This document shows, piece by piece, positions 1 to 64,000 of a DNA stretch of 64,000 nt; position 1 is the stretch's first letter, and each line of letters starts with the position of its first letter. A program made the position numbers and the translations under genes. The notes below the pieces were generated by a model. It was not told the DNA's origin. It did no database searches and saw only the letters and a program-made list of their open reading frames with translations. Origin of the DNA: an uncultured SAR116 cluster alpha proteobacterium (GTDB lineage Bacteria; Pseudomonadota; Alphaproteobacteria; Puniceispirillales; Marisalimonadaceae); contig CACJQK010000002.1 of assembly GCA_902595515.1 (NCBI GenBank), forward strand, positions 1 to 64,000, given 5' to 3'.

Positions 1-698
1 GTATTTGTTGATGTTTGTTCTATTAAATTCTTATTTTTTTTTATTTCGCCAATCTTACTGACATTAATCTTCTTGTCTTTATTCTTCTTGTCTTTTTCAG
101 AGATAAGTTTTGTTTCGTCATTTTGTTTCTGATTTTGTTTTGTATCTTGATTTTTTACTTTAGAGATTTTTTTAATTTTCTTTTTATTGCTTTTATCTTT
201 TGATAATTGAATAGGAGTTATTGCTTCGACGTCATTTTTTTCATCCTTATCATCAATCAAATCTGAGAGATAACCTTTTCCAACTTTATAAGCTGTTTCC
301 ATCCCTTCAATAACTGTTGCAGCATCAGTAAAATCTTCATGATAATCGTTAATTTCTGCATCAGCGAATCTTATTATTGGATTTAATCTCCATACTCTTC
401 GCAACGCTATTTGACGCAATCTGTCAGGAACTCCATCTTTAAAAAACACATCTAAAGATTTTTCTTTTTTAATTTTCTCAGGATTTGGTAAATTATATTT
501 CTTTAACAATTCATCATCATTAAGTTTATCGTTTTCACTCACTTCTGATGTTGAAGATTTTAAAACTTCATCACCATGGGAACTATTAAAATCAGCAGAT
601 TCTATTTTAGAAATTTCATTTTCAGACTTTTGTTTAGATTTTTTCTTAGACCATCTAGAAAGAAAGTTATCATTTAAATCCTTTTTATCTTCTTCCAT
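1..698 (-). CDS. DUF3306 domain-containing protein (3' end cut by window)
   Basis: The frame is open from an ATG at 698 to the left edge, so at least 232 residues are visible and the C-terminus is missing. The N-terminus has the FLSRWSKKK pattern typical of DUF3306, then acidic linker, then a conserved core around residues 75-115 (GVPDRLRQIALRRVWRLNP, then FADAEINDYHEDF). After about residue 150 it becomes a Lys/Asn/Asp-rich low-complexity tail. DUF3306 has no established activity; the family is known from gene neighbourhoods of formate dehydrogenase, next to DUF3305. The gene follows DUF3305 by 26 bases on the same strand, so the two are probably co-transcribed leftwards. No signal peptide is seen. 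Confidence 0.8.
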   Translation of the reverse strand, partial: MEEDKKDLNDNFLSRWSKKKSKQKSENEISKIESADFNSSHGDEVLKSSTSEVSENDKLNDDELLKKYNLPNPEKIKKEKSLDVFFKDGVPDRLRQIALRRVWRLNPIIRFADAEINDYHEDFTDAATVIEGMETAYKVGKGYLSDLIDDKDEKNDVEAITPIQLSKDKSNKKKIKKISKVKNQDTKQNQKQNDETKLISEKDKKNKDKKINVSKIGEIKKNKNLIEQTSTN

Positions 699-724
699 TT
701 TAAATTAACCTTTAAAATCTATTA

Positions 725-1336
725 TCAATTATAATAATTTTTCTTTAGTCTTTGATCCCCACCTCGATGAATATTTTCATCAATATTTTTTTTATCTCTT
801 TTTCTTTTCTTAAACTCCTCAGGATGAAAGTGAATACTAACAAACTTATTTAAGAGCTCTAAAATAGGACCATATAATGGAACTTTTTCAACTTTATCTT
901 CTCCACAATCTTCATAATCTTGAATATGATAGGGAGATAGTGAGACTTCTGCTAAATGAACGTCAATATTTCTCTTCTCATCACTTTTTTTTTCATTTTC
1001 TTCAGTTAAATCTCCATCTCGCAGAACTATATATATAGAAGGGTCTGAAGATTGGAGATTTTCAGCATAACCTTCAGCCTCTGCACGATGCAAATCAATT
1101 GATGCATCTGCAACGAATAAATTTTTATTATCACTATTATGTCGAGAAACATCATTTAAAAGTGGACGAATTTTAACGTCATTAATTGGAGGATACCCTT
1201 CTCCACTTGTTACATCAAGAGGTATCAAATCATTAACTATCCATTTATGACTTTCCCATTGATTATCAATTTGTTTTTTTTCAAAAATGATCCTTACACC
1301 GTATAGAAGATGCTTATTATTTTCTAAGCTTATCAT
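725..1336 (-). CDS. DUF3305 domain-containing protein
   Basis: This 203-residue protein has the DUF3305 layout: an N-terminal beta-rich part with the family WxSHKWxVNDLIPLD stretch (residues 27-42), a middle segment with YAENLQSSDPSIYIVLR, and a C-terminal part with HLAEVSLSPYHIQDYEDCGED where the family is best conserved. The C-terminus is basic and probably disordered (KKRKRDKKN). Function is unknown; the family co-occurs with DUF3306, ferredoxin and formate dehydrogenase genes. Its start faces that of the ferredoxin gene at 1481, so about 140 bases between them should hold divergent promoters; a TTGACA at 1427-1432 is a possible -35 for the rightward gene, with only a weak -10. Confidence 0.8.
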   Translation of the reverse strand: MISLENNKHLLYGVRIIFEKKQIDNQWESHKWIVNDLIPLDVTSGEGYPPINDVKIRPLLNDVSRHNSDNKNLFVADASIDLHRAEAEGYAENLQSSDPSIYIVLRDGDLTEENEKKSDEKRNIDVHLAEVSLSPYHIQDYEDCGEDKVEKVPLYGPILELLNKFVSIHFHPEEFKKRKRDKKNIDENIHRGGDQRLKKNYYN

Positions 1337-1480
1337 AATTCCTCATTTATAAACCTTAGACAGGTGAGCTAAATAACAACATTAAGAATAAAAAACAAAC
1401 TAATTTTTTTTGTGATGAGAAATTAATTGACATTATACCACAATTAAATAAGTTCTTGTCTCAATCTTGGGAGATTGTTT

Positions 1481-3511
1481 TTGGAAATTAATAATAAAAA
1501 AATACTTATTTGCAATTGTGAATCAACAATGGATATTGATGATGAAGCATTATCAAAAGCTTGCAAGTTGGAAAGTAAATGTAAAATACATAACAACTTA
1601 TGCGGTTCGGAACTAGATATTGTTTTAGATCAACTAAAAGTAGGAAATAAAGAAAATAAAAATTTGCTAATTGCGTGCACTCAACAAGAAGAGATTTTTG
1701 AAAATTTAGCTGAAGAAAATAATTTCCAACCACCTGGAACTTTTAATATAAGAGAATATGCAGGATGGTCTAAAGAGAGTAAAAAATCCGTTCCTAAAAT
1801 AAGCGCCTTGATAAATTCATCTGTCAATGAAACAAAAAAAACTCCTAGTTTGACTTTAAATTCTCTAGGAAGATGCTTTGTTTATACTAATTATAAAAAT
1901 GGTGATGACTCCCTTGGTATTGCTTTTGATTTCTGTAAAAAATTAAATAAACACCTTGGTGTAACACTAATGATTTCTAATTGTGAAGACGAAATAGTTT
2001 TAGAGCCTCAAAATTTCAAAATAACAAAAGGAAATATAAACAGAGCTCAAGGTTACTTTTCTCAATTCCAACTTGATATAAATAATTTTTCCGAAGCACT
2101 TCCAAGTAGTAAGTCAAATATGACGTTTGGAGATTTTTTTAAATCAGTAGATACTGAATGCGATATAATAATAGATCTAAGTGAAAATACACCTATGTTT
2201 ATAGGTGATCATAAACGTGATGGTTATTTTAGAGCAAGCACAAATAGTCCAAATGATTTACTAGAGATTTTTGCGAAAGCAATTGATATGATTGGAGAGT
2301 TTGAAAAACCAATTTATGTAAACTATAATGATAGTTTATGCGCACATTCACGTAATGAAAAAACAGGATGCTCAAAATGTTTAGATGTTTGCCCTGCTGG
2401 CGCTATCCAAACATCTGGTGACGTTGTTTCTGTAGATCCAGGTATATGCGGTGGTTGTGGTTTTTGCGGATCTGTTTGTCCATCTGGCGCTATCCAAACT
2501 GATTATCCAAGCCTTGAAGTTATATTAGGTGATTTATCAAACCTACATGATAATTATATCAAAGCGGGTGGTAAAAATCCTACTTTAGTATTGTTTGATA
2601 ATGATTATGGAAATGAAGTTATAAACATTCTTTCAAGACATGGCAGTGGTTTGCCAGCAAACTTGATACCCTATTCAATGCATTCTGTCGGTAGAGTTGG
2701 TCATGATATTCTTGTGTCTTCAATAGCTATTGGATATAAAAAAATTTTTATACTTCTAAACCCTAAAAAAATTAAAGAATTTGATTTCTTACCAAAAGAA
2801 ATTGAATTAGCCAATGCCTTACTTTCTGGCGTTGCAAAAAATGATAATAATACAATTAAATTAATTGAGGAAAGTGATCCTGAAAAAATTGGAGATAAAT
2901 TTTATGAAAAAGATGGTTATACCAAAATCAAACCATCTTCTTTTGTTGCAGTTGGAGCGCCTAGAGGAATATTGAGAGCCGGAATACAAGGTTTATCAAA
3001 AAGTAATAACAACAAGAAAGACATTATACCATTACCTAAAAATTCACCTTATGGGACGGTTGATGTTAACATCGATAGTTGTACTATTTGTTTATCATGC
3101 GTAAGTGCTTGCCCTGCTGGCGCATTGCAGGACAATCCAGACTCCCCTCAGCTTTTATTCAGAGAAGATGCTTGCTTGCAATGTGGTATATGTGCAGCAA
3201 CATGTCCCGAAAAAGCAATATCTCTTAACTCTCAATTCAACTTAAACGATAACGCAATGTCAGCAAAAGTTATAATTGAGGATCAACCTTTTGATTGTAT
3301 TGTTTGTGGAAAGACTTTTGGATCTACTAAATCTATAGAAAGAATAATTGAAAAACTCTCTACTCATACGATGTTTGAAAAAGATGGCAGGACTGAAATG
3401 CTTAAAATGTGTGAAGACTGCCGTGTTGGGGAAATGTTTAAGGAAAATGATAAAATGCTTGATGCCCAAGACCGACCTAAACCAAGAACAACTGATGATT
3501 ACTTGAATTAA
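1481..3511 (+). CDS. 4Fe-4S dicluster/ferredoxin protein of the formate dehydrogenase neighbourhood
   Basis: A long soluble polyferredoxin of about 676 residues. Two classic clusters lie near residues 300-335 (CSKCLDVCPAGAI, CGGCGFCGSVCPSGAI) and two more near 530-580 (CTICLSCVSACPAGAL, CLQCGICAATCPEKAI), enough for four 4Fe-4S centres. The N-terminal 250 residues have CNCEST and further cysteines, and the C-terminus has a CxxC pair (CIVC ... CEDC) resembling a zinc or Fe-S knuckle. Likely role, from family context: electron transfer or cofactor handling for formate dehydrogenase. I prefer the TTG at 1481 because GGGAG at 1469-1473 is then 7 bases upstream; a TTG at 1475 is also in frame but too close. 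The gene ends overlapping the 3' end of the convergent DUF6352 gene by four bases. Confidence 0.85.
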   Translation: MEINNKKILICNCESTMDIDDEALSKACKLESKCKIHNNLCGSELDIVLDQLKVGNKENKNLLIACTQQEEIFENLAEENNFQPPGTFNIREYAGWSKESKKSVPKISALINSSVNETKKTPSLTLNSLGRCFVYTNYKNGDDSLGIAFDFCKKLNKHLGVTLMISNCEDEIVLEPQNFKITKGNINRAQGYFSQFQLDINNFSEALPSSKSNMTFGDFFKSVDTECDIIIDLSENTPMFIGDHKRDGYFRASTNSPNDLLEIFAKAIDMIGEFEKPIYVNYNDSLCAHSRNEKTGCSKCLDVCPAGAIQTSGDVVSVDPGICGGCGFCGSVCPSGAIQTDYPSLEVILGDLSNLHDNYIKAGGKNPTLVLFDNDYGNEVINILSRHGSGLPANLIPYSMHSVGRVGHDILVSSIAIGYKKIFILLNPKKIKEFDFLPKEIELANALLSGVAKNDNNTIKLIEESDPEKIGDKFYEKDGYTKIKPSSFVAVGAPRGILRAGIQGLSKSNNNKKDIIPLPKNSPYGTVDVNIDSCTICLSCVSACPAGALQDNPDSPQLLFREDACLQCGICAATCPEKAISLNSQFNLNDNAMSAKVIIEDQPFDCIVCGKTFGSTKSIERIIEKLSTHTMFEKDGRTEMLKMCEDCRVGEMFKENDKMLDAQDRPKPRTTDDYLN

Positions 3512-4500
3512 GAATTATTTAATAAAGGTAAATTTGTTAATATATTTTGAGGTTTGAATTTTATCTTTGAACTATCACTCATTGCTAATCCAACATATAC
3601 TGGCTTACCATACATTTCCTGAACAAATCCATCTTCAGCATCAAGTTGAAATAAACATAGTATCTGTTTGAGTCTTTCGTCAGTGACGTCAAGTCCATTA
3701 TAAAGATCATTTAAAATATTGTTAGAGTCACTGTCTAAACCAAGATGCCATGACCATTTCTCATCCTCAATTTTTTGCATGGGTTTTATTGAAACCTCGA
3801 TAGAAAGAAAATGATGAACCCATTTTTCAATCACTCGTGCTAATGCATCTAAGCCTGGTTTAGTGTAAGCAAGATCAATTGAGGTATCGAATTTATCTGA
3901 TCTACCCCAATAATTATCAGCAGAACTCTCTCTCAAAATATCTATATCAACCTCTAATTGTTTTGGAACATTAGCTTTAGTGTTTTTTTTCTCAGCATAA
4001 AGTTGAACTGTAGCTTCATCTGCCACCATTATTTCATCTTCAGCTATAGTAACAACCTGTGTCCTAAAGAATATTTCTGACGCCCTCACTTGAAGAGCAT
4101 AGGGTGATTGATTTAAAATGTTCCTTAAAATAATTTGAACCATTTGATCTACAAAAAGAGGAGGAAAATCTACAGCTTGTCCTCTTGCTATTGCAAGATA
4201 AGCACTATCTAATGTTGGATACTTTGATAAAAAATCTCTAAACTTTAAGATCACTTCATAGTTGAAAATTACGTCTTTATCTCTAATTAAGTTAAGTTCC
4301 TTTTTATTAACAATGTCAAAAGGTTTATCAACCAATCTTTTGTGAAGTTCAATTTCAGCTTCACAAGATTCTTCAATTGGAGCCACTTCTGGTCTATAAA
4401 AATAAGCTCGCATAAAGTCTTCGGTAGGAACAAGATGACCATCATTATTATGATCTAACAAATGCCAACCAGAAGTTAACCAAAAATCATTTTGAACCAT
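3508..4500 (-). CDS. DUF6352 family protein
   Basis: The opening FWLTSGWHLLDHNNDGHL and the following DFMRAYFYRPEVAPIEESC (residues 6-47) are the hallmark of DUF6352. The rest is an all-helical looking protein of 330 residues, the usual length. No catalytic motif is visible and no activity is known. Homologs sit in the same alphaproteobacterial neighbourhood as DUF6505, a biotin/lipoate ligase-like protein and Mrp, exactly as here. It is the last gene of a tightly packed minus-strand run starting at 7409, with 17 bases to the gene before it. Confidence 0.85.
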   Translation of the reverse strand: MVQNDFWLTSGWHLLDHNNDGHLVPTEDFMRAYFYRPEVAPIEESCEAEIELHKRLVDKPFDIVNKKELNLIRDKDVIFNYEVILKFRDFLSKYPTLDSAYLAIARGQAVDFPPLFVDQMVQIILRNILNQSPYALQVRASEIFFRTQVVTIAEDEIMVADEATVQLYAEKKNTKANVPKQLEVDIDILRESSADNYWGRSDKFDTSIDLAYTKPGLDALARVIEKWVHHFLSIEVSIKPMQKIEDEKWSWHLGLDSDSNNILNDLYNGLDVTDERLKQILCLFQLDAEDGFVQEMYGKPVYVGLAMSDSSKIKFKPQNILTNLPLLNNS

Positions 4501-4517
4501 TCATCAATTCCTAATAA

Positions 4518-4997
4518 TTAGCTCTCATCAACAAAAGCCCAAATTTTTTGCTCTGAGCAAGAATCAGCTTTAGGTAGATTTCTAAATTTTTCTTTAATTC
4601 CTTCATCTTCCCAAGTTCTTGTCAAACTTAAAAGACTTCCAATTTCATGATTTTTGCACAAATCAAGCATAAAATTTATTTCTTCTGTTGCTGCTTTTTC
4701 AGCCATCTCTTTTGTTGGAGCACCAAAATTATCAACCAAATACTTTCCTAAGTCTATCGTTAGTTGTTGTAATTCTTTTTTACTAATATTCACTAAACTA
4801 ACAAACGTACTATAGCCAAAAGAATTACAGCCCATGAAACCATTAGAGAATGCCTGCTTTATTTTACCATTTAAATCTTGCTGCTTTAAATTATAAAAGT
4901 TAAAAGTGCCAACCACAGCTAACTCACCTTCTTCTGAAGCCAAGGGGAAAATATTTAAATCAGATTTGTCGAAACGAATTGTTTTTGCAAACTTCAT
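4518..4997 (-). CDS. DUF6505 family protein
   Basis: A 159-residue protein opening with MKFAKTIRFDKSDLNIF and EEGELAVVGTFNF, followed by GFMGCNSFGYSTFV; this is the DUF6505 signature. Its function is unknown. It overlaps the start-proximal ligase-like gene upstream by four bases (ATGA-type overlap), so translation is probably coupled. It belongs to the DUF3144/DUF6494/Mrp/ligase/DUF6505/DUF6352 run. A single conserved cysteine (CNSFG) could bind metal, but that is a guess. Confidence 0.8.
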   Translation of the reverse strand: MKFAKTIRFDKSDLNIFPLASEEGELAVVGTFNFYNLKQQDLNGKIKQAFSNGFMGCNSFGYSTFVSLVNISKKELQQLTIDLGKYLVDNFGAPTKEMAEKAATEEINFMLDLCKNHEIGSLLSLTRTWEDEGIKEKFRNLPKADSCSEQKIWAFVDES

Positions 4998-5755
4998 CTT
5001 AAATTTATATCTCCAATTTCTTTTGTTATTTCAATTGGAGATAAGAATATTTCTTTATTCTTAGATTTGACAATAGCTAATCCATTTTCGTCTAACCCAA
5101 CCCATGATACTGTTTCTTTATTTTTTAATGTCAGCTCTTTATTTTGTTCTCTTCTGGAATTCCACATATCTACAACTGGTTTAAACCCTTCATCCTCCCA
5201 TTGACTAATCCAAGCTAGAAAATGCCTTGATAAAGATTCAACAGCTCTTGTTCTTGAGATAAAACCTGCGCCTTCATCTGCAAGGGATGTTATATCTGGC
5301 TGAATATTATTTTCATCCATTTGAAGCTGATTATTTAACCTCAATTTTAATCCAACTACAATCCAATCTGGAATAGTATCCTCATTAACTGAAGAAATCT
5401 CTATTTTAACTATACCCGCTTCACCTTGATTCAAGAAAATTAATCCCGGGTAAGAATATGTAACGACTACTTCAGGTGGTGCAAGTGCTCCAATTGAGTC
5501 TCCAGCTGCAACCATCATAACATACAACATTTGATTACATTTAATTTTTTTCACTTCAGGATTTAAAACTACAGCTATTTCAACAAATTCAGTACTTTCT
5601 GAGTAAAATACTGTGCCTGCTTCACTATTTGAAGCAGCCGAAATTGCCTTGTTAAAAACATCAATTTTGTCTGGAACTGCAACAGGAGTTAAAATTGGTG
5701 GTAAAAGTGGTGGATCGTTATCATCTGCTGGATCAAGCTCATAATATAAACTCAT
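4994..5755 (-). CDS. Biotin/lipoate ligase-like protein with DUF4444
   Basis: A 253-residue protein beginning with a Pro-rich PPLLPPILTPV segment typical of the DUF4444-type biotin/lipoate A/B protein ligase family. The catalytic-domain core is recognisable (AGTVFYSE near residue 45, AGDSIGALAPPEVVVTYSYPG near 90, then the GxGFISRTRAVESLSRHFLAWISQWEDEGF helix region). The canonical GRG.Q.GR(G/R)xxW nucleotide motif of BirA is not seen, so a genuine ligase activity is uncertain. C-terminal residues 205-250 form the small DUF4444 beta domain. It overlaps Mrp upstream and DUF6505 downstream by four bases each, placing it inside a translationally coupled operon. Confidence 0.75.
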   Translation of the reverse strand: MSLYYELDPADDNDPPLLPPILTPVAVPDKIDVFNKAISAASNSEAGTVFYSESTEFVEIAVVLNPEVKKIKCNQMLYVMMVAAGDSIGALAPPEVVVTYSYPGLIFLNQGEAGIVKIEISSVNEDTIPDWIVVGLKLRLNNQLQMDENNIQPDITSLADEGAGFISRTRAVESLSRHFLAWISQWEDEGFKPVVDMWNSRREQNKELTLKNKETVSWVGLDENGLAIVKSKNKEIFLSPIEITKEIGDINLR

Positions 5756-6837
5756 ACTAACGCCTCCTCATCTATTTTAACGGATGTGAGGATTGCTTTA
5801 GCAATTTTTCTATAATTTTGAGATTGAACTGATTTTGGATCAGAAATTATTATAGGAATACCAGAATCTGAGCTTTTTCTTACTTCAGAACTTATTGGTA
5901 TTTCTCCTAACATTTCAATCTCTCTTTTTTTTGCTTCTGCCTTTACCCCACCTTCTCCAAATATATGATCAATTCTGCCACAGTCAGGACAACACCAATA
6001 AGACATGTTTTCAATCATTCCTAGTACTGGAACATTAGCTTTTTGAAACATTTTTAGGGCTTTAACAACGTCTAATAGTGCTATATCTTGAGGAGTAGAG
6101 ACTATAACAGCTCCTGCTAGATTTACTTGCTGAGCAAGAGAAATTTGAATATCTCCTGTTCCGGGTGGTAAATCAATTACAATTATGTCAAGATTTCCCC
6201 ACGCAACTGAGTTTAACATCTGCGTTAATGCTGACTGTACCATAGGACCACGCCAAATCATTGCAGTATCATCAGGCACTAAGAGCCCCATGGACATTAG
6301 ACTTATTCCATAATTTTGAAGAGGGGCAACCATATCTCCTCCAACTGATGCAGGTCTTCCGCTTACTCCTAACATCCTGGGCTGAGAGGGGCCGTAAACA
6401 TCAGCATCTAGAAGACCTACCTTATATCCTTCAATTTTTAGAGCAATAGCTAAATTTACAGAAGTAGTTGATTTTCCTACACCGCCTTTGCCAGAACCAA
6501 CTGCGATAAATCGCCTTACTTTCGATTCTATTACTTTTTCAACAGTTTTATCAGTTTTTACATCATCTGTAGTCTTGTTGTGTTCATTATCATGCGCAGT
6601 AACTACAACTGTAGCACTAGTAACTCCATCAATCCTTAAAACAGTTTGTTGTGCTAGTTTTCTAATAGGTTCCATTGATGCTCCTCTATGCACTGGAACT
6701 TCTAGTGTAACTGCCACATTACTATCTTTTATAGTTATATTACCTATTAAACCTAGAGTGACAATATCCTTCGACTGTGACGGATCATAAACCTCTTTTA
6801 ATGTGTCTAATATTAAATTTTCAGTTAAATTAGTCAT
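5752..6837 (-). CDS. mrp: Mrp/NBP35-type Fe-S cluster carrier ATPase (ApbC)
   Basis: Cytoplasmic P-loop ATPase that carries and inserts Fe-S clusters. Residues 1-80 are a MIP18/FeS-assembly (DUF59) domain. The deviant Walker A GSGKGGVGKSTTS is near residue 115, followed by DADVYGPSQPRML, the switch-like DLPPGTGD, and the cluster-binding CCPDC motif (two Cys-x-x-Cys) near residue 283. Length, 361 residues, is normal. It overlaps the DUF6494 gene by eight bases and the ligase-like gene by four. Placement beside a polyferredoxin and formate dehydrogenase-type accessory genes suggests it serves that Fe-S system as well as general assembly, though that is inference. Confidence 0.95.
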   Translation of the reverse strand: MTNLTENLILDTLKEVYDPSQSKDIVTLGLIGNITIKDSNVAVTLEVPVHRGASMEPIRKLAQQTVLRIDGVTSATVVVTAHDNEHNKTTDDVKTDKTVEKVIESKVRRFIAVGSGKGGVGKSTTSVNLAIALKIEGYKVGLLDADVYGPSQPRMLGVSGRPASVGGDMVAPLQNYGISLMSMGLLVPDDTAMIWRGPMVQSALTQMLNSVAWGNLDIIVIDLPPGTGDIQISLAQQVNLAGAVIVSTPQDIALLDVVKALKMFQKANVPVLGMIENMSYWCCPDCGRIDHIFGEGGVKAEAKKREIEMLGEIPISSEVRKSSDSGIPIIISDPKSVQSQNYRKIAKAILTSVKIDEEALV

Positions 6838-7069
6838 CTTTTCCTGGCAAAGATAATGTTGAAGAAATTGAATGGTTGAGACCTAATTCATCAATCTTTA
6901 AATTAGCAGTAATATCAAGATTAGAGTTAGGACTCAATTCACCATCAGCTATTTTTTTATTAATCAATTTTTCTATTTCTTGATGTGTTGTAACACCTAA
7001 ATTTTTTAAAAATTTCCTATAACTAATTTCTGAAGCAGTCATATCGGACATATCTTTTTTTTTACTCAT
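6830..7069 (-). CDS. Small DUF6494-like protein
   Basis: A 79-residue acidic/basic mixed protein. The central YRKFLKNLGVTTHQEIEK motif followed by ADGELSPNSNLDITANLKI and ELGLNHSISSTLSL fits the DUF6494 family, which is found beside Mrp in alphaproteobacteria. No catalytic residues are apparent. The sequence suggests a short helix pair then a beta strand pair. It overlaps the start of mrp by eight bases, which supports it being a real gene. Assignment rests on motif memory only. Confidence 0.65.
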   Translation of the reverse strand: MSKKKDMSDMTASEISYRKFLKNLGVTTHQEIEKLINKKIADGELSPNSNLDITANLKIDELGLNHSISSTLSLPGKDD

Positions 7070-7106
7070 AAACTTTCTCCTAAAAATTTTAAGTCCAAAA
7101 ACAATA

Positions 7107-7409
7107 CTATAAATTTGGATCCGCTAAGTGCTCTCTTATCATGTCAATAAATTGTTCTGACATATGCTTAACATAATCTTCGTGATTTTCTATCTCTAAA
7201 ACATTTTTGCCAACATGAGCTGAATAACGAGCTGCGGCATAGAGCATTATATAATTTAGATCAGTAGACTTAATAGTTTTATTTTTGGTGTTAGCAAAAG
7301 TAATAAAATGATCTGCTAATTTTAAAAAATTCTTTCCATCAAGAATTTTCTGGTCCTTGATTTTTTCTTTCGAGGACTCTGGTCTTTCATGCCATTTTGG
7401 TAATTCCAT
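7107..7409 (-). CDS. DUF3144-like small protein
   Basis: A 100-residue protein with the arrangement FLKLADHFITFAN ... LNYIMLYAAARYSAHVG ... HMSEQFIDMIREHLADP. DUF3144 proteins share the LA-x-x-FI, the (M/L)YAAARxxA and a closing YxxMLxxxL pattern; the match is good but the N-terminus differs. Predicted to be two or three helices. It is the first gene of the minus-strand operon running to 3508, 37 bases ahead of the DUF6494 gene. Function unknown. Confidence 0.6.
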   Translation of the reverse strand: MELPKWHERPESSKEKIKDQKILDGKNFLKLADHFITFANTKNKTIKSTDLNYIMLYAAARYSAHVGKNVLEIENHEDYVKHMSEQFIDMIREHLADPNL

Positions 7410-7546
7410 CTACACTATATCTCCCCCTAGTGTCACAAAATACATATAATGTCTCAATAATCCTACATAATTTTTATCTTTTTATAAAAAATGTTTCTTA
7501 TTTTTTTATTATGAAATAAAATTTAAATTATTTGGGGGATTATAAA

Positions 7547-8947
7547 TTGCAAGATTTATGGAAACTTAATGGTCACGAAATTTCTGATTTATTAAAAAAA
7601 AAAGAAGTATCAGCTGCAGAAATATGCAACAAACTTATTGAGCATATTGAAAAAATAAATCCTAAAATCAACGCAATTGTTGTAGAAACCTTCGAGGACG
7701 CGAAAAAGCAAGCAAAAATTTTAGATAAAAAAATAAAGGAAGGTGAAAATATTGGGACGCTTGCAGGTGTTCCTACAACAATAAAAGTTAATACTGATCA
7801 AATTGGCTATCCTAGTACCAATGGTCTACGAATACAAAAAGATCTAATCGCAAAAAAAGATAGTCCAGTTGTAAAAAATCTTAGAAATTCAGATGCACTG
7901 ATGTTAGGAAAAACAAACACACCCGCTTTTAGCATTCACTGGTTTACCAGAAATAGTTTACACGGACATACTCTGAACCCTCATAATAAAAATATTACAC
8001 CCGGTGGATCATCTGGAGGTGCCGCTGCTGCAACAGCCGCAGGAATGGGCGCAATTGGTCATGGAACCGATATAGCTGGATCAATTCGTTATCCTGCATA
8101 CGCTTGTGGGATACATGGGCTTCGACCAAGTATTGGACGAGTTCCAATGATCAACTACACTACTCCAGACAGGCATATTGGAGGACAAATTATGGCAGTT
8201 TCAGGTCCTTTAGCCAGATGTATTAAAGACATTGAAATTGCTTTAAAAGCGATGAGTCTAGAGAATTATGATGATCCTTGGTGGGCACCAATACCATTTT
8301 CATTCCCTATGCCTGAAAAAAAAATAGCTTTATTAACAAAAATCGAAGGTCTTAAAATTGATCCCATAATAGTAGAGGAATTAAATTCAGCTGCTAAAAA
8401 ACTTGAGCAAATGGGATGGATTATAGAAGAGCCAAAAAGCCCAAATTTTCAAGAAGCCGCAAATTATCAAGCCACTTTATGGCTTGGTGAATTTAGAAGA
8501 TCCGGTGGAGAAGCAATTAGTAAAGAAAATGACCCAGATGCAAATTTTATTTATAGCCAAATGTGTATAAGATGCCCTGACACGAGTCTAGAAAAATTTA
8601 TGGACACTTTACAAAATAGAGCAAGAATAAGTAGAGAATGGAATAAATTTTTTGACCAATACCCTATAATATTATGTCCTATTACTGGAGACATCCCATT
8701 TCCAGATCTAAAAGATCTAGAATCGGAAGAATCCTTTAATTTAGTTTTTGACTCGATGCTTCCTCAAATAGCACCTCCATATATGGGACTGCCTGGATTT
8801 TCTTTTGCAACAAATAAAACAAAAGAAAATATTCCATTAGGAGTACAGTTCATTTCTAGAAAGTATAGAGAAGATTTATTATTAAACGTTGCATATGACT
8901 TAGAAAAACATTATCCAAAAATTGACCCTGTACTACCAAGTTATTAG
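7547..8947 (+). CDS. Amidase (amidase signature family)
   Basis: Amidase-signature enzyme, hydrolysing a carboxamide to acid plus ammonia; substrate unknown. The catalytic Lys lies in TTIKVN (about residue 80), and the Gly/Ser-rich signature with TPGGSSGGAAAA is near residue 150, followed by GTDIAGSIRYPA that carries the cis-Ser and nucleophile Ser. Length, 466 residues, is ordinary. An upstream in-frame TTG exists at 7532, but GGGGG at 7534-7538 sits ideally 8 bases before the TTG at 7547, so I start there. The gene stands alone on the plus strand opposite the DUF3144 gene. A nearby M20 carbamoylase and the urea transporter hint at organic-nitrogen use. Confidence 0.88.
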   Translation: MQDLWKLNGHEISDLLKKKEVSAAEICNKLIEHIEKINPKINAIVVETFEDAKKQAKILDKKIKEGENIGTLAGVPTTIKVNTDQIGYPSTNGLRIQKDLIAKKDSPVVKNLRNSDALMLGKTNTPAFSIHWFTRNSLHGHTLNPHNKNITPGGSSGGAAAATAAGMGAIGHGTDIAGSIRYPAYACGIHGLRPSIGRVPMINYTTPDRHIGGQIMAVSGPLARCIKDIEIALKAMSLENYDDPWWAPIPFSFPMPEKKIALLTKIEGLKIDPIIVEELNSAAKKLEQMGWIIEEPKSPNFQEAANYQATLWLGEFRRSGGEAISKENDPDANFIYSQMCIRCPDTSLEKFMDTLQNRARISREWNKFFDQYPIILCPITGDIPFPDLKDLESEESFNLVFDSMLPQIAPPYMGLPGFSFATNKTKENIPLGVQFISRKYREDLLLNVAYDLEKHYPKIDPVLPSY

Positions 8948-9029
8948 AACACTCTCTAAACAAAATAAAAATGGTTGAAAATATTAAAATTTGTATATTA
9001 ATATAAAATCAAAATTCTTTGTCGGTTCG

Positions 9030-9848
9030 ATGTTTAAAACCAATGTAAAAATAACATACGCTGAATCATGGCTTCCAATTCATCATAAGTTTTTCATACA
9101 TACTGTCGAACTATTATCAGCAAGAATCGCACTAGAAAAAAGATACAAAACCTTTATTTCTAATTCTATAAATAAAACTGGTACAGAGTTATGGAAACAT
9201 GCGTTAAACTCTATGGGAATAGAAACTCCAAAATTAACTCCAATAACTAAAAGAAAAAAAGGTAAAGGACTAATTATTGCTGCCAATCATCCTTTTGGAG
9301 TTACTGACGGAGTGTTTTTATCTTGGTTTGCATCTACATTTGATAATAATTTTAGAGTAATTGCGCATGGCGTTCTTCAAAAAGAACCAACTCTTGCAAA
9401 CAACATACTTCCTATTGATTTTAGTAATAAAAAAAATGCTATGAGAGACAATGTTGTTACTAGACAAACTGCAATTCAAATTTTAAAAAATGGAGGTGTA
9501 GTAGCAATTTTCCCGGCAGGAGGAGTTGCCTGGTCTAGAAAGAAGGGATTACCTATTGAAGAAGATGATTGGAAACCCATGCTAGGTAGATTGATAAATG
9601 ACTCAAAATGTGATGTTATTATTACTAAATTTGGTGGTCAAAACTCTAAAGCTTTTCAGGTTGCATCTCGAATACATCAAACTTTTAAGCAAAGTCTATA
9701 TTTATATGAAATTAGAAAAAGCTTAGATAAGCCAGTAGATTTTAAAGTTTTAAAATATTTGAAAAATGAAAATTTACCAAGGTTGGATGATAAAAGTTTG
9801 GCACTTTTTCTTCAAGACAAACATAAAACTGCACAAACTAAGCGTTAA
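9030..9848 (+). CDS. Lysophospholipid acyltransferase family protein (PlsC-like)
   Basis: Membrane-associated glycerolipid acyltransferase. The catalytic block appears as NHPFGVTDG (a PlsC-type NHx4D variant), followed by the substrate-binding FPAGGVAWS (equivalent of the FPEGTRS block) about 75 residues later. This version with AGG is typical of the lyso-ornithine or distant PlsC-like group rather than classic PlsC, so the acceptor is uncertain. There is no clear transmembrane helix. I take the ATG at 9030; an in-frame TTG at 8991 would add 13 residues and has no good ribosome site. The 3' end overlaps the convergent PhyH gene by 11 bases. Confidence 0.75.
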   Translation: MFKTNVKITYAESWLPIHHKFFIHTVELLSARIALEKRYKTFISNSINKTGTELWKHALNSMGIETPKLTPITKRKKGKGLIIAANHPFGVTDGVFLSWFASTFDNNFRVIAHGVLQKEPTLANNILPIDFSNKKNAMRDNVVTRQTAIQILKNGGVVAIFPAGGVAWSRKKGLPIEEDDWKPMLGRLINDSKCDVIITKFGGQNSKAFQVASRIHQTFKQSLYLYEIRKSLDKPVDFKVLKYLKNENLPRLDDKSLALFLQDKHKTAQTKR

Positions 9849-10692
9849 AAAGTTTTCCACTTTTTTTTGAGAGCTCAGGCGGTGCTGTAGGTCTTTTAAG
9901 AAAAGTGTCCACTTCTTTTACTTCTAAGAATTTATTACCTGCCTTAATTATTTCGCTATTTGGTAATTTAGATAGTGGAGTGTATTTTGGATGATGATGA
10001 TCTATGAAGGGATTATTTCTTGCTGCATTGTAACAACATAAAAGTGTCCAACGTCTATTAGGTGAATTATTTTTATCCGATCTATGAAGAGTATTACAAT
10101 GAAAAAAAAGTACATCGCCTGGATTCATCTCACAGTAGACTAATTCCAGATGTTTTTTTGCCTCTTCAACTCTTTTTAAATCGACACCAACTTGACCACT
10201 TTCTAATAACGCATGATCAACTCTTCCTAATTTATTTGAACCAGATAAAACCTGCAGACATCCATTTTCTTTTGTACATTTGTCCAAAGCTATCATTACA
10301 GTAGCCATAAAAGGAAATAAACAACCATTATTATACCAGTATCCATAATCTTGGTGCCATTCCCAAGCTCCACCTTCATAGGGTTCTTTAGCTGTTATTT
10401 TAGAATGATAGTGATAAACCTCTCCACCAAGCAAATCTTCCATAGTATTTACTATCTTTTCTGATCTAGCAGTGACACCATAGATACTGTCATCAGGATG
10501 GTTCCAAGCCATCATTTTAGTTGTTAATCCTTCAGAGTCTTTTCTTTCATACAAATGATCTCTTATAGCAGGATCTTGTTTTGAAGCATTTTGTAAAAGA
10601 TGTGTTTCGTCTTTATTAAAAAAACTTTTTACAACCACATACCCTTTGTCATGAAAATCTTTTGTTTGAACCTCATTTAAATACGACGCCAT
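9838..10692 (-). CDS. Phytanoyl-CoA dioxygenase (PhyH) family oxygenase
   Basis: Fe(II)/2-oxoglutarate-dependent oxygenase, 284 residues. The iron ligands are visible as HQD (in WHQDYGYW, about residue 113) and the distal His in FFHCNTLHRSD, and the 2-oxoglutarate-binding Arg follows in NRRWTLLCCYN. These proteins hydroxylate diverse small molecules, from phytanoyl-CoA to ectoine and phosphonates; nothing in the neighbourhood fixes the substrate. It is preceded on the same strand by an unrelated hypothetical gene with 29 bases between. Confidence 0.88.
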   Translation of the reverse strand: MASYLNEVQTKDFHDKGYVVVKSFFNKDETHLLQNASKQDPAIRDHLYERKDSEGLTTKMMAWNHPDDSIYGVTARSEKIVNTMEDLLGGEVYHYHSKITAKEPYEGGAWEWHQDYGYWYNNGCLFPFMATVMIALDKCTKENGCLQVLSGSNKLGRVDHALLESGQVGVDLKRVEEAKKHLELVYCEMNPGDVLFFHCNTLHRSDKNNSPNRRWTLLCCYNAARNNPFIDHHHPKYTPLSKLPNSEIIKAGNKFLEVKEVDTFLKRPTAPPELSKKSGKLFNA

Positions 10693-10721
10693 ATTTTGAT
10701 CTCCAAATTTTTAAATAGATA

Positions 10722-11339
10722 TTAAGACATATTTTTAAAATTATGCCAATTGTAATAATTACTTTTAATATCTTCGTTACAAGAAAATGCATTAAAAACT
10801 TGTTCCAAATATTTCAGCAAATTTTTACTTATTATTTTATTATTTTTTTTATTATATTTATTTTTTAATTCTTCTTCCCAAATAATCATTGCACTATGTA
10901 TTATTGCGATTGGAATAGGATCTATCTTTATAATTTTTTTGTTTTTTAAATCTTTAGAAAAATTATCTACTAAATAATTAAATTCATTCTCTATGGAAAA
11001 TAGTTTTTTTTGTAATAATTTTGTTGGGCCATCAATGCTTTCTCTAGTATTAGGATCTTTTTCCCACTTTCTGTCAATTAAGTCTCTTAAATATTGCGGG
11101 ATATTTTCTATTTTGAAATTTAAATTTTTAAAGTCCTTTACAACTTCATTTAAAATTAAAATGTTTTCGTCATTATTATTAATTTTAAATTTTTCTCCGG
11201 ATTTAAAATTTTCGTAAATAACAAACATTCTACGTGAAACTTCAATTAAGTTGGTTAAAGTAAAATTTACAAAAATTCCTTTTTTTGAATTTTTGATAAT
11301 TGTTCGCAATTCAGACTCAATTTGTTCTTTTTTCTTCAA
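10722..11339 (-). CDS. Hypothetical protein, Lys/Asn-rich
   Basis: I do not recognise this 205-residue protein. It is rich in Lys, Asn and Ile and looks mainly helical, with no signal peptide or membrane segment. Only charged segments such as DRKWEKDPNTRESIDGP stand out. The TTG start at 11339 has GGGAAGA just upstream. It lies 11 bases after the Sel1-repeat gene on the same strand, so the two could share a transcript. A real gene is likely because the frame is long in a very AT-rich background and spacing is gene-like. Confidence 0.6.
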   Translation of the reverse strand: MKKKEQIESELRTIIKNSKKGIFVNFTLTNLIEVSRRMFVIYENFKSGEKFKINNNDENILILNEVVKDFKNLNFKIENIPQYLRDLIDRKWEKDPNTRESIDGPTKLLQKKLFSIENEFNYLVDNFSKDLKNKKIIKIDPIPIAIIHSAMIIWEEELKNKYNKKNNKIISKNLLKYLEQVFNAFSCNEDIKSNYYNWHNFKNMS

Positions 11340-11350
11340 AATCTTCCCAA

Positions 11351-11953
11351 TTAAAAATTATCAATTTTTTTTGTACAATTATATAAGGTATTTTTCATAC
11401 AATTCGAATATAATGCGAAACCTTCATTAAATTCGTTTTTACTCATTTTTTCTTTAATCATGTTAATATTTTGACGTGCACCATCTATATTCAAATCTTC
11501 AGCTAAACGCCACCATAAAAAGGCTTTAGGATAACTAACTTCAACACCTTTTCCTTTAAAATACATATTTCCTATAATTAATCTTGATGTAGGATGATCT
11601 CTTAATGCAGAATATTTAAAAGATCTTAACGCTAACTTATAATTTTTATTTATTCCTGAGCCTTTTAAGTAAGCATGGCCTAGCGCATAGTTTGCTAGAA
11701 TATTACCTTGATTGGCAGAAAGAAAAAACCAGCTAAATGCCTCATTTTCATCTACCGGAACACCTAGACCTTTTTTATACATAATACCTAAATTATACTG
11801 AGCTTTGTCATCACCTAAATTTGCATCATAACTTAAATAATAAAGAGCTGTTTTATAATCTTTTTTTTCTAAAGCTTGATAACCGCGAAGTCTTTCATTT
11901 GCAAATGTTATAGAGCAAGTGAGTATTAAAATTAGAAAAATAAGCTTAATCAT
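11351..11953 (-). CDS. Secreted Sel1-like repeat protein
   Basis: A 200-residue protein with a clear signal peptide (LIFLILILTCSITFA, residues 4-18) and no further membrane helix, so probably periplasmic. Residues 25-165 carry about four Sel1/TPR-like repeats, each with a DKAQYNLGxMYxKGxGVxxD type pattern (AQYNLGIMYKKGLGV, ANYALGHAYLKGSGI, SRLIIGNMYFKGKGV). Such repeats mediate protein-protein contacts. It starts seven bases downstream of the pyrE stop. Confidence 0.85.
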   Translation of the reverse strand: MIKLIFLILILTCSITFANERLRGYQALEKKDYKTALYYLSYDANLGDDKAQYNLGIMYKKGLGVPVDENEAFSWFFLSANQGNILANYALGHAYLKGSGINKNYKLALRSFKYSALRDHPTSRLIIGNMYFKGKGVEVSYPKAFLWWRLAEDLNIDGARQNINMIKEKMSKNEFNEGFALYSNCMKNTLYNCTKKIDNF

Positions 11954-11959
11954 ATCAAA

Positions 11960-12655
11960 TTATCCAGATAAAGATGCAGCTCCACCATGATCTGCAGACC
12001 AAGTCATTGGATCATTTAGAAAACTCTCAACCTCTCCAATCTCGTCATTTTCAAAATAATTAGATTCTTTAGCTACTTTTAATACATCCCACCAAGTAGC
12101 TAGAGAGTGCATTTGAAGACCAATATTATTTAAAACTTCTCTCGTTTGGGGAAAAATATCATAGTAGAATACTACAAAGGTGTGATCAACTTTTGCTCCC
12201 GCTTCACGTAATGCCTCACAAAACTTTATTTTGCTATTCCCATCTGTAGTTAAATCTTCAACCAATAGTATATGGGAATTATTTTCAAAATCCCCCTCAA
12301 TTTGTGCATTCCTTCCAAAACCTTTCGCTTTTTTTCGAACATACTGCATTGGCAGCATCATTCTATCAGCTATCCAAGCCGCAAAAGGAATTCCAGCTGT
12401 TTCACCGCCCGCTATAGAATCAATGCTTTCAAAACCAATATTTCTTGTAATCTCAGAGGCCGCAAAATCCATTAATGTGTGCCTTACTCGTGGGTATGAA
12501 ATTAATTTTCTACAATCAATATATACTGGACTTGCCCAACCAGAGGTAAATTTGAAGGGTTCCTTTGCACTAAATCTTACCGCCTCAACTTCTATTAACA
12601 TTTTAGCTGTTATTCTTGAAATAACACTTTTCTCAGGAAAACTGGTTGAAAACAT
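11960..12655 (-). CDS. pyrE: Orotate phosphoribosyltransferase
   Basis: Converts orotate and PRPP to OMP in pyrimidine synthesis. The substrate region [16 protein letters not shown] (residues 32-47) and the PRPP loop [16 protein letters not shown] (about 130-145) identify PyrE. The loop reads LVEDLTTDG with acidic ED as required. An [12 protein letters not shown] segment forms the orotate pocket. Length, 231 residues, is normal for the alphaproteobacterial type. It leads a three-gene minus-strand run with the Sel1 and hypothetical genes. Confidence 0.92.
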
Positions 12656-12779
12656 TTTTAACTATTCCTTTATTTTCATATTTACATCGAAATCTGACTT
12701 AAAATTTATTCAACATCAAGTATTCTAACAACTTACTATTTGAGTACACAGAATAATATATGTAATTCCATAAAGTACA

Positions 12780-14057
12780 TTATTTATAATCATTTATAAA
12801 TTTATTTAAAATTGAAACACTTTTAATAAAATCTTTAATTTCCATTCTCTCATCAGGATTATGAGAACCCCTGTCATTTCTAACAAAAATCATTCCTGTT
12901 TTAACACCTTTATTAGAAAAAATTGCTGCATCATGAGTAGCGCCACTTGCTACAGAAACTCTTGAAAAACCTAGTGATTCGCTTGCATCTAAAAGTTTAT
13001 TTACAACTTCTTGATTGCATTCAGCTGGATCTGATTTGATTACATTATCAAATTCAAAATAAACACCCCTTTCTCTTTCTATTGTTTTACATTCGGATTT
13101 TAAAAGACCTTCTAATGCATCAAGAGTTGAAATATCTTGGCTTCTTGATTCAAAACTAAATAAAATTTCTCCAGGAATTCTTGACATCGCTTGATTTTCA
13201 ATGTTTGTGTGGAAAATACCTGAAGTAAGAACAAGGTCACCACCATGTTGCTCTATTGTGTTCCAATGATCATCCATACGTGTTATTAAATCAGCTCCAG
13301 CAAAAACAGCATCCTTTCTTAAATACCTAGGGATAGTGCCCGAGTGACCTGCGTTACCTTTACATCGTATTTTATGATGTCGATAATTACCTCTAATCCC
13401 AGTTACTATTGCAATTGGCCAATCTTTATCAACAAGAACAGGACCCTGTTCAATATGTACCTCAATAAATACTTCTATTTTTTTACTGTCAATTAGAGGC
13501 TTAGATTTTTTTATCAGATCTAGTTTGGCTCCAGAAGAAACCATTGCTTTAGATAATTTATCACCTGTACTTCTGTGAGTAGAGTTTAAATCTTCTGAGG
13601 TTAACAAACCGAACAAAGCCTTGGATCCTATGCAATTTTTACCATACCAAGCGCTTTCTTCACCTCTTAAAATTAATACTTTCACAGGGAATGATGTTCT
13701 TATTTGTTTTTTTTTAAAATTCACTAAAAGTAAAAAACCTGCAACCACCCCAGCCAAACCGTCAAAATTTCCACCCTGAGGTACAGAGTCCATATGAGAT
13801 CCAATAAGGATATAATTAGTTTTAATTGATTTATCTAAAGAAAGAATTATGTTTGCAGCATTGTCTTTTTCAACATAAAAACCATATTCTTCTGCCAAAT
13901 TTATCAAGTAATTTATACCAAGAGCTTCTCCTTTACCATAAGATTCTCTTGAAACACCAACCTTGTCTTTAGTCAATGATTCAATATCAGAAAATATTTT
14001 TTCTGCTAAATTTTCAATCCATTGTTCCTTATGTAAAGGAACTTTATCATTTGACAT
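12780..14057 (-). CDS. M20-family Zn hydrolase, hydantoinase/carbamoylase type
   Basis: Dinuclear Zn amidohydrolase of the N-carbamoyl-L-amino acid hydrolase / allantoate amidohydrolase group. Metal-binding elements are GSHMDSVPQGGNFDGLAGV (residues 82-100), RGEESAW (around 130), EVHIEQGPVL (around 200) and GATHDAAIF near the C-terminus. The lid domain contains GNAGHSGT. Length, 425 residues, is typical. These enzymes release ammonia and CO2 from ureido compounds, which fits with the amidase and urea transporter in the window. Whether it prefers allantoate, ureidoglycine or N-carbamoyl amino acids cannot be told by eye. Confidence 0.88.
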   Translation of the reverse strand: MSNDKVPLHKEQWIENLAEKIFSDIESLTKDKVGVSRESYGKGEALGINYLINLAEEYGFYVEKDNAANIILSLDKSIKTNYILIGSHMDSVPQGGNFDGLAGVVAGFLLLVNFKKKQIRTSFPVKVLILRGEESAWYGKNCIGSKALFGLLTSEDLNSTHRSTGDKLSKAMVSSGAKLDLIKKSKPLIDSKKIEVFIEVHIEQGPVLVDKDWPIAIVTGIRGNYRHHKIRCKGNAGHSGTIPRYLRKDAVFAGADLITRMDDHWNTIEQHGGDLVLTSGIFHTNIENQAMSRIPGEILFSFESRSQDISTLDALEGLLKSECKTIERERGVYFEFDNVIKSDPAECNQEVVNKLLDASESLGFSRVSVASGATHDAAIFSNKGVKTGMIFVRNDRGSHNPDERMEIKDFIKSVSILNKFINDYK

Positions 14058-14143
14058 TATGAAAATCCTTCTGGTGTTTTCTAATAATAAGTATAGAATT
14101 TAATAATTTAAAAATTTTGTTTTATGATGAAAGATCATAATTA

Positions 14144-14893
14144 TTACCTAATAAAGACAAGTTTGCCTTCACTAGATTTTTCAGCATTATAAATGTAGCC
14201 GTCTAAATCGAATTTCTGCAGATCTTTTTCACTCCGCAAACGATTTTTTATTATGAAACGAGCCATAGCTCCTCGAGCATTTTTGGCATAAAAACTTATT
14301 ATTTTTTCTTTACCGTCTTTACTTTCCATAAAAACAGGCGTAATCACTTTTAGTGACAAATTATTAGTATCTATGGCGTTAAAATATTCGTTAGAAGCAC
14401 AATTTACTAAAATATCACTCCCTATTGTTTTTGCATGTTGATTTAAGTTTTCAGAAATTTTATTACCCCAATATTCATACAATGAGGAGCCATGTTTTCC
14501 TTTAAGCTTGCTTCCCATTTCTAATCGGTAAGGTTCAATTTCATCTAAAGGTCTTAATAAACCATATAAACCAGAAATAATTCTCAAGTGTTTTTGAGCG
14601 AATTCTAAATCCTTCTTATCTAAATTTTCAACACTTAATCCTTTATATGTATCTCCTGCAAATGCAAAAACTGCGGCTTTTTTTTGTTGATTGCCAAACT
14701 CGATAAACCTTTTTTTATTTAATGCTGCTAAGTTAGAACTAATATCCATTAAATTTTCTAATTCTTTTAAACTTAACTCGCGAACGACGCTTACTAACTC
14801 ATCTACATTTTTTTTAAAATAAGGCTCTGATACATTTAAGCCCTGAACTAAACTCATATTAAGTTTTTTTGCAGGTGAAACAACTACAAGCAT
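14144..14893 (-). CDS. yaaA: Peroxide-stress protein YaaA (UPF0246)
   Basis: Begins with MLVVVSPAKKLNM, the invariant start of YaaA/DUF328, and contains FAGDTYKGL and RIISGLYGLLRPLDEIEPYRLEMG, the other family blocks. YaaA limits intracellular free iron during hydrogen peroxide stress and binds DNA. Length, 249 residues, matches. It is divergent from the EamA gene. Confidence 0.93.
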   Translation of the reverse strand: MLVVVSPAKKLNMSLVQGLNVSEPYFKKNVDELVSVVRELSLKELENLMDISSNLAALNKKRFIEFGNQQKKAAVFAFAGDTYKGLSVENLDKKDLEFAQKHLRIISGLYGLLRPLDEIEPYRLEMGSKLKGKHGSSLYEYWGNKISENLNQHAKTIGSDILVNCASNEYFNAIDTNNLSLKVITPVFMESKDGKEKIISFYAKNARGAMARFIIKNRLRSEKDLQKFDLDGYIYNAEKSSEGKLVFIR

Positions 14894-15026
14894 AAATATC
14901 TCCTTTATATTTTACAAAAATAATGCATATCTAATAAAATGTCTAGATGAGCCTAAACTACTTAATTGTAAATTTTATGTTTATTAATTTATAACCAAGT
15001 TTATTTAATCAAAGATAGTTATTATA

Positions 15027-15914
15027 ATGGGATTAAACCTTTCGAAGCAATTTTTACCAATTTTCTTATTAATTCTTTTAATCTTAGTTTGGACTTCAGT
15101 TTGGTCTTTGTTTAAGATTGCCATTGATGTAATTCCTCCCCTAAGCTTTAGAGTAATCATTGGCGTGCCAGCTTTTGCTCTTTTGTTATTTCTAGGATTT
15201 AAAAAAGTAAAAACAGTATACGTTCCCAAAAGTGAGATTAAACCTCTTTTATTAATTAGTTTATTTAATGTGACATTATGGCAGGTTTTAATGCTCTACG
15301 GGATAGACATGCTTGGCGGAGGAAGAGCAGCAGTTTTAACATATACAATGCCCGTTTGGGCTACAATTTTTGCTTCTATTTTTGGTTATGAAAAAATTAA
15401 TATTTCCATAATAATTTCACTAATTTTTGGAATGATAGGAATATTATTTTTATCTTTAGAAATAAATATTTTTGATAATATGTTTGGGTTTCTTATCACT
15501 TTGTGTGCAGGTCTAAGCTGGGCGATAGGGACTATGATCGTAAAATATGGCGGGATTAAATCAGATGGATTAATTATTGCAGGGTGGCAACAAATAATAG
15601 GTGTATTTCCTATTATACCTTTTGCCTTATACTTTGATTTAAATAATTTTGGTTTAATAGATTATAGGCACATACTAATAATAATTTACGGTATTTTTTT
15701 ATCCAGCGCATACACCTATTGGGCCTATTTTACTATATTGCAAAAATTTTCAGTAAACGTAACATCGATATCTGTAATGGCCGTTCCAATTTTAGCCACT
15801 TTAATAGACTATATTTTTATGGGCGTTGTGTTCTCTGGATTTGATTTGCTAGCACTGTTTTTCATTGTATCTGGAATTTACATCGTAGCTACAAAACCTC
15901 TTAACAAAAATTAG
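15027..15914 (+). CDS. DMT-superfamily transporter (EamA)
   Basis: A 295-residue integral membrane protein with about ten hydrophobic helices arranged as two EamA repeats (roughly residues 10-140 and 150-288). The end of repeat one has GGGRAAVLTYTMPVWATI, characteristic of the drug/metabolite exporter family. The C-terminal repeat has SVMAVPILATLIDYIFMGVVF. Substrate is unknown; related proteins export amino acids or other metabolites. It stands alone on the plus strand. Confidence 0.88.
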   Translation: MGLNLSKQFLPIFLLILLILVWTSVWSLFKIAIDVIPPLSFRVIIGVPAFALLLFLGFKKVKTVYVPKSEIKPLLLISLFNVTLWQVLMLYGIDMLGGGRAAVLTYTMPVWATIFASIFGYEKINISIIISLIFGMIGILFLSLEINIFDNMFGFLITLCAGLSWAIGTMIVKYGGIKSDGLIIAGWQQIIGVFPIIPFALYFDLNNFGLIDYRHILIIIYGIFLSSAYTYWAYFTILQKFSVNVTSISVMAVPILATLIDYIFMGVVFSGFDLLALFFIVSGIYIVATKPLNKN

Positions 15915-16005
15915 AGAACCGTATGAACTTTATTTTTTAAAATTTGTATCAATTAATCAATTTTAATTTTATTGTAAGATAGAATTTAAAAAAAAAAATC
16001 AGCTT

Positions 16006-16971
16006 CTATAATCTACGGTTTATTATTTCTTTTAAAAATGGTGAAATTGTTTTTGAAACTAAAAGATGTCCTTTTTCCCAATAATGCACTTGATCTTTAA
16101 AAATCAATTTTTCATCTGAATAGTAAGCTTTGGTTAAAGTATCTGTCAAATCAATAAAACGATTAGGGTATTTATTTTTTATCTTAAAGATAATTTTATT
16201 ATTTAAAATTAGCTTAGCATTTTCTATTTCTTCAATGCTAGGAGAAAAAACTACCAAAAAGTCTAAGCCCTTACTTTCTAACCTATTAAGTTCATCAAAA
16301 AAAATATCCAAAGCAAATTGCCTATTAATTTTTTGTTTTTTAATATATTGTGCATTATTTTCTATTAAGTCAGAGTTTTTTCCAAACCATTCTTTTGGAA
16401 TAATTCTTGCTGAAATAAAGTTTAAAACCTCCCATATAGCACTTAAGTGCGATGGTGGTTCCCTAAGAATGAAGTGAGCTGTATCAAATTTTTGTAACCC
16501 CCTGTCAAAATCTCCAGAAATAAAAGTAAACACTCTTATTGGAGCAGATGAAATCCGATCGTCATATCTACTTTTAGCAACCATGTTCATAATGCCATAT
16601 GCATTTACACCCCCGTTATGACATCTCCAATTTTTCAGTTCTTTGCAAGCTAAAAAAGAAAACGTTTGATCATCATTAATGTAACTACCACCATAAGTAA
16701 CTGAATCCCCAAGGAATAAAATATTCTTACCATTTTTATTCCATTTATTTGTACTACGTAAACCTACTTCATTTATAGTAATTTTATCACCATCGAATCG
16801 AGTATATGTTTTATTTTTTCTTGGACTATATCCCCACAAGGGATGAGAATCATAAACAACTGGTTCCCCTAAACCAAACGATTTTTTCCCCACCAAATCA
16901 GCTACATACAAAATACCAATACAGGCTGTAAAGGTAAATAAAAACAATATCAAAGACTTAATCCAATTCAT
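16006..16971 (-). CDS. SGNH/GDSL-hydrolase-like protein with N-terminal membrane anchor
   Basis: Residues 6-27 form one hydrophobic helix (LILFLFTFTACIGILYVADL) that should anchor the protein on the periplasmic side. The SGNH block I is NILFLGDSVTYGG (about residue 86), with an Asn-containing segment NGGVNAYG later and a terminal block IFKDQVHYWEKGH providing the Asp-x-x-His dyad. Such proteins often acylate or deacylate glycans or lipids. Shares the opening MNWIK with the SGNH gene at 17435, hinting at a duplicated module. It is separated from that gene by a gene-free gap of about 460 bases. Confidence 0.72.
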   Translation of the reverse strand: MNWIKSLILFLFTFTACIGILYVADLVGKKSFGLGEPVVYDSHPLWGYSPRKNKTYTRFDGDKITINEVGLRSTNKWNKNGKNILFLGDSVTYGGSYINDDQTFSFLACKELKNWRCHNGGVNAYGIMNMVAKSRYDDRISSAPIRVFTFISGDFDRGLQKFDTAHFILREPPSHLSAIWEVLNFISARIIPKEWFGKNSDLIENNAQYIKKQKINRQFALDIFFDELNRLESKGLDFLVVFSPSIEEIENAKLILNNKIIFKIKNKYPNRFIDLTDTLTKAYYSDEKLIFKDQVHYWEKGHLLVSKTISPFLKEIINRRL

Positions 16972-17434
16972 ATCTTTCCTTACTCAAGATTAAACGTAAA
17001 CTTACTACCGTTTCGGAACACATTTGTAATAAAGCTGAAGAGATACTTCTTGTATTTCGATTTTAATTAATTATTACATTATAATTCTTACTAAAGATAA
17101 CTCAGTTTGGAAAATAATCTATAAATTTTTAACCTCTATCTTAATTTTTAATATCCTTATAAATTTGAGAAAAAAGGTAAGGCTTATTATTTTTTATTAA
17201 ACTCTCTTTTTTGTTATCACATTGAATAGAGTACATATGTTGATTTAAAATATTTTAAAGAATCAAAATGATTAAATTTGCATATTGATTAATTCAGTAT
17301 GTTTTTGCAGTTACCTTAAAGCATTTTCAAATTTAATTGTTTGTAAAGTGTTATATCTTTAAAAAATTAGCAACTTCTTATGTATTTGGAACGTAACCTT
17401 TAACTTAAGAATGACTGAATAGATAAATTTAAAA
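16972..17434. other. Gene-free interval between two SGNH genes
   Basis: Very AT-rich, with stops in all frames and no recognisable gene remnant, RNA gene or strong hairpin. The promoter for the 16971 gene probably lies at its left end. I see nothing else. Confidence 0.5.
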
Positions 17435-18616
17435 TTAATTATTTTTCTGAATAATTTTCCAAATCTCTGATGCAAGTATTTTATTACCTTTGGCATTATG
17501 ATGCCTAGGGTCATGGTACACTGAACCAGTTGGAGGAACTTTATCTGAAATATCATAACAAAAACTTAGTTTTGAACATCGATCTTTCAATTCAGCATAA
17601 AGTAATCTAATTTTTTTTCTATATCCACGGCGTCCGGTAAATTTATATAAATGTTCATCATAAGAGCCGATTTTAGGTTGTGATTGGGGCCCTTTTAACC
17701 CGAGTCCAGGTTGCAAAAAAAGATAATATCTTGCACCTTCCAACTTAACTAAGCTATTTAATCTTGTTACGTTTTTTTCCCATCTATCCGCAGCATCTAC
17801 TGCCACAAAAAAAAATTCTTTATTAACCTCTTTACTATTAACTAACTTTAATTTTTCTTTAGAACTAGATATTGGAGGTTGTTGAGATTCCGCTTTACTC
17901 ATTTTCATTAGAATATATTTGTGTTTTAAATAGGCGAACAATGAGTATATGTTAGGCAACCATTTTTTTAGGTTTTCTTCCCAAAAATTTGGCTCGACCC
18001 TCTGATCAATCCAAATTTGTTTTTCATTCATGATATTTTGAATTTCAGTTAGAAAAGGATAATTCAGTCTTCGGTTTTTATTTTCACCATGATAGTTTGG
18101 TAATTCATTAAGACCATTTAATGAAACGACTAATTTCAAATTTTGAATACGGCTACCATCCCTTATAAACTTATAGAGTTCTTGTAATGAACTATAAGCA
18201 CCAGTGCCTCCATTCAATAAGAAAAAATTATCACGTGCTAATAAGGCTAAATGTTTTGGATATGTTTCCCCTGAGGATATCTGTTGATAAAAGCCATCGG
18301 TCGTAGATCCTCCTAAAGTTAATAAAACTGGTTTGTCTAGTTGGGAACTATTATAAAAAACATACTCATTCAGAGCTTTTCCGCCATTAATTTTACATTT
18401 TACTCCATTGTAATGTGAATGACTAAGTAATGTATCTGTTTTCATTTGTAAACAAGGGTGTGATGGCACATAGCTCTGTATTTTTACTATTTCAGAACCT
18501 GGTAATTTAAAATCTTTCCCTAAAAAAAGTCTTGCAGAACCAGATATTATTTCAATAAAAAATATTGCAAAAATTAGGACAATTATATTTACAGTACCAA
18601 TTTTAATCCAATTCAT
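17435..18616 (-). CDS. SGNH/GDSL-hydrolase-like protein beside carbamoyltransferase
   Basis: Predicted anchored extracytoplasmic protein: residues 2-24 are hydrophobic (WIKIGTVNIIVLIFAIFFIE). Block I is LTLGGSTTDGFY (Gly-Gly-Ser in place of GDS), the Asn block is SLNGLNELPNYHG, and the terminal dyad is YHDPRHHNAKGNKILA. This variant is common in polysaccharide gene clusters. I use the ATG at 18616 (MNWIK...); an in-frame ATG at 18628 would add four residues. The start lies inside the end of the carbamoyltransferase gene, so the two are likely translationally coupled. Confidence 0.75.
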   Translation of the reverse strand: MNWIKIGTVNIIVLIFAIFFIEIISGSARLFLGKDFKLPGSEIVKIQSYVPSHPCLQMKTDTLLSHSHYNGVKCKINGGKALNEYVFYNSSQLDKPVLLTLGGSTTDGFYQQISSGETYPKHLALLARDNFFLLNGGTGAYSSLQELYKFIRDGSRIQNLKLVVSLNGLNELPNYHGENKNRRLNYPFLTEIQNIMNEKQIWIDQRVEPNFWEENLKKWLPNIYSLFAYLKHKYILMKMSKAESQQPPISSSKEKLKLVNSKEVNKEFFFVAVDAADRWEKNVTRLNSLVKLEGARYYLFLQPGLGLKGPQSQPKIGSYDEHLYKFTGRRGYRKKIRLLYAELKDRCSKLSFCYDISDKVPPTGSVYHDPRHHNAKGNKILASEIWKIIQKNN

Positions 18617-20441
18617 AAAGTTCCTCATAATTTTCTTTTAGAGCTTCAATTTGATGTTCTTTATATAGTATATAATTTCCAATAGCTAGTAAATCCATCT
18701 CGGTCCCCATAAAACATTTAAAGGCATCCGTTGGTGTGCAAATAATAGGCTCACCACGAACGTTAAAAGATGTATTAACAACAATTGGACATCCTGTCAT
18801 TGCTTTGAACTTGGATATAACAGCATGGTAACGAGGGTTAGTATCAGCATGGACTGTTTGTATTCGTGCGGAGTAGTCTACGTGGGTAATCGCTGGTACT
18901 GATGAGCGCGGCACATTTAACTTATCGATACCAAACAACAATTCTTCTTCTATAGTCATAGCACGACGCTTATCTTTTGTAACATCTGCCACAAGAAGCA
19001 TATAAGGACTGTCAGTATCATGCTCAAACCACTCACCAACGTCCTCTCGTAGTACGCTAGGAGCAAAGGGACGAAAGCTTTCACGATACTTTACTTTAAG
19101 ATTAAGTTGCTTTTGCATTGAAGGTGAACGCGGGTCTGCAATAATACTGCGACCTCCTAATGCCCTTGGCCCAAACTCCATGCGTCCCTGCATCCAACCA
19201 ACGACCTTCTCATTAGCTAAAGATGTTGCTACCTCATTAATCAATTTCTCTTCTGAACACTTTTTAAATATCGCACCACATGCGTTCAGCTCAACTTCGA
19301 TTTCTGCGTCATTGAACTCAGGACCTAGGTATGCCCCTCTCATAGTGTCTCTTTTTTTTGTAACAGTTCGTTCATTATTGTGATGAAGATACCAAGTTGA
19401 GAGAGCCGCTCCCAATGCGCCCCCAGCATCGCCAGCAGCAGGTTGTATCCATATATTATCAAAGATTTTTTCACGAAGCAAAATACCATTTGCAACACAG
19501 TTTAATGCAACACCACCTGCTAGGCAGATATTACGTTCACCAGTTTCTTGAGCTATACCTATTGCTAACTTAAGCACAATCTCTTCTGTTACTTTTTGCA
19601 CAGAGGCTGCCAGATCCATTTCTCGCTGGGTAAGTTGTTTCTCGGGACTACGAGGTGGACCTTCGAACAGAGCATCAAACTTCTTGTTTGTCATTGTCAA
19701 GCCAGTTGCGTAATTGAAGTAACTCATATCCAATTGGAAGCTACCGTCGTCAGCAACCGTAATCAACTTTTCTTTTATTAGTTCAGCATAACGTGGCACA
19801 CCATAAGGTGCCAAACCCATTACTTTATACTCTCCAGAGTTTACTTTGAACCCTGTGTAATATGTAAATGCTGAATAGAGAAGTCCGAGTGAATGCGGAA
19901 AGTGTATTTCCTTTATAACATTTAAGTCATTCCCTTTGCCAACAGCAAGTGAGGTAGTCGTCCATTCACCAACTCCATCTAGCGTGAGAATGGCTGCGCT
20001 TTCAAAGGGGGATGGATAAAAAGCACTTGCTGCATGCGATAAGTGATGCTCATTAAATAATAAACGTTCTTGCCAATCTATATTCTCATCAAGTATTGTT
20101 TTAAGCTCTTTTACGAGAGCTGATTTTTGAAAGAGTTTATCTTTTATCCATATTGGCATAGCTTTTAAGAAGCTTGCAAACCCCTTAGGTGCAAAAGCCA
20201 GGTATGTTTCGAGTAGCCTTTCAAATTTTACAAAAGGTTTTTCATAGAAAACAACATTATTAATCTTTTCAGGATTTATTTGAGCCTCTTTTAGGCAATA
20301 CAGTATTGCATTATGTGGGAACTTAGAGTCATGTTTTTTTCGAGTAAACCTCTCTTCCTGCGCTGCTGCAATTATTTCACCATCCTTAAGCAAGCAAGCC
20401 GCACTATCATGATAAAAAGCCGAGATACCTAAAATATACAT
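18603..20441 (-). CDS. Carbamoyltransferase (NodU/CmcH/TobZ family)
   Basis: Transfers a carbamoyl group from carbamoyl phosphate via carbamoyl-AMP to a hydroxyl, here probably of a sugar. The start MYILGISAFYHDSAACLL is the family N-terminus; residues 1-350 form the Kae1/YrdC-like domain (HHLSHAASAFYPSPF with metal His, LTLDGVGEW, GGVALNCVANG) and the C-terminal domain carries MQGRMEFGPRALGGRSI. Length, 612 residues, is normal. A longer frame from 20552 exists but its first 37 codons overlap the DUF5989 gene in another frame and lack homologous features. It looks GC-richer than its neighbours, suggesting acquisition. Expected in surface glycan decoration. Confidence 0.93.
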   Translation of the reverse strand: MYILGISAFYHDSAACLLKDGEIIAAAQEERFTRKKHDSKFPHNAILYCLKEAQINPEKINNVVFYEKPFVKFERLLETYLAFAPKGFASFLKAMPIWIKDKLFQKSALVKELKTILDENIDWQERLLFNEHHLSHAASAFYPSPFESAAILTLDGVGEWTTTSLAVGKGNDLNVIKEIHFPHSLGLLYSAFTYYTGFKVNSGEYKVMGLAPYGVPRYAELIKEKLITVADDGSFQLDMSYFNYATGLTMTNKKFDALFEGPPRSPEKQLTQREMDLAASVQKVTEEIVLKLAIGIAQETGERNICLAGGVALNCVANGILLREKIFDNIWIQPAAGDAGGALGAALSTWYLHHNNERTVTKKRDTMRGAYLGPEFNDAEIEVELNACGAIFKKCSEEKLINEVATSLANEKVVGWMQGRMEFGPRALGGRSIIADPRSPSMQKQLNLKVKYRESFRPFAPSVLREDVGEWFEHDTDSPYMLLVADVTKDKRRAMTIEEELLFGIDKLNVPRSSVPAITHVDYSARIQTVHADTNPRYHAVISKFKAMTGCPIVVNTSFNVRGEPIICTPTDAFKCFMGTEMDLLAIGNYILYKEHQIEALKENYEELYELD

Positions 20442-20452
20442 TAATTGATCAT

Positions 20453-20602
20453 CTAGAAAATTGTATATATGAATGGCGCTACAACCGAGCCCTGAGCAAG
20501 TATTAATAGTCCACCAAGTAATAACATTACGATTATTATAGGAGCTAGCCACAATTTCTTACGAACGCGAAGAAAAGCCCACAGTTCTCTAATAAATTCC
20601 AT
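20453..20602 (-). CDS. DUF5989 small membrane protein
   Basis: A 49-residue gene, ATG at 20602 and TAG at 20453-20455. It starts MEFIRELWAFLRVRKK, then has one membrane helix (LWLAPIIIVMLLLGGLLILA) and ends GSVVAPFIYTIF. This is a close fit to DUF5989, a tiny protein almost always encoded directly before a NodU-like carbamoyltransferase and after SxtJ. Eleven bases separate it from the carbamoyltransferase start and 14 from the SxtJ stop. Function unknown; probably a membrane tether or subunit for the carbamoyltransferase. Confidence 0.88.
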   Translation of the reverse strand: MEFIRELWAFLRVRKKLWLAPIIIVMLLLGGLLILAQGSVVAPFIYTIF

Positions 20603-20616
20603 TACAAATCCTATTT

Positions 20617-21015
20617 CTAAAATTGACGCTTAAATGACATATGTTCAATTGGTTGATTACGAACGATCCAATGACTTTTTTTATTCTTAAATCTTAATCT
20701 TAATTCGTCTCTTCTAAATAATTTCATTAGTAAAGCAATAGGAGTAAAAATTCCAAAGAAAATTAAACCAAGAACAATTGGACTAACAATCATACCTAAT
20801 AATAATCCAAAACTCATCCATAATTTATTGAGTGGTAAAAGGAAATCAGATTTTAACATAGATACTAAAAAAAATGTTATTGAAGTTCCGATAAGAGCAT
20901 ATGAATATGTTAGGGCATCAATGTAGAAAGAGTAACACGCACACAATCCAAAAATAAAGGTGAAGAAAAGTCCAAATTTTCGGTTTGATGGAAGCTCAAT
21001 ATTATTAAGTTTCAT
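20617..21015 (-). CDS. SxtJ family membrane protein
   Basis: A 132-residue protein with ELPSNRKFGLFF at the start, two or three hydrophobic helices (residues 12-55 and 75-100), the conserved LNKLWMSFGLLLGMIVSPIVLGLIFF core, and a C-terminal RRDELRLRF and SHWIVR. These are SxtJ family features, first named in the saxitoxin cluster but widespread next to carbamoyltransferases. The ATG at 21015 is preferred to a TTG at 21030. It is first in the run SxtJ, DUF5989, carbamoyltransferase, SGNH. Confidence 0.85.
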   Translation of the reverse strand: MKLNNIELPSNRKFGLFFTFIFGLCACYSFYIDALTYSYALIGTSITFFLVSMLKSDFLLPLNKLWMSFGLLLGMIVSPIVLGLIFFGIFTPIALLMKLFRRDELRLRFKNKKSHWIVRNQPIEHMSFKRQF

Positions 21016-21256
21016 TTTGAAATTGTCCAAATAATAAATTTTTCAATATTTAAAAAAAGTTTTTTTCGTAACTGAGTGATCCTCTTCGAAATATCATTTT
21101 AACCATATGATTATGTGAATATTACAAAATTATAATTTTGCAGTCTACATTTTAGTCTGCAAATTGTTTATTAAATTTTTTTTATAATTTATACTTACTT
21201 CTTTTAATTTTTAATACCTTCAACAATAAGTATATTCGACCTAGAACTATTAAATC

Positions 21257-21494
21257 TTATTTTTTATAAGGCTTGTATTCCTCAGTATTATACTAATCTA
21301 TAGCAGCCTGTTTGTTTGGAAATTTTACTAAGACTATTCTTGTGGGTTTCCAAAGCCCCTATTTCTTCACCTTTTACAAGATAATTTACTTCTTAACTTT
21401 CAATCATTGGTTTAGCTTTTTCCATATATTTTTTGGATTCTTCTAAATCATGTATATCCACATCCCCAATCATATATACTGAATTGCTACTCAT
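21257..21494 (-). pseudogene. DUF1330 pseudogene (stop codons plus frameshift)
   Basis: Reading from ATG 21494 gives MSSNSVYMIGDVDIHDLEESK and ends at a TAA after MIES. The same frame then continues with EVNYLVKGEEIGA, and after a one-base shift with WKPTRIVLVKFPNKQAAID, a TAG where family members have Trp, then YNTEEYKPYKK and a terminal TAA. The joined protein is a full DUF1330 (small ferredoxin-like fold). Two in-frame stops and one frameshift make this a decayed gene. It follows the cupin pseudogene by 17 bases. Confidence 0.82.
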
Positions 21495-21511
21495 TTTATT
21501 TTTCCTATGAA

Positions 21512-21938
21512 TTATTTAAATTTATCAAATTCTTTAACCAAATCTGGCATTGAGATTAATTCATCTTGATCTTCTCCCGATGAATGAACAACTACCCATA
21601 TTCATTCTTTATCACTTTGATTAAAAGGAGCGTGTGGTACATTCTCAGGAATAAATATTTGTTCCCCTTGTTTTACTAAAGTTTGTTTTTCTAATTTTTT
21701 ACCATGAAATAGTGTGTATTCTCCTTCAAGCATATACGCAATAGTTTCGATTTCTTTATGAATATGTGGTGTTGAATGAACACCTGGTGGCATTGGAAGG
21801 ATGTTCATACACACTTTTTCTGAACCAGCTGTATTTCTTGAAACACCAGCATTATATGAAATATTTTATAAACTGACATAAGTCTTACCTGGTTTAATAA
21901 GATTTACGTTTTAACTTAACACATTATTTTGCTTTCAT
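21512..21938 (-). pseudogene. Cupin-domain protein pseudogene
   Basis: The body reads NAGVSRNTAGSEKVCMNILP, then the cupin motif HSTPHIHKEIETIAYMLEGE and IFIPENVPHAPFNQ. A TGA interrupts after QSDKE, and the same frame resumes with IWVVVHSSGEDQDELIS to a natural TAA at 21512. Near the 5' end there is a TAA after TYVSL, another right after MKAK, and a frameshift between CVK and NLIKPGKTY. An ORF finder would report only a 70-residue central piece. The metal-binding His residues are still present, so decay is fairly recent. Confidence 0.85.
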
Positions 21939-21940
21939 GA

Positions 21941-22201
21941 TTATTCATTATTCATTTTTGTGAGAGTATGAATTTCGGGTACTAGTTCGAGTTTTGATAC
22001 AATTTCTGGAATTCTTTATGCCATTATTTTTTCCACTTTTTCATGGTCAGTAATAGTCACTTTTATCATAGCTGTATTTTCATCAACTTTTCCAACAAAA
22101 TAATCTTTCATAAACTGTTATCTTAATTCTAAATCACCATCATAAACTGACTTCCACTAGTTATAACAACAAGTAAATTTTGCTATAAAAAATATTTCCA
22201 T
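21941..22201 (-). pseudogene. Dead paralog of the 86-residue protein at 35635
   Basis: Read from ATG 22201, this is colinear without any indel with the intact gene at 35635-35895: both are 261 bases. Roughly three quarters of residues match by eye (for example KSVYDGDLELR, GKVDENTAMIK). Codons 15, 28 and 62 are TAG, TAA and TAA where the intact copy has Glu, Lys and Glu. A good ribosome site (GAGGTGGAG) still precedes the ATG. It was the first gene of a three-gene operon with the cupin and DUF1330 remnants. Confidence 0.9.
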
Positions 22202-22335
22202 AATATATACTCCACCTCAAATATTATAACTAAAAGCTGTTATTTATAATTTTGTAGATTTCTAATTTAAAAATAATGATAAGTGCTACTTTTATTAGCA
22301 TTATGAATTAACTTGATAATAATTTGAATGTTATT

Positions 22336-22629
22336 CTAGGCTTTATAGTATAGATCAGGGTTGATAATTCCTGTATCTACAGTAATTTTACAGGAAAATC
22401 TATCTTCATAATCTTTGTTAAAGTTTTTTATGTCAGATAAATGCTTTTTTAAGTTTGCTTGATTATCAAAAGTAAAAATGCCTAATCCCTTATCTGGAGT
22501 TAAATGAAATGATTTAAATTCTAAAAGCCCATTTAATGTTTTGGGATCAAAATTATCGGCCATATATTGATGTCCCACGTGCATTAATTTTGAGTTTGAA
22601 TATCTAACACTACACACAACACAAAACAT
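22336..22629 (-). CDS. Small hypothetical protein, possible dimeric alpha-beta barrel
   Basis: A 97-residue soluble protein. A strand at the start (FCVVCSVRYSN), a helix, LLEFKSFHLTPDKGLGIFTFDNQANLKKHLSD and a C-terminal ITVDTGIINPDLYYKA suggest the ferredoxin-like alpha-beta fold of monooxygenase-type ABM proteins. I do not recognise a named family. It sits just upstream of the pseudogene operon and downstream of an epoxide hydrolase-like gene; whether it survives as a working gene in this decaying zone is unclear. Confidence 0.55.
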   Translation of the reverse strand: MFCVVCSVRYSNSKLMHVGHQYMADNFDPKTLNGLLEFKSFHLTPDKGLGIFTFDNQANLKKHLSDIKNFNKDYEDRFSCKITVDTGIINPDLYYKA

Positions 22630-22704
22630 TCATATCTCCAACATCATATGTTACAAGTTACTATGTTATTGACGAATAAATAAAATTCAATTGATAAATT
22701 AATT

Positions 22705-23871
22705 TTATATAGCGACTTTTTTGTAAAATTCTTGAATGTCTTTAATTAAAGAAAAGGGTTGCTCAAGGGCTGCAAAATGACCACCTTTATTCATTTCAGT
22801 CCAATGCACTAAATTAAAAAGCCGCTCAACATAAGACTTAGGCGGCCAAGTTAAAAACTCTTTAGGATAAACAGCACATCCAGTTGGAACCTCTACCCTT
22901 TTCCCTACCTTTGAAAGTATTCGTCCTCCTTCTTTGACTCTGCCATAATAAATCCAAGATGATGTATTGAACGTTTTAGTTAAAATGTAGATCATTATAT
23001 TGGTTAACAAAACGTCTTTTTTGTACGTTAAATCTAGACTTCCATCTTTTAAATCAGACCAATGGTAAAATTTTTCTATTATCCAAGCAGCTATACCTAA
23101 TGGGCTTTCCATCATTGCGTAACTAAGTGTTTGAGGTTTTGTACTTTGTATAGCAAAATATCCACTTTTTGAGACATAATCTTTATTAAATTGTTTATCC
23201 CAATTTTTTTCTTCCTCTGTTTTTGGCCCATCGATATGTCTTGCTGGAAGCATGTTAATATGAATACCTTTACAATTTTTGGAGTGATCAAAACCAAGCC
23301 ATGTAGAGATTGCACTACCCCAATCACCCCCTTGAGCAACATATCTTTCATAACCAAGGTTTTCAGTCATCAATTTATTAAAAATCTCAGCAATTCTTCT
23401 TGGCCCAATCGGATTATCAGGTTTTCCAGAAAATGCAAAACCAGGAATAGAAGGAGCAATAACATCAAAACAAATTTCGTCTTTATTCCCGTATTTTTCT
23501 GGTTCACATAGTGGTTCAATGATTTCAAGAAATTCGACTATTGAGCCGGGCCATCCATGAATTAAAATTAACGGAATAGCCTTTGGAGAGGAAGATTTTT
23601 TAAAAACGAAATGAATATCAATATCATCTACTTTTGTTATATAATTAGGCTGTTCATTTAATCTGAACTCTTGGGATTTCCAGTCATATTTCTTAGTCCA
23701 ATAATCAGCTAAATTCTTCATGTAATCTATATTTGTTCCAAAAGACCAGCCACCTTCTTTAGGCATTTCGTGCCATGGAAACATTTCAACTTTTTGTTTG
23801 ATTTCCAAAATTCTTTTCTTGGGATAGGATATTTTAAAAGTGTCTATTTTCATTTTAAAAATCAAAGTCAT
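22705..23871 (-). CDS. Epoxide hydrolase family alpha/beta hydrolase
   Basis: Residues 5-110 are the epoxide hydrolase N-terminal domain (FKISYPKKRILEIKQKV ... WPKEGGWSFGTNIDYMKNL type). The alpha/beta core follows with oxyanion HGWPGSIVEFLE, nucleophile elbow GGDWGSAIS (Asp nucleophile), and a terminal GGHFAALEQP with the catalytic His. Length, 388 residues, fits microsomal-type epoxide hydrolases of bacteria. An ATG at 23853 is an equally good start. True substrate unknown. Confidence 0.85.
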   Translation of the reverse strand: MTLIFKMKIDTFKISYPKKRILEIKQKVEMFPWHEMPKEGGWSFGTNIDYMKNLADYWTKKYDWKSQEFRLNEQPNYITKVDDIDIHFVFKKSSSPKAIPLILIHGWPGSIVEFLEIIEPLCEPEKYGNKDEICFDVIAPSIPGFAFSGKPDNPIGPRRIAEIFNKLMTENLGYERYVAQGGDWGSAISTWLGFDHSKNCKGIHINMLPARHIDGPKTEEEKNWDKQFNKDYVSKSGYFAIQSTKPQTLSYAMMESPLGIAAWIIEKFYHWSDLKDGSLDLTYKKDVLLTNIMIYILTKTFNTSSWIYYGRVKEGGRILSKVGKRVEVPTGCAVYPKEFLTWPPKSYVERLFNLVHWTEMNKGGHFAALEQPFSLIKDIQEFYKKVAI

Positions 23872-23894
23872 ATAAAAATTAATAATATAAATAT

Positions 23895-24566
23895 TTAATT
23901 GACATGAAAGCGGAATATTTCATCTACATGGATTTTTGCACAATCAATCAATTTAAAATCGACATTGTCTGATCGATAAATCAAGGCTAGGTCTGTCCCG
24001 CCCAGCATTACTGCATCGACCTTATTCCTAGTAAGAAATTGATTACATGCTTTTTTAAATATTTCTTTTTGTTCATTATTTGCACAACCCAAAGTTGCCA
24101 TTTTTGCGTATGCTTCGTGCACTTTGTGTAAGAGGTTATCCTCTGGTATAAACACTTCGGCTGATGTTATCATTGAATAAAATTTTGATACCATAACCGG
24201 TTTGGTCCCAATGATGCCAATTCTTTTATAACCCTTTTGTTTAATTTCTTTTTGCACACAGGACAAAAGGTCTACCACTGGAAGCACAGATTTTTCTTTG
24301 AACTTTTCAATACAGAAATGACCAGCGATAGAAGTAACAGCGACAAAGTTAGCTCCTGCTTTTTTAAGTCTTAGAGTTAAATCATAATAGATTTCTACTT
24401 GTCCATCTTTGTTATCTTTCATTAAATTTTTAATTAGAGTTGGGGCATCCGCGTGTACAATTGTCATATCCAAATTCTTTTCTTCGGATGCAAATTTTTC
24501 TATCAAACTTCGATAGTAAAAATCCGTTGCAGCAGGTCCAATACCACCAATTAAACCAATTTGCAT
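23895..24566 (-). CDS. Aspartate/glutamate racemase family protein, second Cys missing
   Basis: The opening IGLIGGIGPAATDFYYRSL is the Asp/Glu racemase N-terminus. In the first catalytic segment the usual CNT is replaced by VTSIAGHFC, and the second catalytic GC-T-E motif appears as MLGGTDLAL, so the canonical second Cys is Gly. Classical racemases need both. It may be a lyase/isomerase-like variant or inactive. The ATG at 24566 with GGAG nine bases upstream is preferred to the GTG at 24581. About 28 bases from the epoxide hydrolase gene. Confidence 0.8.
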   Translation of the reverse strand: MQIGLIGGIGPAATDFYYRSLIEKFASEEKNLDMTIVHADAPTLIKNLMKDNKDGQVEIYYDLTLRLKKAGANFVAVTSIAGHFCIEKFKEKSVLPVVDLLSCVQKEIKQKGYKRIGIIGTKPVMVSKFYSMITSAEVFIPEDNLLHKVHEAYAKMATLGCANNEQKEIFKKACNQFLTRNKVDAVMLGGTDLALIYRSDNVDFKLIDCAKIHVDEIFRFHVN

Positions 24567-24839
24567 AGAAATTTTCTCCACATAATATATGTTAATTAAG
24601 CTAAATCAATTTTGTCAAATTGGTAAAATATTCAACTAGTTTAACAAAATTAGGCTTTTAATGATTAACTTTTGCGCATTTATTTCCCACCTGAAATACT
24701 AAAACCATGTTAAACTCTTCCTTATTCAATATTGATATTAGTTTTGTATCTTCTATTTGATGATCTAATAAATTAAAAATGATTGAAGCTAAAAATTTGA
24801 TATATTAATCCATGTTAATGTGTTGATTAATCGAGCTAT
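24567..24839. other. AT-rich interval with no gene seen
   Basis: Between the racemase start and the oxidase stop on the same strand. I find no readable frame, RNA gene or hairpin with a T-run; it presumably carries the racemase promoter. Confidence 0.4.
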
Positions 24840-25394
24840 TTAAGGAGAGAGCCATTCTCCTTGCCAATTAGTCGTCTTTTTGTAATTAGCACAAATATGT
24901 TTTGATCCTAAAAGTAGTAGCTGAATGGACTGTATATGACATATCAAAACGGCGAAACGTTTCTGATTTGGGACATAATTATAGGCAAGGGGGCTTTCAA
25001 TGACGGTGCCAGGGCTTGGTATAGTTCCATAAGCGACCCTAGAGTTAGTTGGAATGTTTCTCCAGTTTGGAATAGTAATGTCGCCAACCTTAACTTCAAC
25101 ATCAACACACATCTGAATTTGTAATTGGACTTTTGGTAGCCAAATGTGAATTACAGCACGAGGATTTTCCTCGAGGACCGTCATTTTTGAAGATGCGGTG
25201 TCTGTGTGGAACTCTATCTGGTAATTTTTTCTATCTAACCGTCTCATCACTAGAGTGCGAGCATTTGGGAAACCAACTGCGCTTGATGTCACAAAGGTAG
25301 GGTGTCTTGCAGGTGATTTTTTGTCAGCCTTTCCACGAGAAATCTGTGCCCAGCCAAAGTCCAAAAAATCATCTAATTTTGAAAAAACTTTCAT
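24840..25394 (-). CDS. Pyridoxamine 5'-phosphate oxidase family flavoprotein
   Basis: A 184-residue flavin-binding split-barrel protein. Features: ARHPTFVTSSAVGFPNARTLVMRRLD (FMN-binding strand), IEFHTDTASSKMTVLEENPRAVIHIWL, and a closing RFAVL ... NWQGEWLSP, the usual C-terminus of this subgroup. It is shorter and less conserved than true PdxH (which ends with RLAP), so pyridoxal-phosphate synthesis is not assured. Base composition looks GC-richer than neighbours, as for the carbamoyltransferase. ATG at 25394 chosen over GTG at 25406. Confidence 0.75.
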   Translation of the reverse strand: MKVFSKLDDFLDFGWAQISRGKADKKSPARHPTFVTSSAVGFPNARTLVMRRLDRKNYQIEFHTDTASSKMTVLEENPRAVIHIWLPKVQLQIQMCVDVEVKVGDITIPNWRNIPTNSRVAYGTIPSPGTVIESPLAYNYVPNQKRFAVLICHIQSIQLLLLGSKHICANYKKTTNWQGEWLSP

Positions 25395-25451
25395 TTGTTT
25401 AATCACTTTAATACATTATTTACAAAATCTTCAACGAATTTAAAATAAAAT

Positions 25452-25808
25452 TTAGTATTTTTGTTTGTCTGAAATAACACCTCTTATCCCTTCTTTTGGG
25501 TTATCAATATCACCTTTTCTTCTAGGAATTATATGAATGTGGAAAGGAAAAATTGTCTGTCCAGCATCCTCACCTATATCCATTCCAATATTAAAACCTG
25601 TAATAGTTTCATCTGTTAATTTTAACTCAGTTTTTTGAGTATGTAGAATTAATGGTATTTCATCATATTCGCCTTTATTGCACTCAAAATAACTTACGAT
25701 ATGCCTTTTTGGAATAACAAGAGAATGAAGATTTGTAACTGGGAATAAGTCTCTAATTATTAAGAAATGATTATACTCATTTACGATTTCATCATTTGGT
25801 AATTACAT
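25452..25808 (-). pseudogene. HIT family protein, 5' end interrupted by a stop
   Basis: Reading leftward: an ATG at 25808 is followed at once by TAA, then the frame runs open to a TAA at 25452-25454. It encodes LPNDEIVNEYNHFLIIRDLFP, SLVIPKRHIVSYFEC, GFNIGMDIGEDAGQTIFPFH and HIHIIPRRKGD, a complete HIT core with the His triad. There is no usable start codon until beyond the first third, so the gene is missing its start or broken by one nonsense change (Glu-type codon to TAA is plausible). Family role: nucleotide phosphoramidate hydrolysis. Confidence 0.78.
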
Positions 25809-25871
25809 AAAACACAATTACTCAAAATCAATCCAACACTTTAGTAAAAAAAATTATAGAAATTAAAAGTA

Positions 25872-26417
25872 CTATATAAAACTTTGCTCCAGAAAATTGA
25901 TAATATCAGGCGCTATAAGTTCACCATCATGTTCTAATGTTTCAAGCTCATTTAAAGATTTTAGATATATTTTAGGTTCAATACTAGACTTTCTTGCATG
26001 TAATAATTTTAAGCTAAAATCTTTATTAAACTCAGGATGGGCTTGAAGGGCTAAAACTGAGTCACCAATCGAAAAAGATGATATATTACAGAATGAATTA
26101 CTAGCTATTAACTTAGCATTTTGGGGTAATTTTACAACTTGGTCTTGATGGAAGAAGATAAGATTTAATTTTCTAAAACTACCCAATAAGCTGTTATTTT
26201 TTTTTGTTGTTATTTCCTTTATACCAATTCCCCAACCTTTTGAAGATTTTACTACATGTCCACCTAAAGCTTGCGCAATCGCTTGGTGTCCAAAGCAAAC
26301 TCCAAGCAAGGGTATTTTAAAATCAACGATTTTTTTTATAACTTCAAAAAGTCTTTTTATCCATGAATGATTTTCATATATGAATTCCAGATAAAAAAGT
26401 TTAGTAACAATGGTCAA
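25872..26417 (-). pseudogene. Truncated class I glutamine amidotransferase
   Basis: The visible part carries ENHSWIKRL, the catalytic elbow LLGVCFGHQAIAQALGG (Cys), and the catalytic His-Glu in LALQAHPEF, all of a class I GATase of the GuaA-like stand-alone type. Homologs have about 50-60 more N-terminal residues including the first beta strand and a GSxxGVY loop; here an in-frame TAA lies three codons before the TTG at 26417 and the next gene ends 27 bases further on. The N-terminus has been lost, possibly when the neighbouring segment was inserted. Confidence 0.7.
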
Positions 26418-26444
26418 CTTAGCTTAGCTTCAGTTTTTGAAATT

Positions 26445-26831
26445 TTATTTTAAGAGATCATCCCAATCTTTACGCCAATTCTTTTTTAAATATCCATTGT
26501 CAATGAACCATGTTTCAAGTTCTTTTAATTCGCGTCGGATTATTCGTCCTTGCTCTGCTCTGGCTTTAGCTTGTGCTCTTTCTGATTTTGTAAAGCGTCC
26601 ATGAATAGTTTTAGAATCGGCTAATCTTTTTAAACCATCCTTGGTCCTTGGACCTGTGCTTGCACCTCCATGAAGTCTGCACCGACCTACTGGTAATTTA
26701 GCTGGACGTTGACAAGGTGTGCCTTTTATAGTTTTTGCTTCACACCTTTTGCCTGGCCAGTTAGGGCCAAAACGCCAGGGTATGCCTTTTAAAAGGTTTC
26801 TTTTTGTTGTCTTTTTAAAATCACCTAACAT
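26445..26831 (-). CDS. HGGXSTGP-motif protein
   Basis: A 128-residue basic protein. The centre reads RCEAKTIKGTPCQRPA then CRLHGGASTGPRT, giving a Cys-x-His zinc-like arrangement and the HGGxSTGP motif, followed by a helical charged tail (SERAQAKARAEQGRIIRRELKELE). HGGXSTGP proteins are found in phages, prophage remnants and mobile islands; their function is unknown, DNA or RNA binding being a reasonable guess. Its base composition is GC-richer than neighbours. It lies directly beside a truncated gene and a copy of the dispersed repeat. Confidence 0.75.
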   Translation of the reverse strand: MLGDFKKTTKRNLLKGIPWRFGPNWPGKRCEAKTIKGTPCQRPAKLPVGRCRLHGGASTGPRTKDGLKRLADSKTIHGRFTKSERAQAKARAEQGRIIRRELKELETWFIDNGYLKKNWRKDWDDLLK

Positions 26832-26912
26832 GGGTTTTATTATAACAAAATTAATGTAAGCTTAAAAGATATGGTAAACTTAGTTTAATATATTTACATT
26901 ACTTAAAATAAA

Positions 26913-26961
26913 ACCATGGACCATTGACCATTGTTGATTAGGAAAAGGGTGCAGCAACCTC
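26913..26961 (+). repeat. Dispersed repeat copy 1 (3' part only)
   Basis: Contains CCATGGACCATTGACCATTG then the core GTTGATTAGGAAAAGGGTG and CAGCAACC. The core recurs almost exactly at 36040 and 42331. The 5' part seen in the other copies is missing or diverged here. Confidence 0.8.
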
Positions 26962-27105
26962 AGTTAAAATTAGAATTTTCAATATAAAATTTTTGTTAAT
27001 TAATTATCTAATGATCATTATATTATAAAAATCAAATGATTAAAAGATGTTCACTTATAATATAAATTTAATAGTTTTTTAAAATAATTTCATTTTAATT
27101 TTATT

Positions 27106-27136
27106 AGAGCATACTCTGTAATACAGAGTATGCTCT
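27106..27136. repeat. Perfect 14-bp palindrome with 3-base loop
   Basis: AGAGCATACTCTGT, loop AAT, then ACAGAGTATGCTCT: a perfect 14-bp stem. No T-run follows on either strand, so it is not an ordinary terminator. A Shine-Dalgarno-like GGAAGGAGG follows at 27145-27153 but no start codon is placed after it. Could be a regulator site, an RNA hairpin or a mobile-element end. Confidence 0.75.
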
Positions 27137-27192
27137 CAAGCGGGGAAGGAGGATATTCTTTATATATTAACTATTTTGAAACTATATTGAAT

Positions 27193-27213
27193 CTCTGATT
27201 AATACATTCAGAG
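27193..27213 (+). promoter_or_regulatory. Possible LysR-type operator
   Basis: CTCTGA and TCAGAG form an inverted repeat separated by nine bases, about 50 bases before the LysR-type gene start. LysR proteins commonly bind such interrupted dyads near their own promoter. Position and symmetry are the only evidence. Confidence 0.35.
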
Positions 27214-27261
27214 TTGCATTAATTAGAATTGAAGAATTTCAAATATCAGAGATGTTTAAAT

Positions 27262-28149
27262 ATGAAATGGGATCGTTTAAAATATTTTCATATTGTTTCT
27301 CAAACTCTTAATTTGAAAAGAGCTTCTGAAATTATGAATATAAGTCATTCTTCCCTAAGCCGACAAATTAGTATTTTAGAAAGTGAAATTAAAACAAAAC
27401 TTTTTTTTCGAAATTCAAAAGGTTTGTCATTATCACCAGAAGGTCAGGAATTATATAAAGAAGTAAATAAAATTTCTTCACAAATTGAAAATTTAAGAAA
27501 CTTTTCTTGTTCATCCGAACCAATTGGAAAGCTAAAGATTGCTGCAACAAATGCTTTTGGCGCGCTTTGGATTACACCAAGGATAAATAAATTTTTATTA
27601 CAATATCCTAAAATACAAATTGCATTAAACTTAAGAGATTCTGAGCCTAAAGTTTTACACTACGCCTCTGACTTAGAAATTAGGATGACAGAAAGTAATT
27701 CACAAGATGACGTTCAAATCAAAATTTCAGAATTCCGATATAAAATATATGCTTCTAAAGAATATATAAAAAAATTTGGAGTTCCTAAAACAGTAGATGA
27801 ATTAGATTATCACAAAATAATTGCCTATGGAGAAACTGCTCAACCACCTCTAAACAGAAATAGATTAAATTGGTTGCTAAATATTGGAAGAGAAAAAAAT
27901 AATATTAGAAATCCAATATTAGAAATTTCAAATATTCACGGCATTGTAGAAGCTACTCAAAACTCGGTAGGTATATCTTCTTTACCTAGTTGGATGGAAA
28001 GTTTTATTAATTTAGAAGAAATATTATCTGAATTAAAGGGTCCAAAATTAAATATTTCATTATGTTATAAATATCATTTAAAAGATGACCAAAGATTAAA
28101 GGCTTTCAAAAAATTTTTGATTGACGAAATTGGCCAACTAAAAACTTAA
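27262..28149 (+). CDS. LysR-family transcriptional regulator
   Basis: Residues 1-60 are the winged helix: WDRLKYFHIVSQTLNLKRASEIMNISHSSLSRQISILE, with LFFRNSKGLSLSPEG at the wing. The rest, to residue 295, is the periplasmic-binding-type effector domain. The GcvA/alphaproteobacterial LTTR subgroup is likely from the FGALWI segment. ATG at 27262 is chosen over an upstream TTG at 27229 because homologs begin just before WDRLKYF. The gene converges on urtE and overlaps its 3' end by 12 bases; it may or may not control the urt operon. Confidence 0.88.
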   Translation: MKWDRLKYFHIVSQTLNLKRASEIMNISHSSLSRQISILESEIKTKLFFRNSKGLSLSPEGQELYKEVNKISSQIENLRNFSCSSEPIGKLKIAATNAFGALWITPRINKFLLQYPKIQIALNLRDSEPKVLHYASDLEIRMTESNSQDDVQIKISEFRYKIYASKEYIKKFGVPKTVDELDYHKIIAYGETAQPPLNRNRLNWLLNIGREKNNIRNPILEISNIHGIVEATQNSVGISSLPSWMESFINLEEILSELKGPKLNISLCYKYHLKDDQRLKAFKKFLIDEIGQLKT

Positions 28150-28833
28150 TTGAGATTTAAGTAATTTTTTACCTAGTTTTTCTTTATCTCCTTCTATAAT
28201 TATTTTCCCCCTTTGCATTACATAAAAATAATCAGAAAGATTAAATGCAAAATCAAAATATTGTTCGACTAAAAATATTGTAATTTTTTTTTCTTTTTTT
28301 AAATATAAGATTACCTCGCCTATTTGTTTAATTATATTCGGTTGAATACCCTCAGTAGGCTCATCCATCAATAATAAACTTGGTTTTGCAACAAGTGCTC
28401 TTGCAATAGCCAACTGTTGTTGTTGTCCTCCAGACAAATCTCCACCTCTCCTATGAAGCATTTTTTTTAATATTGGAAATAAGTTAAATATTTCATCAGG
28501 GATAAACCAATTTTTTTTATTCAAACATGCAAATCCAATTTCTAAATTTTCTTTAACACTTAAAAGGGGAAATATATCTCTTCCTTGAGGAACGTATCCA
28601 ATTCCTAATTTTGCCAGTTTGTAAGAAGGAAGATTAAATATATCATTGTTATTATAGAAATAAGTTCCATTTTTTGCATTTTGTATTCCAGACAAAAATT
28701 TAAGTAAAGAAGTTTTACCTACGCCATTTGATCCCATTAAGCATGTTATATTGCCTTTTTTGGCTTTTATTGAAACATCAAACAAGATTTGAGAAGAGCC
28801 ATAATTTAAATTTATTTTTTTAACATCAAGCAT
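28138..28833 (-). CDS. urtE: Urea ABC transporter ATP-binding protein UrtE
   Basis: ATPase of the branched-chain-amino-acid/urea transporter class (LivF-like), 231 residues. Walker A is GSNGVGKTS, the signature LSGGQQQQLAIARAL, Walker B LLLMDEPTEG, and QPNI follows. The double-Gln QQQQ and TEGIQPNIIKQIG are typical of UrtE. Last gene of the urt operon, two bases after UrtD. Confidence 0.9.
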   Translation of the reverse strand: MLDVKKINLNYGSSQILFDVSIKAKKGNITCLMGSNGVGKTSLLKFLSGIQNAKNGTYFYNNNDIFNLPSYKLAKLGIGYVPQGRDIFPLLSVKENLEIGFACLNKKNWFIPDEIFNLFPILKKMLHRRGGDLSGGQQQQLAIARALVAKPSLLLMDEPTEGIQPNIIKQIGEVILYLKKEKKITIFLVEQYFDFAFNLSDYFYVMQRGKIIIEGDKEKLGKKLLKSQLSF

Positions 28834-28835
28834 AA

Positions 28836-29576
28836 TTATCTTCCTAAATAAACCTCTATGACTTTTTCATTTTGAGTTATAAAGTCAATTGAACCAGAAG
28901 AAAGAATGCTACCTTCATTAAGTACTGTTACTCGACAATTTAAATTACGTACAAACTCCATATCATGTTCAACCACAATAATTGAACTAGATTTTGCAAT
29001 ATTTTTTAAAATACTAACTGTTTGATTTCTCTCAGTTGGTGTCATGCCTGCAGCAGGTTCATCAATGAGCATTAATTTTGGATTTTGGCTTAAAAGCATC
29101 CCAATCTCTAACCATTGCTTCTGACCATGGCTAATCTCACCAGCAATTCTATCTTTAATCATGTAAAGATTTATATCTTTTAAAATTTTTTCAATGCTTG
29201 TAAGCTCAGATTTTGTATTTTTTTGAAATAAAACCTTAAATGGATTTCTATTTTTTTTCTGAGATAAAATTAAATTATCAATAATTGTTTTATTTTCAAA
29301 TACCGTAGGTTTTTGAAATTTTCGTCCAATACCAAGTAATGCTATTTCTGATTCTGTTTTTCTGATTAGATCAATGCTTTTTTCTCCCCATAAAATATGT
29401 CCATTATCTGGCTTTGTTTGACCTGTAATTATATCCATAAAAGTAGTTTTCCCTGCGCCATTTGGTCCAATAATGGCTTGTAATTCATTATACCCTATTG
29501 AAAAACTTAAATTTTTTATTGCTTTAAAACCGTCAAAAGAGATTGAAACATTATCAACTTCTAACAACGTTTTCAT
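28836..29576 (-). CDS. urtD: Urea ABC transporter ATP-binding protein UrtD
   Basis: LivG-like ATPase of 246 residues: Walker A GPNGAGKTT, Q-loop GRKFQKPTVFE, signature ISHGQKQWLEIGMLL, Walker B LMLIDEPAAGM, and VVEHDMEFVRNL. The SHGQKQWLEIGM signature distinguishes UrtD from LivG. It overlaps the urtC stop by four bases (ATGA). Confidence 0.92.
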   Translation of the reverse strand: MKTLLEVDNVSISFDGFKAIKNLSFSIGYNELQAIIGPNGAGKTTFMDIITGQTKPDNGHILWGEKSIDLIRKTESEIALLGIGRKFQKPTVFENKTIIDNLILSQKKNRNPFKVLFQKNTKSELTSIEKILKDINLYMIKDRIAGEISHGQKQWLEIGMLLSQNPKLMLIDEPAAGMTPTERNQTVSILKNIAKSSSIIVVEHDMEFVRNLNCRVTVLNEGSILSSGSIDFITQNEKVIEVYLGR

Positions 29577-30742
29577 TTGATTTTAACCAATAATGTATTT
29601 AGCATACCAATTAAACCACCCTTACTAAAAATTGTTATTGCCACAAAACCAATTCCTAAAAATACAGTCCACCAATTCACCCATTCAATTGTAAAAAAAC
29701 CGAGGGGAATATTTGGAGCATTTCCTCCAGTAAACCAAGAGGATAGCAAAGAAACAGACGCTGCACCTAAAATTGCACCATACAATTTTCCTCGTCCACC
29801 AATAGCAACCCAGACAGCTAAATATATTGAGGCAATAGGAGCAATCTCAGCTGGGTTTATTATACCAGCTTGAGGATAATATATAGCTCCTGCTAATCCA
29901 GTAATTATGGCTGTGATAACAAATATAAAAAGTTTGTATATTTCTACATTGTATCCAAAAAAACGAAGACGCGTTTCATTGTCTCTGATAGCGGTAATTA
30001 CTGATCCAAATTTACTTTGAATTATATAATTAAAAATTACAAATGAAAATATAAGTCCGATTGAACTTAACCATAAAAATAATATTGAAATTGTAGATTG
30101 ACTTAAGTTTTCAAGATGAGGAATATTTTGCAATCCAGACAATCCGTTATTTCCTCTTAACCCGCTATCATTTTGAAATAGATATAAAGATAAAGCTAGA
30201 GTCATTGCTTGAGTCAAAATTGACAAATATACTCCAGTTACTCTTGAACGAAAAGCTAGCCAACCAAAAATAAATGCTATTAAACCAGGGATTAAAATAA
30301 CAAAAATTATTTGAAAATATAAATTATCTGCAAATGTCCAAATAAGTGGTATTTCTGTTCCTCCAACAACACCAAAAATTTGATTACCTATCGCTTCTTG
30401 TAATTCTATCTCAGTAAAGGGTAATTGTGAGTCATCTAAAGAATTCAATACAATAATAGACGTTCTCTCATACATTAACCACATGCCTATCATGTATCCA
30501 CCTAAGCCAAAAAAAGCAAAATGACCTAAGGATAAAATACCACAATACCCCCACACAACATCCATAGCAATTGCAGCAATACATAAGCAAAGAGTTTTTC
30601 CAAGGACTTTTACAAAGCTTGTTGATATAAAGTTTATACCAAAAGGTTCACTTAAAAAGGTGACTAACAACGTAAATAAAAAAATAGTTATTAAAAAAAT
30701 CAGCGAATGTTTTTTTACAGATTTATTCATGTCAGTTATCAT
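29573..30742 (-). CDS. urtC: Urea ABC transporter permease UrtC
   Basis: A 389-residue inner-membrane permease with about ten helices. CLCIAAIAMDVVWGYCGILSLGHFAFFGLGGYMIGMWL (residues 52-88) is the UrtC signature. Later AVWVAIGGRGKLYGAILGA is the conserved permease loop. Overlaps urtB by 11 bases and urtD by four. Forms the translocation pore with UrtB. Confidence 0.93.
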   Translation of the reverse strand: MITDMNKSVKKHSLIFLITIFLFTLLVTFLSEPFGINFISTSFVKVLGKTLCLCIAAIAMDVVWGYCGILSLGHFAFFGLGGYMIGMWLMYERTSIIVLNSLDDSQLPFTEIELQEAIGNQIFGVVGGTEIPLIWTFADNLYFQIIFVILIPGLIAFIFGWLAFRSRVTGVYLSILTQAMTLALSLYLFQNDSGLRGNNGLSGLQNIPHLENLSQSTISILFLWLSSIGLIFSFVIFNYIIQSKFGSVITAIRDNETRLRFFGYNVEIYKLFIFVITAIITGLAGAIYYPQAGIINPAEIAPIASIYLAVWVAIGGRGKLYGAILGAASVSLLSSWFTGGNAPNIPLGFFTIEWVNWWTVFLGIGFVAITIFSKGGLIGMLNTLLVKIK

Positions 30743-32744
30743 TTGCTGCTCTCCCTTTTAAGGCAATTAATCCCCTTGGTCTAAATTGAATAAATAAAAT
30801 TATAAATATAATCATATATGTTTGAGCAGCTAATGTATTTGAAGGATTAAACCATTCTATAAACTTTTGTAAAAAGCCAATTAATGAAGCGCCTGCAAGT
30901 GTACCCCAAATACTTCCTACACCACCAACTACAACTGTCATAAAACTTTGAACAATGTATTCTGAGCCAAGTTCAGATGTGACCTTGGAAAACAAACCTA
31001 TAGCAACACCAGCAACACCAGCAATGCCTGACCCAAAACCAAAAGTTAACATATTTATTTTTTCAGTGTTAACACCCATGTTCGATGCCATTACAGGGTT
31101 TTGAGTTACGGATCTAGTTTCTAATCCAAATCTAGTTTTTTTCATTACAAATAATAATATTAAAAAAAATAAAACTCCCAAAACAAATATAGCTATCCTA
31201 ATGTAACTTATCGAAAGATCATCATTTATTATTAAAGATCCATCTAACCAAGAAGGTGATGTTAAAGGTCTAGCCTGGGTACCAAAAATATTTTTAGCAA
31301 GTTGTTGAAGAGCTATACTTATACCAAAAGTTGCTAGCAAAGTATCAAGAGGATTTTTATATAAATGTTTTATCACCAACCTTTCCATTATAACCCCTGC
31401 AATAAAAGTAATTATAAAAGCGAGAGGAAAAGCTATTATCAGAGATAATGTATGATTAGTAATATATGATTGAACAACATAGCCAGTATATGCTCCCATC
31501 ATTATAAATTCACCGTGAGCCATATTAATCACACGCATGACTCCAAATGTTATTGCCAAGCCAATAGCACCAAGAAAATATATAGAACTAAGACTAAGAC
31601 CATCAATAAATAAATCTAAATACTTATAGAATTTAACTTTAAAATTAATTGAATCTAAAACTTGTTTAGTCTTGTTTGTTATGTATTTATTTTTCTCAAT
31701 GTAAATTTTGTAAAAATGTAGTTGTTTTAAATCATTTAATAATTCTGTTTCATCTCGATAAATATTAAGATTTTTTATCTTGGCTAATTTATTATAAACT
31801 TCGATTCTTTTAGAATTTTTATTAAATTCCTTTATATCAATTCCTAAAATTTTATTGTCAACAATGTTATTTTCTAAAATTAATTTTAATTCATTTAAAC
31901 TGACTCTCTTATCTAAAAATCCATTTTTTTGTGCTATTTTGTAAGCATCAATAACACTAAGTTTTAATTTTTCTTTATAGAAAAAACTTTTTATAACTTC
32001 ACCGAATTGTTTTTTACTAATTACTTCTGGTTTAATTATTTGAGCAATATTTAAATTATTTAAATCTTCAATATTTCTAGTAACTTTAATTTCAGATGTC
32101 CTTAGGAGTTTTGACAAAACTGCTCTTACTTCTATTGAAGTATTAGTCTTTAATTCATTCAGAACTTTAATTTTCTCTTTATCGTCAGTTCCATGTTGTA
32201 AAATTGCAAATTGTAATAATTTTTTTATTTTAATTTTTAACCTATCATCTTCCTCTAATAAAAATGCTTTTCTAAGGAGTTTTAAATGTTCAGGTAATAT
32301 TTTTTTTTCAAGAGCATTTATGCTATTTATTCTTTTATTTTTATCATTACTAAATATTTGAAAGTTCACAAGTGCAGTTGCAATCTTTGCCCTTACACCA
32401 CTATTCGGTTTTATTTTTTTGAAATCTTTTTTTTTCTTTTTTCCAATTTTAGCGTTGGAAAAAATATCAATTGCGTAATATGTTTTATTATCAAACTTGG
32501 AAATTAGTACAATTTTTTTTGTTTCTTTTATGTAAAATAATTTCTTATTTTTCCAGAGATTTAAAAATCTTGATACGGTATTTTGATCATAAACATTTAT
32601 TTTTTCTAAAAATGTTCCAACTGTTTTTGAAGAACTATTTATAATCAGTTTAGAGTTTTTAAATAAAAAATTGTCAAAGTTCTCTTCTGAAAATGCAGAA
32701 TTGAAACTTAATAATGAAAATAAAATAATTAATAAGTACTTCAT
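30732..32744 (-). CDS. urtB: Urea ABC transporter permease UrtB with long N-terminal extension
   Basis: At 670 residues it is longer than most UrtB. A signal-like helix (YLLIILFSLLSFNSAFS, residues 3-19) is followed by about 350 residues of Lys/Asn-rich, repeat-like helical sequence presumed periplasmic. The permease domain starts near residue 385 (GLSLSSIYFLGAIGLAITFGVMRVINMAHGEFIMMGAY) and carries eight or nine helices, ending with the GVGSIWGTLAGA loop. The extension resembles the HEAT-like region seen in other UrtB proteins. Confidence 0.92.
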   Translation of the reverse strand: MKYLLIILFSLLSFNSAFSEENFDNFLFKNSKLIINSSSKTVGTFLEKINVYDQNTVSRFLNLWKNKKLFYIKETKKIVLISKFDNKTYYAIDIFSNAKIGKKKKKDFKKIKPNSGVRAKIATALVNFQIFSNDKNKRINSINALEKKILPEHLKLLRKAFLLEEDDRLKIKIKKLLQFAILQHGTDDKEKIKVLNELKTNTSIEVRAVLSKLLRTSEIKVTRNIEDLNNLNIAQIIKPEVISKKQFGEVIKSFFYKEKLKLSVIDAYKIAQKNGFLDKRVSLNELKLILENNIVDNKILGIDIKEFNKNSKRIEVYNKLAKIKNLNIYRDETELLNDLKQLHFYKIYIEKNKYITNKTKQVLDSINFKVKFYKYLDLFIDGLSLSSIYFLGAIGLAITFGVMRVINMAHGEFIMMGAYTGYVVQSYITNHTLSLIIAFPLAFIITFIAGVIMERLVIKHLYKNPLDTLLATFGISIALQQLAKNIFGTQARPLTSPSWLDGSLIINDDLSISYIRIAIFVLGVLFFLILLFVMKKTRFGLETRSVTQNPVMASNMGVNTEKINMLTFGFGSGIAGVAGVAIGLFSKVTSELGSEYIVQSFMTVVVGGVGSIWGTLAGASLIGFLQKFIEWFNPSNTLAAQTYMIIFIILFIQFRPRGLIALKGRAANDN

Positions 32745-32755
32745 AAATTAATATT

Positions 32756-32784
32756 GATAATGCTATGGAAACCATAGCATTATC
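32756..32784 (-). promoter_or_regulatory. Hairpin between urtA and urtB
   Basis: GATAATGCTATGG, loop AAA, CCATAGCATTATC: a perfect 13-bp stem between urtA and urtB, with no long T-run. Such hairpins after a binding-protein gene usually stabilise its mRNA or partly terminate, raising the UrtA level over the membrane parts. Confidence 0.75.
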
Positions 32785-32799
32785 CTCAATATAGTTTAT

Positions 32800-34071
32800 C
32801 TAATAATTTGACTTGAGTTGAATACAAGTATTTGTCTTAGTATTGTACATACCACAACCAAGGGACTTCCAATCAGATTTTAAAACAGCAGATTCAGGTA
32901 AATGATCTGTCCATGCATCTCCTGGCACTTCCTTAGTTTGACTTATAATGTCAAACTGGCCATTTTCCAATATTTCACCAATTAAGACAGGCTTAGATAA
33001 ATGATGATTTGGCAACATTTCAGCCGTACCACCAGTCAAGTTTGGAACTTTAATACCATACATAGCTTTTCTAACAGCATCAACATCTGTAGTTCCGGCC
33101 TTTTCAACGGCCTTAACATACATGTTAAATCCAATAACGTGAGCTTCCATAGGATCGTTTGTAACTCTTTTATTTCCCATTGTAGCTTTCCAATCTTTTA
33201 TAAAACTTGAATTAAGATCAGATTCAGCTGACTGAAAATAATTCCATGCTGCTAAGTGACCAACTAAATTTGTTGTATCTAATCCAGATAATTCTTCTTC
33301 ACCAACTGAAAAGGCAACTACCGGGATATCATCTGCTTTAACACCTGCAGCAGCTAACTCTTTATAAAATCCAATATTAGCATCTCCATTAATGGTAGAA
33401 ATAACTCCAACTTTTTTACCATCAGCTCCTAAAGAAACTACATCTGAAACAATTTTAGACCAATCAGAATGTCCAAATGGAGTATAATTTACAAAAATAT
33501 CACTTTCTGGTATTCCTTTATCTATAAGATATTGTTTCAAGATTTTATTAGTTGTTCTAGGATATACGTAGTCAGTTCCTAATAAAGCAAACTTTTTAAC
33601 ATCAAGCTCTTCTAAATAATAATCTGTTGCTGGGATAGCCTGCTGATTTGGAGCTGCGCCTGTATAGAAAACATTTTTAGAGCTCTCTTCTCCTTCATAT
33701 TGTACTGGATAAAAAAGTAAACCGTTTAACTCTTCTAGAACTGGTAGTGCAGATTTTCTTGAGACAGAAGTCCAACACCCAAATAAAACATCAACTTTTT
33801 GAACTGTTAAAAGTTCTCTCGCTTTTTCAGCAAATAAGGGCCAATTTGAGGCGGGATCAACAACTACGGGCTCTATTTTTCTACCTAAGATGCCACCTTT
33901 TTTGTTTTGTTGTTCAATTAACATCAACATTGTATCTTTTAATGTAGTTTCTGAAATAGCCATTGTTCCAGATAATGAATGTAAAATTCCAATTTTTATT
34001 GGCTTCTTATGTCCATCTGCAAAACCTAGACTGCTAAAACATAAAAACAATATAGTAATTAATAATCTCAT
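32800..34071 (-). CDS. urtA: Urea ABC transporter substrate-binding protein UrtA
   Basis: A signal peptide (LLITILFLCFSSLGFA, residues 3-18) opens this 423-residue periplasmic binding protein. The mature part has IKIGILHSLSGTMAISE, KGGILGRKIEPVVVDPASNW, LFGCWTSVSRKSALPV and AWNYFQS, all UrtA landmarks (distinct from amide-binding FmdD or LivJ by GCWTS and the Cys at the C-terminus). First gene of urtABCDE; no urease genes are seen in the window. Confidence 0.93.
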   Translation of the reverse strand: MRLLITILFLCFSSLGFADGHKKPIKIGILHSLSGTMAISETTLKDTMLMLIEQQNKKGGILGRKIEPVVVDPASNWPLFAEKARELLTVQKVDVLFGCWTSVSRKSALPVLEELNGLLFYPVQYEGEESSKNVFYTGAAPNQQAIPATDYYLEELDVKKFALLGTDYVYPRTTNKILKQYLIDKGIPESDIFVNYTPFGHSDWSKIVSDVVSLGADGKKVGVISTINGDANIGFYKELAAAGVKADDIPVVAFSVGEEELSGLDTTNLVGHLAAWNYFQSAESDLNSSFIKDWKATMGNKRVTNDPMEAHVIGFNMYVKAVEKAGTTDVDAVRKAMYGIKVPNLTGGTAEMLPNHHLSKPVLIGEILENGQFDIISQTKEVPGDAWTDHLPESAVLKSDWKSLGCGMYNTKTNTCIQLKSNY

Positions 34072-34511
34072 AATATTTCACCTTTCTCGAATTAAATAAG
34101 AACAGTAAATATTGATGAGTTATTTTTATGAATTGCAAATATTAGAACCCACGTCTGTTGAGATTTGAAATTTAAATTTTATTCAATTATATCAATAATT
34201 TGAAATTCAATTAAAATTAGTCCAATTTGAAATTGATTATTTTTTGGTCAAATTTAATTTAAAATAAATTGCTAATTATTTATAATTGGATTTTGATTGT
34301 ACAGAAAATTTGTAATTTAAAATTAACTTATAGTTTACTAAATCAATCTTATTTCAAACCCATCATTGAACCCTGGTCCGAGTTCTATGGACTACGGTCA
34401 TTATAATTTAAAATGCACAAAAAAATATCATTGTAATGAAACCTTAATAAAAAACTTTGATTATCAATATATTTAGTTTCTAATTTTAATATATTTAATG
34501 AGGAGGTAAAA
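34072..34511. other. Intergenic region between divergent urtA and 34512 genes
   Basis: Very AT-rich. It must hold the urtA promoter, but I see no convincing sigma-54 (TGGCAC-N5-TTGC) match. It also holds the partial repeat at 34357 and the strong ribosome site of the gene at 34512. Confidence 0.5.
34357..34401 (+). repeat. Dispersed repeat copy 2 (5' part only)
   Basis: Reads AACCCATCATTGAACCCTGG, then TCCGAGTTCTATGGACTACG and GTCA, matching the 5' half of the copy at 42331 with only a few differences. The GTTGATTAGGAAAAGGGTG half is absent. Confidence 0.78.
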
Positions 34512-35129
34512 TTGACTATCATTTCAAGACGGATATTAACGCCAATTCTAGGTAAAAGTGATTTAGTATTTAAGAGGGCTAAATCTTTACAAGAAATAAT
34601 GTCCAACCATGGTGCAAAGGCTAGAGTTGCAAGAATAGTTGCAGGTGATTTAGCGGGATCAATTCATTTAACCGCATCATATGAAAACATGGAAAAGGGC
34701 TGTAATTCATTTAACGAAATGTCACAAGATCCAGCTAGAATTGCTTTGATGAAAGAAAGAGAAGCTGATCCTGGAGGTCACTTAATAGGTCCTGAAGTTT
34801 TTAGAACAATATATGGTAATATTTCACCTGAGCATAATGTAATTATGATGAGGGAATATCAGTTATCTAGAGATAATATGTCTGAAGCTGTTCAAATATT
34901 TCCTGAAATAGATGCTATTTTAAAAGATGAGGACGCTTCTTTTATGGCAGTTGTACCCTTGTTAGCAACGAACATGGACAGATTAATTGCTTGTTATTAT
35001 TTTCGTGATATGTCCTCTATGGGAGAACAAATTGATAGAGTTGGTATGTCAGAAGAATTTCAAAAAATTGTTTTAAAAGCAAGTAATGCTGGAACATTAA
35101 TATCATCAAGGGTGTTATTAAATATATAA
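34512..35129 (+). CDS. Hypothetical protein, possibly a duplicated alpha-beta barrel domain
   Basis: A 205-residue protein started by TTG at 34512 with a strong AGGAGG five bases upstream. The two halves look related: VARIVAGDLAGSIHLTASYENM in the first and VVPLLATNMDRLIACYYFRDM in the second each resemble a strand-helix-strand of NIPSNAP/ABM type small barrels. No catalytic motif identified and I cannot name the family. It heads a run of three small plus-strand genes of the same general kind. Confidence 0.6.
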   Translation: MTIISRRILTPILGKSDLVFKRAKSLQEIMSNHGAKARVARIVAGDLAGSIHLTASYENMEKGCNSFNEMSQDPARIALMKEREADPGGHLIGPEVFRTIYGNISPEHNVIMMREYQLSRDNMSEAVQIFPEIDAILKDEDASFMAVVPLLATNMDRLIACYYFRDMSSMGEQIDRVGMSEEFQKIVLKASNAGTLISSRVLLNI

Positions 35130-35193
35130 TAAATAGCTATTATTTTAAATCTAGAAGAATAACATTTACTTATAATAAATAGGAGTAGTTTAA

Positions 35194-35568
35194 ATGTCAG
35201 AAGAAATAAGATGTATTAATTTAGGATATGTGGTTCCGAAAGAGAGTGCAGAAAAAGTTGAAAGTATTTTTAAAAAACACGCATCCTGGATGGAAGAGTT
35301 TTATTCAGAAAATAACAATGGTCAGGAGCACCTTTTAAATTCTTATTTCACTAAAGCACCTGAATTTGTTGATCCAACTGATCCCTCAAAGGGCGAAACT
35401 GGAAATATAGTTTTCACTATCAATGAAAGATTTACTTCATTAGAAAGTGTTCAACGTCATATAGAAAATGCTATGAAAAATGATTATTTTGAAGACTTTG
35501 GTAATATACTTCACGATTATGGAAAAGTTATTAGTCCTGGAGGTATGATTTATCACTCAATAAGGTGA
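35194..35568 (+). CDS. Small hypothetical protein of the dimeric barrel type
   Basis: A 124-residue protein with AGGAG ten bases before the ATG. Starts with a strand (RCINLGYVVPKE), then a helix with SWMEEFY and a stretch TKAPEFVDPTDPSKGETGNIV, then INERFTSLESVQRHIENAM. The pattern fits ferredoxin-like barrels acting on small ligands, but no function can be assigned. It lies 64 bases after the preceding gene. Confidence 0.55.
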   Translation: MSEEIRCINLGYVVPKESAEKVESIFKKHASWMEEFYSENNNGQEHLLNSYFTKAPEFVDPTDPSKGETGNIVFTINERFTSLESVQRHIENAMKNDYFEDFGNILHDYGKVISPGGMIYHSIR

Positions 35569-35634
35569 GACATTTACTGTAATAAAAAAATTTAAAGAAT
35601 AAACATATTAAAAAAATATTAAAGGAATAAGATA

Positions 35635-35895
35635 ATGGATGTTTTTTTTGTAGCAAAATTTACTTGTAGTTATAACGAATGGAAGTCAGTTTATGATGGA
35701 GATTTAGAACTAAGAAAACAATTTATGAAAGATGACATAGTTGGGAAAGTTGATGAAAACACTGCAATGATAAAAGCAACGATAACCGACCCTGAAAAAA
35801 TGGAAAAGATAATGTCAGAAAGAATACCAGAAATAGCGCCTAAACTTGGACTAGAACATGAGATGTATACTTTGACTAAAATGGATAATAATTAA
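35635..35895 (+). CDS. 86-residue protein, intact paralog of the 21941 pseudogene
   Basis: A short acidic protein: MDVFFVAKFTCSYNEWKSVY, then DGDLELRKQFMKDDIVG and MIKATITDPEKMEKIMSERI, ending TLTKMDNN. It looks like a DUF3303-type or ABM-like small barrel. A gene of identical length, with three in-frame stops, is found at 21941-22201 on the other strand. AAAGGAATAAG gives a ribosome site just upstream. Role unknown; its two neighbours upstream have a similar size and style. Confidence 0.7.
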   Translation: MDVFFVAKFTCSYNEWKSVYDGDLELRKQFMKDDIVGKVDENTAMIKATITDPEKMEKIMSERIPEIAPKLGLEHEMYTLTKMDNN

Positions 35896-36039
35896 ACATA
35901 ACAAAATAGTGAATAGAAGTTACAATCAAGGTATATTGTATTTGAATGTATAATTAGCTTAAATATTAAACATTTTATTTAGAAACGTTTATCTTTAATT
36001 TCAAACAAATTTACCTAACAGTAATCTTACCAACGTAAC

Positions 36040-36136
36040 TACCAACTCCAATCCATGCTCCATGGACTACGGTCAATGGGCAGGCCATCCACTAACAATT
36101 GACCGTTGTTGATTAGGAAAAGGGTGCAGTAACACC
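36040..36136 (+). repeat. Dispersed repeat copy 3
   Basis: Contains CCATGCTCCATGGACTACGG, then TCAATGGGCAGGCCATCC, and the core GTTGATTAGGAAAAGGGTG with CAGTAACACC. Within it GGTCAAT and ATTGACC make a perfect 7-bp inverted repeat around a 20-base loop. It is followed at 36166 by TGTGGGA and then by the integrase remnant. Confidence 0.82.
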
Positions 36137-36200
36137 TTACTTTAGAAATTTCTTGTTGGACAGTTTGTGGGATAAGATTGTCAGTCCCTTATTTAATTGA

Positions 36201-36368
36201 TTAAAATTAATAACTTATGGATTACTTTGGCTGTCTAAAAATAAATTACCTATATCAGCTATCAAAAAATTAAAAGCTCCTGGTAAATATAGTGATGGAA
36301 ATAAACCTTATCTTACAATTTATGAAGTGTCACAAAAGTTTCATAATTTTTTTCTTGCTTATTACTAA
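36201..36368 (+). pseudogene. Tyrosine integrase N-terminal remnant (DUF4102-like)
   Basis: The frame reads LPISAIKKLKAPGKYSDGNK and PYLTIYE, the arm-type DNA-binding domain start seen in P4-like integrases (KxPGKYxDGxGLYL). It ends at a TAA at 36366-36368 after about 55 codons, with no catalytic Arg/His/Tyr domain. No start codon with ribosome site is clear. A relic of an excised or decayed mobile element. Confidence 0.72.
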
Positions 36369-36414
36369 TAATCGATTTCAAAATATATATTTAATTATGG
36401 ATTAGGAGATTGTG

Positions 36415-37050
36415 ATGACACCATGGGAAATAAAAGGAAGAGAACTAGCCAATTGTAACTGTGCATATGGTTGCCCCTGCCAATTTAATGCCTTACCCAC
36501 TCATGGAACATGTGAGGCGGCTGTTGGATATGAAATTGATAATGGCCATTATGGAAATATTAAACTTGATGGACTGCGTGTCTCGGCTACCTATAAATGG
36601 CCAGGTGCGGTGCACGAAGGAAACGGGGAATATCAGATTTTCATAGATGTAAATGCTACTCCGGAACAGCGTGACGCCATTGAGAAAATAGTAACAGGTG
36701 AAGACACTGAAGAAATGGCCACAATGTGGTGGATATTTAATGCAATGTGTACCAAACGTCATCCTACCGAATATAAAAAAATTAATACAGAAATAGACGT
36801 AGAAAATCGATTGGGCAGTGTGGTAGTAGATGGCACTTTAAATATCAAAGGGGAACCTATAAAAAATCCCGTAACAGGTGCAGAACATCGAGCAAGAATA
36901 GATCTTCCTGATGGATTTGAGTATAAAATAGCGGAAATGGGTAGCGCATCAACTATCACTACCGCTGGAGAAATAACTTTAACGAATAATAAAGATAGTT
37001 ATGCTCAGTTCGCCGAATTGCATTTAAACAACTCAGGGGTCATAAGGTAA
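36415..37050 (+). CDS. DUF1326 domain-containing protein
   Basis: A 211-residue protein. The N-terminus has GRELANCNCAYGCPCQFNALP, a cysteine-rich motif typical of DUF1326, and later HRARIDLPDGFEYKIAEMG. Probably a metal-handling protein; the family is nearly always followed by DUF2182 as here. ATG at 36415 is chosen (the GTG one codon earlier is possible) with GGAG upstream. The gene is distinctly GC-richer than the surroundings (for instance about 45% in the stretch 36601-36660), a sign of transfer. Confidence 0.87.
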   Translation: MTPWEIKGRELANCNCAYGCPCQFNALPTHGTCEAAVGYEIDNGHYGNIKLDGLRVSATYKWPGAVHEGNGEYQIFIDVNATPEQRDAIEKIVTGEDTEEMATMWWIFNAMCTKRHPTEYKKINTEIDVENRLGSVVVDGTLNIKGEPIKNPVTGAEHRARIDLPDGFEYKIAEMGSASTITTAGEITLTNNKDSYAQFAELHLNNSGVIR

Positions 37051-37085
37051 ACAGAATTCCTAATAGGACGTGAGCAAAGCTTTTA

Positions 37086-37940
37086 ATGCGGAATAATAAT
37101 AATAATACTGTCAATCTGACTTCTCTTGAATCACTTGTCCAGAGGGACAAAATAATAACGATTATCGCTATTGCTATTTTAGTAGCATCGACTTTCATAT
37201 ATACAGTCTTGGGTGTAGGAATGAATATGTCGGCTATTGAAATGACACCTGGTCTAGATAAATCACTGATGTCTATGCCAAACATGAGTACCATTAAAAG
37301 CATGGCTATGAAACCTGCTATATGGAATTTCAATTATAGTGTTTTAATGTTTTTTATGTGGTGGATGATGATGATAACAATGATGCTACCTAGTGCTGCC
37401 CCAATGATACTTCTCTACACAGCGCTTATAAGGAAAACACAAAAAGCTCGAAATATTTTCAATGTCGTTTCTTTTTTTATTTGTGGATATTTATTAGCGT
37501 GGGCTATTTTCAGTGTTTTTGCTACGAGTATTCAATCAATTCTTGAACTTCAGGGGTTGATGTCTCCTATGATGATGGAGGCTACAAATACTTATTTGTC
37601 AGTAGGTATACTTATAGCAGCTGGAGTTTATCAACTTTCACCTTTAAAAACGGTGTGTTTGGAAAAATGCCGCCAACCTGCGAGCTTTCTGTCTGATTAC
37701 AAAAACACTTGGGTTGATTCCCCATTACGAATTGGTCTCGTGCATGGTTTTTATTGTGTCGGATGCTGTTGGTTTTTAATGGGATTACTTTTCTTTGGTG
37801 GCATTATGAATTTATATTGGATTGTCGGTCTTATAATCTTTGTTGCTGTGGAAAAACTGCATGAAAAAGGTGCAATATTTGGAAAAATTTTGGGATGCTG
37901 CGCTATACTCTTAGGTCTAGCATTTTTGTTTCACTCGTAG
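37086..37940 (+). CDS. DUF2182 integral membrane protein
   Basis: A 284-residue membrane protein with about seven helices. It has the Met-rich MFFMWWMMMITMMLPSAAPM segment, a ThiW-like Cys cluster (GFYCVGCCWFLMGLLFFGGIM) and a downstream VCLEKCRQP. These features match the predicted metal-binding DUF2182 family (possibly copper or another soft metal). It lies 35 bases after the DUF1326 gene and shares its richer GC, so the pair moved together. Confidence 0.87.
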   Translation: MRNNNNNTVNLTSLESLVQRDKIITIIAIAILVASTFIYTVLGVGMNMSAIEMTPGLDKSLMSMPNMSTIKSMAMKPAIWNFNYSVLMFFMWWMMMITMMLPSAAPMILLYTALIRKTQKARNIFNVVSFFICGYLLAWAIFSVFATSIQSILELQGLMSPMMMEATNTYLSVGILIAAGVYQLSPLKTVCLEKCRQPASFLSDYKNTWVDSPLRIGLVHGFYCVGCCWFLMGLLFFGGIMNLYWIVGLIIFVAVEKLHEKGAIFGKILGCCAILLGLAFLFHS

Positions 37941-38101
37941 CCATACATTAAATTAGCTTAACAACTTTTTTAAATTTACTTTTCATAGATATTTAAAATT
38001 CCCTTTAATACATGAATTTTCAATAAAGATACTAAAAAGTAATTAAATATAAATTATTATAGTTGATTAAAACTAAATAACTAGTTATATAGTTTATTAT
38101 T

Positions 38102-38398
38102 ATGATTGATAATGTGGTTGCTGCAAAAGGATTTAACGCTGTTGGTTCAAAGTCTAGATTAATTGTTTTAACAGAGCTGGTTAAAGTTGGTTCAAATGGA
38201 CTAACAATTGGAGAAATTCAAGAATTAGTTAACATCCCCCTTTCAACTCTGGCTCATCATCTCGATCATCTAAAAAAAGCAAATCTTATTCACCAAGAAA
38301 AAAAAGGGAGATCAACTTATAACTTTGCACAATTCAACCATATTCAACAATTGACAGACTACCTTCTTAAAGAATGCTGTGTAAATGAGAGAAAATAA
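38102..38398 (+). CDS. ArsR/SmtB-type winged-helix regulator
   Basis: A 98-residue repressor-type protein. The winged helix has TIGEIQELVNIPLSTLAHHLDHLKKANLI (residues 38-66) with the RSTYNF wing, and ends CCVNERK: a Cys pair that may bind thiophilic metal. It overlaps the next start by one base (TAATG), so it is cotranscribed with the permease it likely controls. Confidence 0.85.
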   Translation: MIDNVVAAKGFNAVGSKSRLIVLTELVKVGSNGLTIGEIQELVNIPLSTLAHHLDHLKKANLIHQEKKGRSTYNFAQFNHIQQLTDYLLKECCVNERK

Positions 38399-39438
38399 TG
38401 AAAGCTCTAATTTTAAAAAATATCAACATAGAAAATTTTAATTTTAAATCAGTTTGGACTATAGTTTTGTTAATACCATTATTGGTATTCATTTTGATTC
38501 CAGAGGATTTTAGCCCAATTATTACTTTTGCATCGAAAGCTTTGATGGGAACTATCCCTTTTATATTATTTGCAGTTAGTTTGGTAGCTTATTTAAAAGC
38601 AAGTGGTGCTGAAAGTTTAGTTTCAAAAGCTTTTAAAGGTAAAGAAGTTAGAACTATTTTTATTGCAACTCTTGTTGGTGGACTTGCTCCTTTTTGTTCA
38701 TGTGAAGTTATCCCATTTATAGCAAGTATGCTTGCTTTAGGTGTCCCACTTTCAGCTGTAATGGCTTTCTGGTTGTCATCTCCATTAATTGATCCTCCAG
38801 CATTATTAATCACTGCAAGTGCATTAAGTTGGGATTATGCTATTGCAAAAACACTTTCTGCTTTGGCAATTGGATTAATTGGTGGTTTTGGTATTTATTT
38901 TTTATCAAAATTTGGAATGTTCTCTCATCCATTAAAACAGCAAAACAAAAATAGTTGTGGATCTTGTTGTGGTACTACAGACCCTTTTAACCAAGATCTT
39001 GAATTAAAATTTTGGAATAAAACTGAAAGAATAAATATATTTAAAGAAGAATTCACATCAAATGGATTATTTCTATTGAAATGGCTATCTCTGGCTTATC
39101 TAATTGAAGCATTAATGGTTCAATACCTATCAGCACAAGTTATAGGAAATTTCTTGTCTGGTGACGGATTCTCTTCAATTATAATTGGTGCGTTTGCTGG
39201 GGTACCAGCTTATTTAAATTCATATGCAGCCCCTGCAATTGTATCTGGACTAATCGAACAAGGGTTAAGTTCAGGAGGTGCTATGGCATTCTTAGTTGGT
39301 GGCGCAATCAGTTCTATTCCTGCAATGACTGCCGTTTGGTCTTTAGTTAACCGTTCAACATTTATTGCTTATCTTGTATTTGGTTTTGGTGGGGCTATTT
39401 TATGTGGAATAGCTTTTCAAAGTTATATGAATATTTAA
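38398..39438 (+). CDS. Permease (DUF318/UPF0718 type), probable metal or metalloid efflux
   Basis: A 346-residue protein with ten or so helices. Signature PFCSCEVIPFIASMLALGVPLSAVMAFWLSSPLIDPPA (about residues 98-135) is characteristic of the PF03773 permease family, some of which act as arsenical exporters. A Cys-rich cytoplasmic loop (NSCGSCCGTT, near 185) probably binds metal. The second repeat has GVPAYLNSYAAPAI. Directly coupled to the ArsR gene. Confidence 0.85.
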   Translation: MKALILKNINIENFNFKSVWTIVLLIPLLVFILIPEDFSPIITFASKALMGTIPFILFAVSLVAYLKASGAESLVSKAFKGKEVRTIFIATLVGGLAPFCSCEVIPFIASMLALGVPLSAVMAFWLSSPLIDPPALLITASALSWDYAIAKTLSALAIGLIGGFGIYFLSKFGMFSHPLKQQNKNSCGSCCGTTDPFNQDLELKFWNKTERINIFKEEFTSNGLFLLKWLSLAYLIEALMVQYLSAQVIGNFLSGDGFSSIIIGAFAGVPAYLNSYAAPAIVSGLIEQGLSSGGAMAFLVGGAISSIPAMTAVWSLVNRSTFIAYLVFGFGGAILCGIAFQSYMNI

Positions 39439-39757
39439 ATACTATTTTTTGTATTTTTTTTGATGAAAGATACGAAATTATTGCAAATATATATGGTAAA
39501 AAAAAAGTTGAAATTTATCACAACAAACCATTATCAATAATTCAAATTTTACATCAAAATTTTGAAAATTTTCACATTCTTGTAACACTTATACGTATAA
39601 TATAAATTAATAATCTTTATAAATTAAATGGGTTGATTTTAAGTAAATATTTTAAGTAATTTAATTGAGTGATAAATATTTATATTGAACAATTTTTTAC
39701 CTTATACATAATCATAGAATGAAGTATTATATTTAAGTTATTTTGAAAGGTGTTTTT
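39439..39757. other. Interval after the permease with no gene seen
   Basis: AT-rich, stops in all frames, no RNA gene or terminator clearly recognised. The ribosome site GAAAGGTG of the next gene is at its end. Confidence 0.4.
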
Positions 39758-40579
39758 ATGGAACTTGCTCCAGTACCATTTAACGAAAATGAAAGAGTCA
39801 AAACCGTTATTAAAACTGGATTAATTGACTCTCCTAACTCAGAGATGTTTCAAGTTTACTGCGATCTAGCTAAAGATTTGACTGGTTTCCAAAGTGCTAC
39901 ATTCAGTCTGTATGATGGAAATAATCAATGTAGTATTTCTTCATCCGGTAGAGATGAATTTGTATCGGGTTCAATAAGTGACAAGGGCGTAAATAATATT
40001 TGTGCTTACGTGTTGCTTGATACCGAACCACTTTTAATGCCTGACCTTAGAAAGGATCCTATTTGGAAGAATCATCCAAAAATCTTAAATGGCACAGCCA
40101 CAACGCTAGGATATGCTGGTTTTCCTGTAATAAATAAAGATAATTATGCACTAGGGACATTATGTATGAAACATCCCAAGCCTAGAGAATTATCTCAAAA
40201 ACAAATAGAGTTGGTAAAAAAGATCACTTCAAATATGGCTCATTTACTTGACTTACATATTGAGCAAAAGGAACTTACATCAAATAAAGTTTTAGAAATA
40301 ATAAATATTTTTAAACAAAAATTTCCAGGTTTTACAATTAGTGATCTTGAGGCATTTTTATCTTTGGCAGCAAACTTTGATATTTTAGAAATCAATGCTT
40401 CTAATTTATTGAGATATAATTTATGTAAAAAAAACACAAATAGTTCTTTTAGTTTATCTCATTTAGGAAGAAAACTATTAGAAGATATGGAGCTTAAACC
40501 CAAAAATATGAAAAAAATCAAAATTAAAGGTCGTGAAGCAGATAATAAAATTGAAGAATTATTGTCTGAGATTAACTAA
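39758..40579 (+). CDS. GAF domain-containing protein
   Basis: Residues 1-165 form a GAF domain: FQVYCDLAKDLTGFQSATFSLYD, NNICAYVLLDTEPLLMPDLRKDPIWKNHP, and GYAGFPVINKDNYALGTLCM, the last being the typical GTLC end. The remaining residues are helical with no kinase or cyclase domain. Cys in NICAYV might serve as a sensor, but that is inference. I start at ATG 39758; a TTG at 39743 is also in frame but GAAAGGTG fits the ATG. It abuts the next ATG exactly (stop ends at 40579, start at 40580). Confidence 0.8.
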   Translation: MELAPVPFNENERVKTVIKTGLIDSPNSEMFQVYCDLAKDLTGFQSATFSLYDGNNQCSISSSGRDEFVSGSISDKGVNNICAYVLLDTEPLLMPDLRKDPIWKNHPKILNGTATTLGYAGFPVINKDNYALGTLCMKHPKPRELSQKQIELVKKITSNMAHLLDLHIEQKELTSNKVLEIINIFKQKFPGFTISDLEAFLSLAANFDILEINASNLLRYNLCKKNTNSSFSLSHLGRKLLEDMELKPKNMKKIKIKGREADNKIEELLSEIN

Positions 40580-40909
40580 ATGTTTGCAAAAATATATAAT
40601 TTAAAGTTTTCTGGTGTATCTGAAGCGAAGGTCGCTTCTTCTTTTTGTTCCGATAATCTGGGCAAAAGAATTTCTAAATACAATATTAGATCGCTAAACA
40701 TTTCTATTGGTTCATGTGGTAGTTTATCAATAAGTATTAGATTTCAAACAGGTGCTGACTTAAATAAATTTGATAATGACGCTACATCAATTTTTAAAGA
40801 TTTAAAAGCCTCATTTACATTCAAAGAAAATCAGTACTCGGGTGTTTTTGTTTACAATTATGAGTCAGAGCCAATATCAGCTGAAATTTCAGTTAATTCT
40901 AAGATGTAA
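40580..40909 (+). CDS. Small hypothetical partner of the GAF protein
   Basis: A 109-residue protein with no recognisable domain. Starts on the base following the GAF gene stop, a spacing that implies translational coupling. Sequence is beta-rich with a central GSCGSLSISIRFQTGAD. No signal or membrane helix. Possible effector or regulator of the GAF sensor. Confidence 0.65.
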   Translation: MFAKIYNLKFSGVSEAKVASSFCSDNLGKRISKYNIRSLNISIGSCGSLSISIRFQTGADLNKFDNDATSIFKDLKASFTFKENQYSGVFVYNYESEPISAEISVNSKM

Positions 40910-41068
40910 GATAGCTACACTTTAGAGTAATGCTATGTTAGTAAAAATAATAAGAATGAGAGGCTAGAATTATATTTTTGCATAAATGCGATATTTTTGT
41001 ATGATTTATTATAATTTCGAAAACGGTATTTATAAATTTCAAATCTAAACAAAAAATCTTTGTCATTT

Positions 41069-42271
41069 ATGTTATTTGATTGGGCTACCTCTCCAATACC
41101 AACTATTCATACCACTTTTATTTTTTCTGTGTACTTTGTAAATTCAATTGCAGATAACTCTGGAAGTTTTTATTGGGGACTTATTATTGGTATTGCTGGT
41201 GTTTTAACAGCTTTCCTTGGTCCTTTATTAGGAAGTTTTTCAGATAAAAAAGGGATTAGAAAAAAAACTCTATTTATTTTGGTTTTAATAGGTTTTTTAG
41301 CTACTAGCCTTTTATGGTTTGCAAAACCAAACGAAAAATATTTTCTATACGCAATAGTTTTTTCATTTTTATCTATCTTATCGATGGAATTAATTTTTGT
41401 CTCATATAATTCACTATTAAAAAAGGTTTCAGATAAAAATGATTATGGAAAAATTTCAGGTTTATCATGGTGTTCAGGCTATATTGGTGGTATCTCAGCT
41501 TTAATAATTTGTTTAGTTTTATTTATATTTCCTACTGAATTACCTTTTAATATCTCAAAAGATCAAGGTGGTGATGTTAGAAGTTGTATGGTTTTTATTT
41601 CAATATGGTTAGTCATATTTAGTATACCTATTTTTTTATATGTAGAAGAGCCAAAAAAAAATGTGACTCAAAAAAATACTATAAATTATTTAATTGAAGG
41701 ATTTAAGATTATAGTTAAGAACAAAACACTACTTAGGTATTTCGTTGCAAGAGTTTTTTATTTTGATGCATTAGTAACAATTTTTGCCTTTGGCGGTATC
41801 TACGCATCTAAGGTATTTAATTTCTCTCAAACTGAAATATTATATTTTGCAATTTTAATTAATATTTCTGCTGCCCTAGGAGCTTTTTTAGGTGGGTTTT
41901 TTGATGATAAATTCAGTCCTTTTAAAGTAATAAAGATTTCAATTTTAGGGATTATTTTTTCTGGTATTATTCTACTTTTAATTAATGATAAAAATTTATT
42001 TTGGCTGGTAAGCTTTTCATTGGGAATTTTTATTGGTCCATTACAATCATCGAGTAGGGTGCTATTAACAAAAATAATACCTGAAGAAAGGGGAGGCCAA
42101 TTTTTTGGCTTTGCAATCTTTTCAGGTAAAGTAACTAGTTTTTTAGGTCCTTTAATTTATGGTATTATCGCCACATCATTAAATAGTCAAAAATTTGCAA
42201 TGACATTCGTCATTCTACTCTTCATAATTTCAATTGTTTTAATTGGAAATAAAGAACCTGATAAGATTTAA
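41069..42271 (+). CDS. MFS transporter, UMF1/Atg22-like family
   Basis: About 400 residues and 11-12 membrane helices. The start LFDWATSPIPTIHTTFIF matches UMF1 proteins (DWAxS motif); LGSFSDKKGIRKKTLF is the MFS loop between helices 2 and 3; GPLQSSSRVLLTKIIPEERGGQFFGF is the second half signature. Probably an exporter; substrate unknown. ATG at 41069 preferred to a TTG at 41060. Confidence 0.87.
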   Translation: MLFDWATSPIPTIHTTFIFSVYFVNSIADNSGSFYWGLIIGIAGVLTAFLGPLLGSFSDKKGIRKKTLFILVLIGFLATSLLWFAKPNEKYFLYAIVFSFLSILSMELIFVSYNSLLKKVSDKNDYGKISGLSWCSGYIGGISALIICLVLFIFPTELPFNISKDQGGDVRSCMVFISIWLVIFSIPIFLYVEEPKKNVTQKNTINYLIEGFKIIVKNKTLLRYFVARVFYFDALVTIFAFGGIYASKVFNFSQTEILYFAILINISAALGAFLGGFFDDKFSPFKVIKISILGIIFSGIILLLINDKNLFWLVSFSLGIFIGPLQSSSRVLLTKIIPEERGGQFFGFAIFSGKVTSFLGPLIYGIIATSLNSQKFAMTFVILLFIISIVLIGNKEPDKI

Positions 42272-42330
42272 GCCAAAAATTGGATTAAATATAATGGTGA
42301 TATACTAACGATCATCGTTCTTATTTTGAG

Positions 42331-42449
42331 CACCAACGCCACCAACCCATCAATGAACCCTGGTCCGTGTTCCATGGACTACGGTCAATGGGCAGACCAC
42401 CCCCTGACCATTAATCAATGTTGATTAGGAAAAGGGTGCAGTAACCCCC
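42331..42449 (+). repeat. Dispersed repeat copy 4 (longest)
   Basis: The most complete copy: ACCCATCAATGAACCCTGGT, CCGTGTTCCATGGACTACGG, TCAATGGGCAGACCACCCCC, a TGACCATT stretch, then GTTGATTAGGAAAAGGGTGC and AGTAACCCCC. Internal inverted repeats include TGGTC/GACCA and GGTCA/TGACC, so the transcript could fold. Clearly GC-richer than the flanks. It lies about 110 bases from the 3' end of tRNA-Ser. Confidence 0.85.
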
Positions 42450-42480
42450 AACAATATTTGAGTTTAAGATTACACTTTAT

Positions 42481-42500
42481 TGTGGGTAGATTTGTGGGTA
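42481..42500 (+). repeat. TGTGGGTA direct repeat pair, possible integrase arm sites
   Basis: Two exact TGTGGGTA copies, 12 bases apart, between repeat copy 4 and the tRNA-Ser 3' end. Direct repeats of this kind flank att sites of P4-type integrases that use tRNA genes; a TGTGGGA also precedes the integrase remnant at 36201. Confidence 0.5.
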
Positions 42501-42554
42501 AAAAATATGTTAAATATAAAAATATAATAATATCAATATATTAAATACATATTA

Positions 42555-42644
42555 TGGCGGAGAGGAAGGGATTCGAACCCTTGAGAGGCGTTAACCCCAA
42601 CACGCTTTCCAGGCGTGCGCCTTAAACCGCTCGGCCACCCCTCC
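42555..42644 (-). tRNA. tRNA-Ser(GGA)
   Basis: Read on the minus strand: a 7-bp acceptor stem GGAGGGG / CCTCTCC, a D arm, anticodon stem CACGC/GCGTG with loop CTGGAAA (anticodon GGA), a long variable arm GTTGGGGTTAACGCC region typical of Ser, the T arm with TTCGAAT, discriminator G and an encoded CCA (42555-42557). Confidence 0.95.
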
Positions 42645-42760
42645 AAAAATTTAGATTTTACATCAACATTTTTTTTGGAGCAAGGTAATATAAGTTATTA
42701 TTATATTGAAATATTTTATATACGTTTTAGATTAAGCTAATATTAAATAGGCTTTATAAA

Positions 42761-43111
42761 ATGATAATTGGACGAATTTTAATTTTATTTGGAATATTTT
42801 CATTTATTCTTACTCTTATAAGCAATTATTTTGATATTGTTTTGCAAGTAGAGGGTAAAAACGAAATTACTCAATTAGGTCAATTTTGGTTTCATTTTGC
42901 ACCTAATAGCCTTCAAATTGCTGAAACTATAATTAGCCGATATGTTGATCCTTGTTCAGCATTAGACATTTTAGATTGTTCAGGGTTTATATGGCATCCA
43001 TTTATAACCTCTATATTATTAATGCCTGCTGCACCTATATTGGCCCTATTAAGTTTTATTTTTATTGCTTTCGGTCTTAAAAAATCAATAAGAAAGAGAA
43101 AAAAAACATAA
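42761..43111 (+). CDS. Small two-helix membrane protein, hypothetical
   Basis: A 116-residue protein with hydrophobic helices at residues 4-26 (ILILFGIFSFILTLISNYF) and 85-108 (ITSILLMPAAPILALLSFIFIAFGL), and an outward loop with HFAPNSLQIAETIISRYVDPCSALDILDCSGF that has two Cys, possibly a disulfide. No family recognised. It lies in front of, and converges on, lepA. Confidence 0.6.
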   Translation: MIIGRILILFGIFSFILTLISNYFDIVLQVEGKNEITQLGQFWFHFAPNSLQIAETIISRYVDPCSALDILDCSGFIWHPFITSILLMPAAPILALLSFIFIAFGLKKSIRKRKKT

Positions 43112-43128
43112 TTTAAGATATTTATAAA

Positions 43129-44931
43129 CTATTTATCCCCCATTTTAAGGGCTTCAAAAAAAGCATTTTGAGGTATCTCAACGCTGCCAAACTCTCGCAT
43201 TCTTTTTTTGCCTGCTTTTTGTTTTTCAAGAAGTTTCTTTTTTCGGGTAATATCACCACCATAACATTTCGCAGTAACATCTTTTCTCATAGCTGAAATA
43301 GTTTCTCTTGCTATTACTTTTCCACCAATTGCTGCTTGCAATGCTACCTTAAATAATTGTCTAGGAATGAGTTCTTTTAATCTTGTGCATATAGCACGTC
43401 CTCTTGTCTCAGCTTGATCTCTATGAGATATCATTGCTAAAGCATCAACAGGATCTCCATTAACTAAAATTGAGACACGAACAAGATCACCTTTTTTATA
43501 ATTATCAATTTGATAGTCAAAGCTAGCATATCCTGACGTCATGCTTTTTAATTTATCATAAAAATCAAAAACGACTTCATTTAATGGTAGTCTATAAACT
43601 ACCATAGCCCTGGTACCAGCATAGGTGAGATCTATTTGCTCTCCCCTTCTTTCAGTACATAGAGTAAGAACTGACCCAACATATTCATCTGGAACCATAA
43701 TAGTTGCCTTAATCCATGGCTCTTCAATGAAGTTAATATGATTTATGTCTGGCAAATCTGCAGGGTTATGAAGTAATAAACTTGTGTTATCATTTTTATG
43801 AACTGTATAAACAACGGATGGCGCTGTTGAAATTAATTCTAAATTAAACTCCCTAAATAATCTTTCTCTGATAATTTCCATGTGTAGAAGGCCTAAAAAT
43901 CCGCATCTAAACCCAAATCCCAGAGCAGCTGAAGTTTCAGCTTCAAAACTAAATGATGCGTCATTTAAAGACAATTTACTTAACGCTTCTCTTAGGTCAG
44001 AAAATTGAGCATTATCCATAGGAAACAATCCACAAAAAACTACCGGCACAGAGGGTTTGAAACCAGGTAACATCATTTCAATTGGATTTCTCTCGTCAGT
44101 TATTGTGTCTCCTACTTTACAATCTGCTACTGTTTTTACAGAAGCTGTAATAAATCCAATTTCTCCAGGACCTAACTCATCAACATTTATAATTTTAGGA
44201 GTGAATATACCAAGTTTTTCAATAGTGTGAGAAACCTTAGTGGACATAAATCGTATCTTTTGTCCTTTTTTTAAACTACCATTTACTACTCTTACTAAGG
44301 TTAATACGCCTAAATAAGGATCATACCAACTATCAATTAAAAGAGCTTGCAAGGGGGCATTAGGATCACCCTTTGGTGGAGCTAATCTTTCTACTAAAGA
44401 GGATAAAACATCTTTAATACCTTTACCTGTTTTAGCAGAAACCTCAATTCCATCTTCTCCAGGCAAGCCAATTACATCTTCTATCTGTTTTCTTATCCTT
44501 TCTGGTTCAGAAGCAGGCAGATCAATTTTATTAAGCACTGTTACAATTTCATGATTTACATCTATTGCTTGATAAACATTTGCTAAAGTTTGTGCTTCTA
44601 CACCCTGTGATGAATCTACTACTAGAAGAGATCCTTCACATGCAGAAAGCGATCTAGAAACCTCATAAGCAAAATCTACATGACCAGGGGTATCCATTAA
44701 ATTCAAAGTGTAAGTTTTATTATCGGTGTGCTTGTACAATAATCTAACCGTCTGAGCTTTAATCGTTATGCCCCTTTCCCTTTCAATTTCCATATTGTCA
44801 AGAACTTGTTCCTTCATCTCTCTCTCGGCCAAACCTTTACATTCTTGTATCAATCTATCAGCAAGTGTCGATTTGCCATGATCAATGTGTGCTATTATAG
44901 AAAAATTTCTTATTAGATTAATGTCTGTCAT
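43129..44931 (-). CDS. lepA: Elongation factor 4 (LepA)
   Basis: Translational GTPase, 600 residues. G1 [12 protein letters not shown]3 DTPGHVDF, G4 NKIDLP are clear near the N-terminus, and the C-terminal LepA domain has [27 protein letters not shown] and [22 protein letters not shown]. Acts at the ribosome to back-translocate or remodel stalled elongation. Confidence 0.97.
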
Positions 44932-45022
44932 TAAGTTCCCACAAATTCTTTTAGATATAATGCAAATTAGTTTTAAAAAAACTATTTTGCAATATTTAAA
45001 ATTTACATAAAACTGTAATAAC

Positions 45023-45050
45023 TTGACTAATCAAACATACAATTGATAAT
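45023..45050 (+). promoter_or_regulatory. Candidate promoter of leuA
   Basis: TTGACT at 45023-45028, a 16-base spacer, GATAAT at 45045-45050. This is close to the sigma-70 consensus. Initiation would fall near 45057, just before the leader ORF at 45062. Confidence 0.55.
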
Positions 45051-45061
45051 GTTGATATGTT

Positions 45062-45154
45062 ATGTATATAAATTATAATTCGATTCTTATTCAGGTTCTA
45101 AATTTTTTAATAAACCCGTGCTCTAAGGAGTCCGGGATGATTTTTAACAACTAA
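45062..45154 (+). CDS. Possible leuA leader peptide
   Basis: A 30-codon frame from ATG 45062 to TAA at 45154, starting about five bases after the expected transcription start, like leaderless trpL of rhizobia. It contains SILIQVLNFLINP, with several Ile, Leu and Val codons (CTT, CTA, TTA) just upstream of a hairpin. In this AT-rich genome Ile/Leu runs are common, so this is a hypothesis rather than a proven attenuator. Confidence 0.35.
   Translation: MYINYNSILIQVLNFLINPCSKESGMIFNN
45115..45145 (+). terminator. Hairpin within the leuA leader
   Basis: CCCG-T-GCTC, loop TAAG, GAGT-C-CGGG, then GATGATTTTT: a stem of two blocks with one mismatch followed by a short T-run. It is the only notable structure in the leader and could be an attenuator terminator or an RNA motif. 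Confidence 0.4.
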
Positions 45155-45194
45155 AGAAATTAAATTTTGAACTTAAAATATAAGGTAAAGAATT

Positions 45195-46862
45195 ATGAAG
45201 AATAAATATGAAAAATATAGCGCTTATCCTCCCGTAAAGAACTTAGATAGAACATGGCCTAATAAGACTATAACTATGGCACCAATTTGGTGTTCAGTAG
45301 ATTTAAGAGATGGAAATCAAGCTCTGATTGAACCAATGGATTCTATCAGAAAAATGCGCATGTTTAAACACTTGGTTAAAATTGGTTTTAAAGAAATAGA
45401 GATTGGATTTCCTTCTGCCTCGGAAACAGACTTTAATTTTGTAAGAGAATTAATTACTGATGATCATATTCCAGAGGATGTTACTGTCCAGGTTTTAACT
45501 CAATCCAGAAAACCCTTAATTGAAAAAACTATAGAAAGTTTAAAAAATTGTAAAAATGCAATAATTCACCTTTATAATTCGACTAGCACCCTTCAAAGAG
45601 AAATAGTTTTTAAGGAAACTATGGATGGAGTAAAAAAAATAGCTACTGATGGGGCTAAAATAATTTCGGATCAATTATATAAATTAAAAAAATCTAATAT
45701 TCGATTACAGTATTCTCCAGAAAGCTTTACTGGAACTGAGTTGTCATACGCATTAGAAGTTTGTGAAGCTGTTTTAGATGTTTGGAAAGCAAGCGAGCAA
45801 AATCCTGTTATAATAAACCTCCCTGCGACTGTTGAAATGTCTACCCCAAATATACATGCAGACCAAATAGAATGGATGGGAAATAATTTTAGTAACAGAA
45901 AAAGGGTAATTTTGTCCCTTCACCCTCATAATGATCGAGGTACTGCAATTGCTGCTACTGAACTAGGATTAATGGCGGGTGCCGATAGGGTTGAAGGAAC
46001 TTTGTTTGGTAATGGAGAAAGAACGGGTAACGTTGATCTTGTAACACTTGGTCTTAATTTATTTACACAAGGTGTTGATCCTAATATAGATTTTAGTAAA
46101 ATTAACGATTTAATCGATACAGCGGAGTTTTGTAATAGATTACCTGTTCATCAAAGACATCCATACGCAGGTTCGCTAGTACACACAGCTTTTTCCGGAA
46201 GTCATCAAGATGCAATAAGAAAAGGTATGGATAGTATGGAAAAATCACGAAATAAATCATGGGCTGTTCCATATTTGCCAATTGACCCAGCAGATATTGG
46301 AAGAACTTATGAAGCCATTATCCGCGTTAATAGCCAATCAGGAAAGGGTGGTACAGCTTGGTTACTGGAAACAGATTACCAAATAAGATTGCCAAAAGGA
46401 GCAGAAGTTGAATTATCATCAAAAGTACAAAAGATAGCAGATAATAGTGGTAATGAAATTACAAGTGATATCATATGGAAAACTTTTAGTGAAAATTTTA
46501 TTCTGCAAAAGCCGTTTCAGTTAATTGATTTCAAAGTTCAGGGTGCTAATAGAGAAAACAATCTTGAAATAATCAACGCGAAGGTTAGTTTCAACGACAA
46601 AGTACATCAATTTTCTTCTCAAGGAAATGGACCAATTTCAGCCTTTGTAAATGGGATAAGAGAAAATTTTAACTTGCATTTTACGTTAGAAGACTTTGGA
46701 CAAAATACCAGAAGCGCCACCTCAAAAGCTGAATCAGCAGCTTATGTTGAATTAAAAATCAATAACGGCAAGGACTCAGTGTTTGGATGTGGTATAGACA
46801 CTAGTATAACGGTAGCACCTATACTTGCAGTTTTAAGCGCACTTAACAAAATCAATATATAA
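45195..46862 (+). CDS. leuA: 2-isopropylmalate synthase (long LeuA type)
   Basis: Condenses acetyl-CoA with 2-oxoisovalerate, first step of leucine synthesis. The start with KYSAYPPVKNLDRTWPNK and SVDLRDGNQALIEPMD is that of the 550-residue form (555 here). HPHNDRGTAIAATELGLMAGADRVEGTLFGNGERTGN carries the metal ligands His-x-His and the Asn-x-Gly-Asn segment. The C-terminal 130 residues are the allosteric leucine-binding domain. AAGG sits 9 bases before ATG. Cotranscribed with ygfZ, one-base overlap. Confidence 0.97.
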   Translation: MKNKYEKYSAYPPVKNLDRTWPNKTITMAPIWCSVDLRDGNQALIEPMDSIRKMRMFKHLVKIGFKEIEIGFPSASETDFNFVRELITDDHIPEDVTVQVLTQSRKPLIEKTIESLKNCKNAIIHLYNSTSTLQREIVFKETMDGVKKIATDGAKIISDQLYKLKKSNIRLQYSPESFTGTELSYALEVCEAVLDVWKASEQNPVIINLPATVEMSTPNIHADQIEWMGNNFSNRKRVILSLHPHNDRGTAIAATELGLMAGADRVEGTLFGNGERTGNVDLVTLGLNLFTQGVDPNIDFSKINDLIDTAEFCNRLPVHQRHPYAGSLVHTAFSGSHQDAIRKGMDSMEKSRNKSWAVPYLPIDPADIGRTYEAIIRVNSQSGKGGTAWLLETDYQIRLPKGAEVELSSKVQKIADNSGNEITSDIIWKTFSENFILQKPFQLIDFKVQGANRENNLEIINAKVSFNDKVHQFSSQGNGPISAFVNGIRENFNLHFTLEDFGQNTRSATSKAESAAYVELKINNGKDSVFGCGIDTSITVAPILAVLSALNKINI

Positions 46863-47782
46863 TGGACATGCCACGAGAAAATCTTTATCTAAAAAATAGA
46901 AAAGTTCTTAAAGTTTCAGGACTAAGCTGTGTTAGTTTTTTAAACAATATTTTAACATCTGACATTTCCAAACTTATACCGTTAGAAACAATACCTTCGG
47001 CATTACTCTCTCCTCAAGGAAGGGTATTGTATGATATTTTAGTGAGTTTAGATTTTTCTAATAAATCTAAACAAAACTCAATACTCATAGAACATGATCT
47101 ATTTTGTGAAGCTGATCTAATTAAAAAATTAAACATGTATAACTTAAGAAAAGAAGTAAAGATTGAGAAAACTAATTATAATGTTTTTGTAACTATGAAA
47201 TTAAAGGGTGTTAAAAATTCATTAAAAGATAAAAGATTTTTAAATTCAAATATTCAAATCAATAGAATTTATAAAAAAAATAAATCTGTGAATTATATAA
47301 ATAAGAGTGGCTCGTCTAATTGGTATGATTTGATTAGATATAAAAATTGTATTCCAGAAGGAATAAAGGAAATTGAAATGAACACCACTCTTCCTCTAGA
47401 AATTAATCTAGATTTATTAGGAGGAATAAGTTTTGATAAAGGATGTTTTATTGGTCAAGAGGTAAATGCAAGAATTAAATACAAGGGCTTGGTGAAAAAA
47501 AAATATGCACCTATTCATTTTACTAACAACAATCTTTCGTTACCTGATCTAAATAAAAGTAATAATAGGATTTTTCTAAAAAAACAAGAAATTGGTGAAG
47601 TTATTACTCTTTCATTAAATGAGGAAGATAATATCTGGTATGGATTGGCTAAAATCAAATTATCACAATTATATCTATTTGAAGAAAACATAAAATTAGA
47701 GTGTGATTTTTCAGGGTCTAAAATAAAAATTAATTTTCCTAATTATATGCTTCCTCTGCCAAGAAAAATCAAAACTTCTTAG
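46862..47782 (+). CDS. ygfZ: YgfZ/GcvT-like folate-binding protein
   Basis: Folate-dependent protein that helps Fe-S protein maturation or repair. The signature GCFIGQEVNARIKYKG (KGC-F-x-GQE) lies near residue 200. The N-terminal GcvT-like domain reads FLNNILTSDISKLIP and SALLSPQGRVLYD. Length, 306 residues, is usual. ATG overlaps the last base of the leuA stop. Confidence 0.9.
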   Translation: MDMPRENLYLKNRKVLKVSGLSCVSFLNNILTSDISKLIPLETIPSALLSPQGRVLYDILVSLDFSNKSKQNSILIEHDLFCEADLIKKLNMYNLRKEVKIEKTNYNVFVTMKLKGVKNSLKDKRFLNSNIQINRIYKKNKSVNYINKSGSSNWYDLIRYKNCIPEGIKEIEMNTTLPLEINLDLLGGISFDKGCFIGQEVNARIKYKGLVKKKYAPIHFTNNNLSLPDLNKSNNRIFLKKQEIGEVITLSLNEEDNIWYGLAKIKLSQLYLFEENIKLECDFSGSKIKINFPNYMLPLPRKIKTS

Positions 47783-47923
47783 ATTGACAAATACTATGTT
47801 TGAAATTAATTATTATTCATAGTTTTTTAGATTATTTTTAACTTAATACAAATTTAATTTGTGTTTTTTAAAATAGTATTCTTAATTGAATTTTTATTCG
47901 TATAAGATGAATTGGAGTTTAAA

Positions 47924-48484
47924 ATGACATCATTACTAATGCCAAAAGCAACAGCTGTTTGGTTAATAGATAATACTACATTAACTTTTGAACAAATTGG
48001 TGAGTTTTGTAGTTTGCATGTCTTGGAGGTTCAAGCTATTGCAGATGGAGATGTCGGTCATGGTATTCTAGGATTTGACCCAATAATAAATGGGCAACTT
48101 ACTCAAGAAGAAATAGACAAATGTTGTAATGATACTTCTTTGTTTCTTACAAAATCTGATTCTTCATTACCTGAAACTACAAATAAAAATAAAGGTCCTA
48201 AATATATTCCACTAGCAAGGAGAGGTGATAAACCTGACGCAATTGCTTGGATAGTTAAAAATCATCCTGAAGTTAAAAATAATCAAATTTCAAAATTAAT
48301 TGGAACTACAAAAGATACGATTGAAAAAATTAGGACAAGAAGTCATTGGAATATATCCAACATAACTGCTAAACATCCTGTTTTATTAAGTTTATGTACT
48401 CAAAAGGATTTGGATGAAGCTATAATAAAATCTGGGGGTTCAATAGATAATCTGCACGATGAAAGCTTATCCACTAATGATTAG
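47924..48484 (+). CDS. trcR: Cell-cycle transcriptional regulator TrcR (DUF1013)
   Basis: A 186-residue protein with MPKATAVWLIDNTTLTFEQIGEFC at the start, KGPKYIPLARRGDKPDAIAWIVKNHPEV in the middle, and QISKLIGTTKDTIEKIRTRSHW (a helix-turn-helix). This is the DUF1013/TrcR family of alphaproteobacteria, linked to regulation of cell-cycle genes together with CtrA-type control. ATG at 47924 is chosen over a TTG at 47912; TTGGAG gives the ribosome site. Confidence 0.92.
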   Translation: MTSLLMPKATAVWLIDNTTLTFEQIGEFCSLHVLEVQAIADGDVGHGILGFDPIINGQLTQEEIDKCCNDTSLFLTKSDSSLPETTNKNKGPKYIPLARRGDKPDAIAWIVKNHPEVKNNQISKLIGTTKDTIEKIRTRSHWNISNITAKHPVLLSLCTQKDLDEAIIKSGGSIDNLHDESLSTND

Positions 48485-48527
48485 ATTTGTGTAATAGTAT
48501 AAAGTTTCTTATTTTTAGGGAATTAGC

Positions 48528-49034
48528 ATGGATAATCAGGAAACAAAGCCGACAGTTGCCATTATTATGGGAAGTCAAAGTGATTGGAAAACTATGAAAT
48601 TCTCAGAGGAAATTTTAATTAAACTTAATATTCCTTTTATTACTAAAATTATATCTGCACACAGAACCCCTGATAGAATGACTCAGTTCGCAAAAAAGGC
48701 ACATGAAAATTCAATTCAAATTGTTATTGCTGGTGCTGGAGGTGCCGCCCACCTACCTGGTATGGTGGCCTCCCATACTGAATTACCAGTTATAGGTGTG
48801 CCGATTGAAAATTCTTCATTAAATGGTCTTGACAGTCTTCTATCAATAGCACAAATGCCTAGTGGGGTACCAGTAGCAACAATGTCCATTGGAAAAGCTG
48901 GTGCTATTAATGCAGCCGTTTATGCTGCTAAAATTTTAAGTTTATCTAATAAAGAAATTAACAAAAAACTAACAAGCTGGCTGTTTTCGCAAACAGAAAA
49001 TGTTCCACTTACACCAAATTCAAAAAATGACTAG
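48528..49034 (+). CDS. purE: N5-carboxyaminoimidazole ribonucleotide mutase
   Basis: Class I PurE. IIMGSQSDWKTMKFSEEIL (start), SAHRTPDRM and GAGGAAHLPGMVAS carry the catalytic Ser and His. 168 residues, usual length. AGGGA stands ahead of the ATG. Ends overlapping purK. Confidence 0.96.
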   Translation: MDNQETKPTVAIIMGSQSDWKTMKFSEEILIKLNIPFITKIISAHRTPDRMTQFAKKAHENSIQIVIAGAGGAAHLPGMVASHTELPVIGVPIENSSLNGLDSLLSIAQMPSGVPVATMSIGKAGAINAAVYAAKILSLSNKEINKKLTSWLFSQTENVPLTPNSKND

Positions 49035-50112
49035 AATGAATAATTTTCCAATATTACCTAATGACGAAAATGTAATAGGTATTATTGGAGGAGGCCAGCT
49101 TGGAAAAATGATCGCTTTATCAGCATCTAAAGCAGGATATAAAACACACCTATATTGTCCAAAAGGTGATAATCCAGCAGAAGCTGTGGTTGATAAAATT
49201 ACATATGGTCAATGGGATGATTATAGTAATTTGGTTGAATTTTCTAATGAAGTATTTTGCGCAACTTCTGAATTTGAAAATATTCCATCCAAATCACTCG
49301 AATTATTATCTAACAAAACAAAAGTAGTGCCAAGCAGTTTAGTCTTTAGATGCGCTCAAATTCGGTCTAAAGAAAAAGAAATGGCGCTTAAGTCTGGGTT
49401 CAATACTCCAAGATGGTTTTTAGTAAAAAATACCGATGATTTAATATCTTCAATTAAAAAAATAAATACAGAAGGGATACTTAAGACTAACTCTCTAGGA
49501 TATGATGGAAAAGGACAAATAAAAATTGATAAAAATTTTAATTTTTTTAAAGCTTGGGAAAATTTAGGATCTGTAGAATGTGTTTTAGAAGAAAAATTAG
49601 AATTTAAAAGAGAAATATCTTTGATGTATTTTAAAAGTCTTGATGGTTCAGAAGGATTCTTTCCTATATCTGAAAATTATCATGAAAATGGCATATTAAA
49701 AAAAACTTCTGCGCCTGCCTATTTAGATTCGAACATTGAAATTGAAATAAAAACAAAAGCAAAAAAATTAGCACAAAATTTAAATCTTTATGGTGTTTTA
49801 GCTATAGAGTTATTTGAATTATTTGATGGCAGTATTGTATTTAACGAGATTGCGCCAAGACCACACAATTCTTTTCATTGGACACAAAATGGTTGTAATA
49901 ATAGCCAATTTGATATTCTAGTAAGAACAATATGTGGATTACCCGTTAAAGATGTTGAATGCAATGGTAAATGGGAAATGACAAATTTAATTGGCCAAGA
50001 TGTAAATGACGTAAATATATATAAGGACCAAAATTATATATTACATATTTATGGAAAAAAAAATATAAAACCTGGTAGAAAAATGGGACATATTAATAAA
50101 AATATTTCTTAA
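49027..50112 (+). CDS. purK: N5-carboxyaminoimidazole ribonucleotide synthase
   Basis: ATP-grasp enzyme making N5-CAIR from AIR, bicarbonate and ATP. IGIIGGGQLGKMIALSA is the N-terminal nucleotide-fold; ILKTNSLGYDGKGQIKI and NEIAPRPHNSFHWTQNGCNNSQF are typical. The ATG at 49027 (another at 49036) overlaps the purE end; a TTG at 49000 in frame adds residues without homology. Forms an operon with purE. Confidence 0.95.
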   Translation: MTRMNNFPILPNDENVIGIIGGGQLGKMIALSASKAGYKTHLYCPKGDNPAEAVVDKITYGQWDDYSNLVEFSNEVFCATSEFENIPSKSLELLSNKTKVVPSSLVFRCAQIRSKEKEMALKSGFNTPRWFLVKNTDDLISSIKKINTEGILKTNSLGYDGKGQIKIDKNFNFFKAWENLGSVECVLEEKLEFKREISLMYFKSLDGSEGFFPISENYHENGILKKTSAPAYLDSNIEIEIKTKAKKLAQNLNLYGVLAIELFELFDGSIVFNEIAPRPHNSFHWTQNGCNNSQFDILVRTICGLPVKDVECNGKWEMTNLIGQDVNDVNIYKDQNYILHIYGKKNIKPGRKMGHINKNIS

Positions 50113-51027
50113 TTACTTGATATTTGTAAAGTTGAATGGAACATCTTGATAGACTTCGTTTATAAAATTAGTAAATAGTAAAAATGCGTATGGTCTCCAT
50201 CTATTAATCGGTTCAAGGCTAGTATCGTCATTTGGAAAATAATTAACTGGAATATCTATTTTAGTATTTTGTGACTTATCTCTTAAAAACTCATCCTTGA
50301 GAGTAATAGCATCATACTCTAAATGATTAAAAATAAATAGATCCTTTGTTTTAGGACATCTGACCATTCCAACACCTGAACTTGGAGAAAAAGCTAGTAT
50401 TTCAAGACCTGATTGTATAATTTCGTCCTTTTTATTTTCTGTATAACGTGAAACAGGCATTGGAAATCTATCAATAAAACCTTGCATTAATCTATATCTT
50501 TTTTCTTGATTTAAGTTATGATCGTAAACACCGAATAATTTTTTTTCCATAGAGTGTTTTTCTACATTATGAAGGACTTGTAAAAGAGCTTGAGCTCCCC
50601 AACATATGCCAATTCTTCTAAAAACATTTCTTAAAGACCATGATATAATCTCTTTCAATTCCTTCCAGTATTTGACTTCTTGAAAAGGTACAGTTTCAAC
50701 AGGTGCTCCCGTGATTATAAGTACGTCGTAGAAATTGTTTTTAATTTCGTCTAATGTTTTATAAAATTCTATAAGATGTTTTTTTTTTGTATTTTTTGGT
50801 GAATATGTATCTGTAGTCATTAAAGTTAATTCTATTTGCAACGGAGATGCACCAAGCAACCTTGCAAACTGCACCTCAGTTTCAAGTTTTTTTGGCATTA
50901 AATTTAATAATAAAAACTTTAAAGGTCTAATATCTTGCTTTTCTGCAGTGCTACTGTCTATTACATCTACAATCTCATTTTGAAGAAGTTTTCTTGCAGG
51001 CAAATTGTTATGTATTTTAATAGGCAT
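50113..51027 (-). CDS. metA: Homoserine O-acetyltransferase (MetA-type)
   Basis: MetA-fold acyltransferase, 304 residues, starting MPIKIHNNLPARKLLQNE. The Cys nucleophile lies in GICWGAQALLQ (about residue 142). In TGAPVETVPF residue 111 is Glu, where E. coli MetA has Gly; Glu at this position is known to mark acetyl-CoA-using MetA enzymes, so the product is most likely O-acetylhomoserine. Only 23 bases separate it from the upstream COQ9 gene, leaving no room for an own riboswitch. Confidence 0.9.
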   Translation of the reverse strand: MPIKIHNNLPARKLLQNEIVDVIDSSTAEKQDIRPLKFLLLNLMPKKLETEVQFARLLGASPLQIELTLMTTDTYSPKNTKKKHLIEFYKTLDEIKNNFYDVLIITGAPVETVPFQEVKYWKELKEIISWSLRNVFRRIGICWGAQALLQVLHNVEKHSMEKKLFGVYDHNLNQEKRYRLMQGFIDRFPMPVSRYTENKKDEIIQSGLEILAFSPSSGVGMVRCPKTKDLFIFNHLEYDAITLKDEFLRDKSQNTKIDIPVNYFPNDDTSLEPINRWRPYAFLLFTNFINEVYQDVPFNFTNIK

Positions 51028-51050
51028 TTTTTTAACTTTTTTTTAGTTAA

Positions 51051-51779
51051 TCAACTAATGCTTGAATTTTTAATTTTATTTATCTTTTTTAAAAAGCTAA
51101 AAACAGATTTAATGTTAATAGTATTTTTTAAACCATTAAAATTCTTTGTGAATTTATTTAAATCAGAAAGCGGCCTTTTTAAATTAGATATATTATTTAT
51201 ATCTTTTAGTCTTCTATCTAAGAAAAATTCGGTTTCAATATTATTATTAGATTTATCATTTAACCAAAATAACAACGTAGATGTATATACTGCAGCCAAG
51301 GATATTCTTCTTGTGTAGAAAGAGAAATCTGTAGACTTATCTCCTGCTATTCTCCAAATACTATTACAAGTTCTATAAAGTATATTTAAAGATATTTTTG
51401 TATTAAAGGGTATTGCAGTTAATGAAATCGAAGATCTAACTGCCTCCTTATATTTCTGGCATAAATTTAATCTAATCATAATAATTTTTTTAATTTTTTC
51501 AGGTACTCTTACTGGCTTTGGTTCTATTAAATTATAATTTTCTTTAACTTCTTGGTCGATTATCTCGGAAAAAAAATCAATAAAATCAATGGAACCATTT
51601 TTAAATAAATCTTTGAAAATATTGATTCTTTCTGAAGAAGTTTTTTTGTGTTCATAACCAATATCTATAGCACCTTGTTCCATTGCTTCCCAAGTCCAAC
51701 CATCGAAAGGAACATGTGTTAACATTGCTTTAATTAGTTCGATTCTGATTTGGTTATTATCAAATGTATTAGTGTTCAT
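51051..51779 (-). CDS. COQ9-family ubiquinone biosynthesis protein
   Basis: A 242-residue lipid-binding helper for ubiquinone synthesis. The N-terminal HVPFDGWTWEAMEQGAIDIG motif and the later RLNLCQKY and LLFWLNDKS segments fit COQ9. The family is limited to alphaproteobacteria and mitochondria, which supports the class assignment. Cotranscribed with metA by position. Confidence 0.9.
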   Translation of the reverse strand: MNTNTFDNNQIRIELIKAMLTHVPFDGWTWEAMEQGAIDIGYEHKKTSSERINIFKDLFKNGSIDFIDFFSEIIDQEVKENYNLIEPKPVRVPEKIKKIIMIRLNLCQKYKEAVRSSISLTAIPFNTKISLNILYRTCNSIWRIAGDKSTDFSFYTRRISLAAVYTSTLLFWLNDKSNNNIETEFFLDRRLKDINNISNLKRPLSDLNKFTKNFNGLKNTINIKSVFSFLKKINKIKNSSIS

Positions 51780-51928
51780 TATTATTACCGTTATAATGTA
51801 TGTTTATACCTAATTTATAATATGTGTAAATTCAATATAATATAAATAAAAACATTAAATAACTTGCAATTAACTCATGTATCGTGTTATTGGACATTCC
51901 TTAATTATTAATAACTATGGATTGAAAT

Positions 51929-52132
51929 ATGTACGTGTCCGTTCGAGACAACAATGTCGACCAAGCTCTTAGAGTTTTAAAAAAGAAAATGCAAAGGGAA
52001 GGCATGTTTAGAGAAATGAAAAACAGAAGAGCTTATGAAAAACCTTCCGAAAGAAAAGCTAGAGAAATGGCGGAAAGTACTAGAAGAGTAAGAAAACTCA
52101 TGAGAAAAAGGTTGGAAAGAGAAGGCTACTAA
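51929..52132 (+). CDS. rpsU: Ribosomal protein S21
   Basis: The 67-residue sequence starts [20 protein letters not shown] and carries the basic S21 body with [20 protein letters not shown]-type pattern. Small-subunit ribosomal protein. Monocistronic, followed by a clear terminator. Confidence 0.97.
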
Positions 52133-52158
52133 GTCCAAATTTTTAAACTTTAAGTATG

Positions 52159-52188
52159 AACCGCATTTTCTAATTGCGGTTTTTTTTT
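52159..52188 (+). terminator. Rho-independent terminator of rpsU
   Basis: AACCGCA, nine-base loop, TGCGGTT, then eight T. A textbook intrinsic terminator. Confidence 0.93.
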
Positions 52189-52254
52189 GAAGCTAGTAAA
52201 GAAGAATTAGTTAAATAATGTCAAATTTATTTAATATCTTTTGGAGTAAATTAG

Positions 52255-53817
52255 ATGATTATTGGTTGCCCTAGAGAAGTTGTTAAAGGTGAAAATAGAG
52301 TTGCGCTTACACCTGAAAGTGCAAAGCAATTGCAAAAATTAGGTTATACATGTCTCTTAGAGACTGGTGCTGGTATTAACGCTAACTTCTCAGATAAAGA
52401 TTATAAAAATGCTGGAGTTAAAGTCATTAAGAATTCAAGTGAACTTTGGAAGCAATCAAATATAATATTGAAAGTAAGAGGTCCAGAAAAATCAGAATTG
52501 TCAAAAATAAAACTAAATCACCATATCATAAGTTTTATATGGCCAAATCAAAATAAACCTCTTCTTGAGGCTTTGAAAAAGAAAAAGGTTACGGCTCAAG
52601 CTATGGATATGATACCTAGAATTAGTAGAGCTCAAAAAATGGACGCTTTATCTTCTATGGCTAACATAGCTGGTTATAGAGCAATAATTGAGGCTGGAAA
52701 TCAATTTGGAAGATTTTTTACCGGTCAAATAACAGCAGCTGGGAAAGTTCCCCCTGCAAAAGTTCTTGTAATTGGAGCGGGAGTTGCTGGGCTTGCTTCC
52801 ATTGGTACTGCTCAATCAATGGGTGCAATTGTTAGAGCTTTTGATGTAAGGCCGGAAGTTGCTGAACAAATTGAGTCAATGGGTGCAGAATTTTTAATGC
52901 TTGATTTTGAATCAGATGGCACTGGTGAAGGAGGGTATGCAAAACCTGCTTCTAAAGAATTCATAAAAAAAGAAATGGAATTATTTAGAAAACAAGCACC
53001 AGAGATTGATATTGTAATTACAACCGCACTTATTCCTGGAATGCCTGCACCTAAGTTATGGCCTAAAGAAATGGTTGAATTAATGAAACCTGGTTCAGTG
53101 ATAGTAGATTTAGCTGCTGAACAAGGAGGAAACTGCGAAGTTACCGTCCCTAATAAAATTATAGAAACAAAAAATAAAGTTAAGGTTATTGGATTTACAG
53201 ATTTGCCAAGTAGAATGGCAACACAATCTTCTAGTTTATATTCTACAAATATACGTCACATGGTTGATGACTTAACTCCTAAAAAAGACGGAATACCATT
53301 CACTAATATGGAAGATGATGTAATAAGAGGTGCTACAGTTCTTCATGATGGTAAAATAACTTTTCCTCCACCAAAGCCAAAGATCGAAGCTATTGCAAAA
53401 CATGAGACTAATAAAATAAAAGAAAAATCAGCAGCTGAGATAGCTCAGGATGAAATAAATGCAGAAAAAAAAGCTGGTAAATTACAATTCTTACTTTTAG
53501 CAATTGGTGCACTTCTAACTTGGTTTGTAGGTTATTACGCACCCTCAGACTTTATGCAACATTTCATTGTTTTTATTTTATCATGTTTCGTAGGTTATCA
53601 AGTTATCTGGAACGTATCTCATTCACTTCATACACCTTTAATGGCTGTTACAAATGCTATCTCAAGCATAGTTATAATTGGTGCCTTGCTACAAATGAGA
53701 ACTGAGAACGATATAGTAAGTATCTTAGCCTTAATATCCATCTTTATTGCTACTATAAATATTGTTGGAGGGTTTATGGTTACAAAAAGAATGTTATCAA
53801 TGTTTCAGAGAAGCTAA
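52255..53817 (+). CDS. pntA: NAD(P) transhydrogenase subunit alpha (undivided)
   Basis: Residues 1-375 are the NAD(H)-binding domain I: MIIGCPREVVKGENRVALTPES, GAGVAGLASIGTAQSMGAIVRAFDVRPEV. The C-terminal 130 residues form about four membrane helices (FLLLAIGALLTWFVGYYAP onward). At 520 residues this is the E. coli-like fused PntA, while many alphaproteobacteria split it into pntAa and pntAb. Proton-coupled hydride transfer between NADH and NADP. Confidence 0.96.
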   Translation: MIIGCPREVVKGENRVALTPESAKQLQKLGYTCLLETGAGINANFSDKDYKNAGVKVIKNSSELWKQSNIILKVRGPEKSELSKIKLNHHIISFIWPNQNKPLLEALKKKKVTAQAMDMIPRISRAQKMDALSSMANIAGYRAIIEAGNQFGRFFTGQITAAGKVPPAKVLVIGAGVAGLASIGTAQSMGAIVRAFDVRPEVAEQIESMGAEFLMLDFESDGTGEGGYAKPASKEFIKKEMELFRKQAPEIDIVITTALIPGMPAPKLWPKEMVELMKPGSVIVDLAAEQGGNCEVTVPNKIIETKNKVKVIGFTDLPSRMATQSSSLYSTNIRHMVDDLTPKKDGIPFTNMEDDVIRGATVLHDGKITFPPPKPKIEAIAKHETNKIKEKSAAEIAQDEINAEKKAGKLQFLLLAIGALLTWFVGYYAPSDFMQHFIVFILSCFVGYQVIWNVSHSLHTPLMAVTNAISSIVIIGALLQMRTENDIVSILALISIFIATINIVGGFMVTKRMLSMFQRS

Positions 53818-53831
53818 AAAAGGACTATTAG

Positions 53832-55214
53832 ATGACTATTGGATTATTAACTGCCTCATACATTACATCTAGTGTGCTTTTCATTCTTGCATTAGGTGGC
53901 TTAAGCAATCAAGAAAAGGCAAAAAGAGCCGTTTGGTATGGTATTGTTGGCATGGCGATTGCTGTTTTTGCGACAATTTATGGAAATCAAGTTTTTTTTA
54001 CCGAGTGGCTTAATTGGCTTATAGCTGCAATTTTAGTTGGCTCTATAATTGGAGCAATTGTTGCTAAAAAAGTACAAATGACAGGCATGCCTCAATTGGT
54101 TGCTGCACTTCACTCATTTGTAGGTTTAGCTGCTGTTTTTATCGGCATAAACTCTGCCATGTTACCTCACTCTGATATGAATTCTACTCAGTATATGATA
54201 CATAACGTTGAAGTTTTTATTGGAGTATTTATTGGAGCAATCACCTTTACTGGCTCTATAGTAGCATTTGGAAAATTATCTGAATTGATAACTGGTAAGG
54301 CATTAATTTTACCTGGAAGACATTTGTTGAATTTGATGATGTTATTTTCTTGCTTAGCATTGGGATACATGTTTTTGATTCATGATGGTAATTGGACCTT
54401 AATTGTAATGACTATAATAGCATTTGTAATAGGGGCTCATCTTGTTTTAGCAATTGGTGGTGCAGATATGCCAGTAGTTGTTTCAATGCTTAACTCATAT
54501 TCTGGATGGGCTGCAGCTGCAACAGGTTTTATGCTTGGAAATGATCTGTTAATTGTGACAGGTGCTTTGGTTGGATCTTCTGGTGCTATCCTATCATATA
54601 TAATGTGTAAGGCTATGAACCGAAAGTTTCTTTCAGTTATTTTAGGCGGTTGGGGTGATGTAACAGGTTCTACAAAGGATATTGAAGGTGAGATGAAACC
54701 AATAGATATAGACTCTGTAGCGGCTGCATTAAATGATGCAAACAAAATTATAATCGTTCCTGGTTATGGTATGGCAGTTGCACAAGCACAAAGCACAGTA
54801 TCTGAATTAACTTCTAGACTAAGAGCAAAAAACAAAGAAGTAAGATTTGGAATTCATCCTGTTGCTGGAAGACTTCCAGGACACATGAATGTCCTGCTAG
54901 CAGAAGCAAAAGTTCCATATGATATTGTTCTTGAAATGGATGAAATAAATGATGATTTTCCTGATACAGATGTGGTTATGATACTAGGAGCCAATGATAT
55001 TGTTAATCCAGCTGCTCAAGAAGATCCAAATAGTCCAATTGCAGGGATGCCTGTTTTGGAAGTTTGGAAAGCTAAACAGGTTTTTATTTCAAAAAGAGGA
55101 CAAGGAAAAGGTTACTCTGGAATTGAAAATCCATTATTTTTTAGAGAAAATTCTAGAATGGTTTATGGAGACGCAAAAAAATCTTTGGACACAATTTTAC
55201 AGAATATAAATTAA
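53832..55214 (+). CDS. pntB: NAD(P) transhydrogenase subunit beta
   Basis: A 460-residue membrane subunit with about nine helices in the first 250 residues ([35 protein letters not shown]), then the NADP-binding domain III with [14 protein letters not shown] and [18 protein letters not shown]. Separated from pntA by 14 bases. Confidence 0.97.
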
Positions 55215-55219
55215 TTATA

Positions 55220-56590
55220 TTAATCTAAAATTAAACCTGATTGCTTCATAGCTTTACTTTGTTTTTTAGACAAAATCTTTTCATCAAATTCTCCAACTAA
55301 ATCGTGAAAAACTCTATACCAGTTAATTTCTGCTTTTAAATGCATGAAAACTGAACCTAATCCTACGGCCGCTCTGTCCATCAATACAAATTCTCTTGGT
55401 GGTTTAACACCGCCAATTTTTTTTAATTCTTCATGAACTTTTTCTGCCGTTTCTCTTCCATATTGCCCAGATTCACTTGGATTGATCAATCTAACTTTAT
55501 CTTCTAGTAAAGGTTGATAGATAAAGTTTGCCCAAATATTTAAAACACCAATTAATTCTTTTGAGGGATTTTCAAAACCCCAACTTTTGTAGGCATTTAC
55601 CGCTTGTTCTTCATCTCCATCTCTTAGAGCTTTATAGAGTTCAATTACGCCTGTTACAAAATCTGGTCTAAAGATTCTAATACACCCAAAGTCCATTAGA
55701 TTAACTCCTCCATCAGGACGTATTGTATAGTTTCCAAGATGAGGATCTCCGTGAATTACTCCATATTTATAAAATGGTATATACCAAGCTTTAAACATAT
55801 TTATAGCAACTTGATTTCTAATTTTGATATCACTATTTCCAGCAATAAAATCCATAATTTTAGAGCCATCTATCCTTGTCATTGTTAAGAGTCTATTTGT
55901 AGATAATTCGTAAATAGGATTAGGAAGTGTAATTTGATTTAAATCAGATAACATATATCTATATAGTTTTAAATTTTTAACTTCATGGGAGTAATTGAGT
56001 TCTTCTTTTAGCCTATCTGACAACTCCTCATGTATTGCTTCAGTTGAAATAGCAGAATCATATTTTTCATATAATGAAAATATTAGTTTAAGTTGCTTAA
56101 GATCAGCCTGAACTGCTGAGCCCATATCAGGATATTGCAACTTACAGGCTAATTTTTTTCCGTTGATGTCTTCAGCAAAATGAACTTGACCTAAAGATGC
56201 TGCAGCGGAAGCTTGTTTGTCAAAAACTTTAAAATGAGTTAACCAATTTTCTCCTAACTCAGCTTTCATTCTTCTTTTGACAAAAAGCCAGCCCATTGAG
56301 GGAGCATCTGCTTGAAGGTGAGATAATTCATTTACATACTCTCTAGGGAGAGCGTCAGGAATTGTGGCAAGAATTTGGGCGACCTTCATAAGTGGACCTT
56401 TTAATCCTCCTAAGGCAGCTCTCAAATCAGAAGCATGCTGTTCTCTGTTTATTTTAATTCCTAGATATCTTTCACCAGCCAGTCTTGCTGCAAGCCCTCC
56501 CATTGCAGAAGTTACCTTTACATAACGTCTGAATCTTCCACCTGTCATGGAGGAGCTAAGTTCATCTTGAATTATACTATCTTTACTCAT
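55220..56590 (-). CDS. ABC1/UbiB-family atypical kinase
   Basis: A 456-residue protein kinase-like fold protein. The KxGQ-type lipid clamp region is GGLKGPLMKVAQILA, the ATP pocket has AAASLGQVHFAEDINGKKLACKLQYPD, and the catalytic segment HGDPHLGNYTIRPDGGVNLMDFGC is clear. Linked to ubiquinone synthesis in bacteria and mitochondria. Converges on pntB with five bases between. Confidence 0.9.
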   Translation of the reverse strand: MSKDSIIQDELSSSMTGGRFRRYVKVTSAMGGLAARLAGERYLGIKINREQHASDLRAALGGLKGPLMKVAQILATIPDALPREYVNELSHLQADAPSMGWLFVKRRMKAELGENWLTHFKVFDKQASAAASLGQVHFAEDINGKKLACKLQYPDMGSAVQADLKQLKLIFSLYEKYDSAISTEAIHEELSDRLKEELNYSHEVKNLKLYRYMLSDLNQITLPNPIYELSTNRLLTMTRIDGSKIMDFIAGNSDIKIRNQVAINMFKAWYIPFYKYGVIHGDPHLGNYTIRPDGGVNLMDFGCIRIFRPDFVTGVIELYKALRDGDEEQAVNAYKSWGFENPSKELIGVLNIWANFIYQPLLEDKVRLINPSESGQYGRETAEKVHEELKKIGGVKPPREFVLMDRAAVGLGSVFMHLKAEINWYRVFHDLVGEFDEKILSKKQSKAMKQSGLILD

Positions 56591-56616
56591 AATAATTGAA
56601 ACCTCTAAAAATAAGA

Positions 56617-58407
56617 TTAGTTATCCAAATCATCGAGCTCATCCATTAATCCGGTTATCATTGTAATACCTTTTTTCCAAAAACTATTATCATAAGCACT
56701 TAAGTTAAAAGGTTTTAGAAGATCATTGTGACTTTTTGTCCCTCCTGAAGATAACATTTCAATATACTTATTTGAAAAAATATCTTTATCACTTTGTTGA
56801 TATTCATACCAAAGTGCATTTACTAGACTATCTCCAAAAGCATAAGCATATACATAAAAAGGAGTATGAACAAAGTGAGGGATGTATCCCCATAAGAATC
56901 TATAATCATCACCAAGTTTAATATGAGGACCCACTGCATGAGACTGTGTCTCCATCCAAACATTACTTATTTCTTCAGGTGTTAATTCAGATTTTATTCT
57001 TGCCTCATGAAATTTGACTTCGAATTGGTGAAACCCTATTTGTCTAGCAACAGTATTTAACATATCTTCTATTTTACAAGACAATAGTTGTTTTTTTTGT
57101 GCAATCGAACTCTCATCTAACAACTTTCTAAATACCAACATTTCACCAAAAACTGATGCTGTTTCAGCGAGTGTTAGAGGTGTTTCAGCCATTAGTAATC
57201 CATTTTTCCCAGCGAGAATTTGGTGAACACCATGACCAAGTTCATGTGCAAGTGTCATAACGTCTCTAATTTTACCTTGATAATTAACTAATATGTATGG
57301 ATGCAAGGAGGGAACTGAAGGATGGGCAAAAGCGCCAGATGCTTTTCCTTTTCTTAAGCTTGCATCTATCCAATTATTTTTAAAAAATAATTCTGCTAAA
57401 TTAGAAATCTCTTGATGAAAGGAAGAAAATGAAGCTAAAATAATATCCTTAGCATCAGACCATTTTATCAAATTTTCAGAAGAATGTGGCAATGGTGCGT
57501 TTCTATCCCACCAATCTAAACTTGTTTGACCAAATTGGTTAGCTTTCCATTTATAATATCTATGGGTAAGTTTAGGCATAGCCTTATCAACTGTATTTAC
57601 TAATTTATCTACAACTTCATCTTCAACATCATTATCAAGATTTCTTGAGGACATAATTCTTTTAAAACCTCTTTTGTTGTCTTCGATAAACCTGTCTCTA
57701 GAAATTACATTAAGTATCGTTCCAAAAATACGTTTATTATTTTCTAAAACTTCAGAAAGTGATTTACCTGCAATTTTTCTATTTTCTGGATCTGCGTCCG
57801 ATAACAAGTTCAAAATTTCAGCTTCAGTAAGTGATTTATTTTTGAAAGGAAAACGTAATGCCGCAGATGTCTCATCAAATAATCGTATCCATGCTGATCT
57901 GCCAGTAGCAGATTTCTCAATCAAAATCTCTTCTACAAGAGGATCAAGAAGATAAGGGTTTCTTTTTCTTAATATATTGAGATAAGGCTCCCAATTTTTT
58001 GCTTCTTTATCATTTAACCAATTATTAATTGTATTATCATCAACTTTTGAAAGTTCTAAAGTAACAAAAATGAGAGTAGACAAAATTTCTGTAATTTTAT
58101 CAGATATAGATGAGTTGTATTTTGAAATCTCGGGATCTTCCATATTTGTAGCAAAAGTTAAACTACTATGTGTTGCGATCTTATAAATAGCTTCATTAAT
58201 TTCTTGATATTCATTTATAAAAATCAAAAAATCTGATGAACTTAAGACATTTATTTTCCCTTTCCATTTTTTAAGAAAATTATTTGCTGACCCTGTAATA
58301 TTCTTTATGTCTCTACTAATTTTAGGATCATTTATATTTTTATATATCTCTGAAAGATCCCATATTGGTAATTCGTTGTTCATTTTATTTATATGCATTT
58401 CGTTCAT
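56617..58407 (-). CDS. pepF: M3-family oligoendopeptidase (PepF type)
   Basis: A 596-residue cytoplasmic Zn peptidase cleaving oligopeptides. The HExxH motif is LAHELGHGVHQ (about residue 390), with the third ligand in TASVFGEML a little later; N-terminal residues up to 220 match the PepF/M3 N-domain (NRKIAGKSLSEVLENN). No signal peptide. Neighbour UbiB-type gene is same-strand, 26 bases on. Confidence 0.93.
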   Translation of the reverse strand: MNEMHINKMNNELPIWDLSEIYKNINDPKISRDIKNITGSANNFLKKWKGKINVLSSSDFLIFINEYQEINEAIYKIATHSSLTFATNMEDPEISKYNSSISDKITEILSTLIFVTLELSKVDDNTINNWLNDKEAKNWEPYLNILRKRNPYLLDPLVEEILIEKSATGRSAWIRLFDETSAALRFPFKNKSLTEAEILNLLSDADPENRKIAGKSLSEVLENNKRIFGTILNVISRDRFIEDNKRGFKRIMSSRNLDNDVEDEVVDKLVNTVDKAMPKLTHRYYKWKANQFGQTSLDWWDRNAPLPHSSENLIKWSDAKDIILASFSSFHQEISNLAELFFKNNWIDASLRKGKASGAFAHPSVPSLHPYILVNYQGKIRDVMTLAHELGHGVHQILAGKNGLLMAETPLTLAETASVFGEMLVFRKLLDESSIAQKKQLLSCKIEDMLNTVARQIGFHQFEVKFHEARIKSELTPEEISNVWMETQSHAVGPHIKLGDDYRFLWGYIPHFVHTPFYVYAYAFGDSLVNALWYEYQQSDKDIFSNKYIEMLSSGGTKSHNDLLKPFNLSAYDNSFWKKGITMITGLMDELDDLDN

Positions 58408-58431
58408 ATTAAATTTTCAACCTCAATTTTT

Positions 58432-59322
58432 TTATTTTAAAAAGTTATTAATACTATTTATAATTTCATCAGGATTTTCTTCAGCTAGATAATGACCAGC
58501 ATTGACACCATAACCTTTAACTTCTTGAACACAATATTTTTGCCAAATTTTTAAGGGCTTATACCATTGTTCTATCTTACCTTTCTTACCCCACAAAACT
58601 AGTGCTGGCATTTTAATTTTTAAATTTTGTTTTCTACTTATTTCATCATCTTTAAAATCAATAGTTGCAGCAGCTCTATAATCCTCACAAATTGATCTAA
58701 TAGTTTCAGGATTTTTAACACACTCTATGTAATCGGCTAATGCTTTGGGAGCAAAAAAATCTCTATCCTTTTTTTCTCTTGAAGTGTGTGCGAAGAACCA
58801 CTCCTCTGGTGCTTTGTTAATAACTGATTCTGGTATGGGATATCTCTGAGCTAACCAAAACCAATGATAGTAACCCATTGCAAATTCTTTATTAGTTTTC
58901 TCAAAATGTTCAATAGTTGGTATTATATCTAATAAGATAATTTTTATAACTTTATCAGGATAATCTAATGCGAAACGATGACCTATTCTTGCACCTCTGT
59001 CATGCCCAATAATATAAAATTTATTGAAACCTAACAAGTTCATAAACTGGTTCATATCAGATGCCATACTAGCTTTTGAGTAATTTTGATGATCTTTTGA
59101 TATTTTTGGTTTATAGGATTTCCCATAACCTGGAATATCTGGACAAATAATCGTAAATTTATTTGTTAGAGCTGGAGCTACTTTATGCCACATTACGTGT
59201 GTTTGTGGATTTCCATGTAACATAAGTAAAGCCGGTCCATGACCAGCTTTCCTAAATCGAACAAATCCATTTTTAATTTTAATTGTAGAATGTTCAAAAT
59301 CTTCAAAAAAATTTATTGCCAT
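58432..59322 (-). CDS. Haloacetate dehalogenase-like alpha/beta hydrolase
   Basis: A 296-residue hydrolase. Motifs: HGNPQTHVMWHKVAP (oxyanion HGNPQ), GHDRGARIGHRFALDYP with Asp nucleophile, MGYYHWFWLAQRYPIPE with His/Trp halide-binding-like residues, and AGHYLAEENPDE with the catalytic His. These are the marks of fluoroacetate/haloacetate dehalogenases. Whether it truly removes halogen is not shown; related proteins act on other esters. Confidence 0.85.
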   Translation of the reverse strand: MAINFFEDFEHSTIKIKNGFVRFRKAGHGPALLMLHGNPQTHVMWHKVAPALTNKFTIICPDIPGYGKSYKPKISKDHQNYSKASMASDMNQFMNLLGFNKFYIIGHDRGARIGHRFALDYPDKVIKIILLDIIPTIEHFEKTNKEFAMGYYHWFWLAQRYPIPESVINKAPEEWFFAHTSREKKDRDFFAPKALADYIECVKNPETIRSICEDYRAAATIDFKDDEISRKQNLKIKMPALVLWGKKGKIEQWYKPLKIWQKYCVQEVKGYGVNAGHYLAEENPDEIINSINNFLK

Positions 59323-59476
59323 TTTAATCCTTAGGTATTTTATGAAAACTAATATTTTCTTATAAAAGATATAATTATCTGGAAATATAATACAACATCA
59401 TAAGTTTATTATTTCATAATTTGACTCTTTTAAGGATTTACTTAAAAATTTAATGGCATATGGAGTTTAATTAAGG

Positions 59477-59893
59477 TTGAAATTTTTTATAAAAATTATT
59501 TTTGTAATAATGTTAATATCAATTGTGACTGTAAGTAATTCAAAGAATATATTTGCAGATGATATTGAAAAATTTGCATCCAAGTTATTTAATCACTATG
59601 AATATGACGATAAAATTACAAATTATATAAAATCGTTTTTTTCTTCCAATAATGACGGGGTTAAAAGCTTTTCTATCGATACAATTAATAATCAAAAAAC
59701 AACACCCAAAAAACAAAAATCATCTATAAAAATCAAATCAAAAAACAAAATAACTTACAACTTTGAAAATGGACAATCAGTTCAAATAAATCCTTCAAAT
59801 ATTAGCGAAAAGATAATCTATAATAGTTCTCCATATACATATTTTGAAATAAATAAAGACACTATTTTATATGGAATTAATATAGACTTCTAA
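59477..59893 (+). CDS. Secreted small hypothetical protein
   Basis: A 138-residue protein with a signal-like N-terminus (FFIKIIFVIMLISIVTVSNS) and a probable cleavage near residue 27. The rest is Lys/Asn/Ser-rich with a beta-rich end (INPSNISEKIIYNSSPYTYFEINKD). TTG start at 59477 with GGAG eleven bases upstream. No family recognised. Stands alone before tRNA-Arg. Confidence 0.6.
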   Translation: MKFFIKIIFVIMLISIVTVSNSKNIFADDIEKFASKLFNHYEYDDKITNYIKSFFSSNNDGVKSFSIDTINNQKTTPKKQKSSIKIKSKNKITYNFENGQSVQINPSNISEKIIYNSSPYTYFEINKDTILYGINIDF

Positions 59894-59933
59894 CTAATAA
59901 TAATTTTGTTTATATATATTTGTTTAAATAAAA

Positions 59934-60010
59934 TGGTGACCTCGACAGGACTCGAACCTGTTGCCTCAAGATTAGGAATCTTGCGCTCTATCCAGATGAG
60001 CTACGAGGCC
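59934..60010 (-). tRNA. tRNA-Arg(CCT)
   Basis: On the minus strand: acceptor GGCCTCG / CGAGGTC, D arm with GCTC...GAGC, anticodon stem CAAGA/TCTTG with loop TTCCTAA (anticodon CCT), T arm ACAGG TTCGAGT CCTGT, discriminator A and encoded CCA (59934-59936). Confidence 0.95.
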
Positions 60011-60142
60011 AATAGTATAATTTAATATCATATAAAGAATAATTTTCAATTATTAGATGATCTTAATCAAATTGAAATATATGCTAGAAAATTAAAAAAA
60101 AATTCTTAATATTAATAATGACTTATTAAAGGGGTTGCATTA

Positions 60143-61063
60143 ATGAATATCGATTTAGGGTTAAAAGATAAAGTTGCCGTTGTAACTGGAGCTGGTGGAG
60201 GAATAGGACGTGAAATTGCCTTAGCTCTAGCAAAAGAGGGAGTTTCAATTGTTGTTAACGATATAGGTGTTTCATTAACTGGCGATGGCGGTTCAGAATC
60301 CCCAGCTCAAGAAACAGTTGGATTAATAACTCAAAAAGGTGGTAAAGCTATAATTAGTAATGATAGTGTTTCTTCATGGGATAGTGCACAACTGATAATA
60401 AAAAAAGCATTAGATACTTATGGTAGATTAGATATTGTTATAAATAACGCTGGTATTTTAAAAGATACAATTTTTCATAAAATGGAACCTTCAGATTGGA
60501 ATGACGTAATAAGTGTTCATTTAAATGGAAGCTTTTATGTAAGTAGGGCCGCTGCTCCATATTTTAGAGAACAAAATTCTGGAGTTTACATACATATGAC
60601 AAGTACATCGGGATTAATAGGAAATTTTGGTCAAGCAAATTACTCAGCAGCAAAATTAGGTATCGCTGGACTATCAAAATCAATCTCCCTAGATATGAGC
60701 AGATTTAATGTTAGATCAAATTGTATTGCACCATTTGCTTGGAGTAGAATGACCAATTCTATACCTTCAAATACTGAAGCTGAAAAAGAGAGAGTTGAAA
60801 GATTAAAGAAAATGACTCCTGAAACCAACGCCCCTTTAGCTGTTTTTTTAGCCTCGGAGGCTGCTAAAAATGTTAGTGGACAAATCTTCAGTGCAAGATT
60901 GAATGAATTATTTATATATAATCAAAACAGACCAGTAAAAAGCATTCATTCAGAATCAGGGTGGACACCACAACAAATTGCGGAAAGAGCACTTCCATCA
61001 TTTAAAAATTCAATGACACCTAATGAAAGAAGTGGTGATGTTTTTAGCTGGGATCCAATTTAA
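60143..61063 (+). CDS. Short-chain dehydrogenase (3-hydroxyacyl-CoA dehydrogenase-like SDR)
   Basis: A 306-residue NAD(P)-dependent oxidoreductase. The coenzyme site is VVTGAGGGIGREIA, the family NNAG appears in VINNAGILKDTIFHKM, and the catalytic Ser-Tyr-Lys lies in STSGLIGNFGQANYSAAKLG. The VNDIGVSLTGDGGSESPA insert resembles the MFE-2/HSD17B4 type acting on acyl-CoA. Good ribosome site AAAGGGG. Converges on gph. Confidence 0.9.
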   Translation: MNIDLGLKDKVAVVTGAGGGIGREIALALAKEGVSIVVNDIGVSLTGDGGSESPAQETVGLITQKGGKAIISNDSVSSWDSAQLIIKKALDTYGRLDIVINNAGILKDTIFHKMEPSDWNDVISVHLNGSFYVSRAAAPYFREQNSGVYIHMTSTSGLIGNFGQANYSAAKLGIAGLSKSISLDMSRFNVRSNCIAPFAWSRMTNSIPSNTEAEKERVERLKKMTPETNAPLAVFLASEAAKNVSGQIFSARLNELFIYNQNRPVKSIHSESGWTPQQIAERALPSFKNSMTPNERSGDVFSWDPI

Positions 61064-61722
61064 GACAAGCCTAGAAGTTTGATTATATCTTTCATGTTTT
61101 TTAAGGTGTGAGTTGCTCCTAGGTTGTTTACATCTTTATCAGTGTAACCACCCGCTACTGCAATTGATTTTATATTTGCTGCTTTAGCAGCATCAATATC
61201 GTTTGATGTATCACCAACCATGTAAAACATTTTGTTTGTTGTATTAAAACCTTCCATTGTTAATTTTATCATATTTGGCTTTGGTTTTAGCGGAATATTA
61301 TCTCTTGCCCCAACAATTGTGGTAAAAAATTTATTTAGATTCATTTCTTGAATTAATTTTTCAGTTACGAATTGTCTCTTATTAGTACAAATACCCATTG
61401 ATATTTTTCGCTCATAAAAGAAATTTAGTGTCTCTATTACTCCAGGCATTAAAATGCTATATTTATAGGGTTGTTCTGAATAGTTTTGCTTGTAACTATT
61501 GAAAACTACTTCATATAAACTTTGATCTCCACCACAAAAATCAACTACTTTTTTTGATAAAGACAACATTCCTTCACCAACAAAAGTCTGTAATTTTTGC
61601 TCAGATATATTTTTTAGATTATATTTAGTTAAAGTTTTATTTATTGCATGGTGCATATCAGGAACTGAATGTACTAAAGTGCCATCTAAATCAAAAATAA
61701 TATTAAAATTTATTTTTTTCAT
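61060..61722 (-). CDS. gph: Phosphoglycolate phosphatase (HAD family)
   Basis: A 220-residue HAD hydrolase. Motif I FDLDGTLVHSVPDM, motif II GICTNK, motif III KPKPNM, motif IV YMVGDTSNDIDAAKAA. Dephosphorylates 2-phosphoglycolate in the usual assignment, but substrate selectivity of HAD enzymes is hard to read by eye. Three bases after rpe, same strand. Confidence 0.88.
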   Translation of the reverse strand: MKKINFNIIFDLDGTLVHSVPDMHHAINKTLTKYNLKNISEQKLQTFVGEGMLSLSKKVVDFCGGDQSLYEVVFNSYKQNYSEQPYKYSILMPGVIETLNFFYERKISMGICTNKRQFVTEKLIQEMNLNKFFTTIVGARDNIPLKPKPNMIKLTMEGFNTTNKMFYMVGDTSNDIDAAKAANIKSIAVAGGYTDKDVNNLGATHTLKNMKDIIKLLGLS

Positions 61723-61725
61723 ATT

Positions 61726-62385
61726 TTAAATTTTATAACGAAGAGCTTTTATATTTTTTGAATAACTGTTGACACCATCCCCATTAAATACAGCTGAACC
61801 CGCAACAATTACATTTGCACCCGCATCAATCACCCTTGGTGCAACCACCTTATTAATTCCACCATCAACCTGAATTTTTATAGGCTTATCGTTAATTAAC
61901 TTTTTTATTGATTTAATTTTATTCAAAGACGATTCAATGAAAACTTGACCACCAAAACCCGGGTTAACTGTCATTATAAGAATTAAATCTAATTTATCTA
62001 ACAAAAACTCTATACCTGAAATGGAGGTTGCAGGATTAATAGAAACGCCTGCTTTACAACCCAATTCTCGAATACGATTCAAAGTTCTATCCAAATGTGG
62101 AGTAACTTCTTTATGAACAGTTATCATATTAACTCCAGCATTTACGTATTCTTCTAAAAAATCATCTGGATTAGTAACCATTAGATGGGCATCAAAAGGT
62201 TTTTTTGTATAATCTCTTATGGATTTAATAATTGGAGGCCCAAATGTAAGATTTGGTACGAAGTGACCGTCCATAACATCCAAATGTATCCAATCTGCAC
62301 CTGCTTTATCAATAGCTTTAATTTCTTCAGCTAAACATGAAAAATTTGATGATAATATTGATGGCGCTATCAACACATCTGTCAT
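61726..62385 (-). CDS. rpe: Ribulose-phosphate 3-epimerase
   Basis: A 219-residue TIM barrel. IAPSILSSNFSCLAEEI, the metal His-x-Asp in HLDVMDGHFVPNLTFGP, MTVNPGFGGQVFI and IQVDGGINK give the classic Rpe signature. Pentose phosphate and, where present, Calvin cycle enzyme. Lies between gap and gph in one operon-like run. Confidence 0.96.
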   Translation of the reverse strand: MTDVLIAPSILSSNFSCLAEEIKAIDKAGADWIHLDVMDGHFVPNLTFGPPIIKSIRDYTKKPFDAHLMVTNPDDFLEEYVNAGVNMITVHKEVTPHLDRTLNRIRELGCKAGVSINPATSISGIEFLLDKLDLILIMTVNPGFGGQVFIESSLNKIKSIKKLINDKPIKIQVDGGINKVVAPRVIDAGANVIVAGSAVFNGDGVNSYSKNIKALRYKI

Positions 62386-62424
62386 GAAAATATTTCCTTT
62401 TTACTTTATAAAACTTAAAGTTTT

Positions 62425-63432
62425 TTAAATTGTCTTACCGATTGCTACAGCGGTATCTGACATTCTATTGGAAAAACCCCACTCATTATCATACCAGCTT
62501 AATACTCTAACAAATGTATTGTCCATCACTTTTGTTTGATCAAGGTGAAAAATGGAAGAACGTGAGTCATGATTGAAATCACTTGATACAAGAGGTTCAT
62601 CTGTAAAGCCAAGAATATTTTTTAGCTTTCCATTTGCAGATTCTTTAATAATGTTATTAATTTCGTCAACTGAAGTCGATCTTGAAGCATTAAATTTAAA
62701 ATCAACAACTGATACGTTTTGAGTTGGAACTCTTACCGAAACACCATCTAATTTTCCATTTAATTCTGGTAAAACCAATCCAACGGCTTTAGCTGCACCA
62801 GTAGAGGTTGGAATCATATTGCCAGCAGCAGCTCTTGACCTATAAAGATCAGAATGCATTGTATCCAATGTTGGTTGATCGCCTGTATAAGAATGAATTG
62901 TAGTCATAAAACCTTGATTTATTCCTACTCCATTATTTAACGCCATCGCGACAGGTGCAAGACAGTTCGTAGTACAAGAGGCATTTGAAATGACAAGATG
63001 ATCTTTAGATATTTTTTGATGATTTACCCCATAAACAACGGTAAGATCCACACCATTAGCAGGAGCAGAAACAAGCACCCTCTTCGCACCTGCGTGTAAA
63101 TGCATTGAAGCTTTTTCTCGGCTAGCAAATATTCCAGTACACTCCATGGCTATATCTACATCAAGCTCTTTCCAAGGTAAGTCTTTTGGATCTCTAATAG
63201 AAGTAACTTTGATAGGACCTTGTCCGACATACAGATCATTGCCACTAACTTTAACATCTGCTGGAAATTTTCCGTGAACGCTATCATATCTTAATAAATG
63301 AGCATTAGTTTCTACTGGGCCTAAATCATTTATACCAACAACAATTATATCATCTCGAGCTAATTCAACAATAGACCTTAAAATATTTCTTCCTATTCTT
63401 CCAAATCCATTAATAGCAACCCTTACTGACAT
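62425..63432 (-). CDS. gap: Glyceraldehyde-3-phosphate dehydrogenase
   Basis: A 335-residue NAD(P)-dependent GAPDH. GFGRIGRNILRS is the Rossmann motif, ISNASCTTNCLAP carries the catalytic Cys, and NEWGFSNRM marks the C-terminal active-site part. The dinucleotide site reads VGINDLG. Transcribed after pgk, with 35 bases between. Confidence 0.97.
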   Translation of the reverse strand: MSVRVAINGFGRIGRNILRSIVELARDDIIVVGINDLGPVETNAHLLRYDSVHGKFPADVKVSGNDLYVGQGPIKVTSIRDPKDLPWKELDVDIAMECTGIFASREKASMHLHAGAKRVLVSAPANGVDLTVVYGVNHQKISKDHLVISNASCTTNCLAPVAMALNNGVGINQGFMTTIHSYTGDQPTLDTMHSDLYRSRAAAGNMIPTSTGAAKAVGLVLPELNGKLDGVSVRVPTQNVSVVDFKFNASRSTSVDEINNIIKESANGKLKNILGFTDEPLVSSDFNHDSRSSIFHLDQTKVMDNTFVRVLSWYDNEWGFSNRMSDTAVAIGKTI

Positions 63433-63467
63433 TATTTTTTTCCTTTCTAAATTAATACATTACTTAA

Positions 63468-64000
63468 TTATTTACTTAATACTGATATTCCTGGCAATTC
63501 TATACCCTCTAGCCATTCTAAAAAAGCTCCACCTGCTGAGGATACATACGTAAAATCATCGACAGCATTAGCATTGTTTAGAGCAGAAGTCGTGTCACCT
63601 CCACCAGCAACAGTGATTAGATTTTTATTTACCGTTAGTTTAGCAGCCTCCCTAGCAAGTTTGAAAGTTCCCTCTCCAAATGGTGGCGTTTCAAAGGCAC
63701 CTACTGGACCATTCCAGAGTAAAGTATTAACTTTTTGAAACACAGAACTTATTTCTTTTATTGTTTTAGGACCAATATCTAAAGCCATCATTTCTGATGG
63801 GACAGCATCTGAAGACACTATTTCAAATTTTGTATTAGTCTCAAATTTTTCAGAAACAACTAGGTCTAAAGGTAAAATTATTTGACAGTTATTTGTCTTA
63901 CTTATTTTTAATATTGATTTTGCAATATCAATACAATTTTTTTCGTAAAGGCTTTTTCCAACATTAAAACCCTGAGCGACAAGAAAAGTATTAGCCATTG
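63468..64000 (-). CDS. pgk: Phosphoglycerate kinase, C-terminal part (5' end outside window)
   Basis: The visible 176 residues are the C-terminal domain: (G)MANTFLVAQGFNVGKSLYE at the right edge, LWNGPVGAFETPPFGEGT with the nucleotide-loop, and AGGGDTTSAL followed by YVSSAGGAFLEWLEG. The reading frame stays open at the right edge, so the N-terminal half lies beyond it. Followed by gap as is usual. Confidence 0.96.
   Translation of the reverse strand, partial: MANTFLVAQGFNVGKSLYEKNCIDIAKSILKISKTNNCQIILPLDLVVSEKFETNTKFEIVSSDAVPSEMMALDIGPKTIKEISSVFQKVNTLLWNGPVGAFETPPFGEGTFKLAREAAKLTVNKNLITVAGGGDTTSALNNANAVDDFTYVSSAGGAFLEWLEGIELPGISVLSK

Follow-up and report, generated by a model that had tools for sequence, protein, structure and literature searches.

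The repeat and its locus

The window, by which we mean the whole 64,000-nucleotide stretch of SAR116-type DNA analysed here, harbors four copies, partial or full and all on the + strand, of a repeat termed REP, which is about 130 bp long and has a conserved core of about 72 bp (Table 1). The exact core GTTGATTAGGAAAAGGGTG is found at 26933, 36108, and 42420, with no further match in the window at up to three substitutions; CCTGGTCCG occurs exactly at 34372 and 42359, and ATGGACTACGGTCA at 34387, 36062, and 42374. A BLAST search of the parent assembly (1.87 Mb, 80% complete; cut-off E ≤ 1) with the 42331-42449 copy returned just these four places, on the + strand and with E values from 4e-57 to 1e-9. 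The G+C fraction of the copies is 0.46-0.51, compared with 0.27-0.30 in their 500-bp flanks. An earlier note on this DNA had described a GC-rich dispersed repeat with a conserved core, whose four copies are intergenic and partial in different ways, and this description holds: two copies retain opposite parts of REP, and all four lie between larger ORFs. One of them is overlapped by a 73-aa frame (34385-34606) that looks spurious, and single-base length changes in the C run of REP speak against a coding frame, which the note itself had named as a possible refutation. The copy at 26914-26964 reads as a scar or truncated REP.

The island in the window ends at tRNA-Ser(GGA), and REP, some 104 bp away from this gene, marks that end. 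In relatives, the core TGGCGGAGAGG followed by unrelated DNA represents the ends of elements. The opposite end of the window island was not found, and no integrase was seen within the window's own unit. That tRNA-targeted elements end at REP copies had been missed in the earlier note.

Table 1. Features of the window associated with REP
Feature	Position	Strand	Remarks
REP, right part only (model 77-127)	26914-26964	+	Model coordinates; conserved left-flank cluster L3, then LysR/ABC-transporter segment
REP, left part only (model 14-63)	34351-34400	+	Cut at GGACTACGGTCA; followed by segment R3, which lies behind other left flanks in relatives
REP, full	36015-36139	+	Model coordinates
Decayed attachment module, tRNA-Ser(TGA) type	36153-36233	+	By comparison with L193
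Arm-like TTGTTGGACA and TTTGTGGGATAAG	36153-36176	+	In the decayed module
Core-side remnant ACTTTGGCTG	36224-36233	+	In the decayed module
Cargo of right-most unit	36412-42271	+	DUF1326, PpoB2 copper chaperone, ArsP_1 permease, GAF protein (Pfam)
Transporter	41060-42271	+	Identified by reading; in relatives also joined to other right ends
REP, full, best window copy	42330-42451	+	Model coordinates
Arm-like direct repeat pair TTGTGGGTA	42480-42488, 42492-42500	+	
IHF-like site TATCAATATATTA	42531-42543	+	
Attachment core TGGCGGAGAGG	42555-42565	no strand	Equals 3' end of tRNA-Ser gene
tRNA-Ser(GGA), target gene	42555-42644	-	

Distribution and folding of REP

Searching the relatives of the host, as the earlier note had advised, revealed many further copies. 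REP is present in 45 of the 58 genomes of the host family, which comprises SAR116-type marine alphaproteobacteria and whose genomes are mostly incomplete (six are ≥90% complete with ≤5% contamination), and in none of the 78 other genomes of the host order. Adjacent copies share the same orientation in 38 of 39 pairs. Concerted evolution inside genomes was considered and rejected, as copies in the same genome are not more alike than copies from different genomes: identity is 0.873 within genomes (70 pairs) versus 0.879 between them (1645 pairs), and 317 of 500 shuffles of the genome labels, which are partly uncertain, reach the observed within-genome value.

It had also been suggested that inverted repeats within REP indicate a structured RNA or DNA element. 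The pair GGTCAATGG/CCATTGACC is perfect in the REP consensus and imperfect in the 42-kb copy (CCATTAATC). These repeats, the intergenic position of the copies, and the 36-kb copy, for which just 3 of 200 shuffles fold as well on one strand, could be read as signs of a structured RNA or a small miniature transposon, a reading that we consider very improbable. Folding is otherwise weak, with z-scores for two copies on both strands of -0.4 to -2.2, and covariation is almost nil, since RNAalifold on 60 sequences (2 of the 62 references were left out) gave a double change in only 1 of 11 consensus pairs. Rfam yielded no match to REP at gathering scores and weak matches at a lax threshold (best E 0.1). 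Moreover, the copies lie at attachment modules rather than at random places, and their boundaries are fuzzy on the left and sharp on the right. A dispersed, conserved DNA element stands; a structured RNA finds little support.

Attachment modules beside REP

At the right end of these elements the order is REP, 22-41 bp of spacer, paired integrase-arm-like repeats, an IHF-like site, and a copied tRNA 3' end. The IHF consensus is WATCAANNNNTTR. As REP adjoins the arms, the IHF-like site, and the tRNA copy, it marks the right end of cargo-carrying, tRNA-targeted tyrosine-integrase elements. One and the same REP is common to at least three attachment modules, those of tRNA-Arg, tRNA-Ser GGA/GCT, and tRNA-Ser TGA, and its orientation relative to the modules of at least three tRNA targets does not vary. 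A fourth arrangement, at tRNA-Met, also has REP, with no arms between it and the core.

A query with the tRNA-Arg module gave 39 matches. Part of the arm module is included in 22 of these, and of the 22, 19 adjoin REP and 3 begin at, or no more than 13 bases from, a contig end. The other 17 cover only the last 41 bases of the query, that is, the tRNA-Arg 3' end and the DNA after it; 14 of these bases are tRNA copy and the remainder is DNA beyond the tRNA. The copy, TCTCGAGCGCACCA, spans 14 bases in four of five further tRNA-Arg modules checked and 10 bases in the fifth. Of the 30 matches to the tRNA-Ser module, 24 adjoin a REP. Two of the six matches that have no REP were read, and one lacks arms as well as REP, the other belonging to another arm class. 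Right-end arms that have no REP are also found at L132 and L196, in one class, and possibly at L199, in another. Together with the six tRNA-Ser modules, these arms suggest that REP may be dispensable for integration. Other elements at tRNA-Arg (L106, L110, and L117) have a different integrase and different arms, and no REP. A 315-327-aa integrase at tRNA-Arg was rejected as the owner of REP, having its own arms (TTTGACACAG), a longer tRNA copy, and no REP.

Between the end of REP and the first arm lie 22 bp (14/14), 24-25 bp (12/12), or 35-41 bp (23/23) in the three classes, counts that come from loci mostly fetched because they bear REP. Such constancy within classes could be explained by common descent alone. 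It is consistent with REP being a bit of an ancestral attachment region that has no function of its own and was spread by descent and homologous recombination. We nevertheless hold this to be improbable, because REP is common to modules with different arms and because, in the 10 REP-bearing tRNA-Ser matches whose module identity is ≤80%, its conservation exceeds that of the adjoining module in nine and equals it in one.

Whole elements

Two whole elements, L193 and L194, were resolved, of 9.7 and 6.7 kb. Both are laid out as tRNA (attL), integrase, cargo, REP, two arm-like repeats, IHF-like site, and attR, which is the copy of the tRNA 3' end. In L193, tRNA-Ser(TGA) (5930-6019) is followed by the integrase (6116-7375), and REP (15524-15646) by the core copy; the GTGGGACAA arm pair lies next to the integrase and recurs next to REP. 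The integrase has the Pfam domains Arm-DNA-bind_3, Phage_int_M, and Phage_integrase. Genes of the 420-aa integrase type were located by ORF listing, and the L194 integrase, identified by reading, lies next to the tRNA. The tRNA copy amounts to 17 shared bases in L193, judged by eye, and in L194 to 9 exact bases, or 14 with one mismatch. In genome G027 the same tRNA and the gene's matched flank are 114 bp apart, and the 6.7-kb insert of G026 is not there; the 114-bp junction differs in sequence, and this putative unoccupied site is seen in one genome. It is one of 21 matches to the unoccupied-site query, of which a further 2 are occupied elements and 18 have no such tRNA core in the stretch fetched.

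Five of the eight proteins of L193 have a Pfam family, namely the integrase, an ADP-ribosylglycohydrolase, an HhH-GPD protein, and two C5 methylases; no capsid, relaxase, or replication family is among these five, and three proteins have no family. This, and the fact that REP is directional, non-coding, and common to different attachment modules, would suit a transfer signal, such as a helper-phage cos/pac site, an origin of transfer, or a replication origin, that lies near the attachment end by chance. Cargo elements devoid of mobility genes would then move in trans, like phage satellites. We consider this rather unlikely. The viral contig collection contains no exact match to three REP patterns, although a tRNA-pattern control did match, and phage and plasmid records contain no REP match; one arm pattern was also sought in the viral contigs, with 0 matches. 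The coupling protein PF02534 is missing from all 58 family genomes and present in 3 of 14 control genomes, which speaks against conjugation, although helpers may lie outside these mostly incomplete genomes.

Exchange across REP

The same cargo genes are joined via REP to different insertion addresses. Among 95 unique sites, 16 of the 17 left-flank clusters with multiple sites meet at least two right-flank clusters, and 11 of 13 right-flank clusters meet at least two left-flank clusters. Linkage along REP was followed in the 65 near-full copies. Counted along the conserved stretch, the surplus of identity that goes with the left flank has faded at position 32, and right-flank linkage sets in at 104. 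Shared rare alleles, judged by eye, give a similar picture. L013, L027, and L028, which have one left-flank cluster and two kinds of right flank, hold rare alleles in common until near the right end of REP, and L069, from another left cluster, has them too; L011, L024, and L026, with a common right flank, share rare alleles leftwards over most of REP. Crossovers thus look spread along REP and not confined to one point, as homologous exchange would produce even in a REP with no function.

Same-orientation arrays with shuffled flanks also bring to mind an integron, in which a dedicated integrase would cut REP, as an attC-like site, at a single position, and the window would be a cassette array. 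This is highly doubtful. The spread of crossovers, seen in both linkage and shared alleles, does not fit single-point recombination, and by eye the REP core does not fit GTTRRRY, the core motif of attC. Furthermore, the L193 integrase, the only one run from whole REP elements, is of the phage type with an arm domain.

A proposed role for REP

On balance, it seems somewhat probable that REP is a conserved, non-coding, cis-acting right-end sequence of small cargo-carrying integrative elements of SAR116-type bacteria and serves as a recombination joint; we infer its function as a cis-acting mobility sequence. REP would belong to the attP region or travel with it, and may be bound by a factor that these elements share, most likely one controlling excision or the direction of integration. 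Because elements that differ in integration address have REP in common, homologous exchange within this sequence would let cargo change address, and could give rise to tandem arrays like that of the window, in which truncated REPs remain as scars. Counting against this explanation, the spacing between REP and the arms is unequal between classes. The 40 largest of 336 ORF clusters at REP loci, examined for a common protein, comprise integrases, chromosomal neighbours of tRNA sites, cargo (by reading), and one small HGG-motif protein; no REP-binding factor was singled out or otherwise identified.

A bolder and more tentative possibility is that REP is a universal docking end, read in all elements by one host- or helper-encoded factor, with exchange inside it swapping the address of the cargo. 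If so, that factor would jointly control excision or transfer across elements that differ in integrase and tRNA target, and gene flow in streamlined ocean bacteria would run through a system of interchangeable ends. REP offers a handle on how these abundant bacteria gain and swap cargo in the absence of recognisable conjugation genes, in that it finds elements that have lost their integrase, marks their ends, and traces cargo exchange between tRNA addresses. From its presence across the family one would predict a trans-acting factor shared by the elements, which lends itself to a direct search.

Comparison with known systems

In integron cassette arrays, cargo is separated by same-orientation repeats. 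REP arrays resemble them in this respect, but the repeat sequence, the crossover positions, and the integrase type do not fit. The phage satellites, including PICMI (PMC10803314, the accessible part) and VEIME, are likewise small integrated islands whose mobility genes are few apart from an integrase. However, PICMI integrates downstream of fis and REP elements at tRNA genes, and searches of viral, phage, and plasmid collections, in which helper phages may be unsampled, gave no REP. As in the integrative and mobilisable elements that carry only oriT, going by the accessible part of PMC11389934, the mobility of REP elements could depend on a short DNA signal; what differs is that none of the 58 host-family genomes has the PF02534 coupling protein.

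A further likeness is to the tycheposons of Prochlorococcus, also reported in Methylophilaceae, which range in size from 4 to 200 kb according to the accessible part of PMC10872708. Both bring cargo to tRNA genes with a tyrosine recombinase in marine streamlined hosts, and the two whole REP elements fall inside this size range. REP elements have the tRNA and its 3' copy at their borders (L193 and L194) and the integrase beside the tRNA. The accessible portions of the literature on tycheposons, SAR116 genomic islands, and integrases or tyrosine recombinases contain no description of REP, and a conserved non-coding end common to different tRNA targets sets REP elements apart from the tycheposon account in that part of PMC10872708. 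REP elements are tycheposon-like by tRNA target and tyrosine integrase.

Copies and distribution of the repeat

Sequence inspection and a pattern search of the window confirmed the sites at which the earlier note had placed four copies of REP, the GC-rich dispersed repeat. A BLAST search of the host's own assembly with the 42331-42449 copy recovered just these four sites at E <= 1, each on the plus strand. The repeat is also richer in G+C than its flanks, as had been noted (0.46-0.51 vs 0.27-0.30). Copies were found in 45 of the 58 genomes of the host's family at E <= 0.001, including all six that are at least 90% complete. Across the order, 45 of 136 genomes carry REP at E <= 1e-6, every one in the host's family, and the 78 genomes of other families in the order gave no match at this threshold. 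In a class-wide spread of 385 genomes, in which the host genome is the sole representative of its family, a search with 21 core bases, allowing two mismatches at most, matched that genome only. A 26-base core followed by CAGYAAC occurs in 40 stretches of public genomes, of which 28 are titled SAR116 and one each Kordiimonadaceae and Hellea.

Attachment modules beside REP

A REP model was built from 27 copies and gave 145 matches in the loci gathered by then; 141 matches at E <= 1e-6 correspond to 95 unique sites. The right edge of REP is sharp, directly after CAGTAAC, and the left edge fades. Beyond REP come, in order, a pair of direct repeats, each about nine bases long (the arms), an IHF-like site, and part of a tRNA gene, the core. 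Three attachment classes, set by sequence, cover some of the right-flank clusters. Class 1, found in the window, has TTGTGGGTA arms and a core identical to the tRNA-Ser 3' end (GGA or GCT). Class 2 has TGTAGACAA arms; its core, TCTCGAGCGCACCA, corresponds to the final 14 bases of tRNA-Arg(ACG), copied over 14 bases in locus L106 and four of five further loci and over 10 bases in the fifth. Class 3 has GTGGGACAA arms and a core identical to the tRNA-Ser(TGA) 3' end. In a further arrangement, a tRNA-Met half lies about 20 bases from REP.

Because most loci had been retrieved through their REP, the reverse search, with the module as query, is the less biased test of the association. With the tRNA-Arg module, part of the arm module was covered in 22 of 39 rows; 19 of these adjoin REP and three start no more than 13 bases from a contig end. 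In the remaining 17, the match is limited to the tRNA 3' end and the DNA after it. With the tRNA-Ser module, REP adjoins in 24 of 30 rows, and in the other six the match begins no earlier than base 26; of two inspected, one has lost both its arms and REP to cargo and one has another arm type. In the loci, the distance between REP and the first arm falls in one range per class: 22 bases (14/14 modules), 24-25 (12/12) and 35-41 (23/23). The same survey included 18 arm pairs without REP, read as 12 left-end, two unrelated, one unclear, one unassigned (L199) and two right-end (L132, L196).

Other element families may use some of the same tRNA genes. At tRNA-Arg(ACG), a second family lacks REP; its integrase is 315-327 aa long, its arms are TTTGACACAG, and about 66 bases of the tRNA are copied. 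It was seen in L106, L110 and L117, and by integrase and tRNA in L111, L112, L116 and L118. Several families may also compete for tRNA-Ser(GGA), since a differing, CTGGGTAC-like arm pair stands beside this site in other genomes (L136, L148, L150, L159). Five loci (L092, L104, L105, L108 and L121) carry integrase genes of the 320-330-aa type whose terminal sequence resembles a tRNA-Met anticodon arm; a piece of a different tRNA lies about 100 bases from the start of these genes.

Whole elements and the layout of the window

Coordinates of features in the window and in locus L193
Sequence	Feature	Position	Remarks
Window	HGGASTGP-motif protein	26445-26831 (-)	small, basic
Window	REP, left-truncated	26914	leftmost copy
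Window	REP, right-truncated	34351	
Window	full REP + decayed tRNA-Ser(TGA)-type module	36015-36233	
Window	cargo	36412-42271	DUF1326, PpoB2, ArsP_1, GAF proteins
Window	transporter	41060-42271	
Window	full REP + intact-looking module	42330-42644	at tRNA-Ser(GGA)
Window	class 1 attachment sequence	42480-42565	
L193	tRNA-Ser(TGA)	5930-6019	
L193	integrase gene	6116-7375	start overlaps GTGGGACAA arm pair; arm-binding, middle and catalytic domains
L193	REP	15524-15646	then like arm pair, IHF-like site, core copy

The L193 element, of about 9.7 kb, carries two cytosine methylases and an HhH-GPD protein among its cargo, and stands in a tandem array, because the remnant of a second integrase gene follows it. 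The element of L194 resembles it and spans about 6.7 kb; its REP has diverged, and a further, truncated REP lies within it. In the relative G027, which lacks this insert, 114 bases separate the same tRNA from the matched flank of the gene bounding the L194 element; the junction sequence is not identical. The 21 matched rows for this flank comprise two occupied elements, G027, and 18 without such a tRNA core in the stretch fetched.

In the window, a LysR-like gene and transporter genes, read as a putative urea uptake set, lie between the 26914 and 34351 copies, and the three small genes between 34351 and 36015 match no Pfam family. No left ends of the window's elements were located there, and a protein search found no integrase of the 320-330-aa type; both of the host's PF00589 matches listed (two of three) are on other contigs. 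Relatives of the HGGASTGP protein adjoin REP arrays, and their cluster comprises 14 ORFs, of which 11 are distinct; the protein matches no Pfam family, and its PHROG match is weak (E 6e-4).

Shuffling of cargo and right ends

By flank clustering, cargo is joined to more than one kind of right end: 16 of 17 multi-site left-flank clusters meet at least two right-flank clusters, and 11 of 13 multi-site right-flank clusters meet at least two left-flank clusters, the clusters being formed by single linkage, with over-merging possible. The putative transporter of the window, for example, is joined through REP to the tRNA-Ser module here, to the tRNA-Arg module in L054, and in L045/L086 to a right end that has an integrase at a distance of about 1 kb. 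Likewise, the 26914 copy and L044 have a common left flank, and on the right L044 has the flank of the 36015 copy.

Linkage was followed along 65 near-full copies, with positions counted from CCAACCCATC. In pairs with the left flank alone in common (43), excess identity is gone by position 32, and in pairs sharing the right flank alone (302) it appears from 104; between these positions both excesses are at most 0.08. Rare shared alleles, judged by eye, place crossovers at differing positions of REP. The pattern agrees with homologous exchange within REP and disfavours cutting at a single site. Truncated copies, those at 26914 and 34351 among them, look like scars of fused elements.

Many loci (L009, L016, L074, L075, L195 and L207) have, directly left of REP, one and the same remnant of a 330-aa integrase gene, its last 46 or so codons; this would be consistent with the spread of a single fusion event.

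Possible role of REP

In diverged cases, REP is better conserved than the neighboring module in nine of ten and equally so in one. This conservation, together with a fixed orientation and the sharing of REP between attachment classes, argues for a cis role that would be common to these elements; it could be the control of excision, or a signal for transfer, packaging or replication. Several negative results speak against a phage or conjugation signal: REP had no match in viral contigs, where the control pattern did match, and none in phage and plasmid records, and the coupling protein family PF02534 is absent from all 58 family genomes. A regulatory reading of REP is drawn mainly from its closeness to the arms and its spacing from them.
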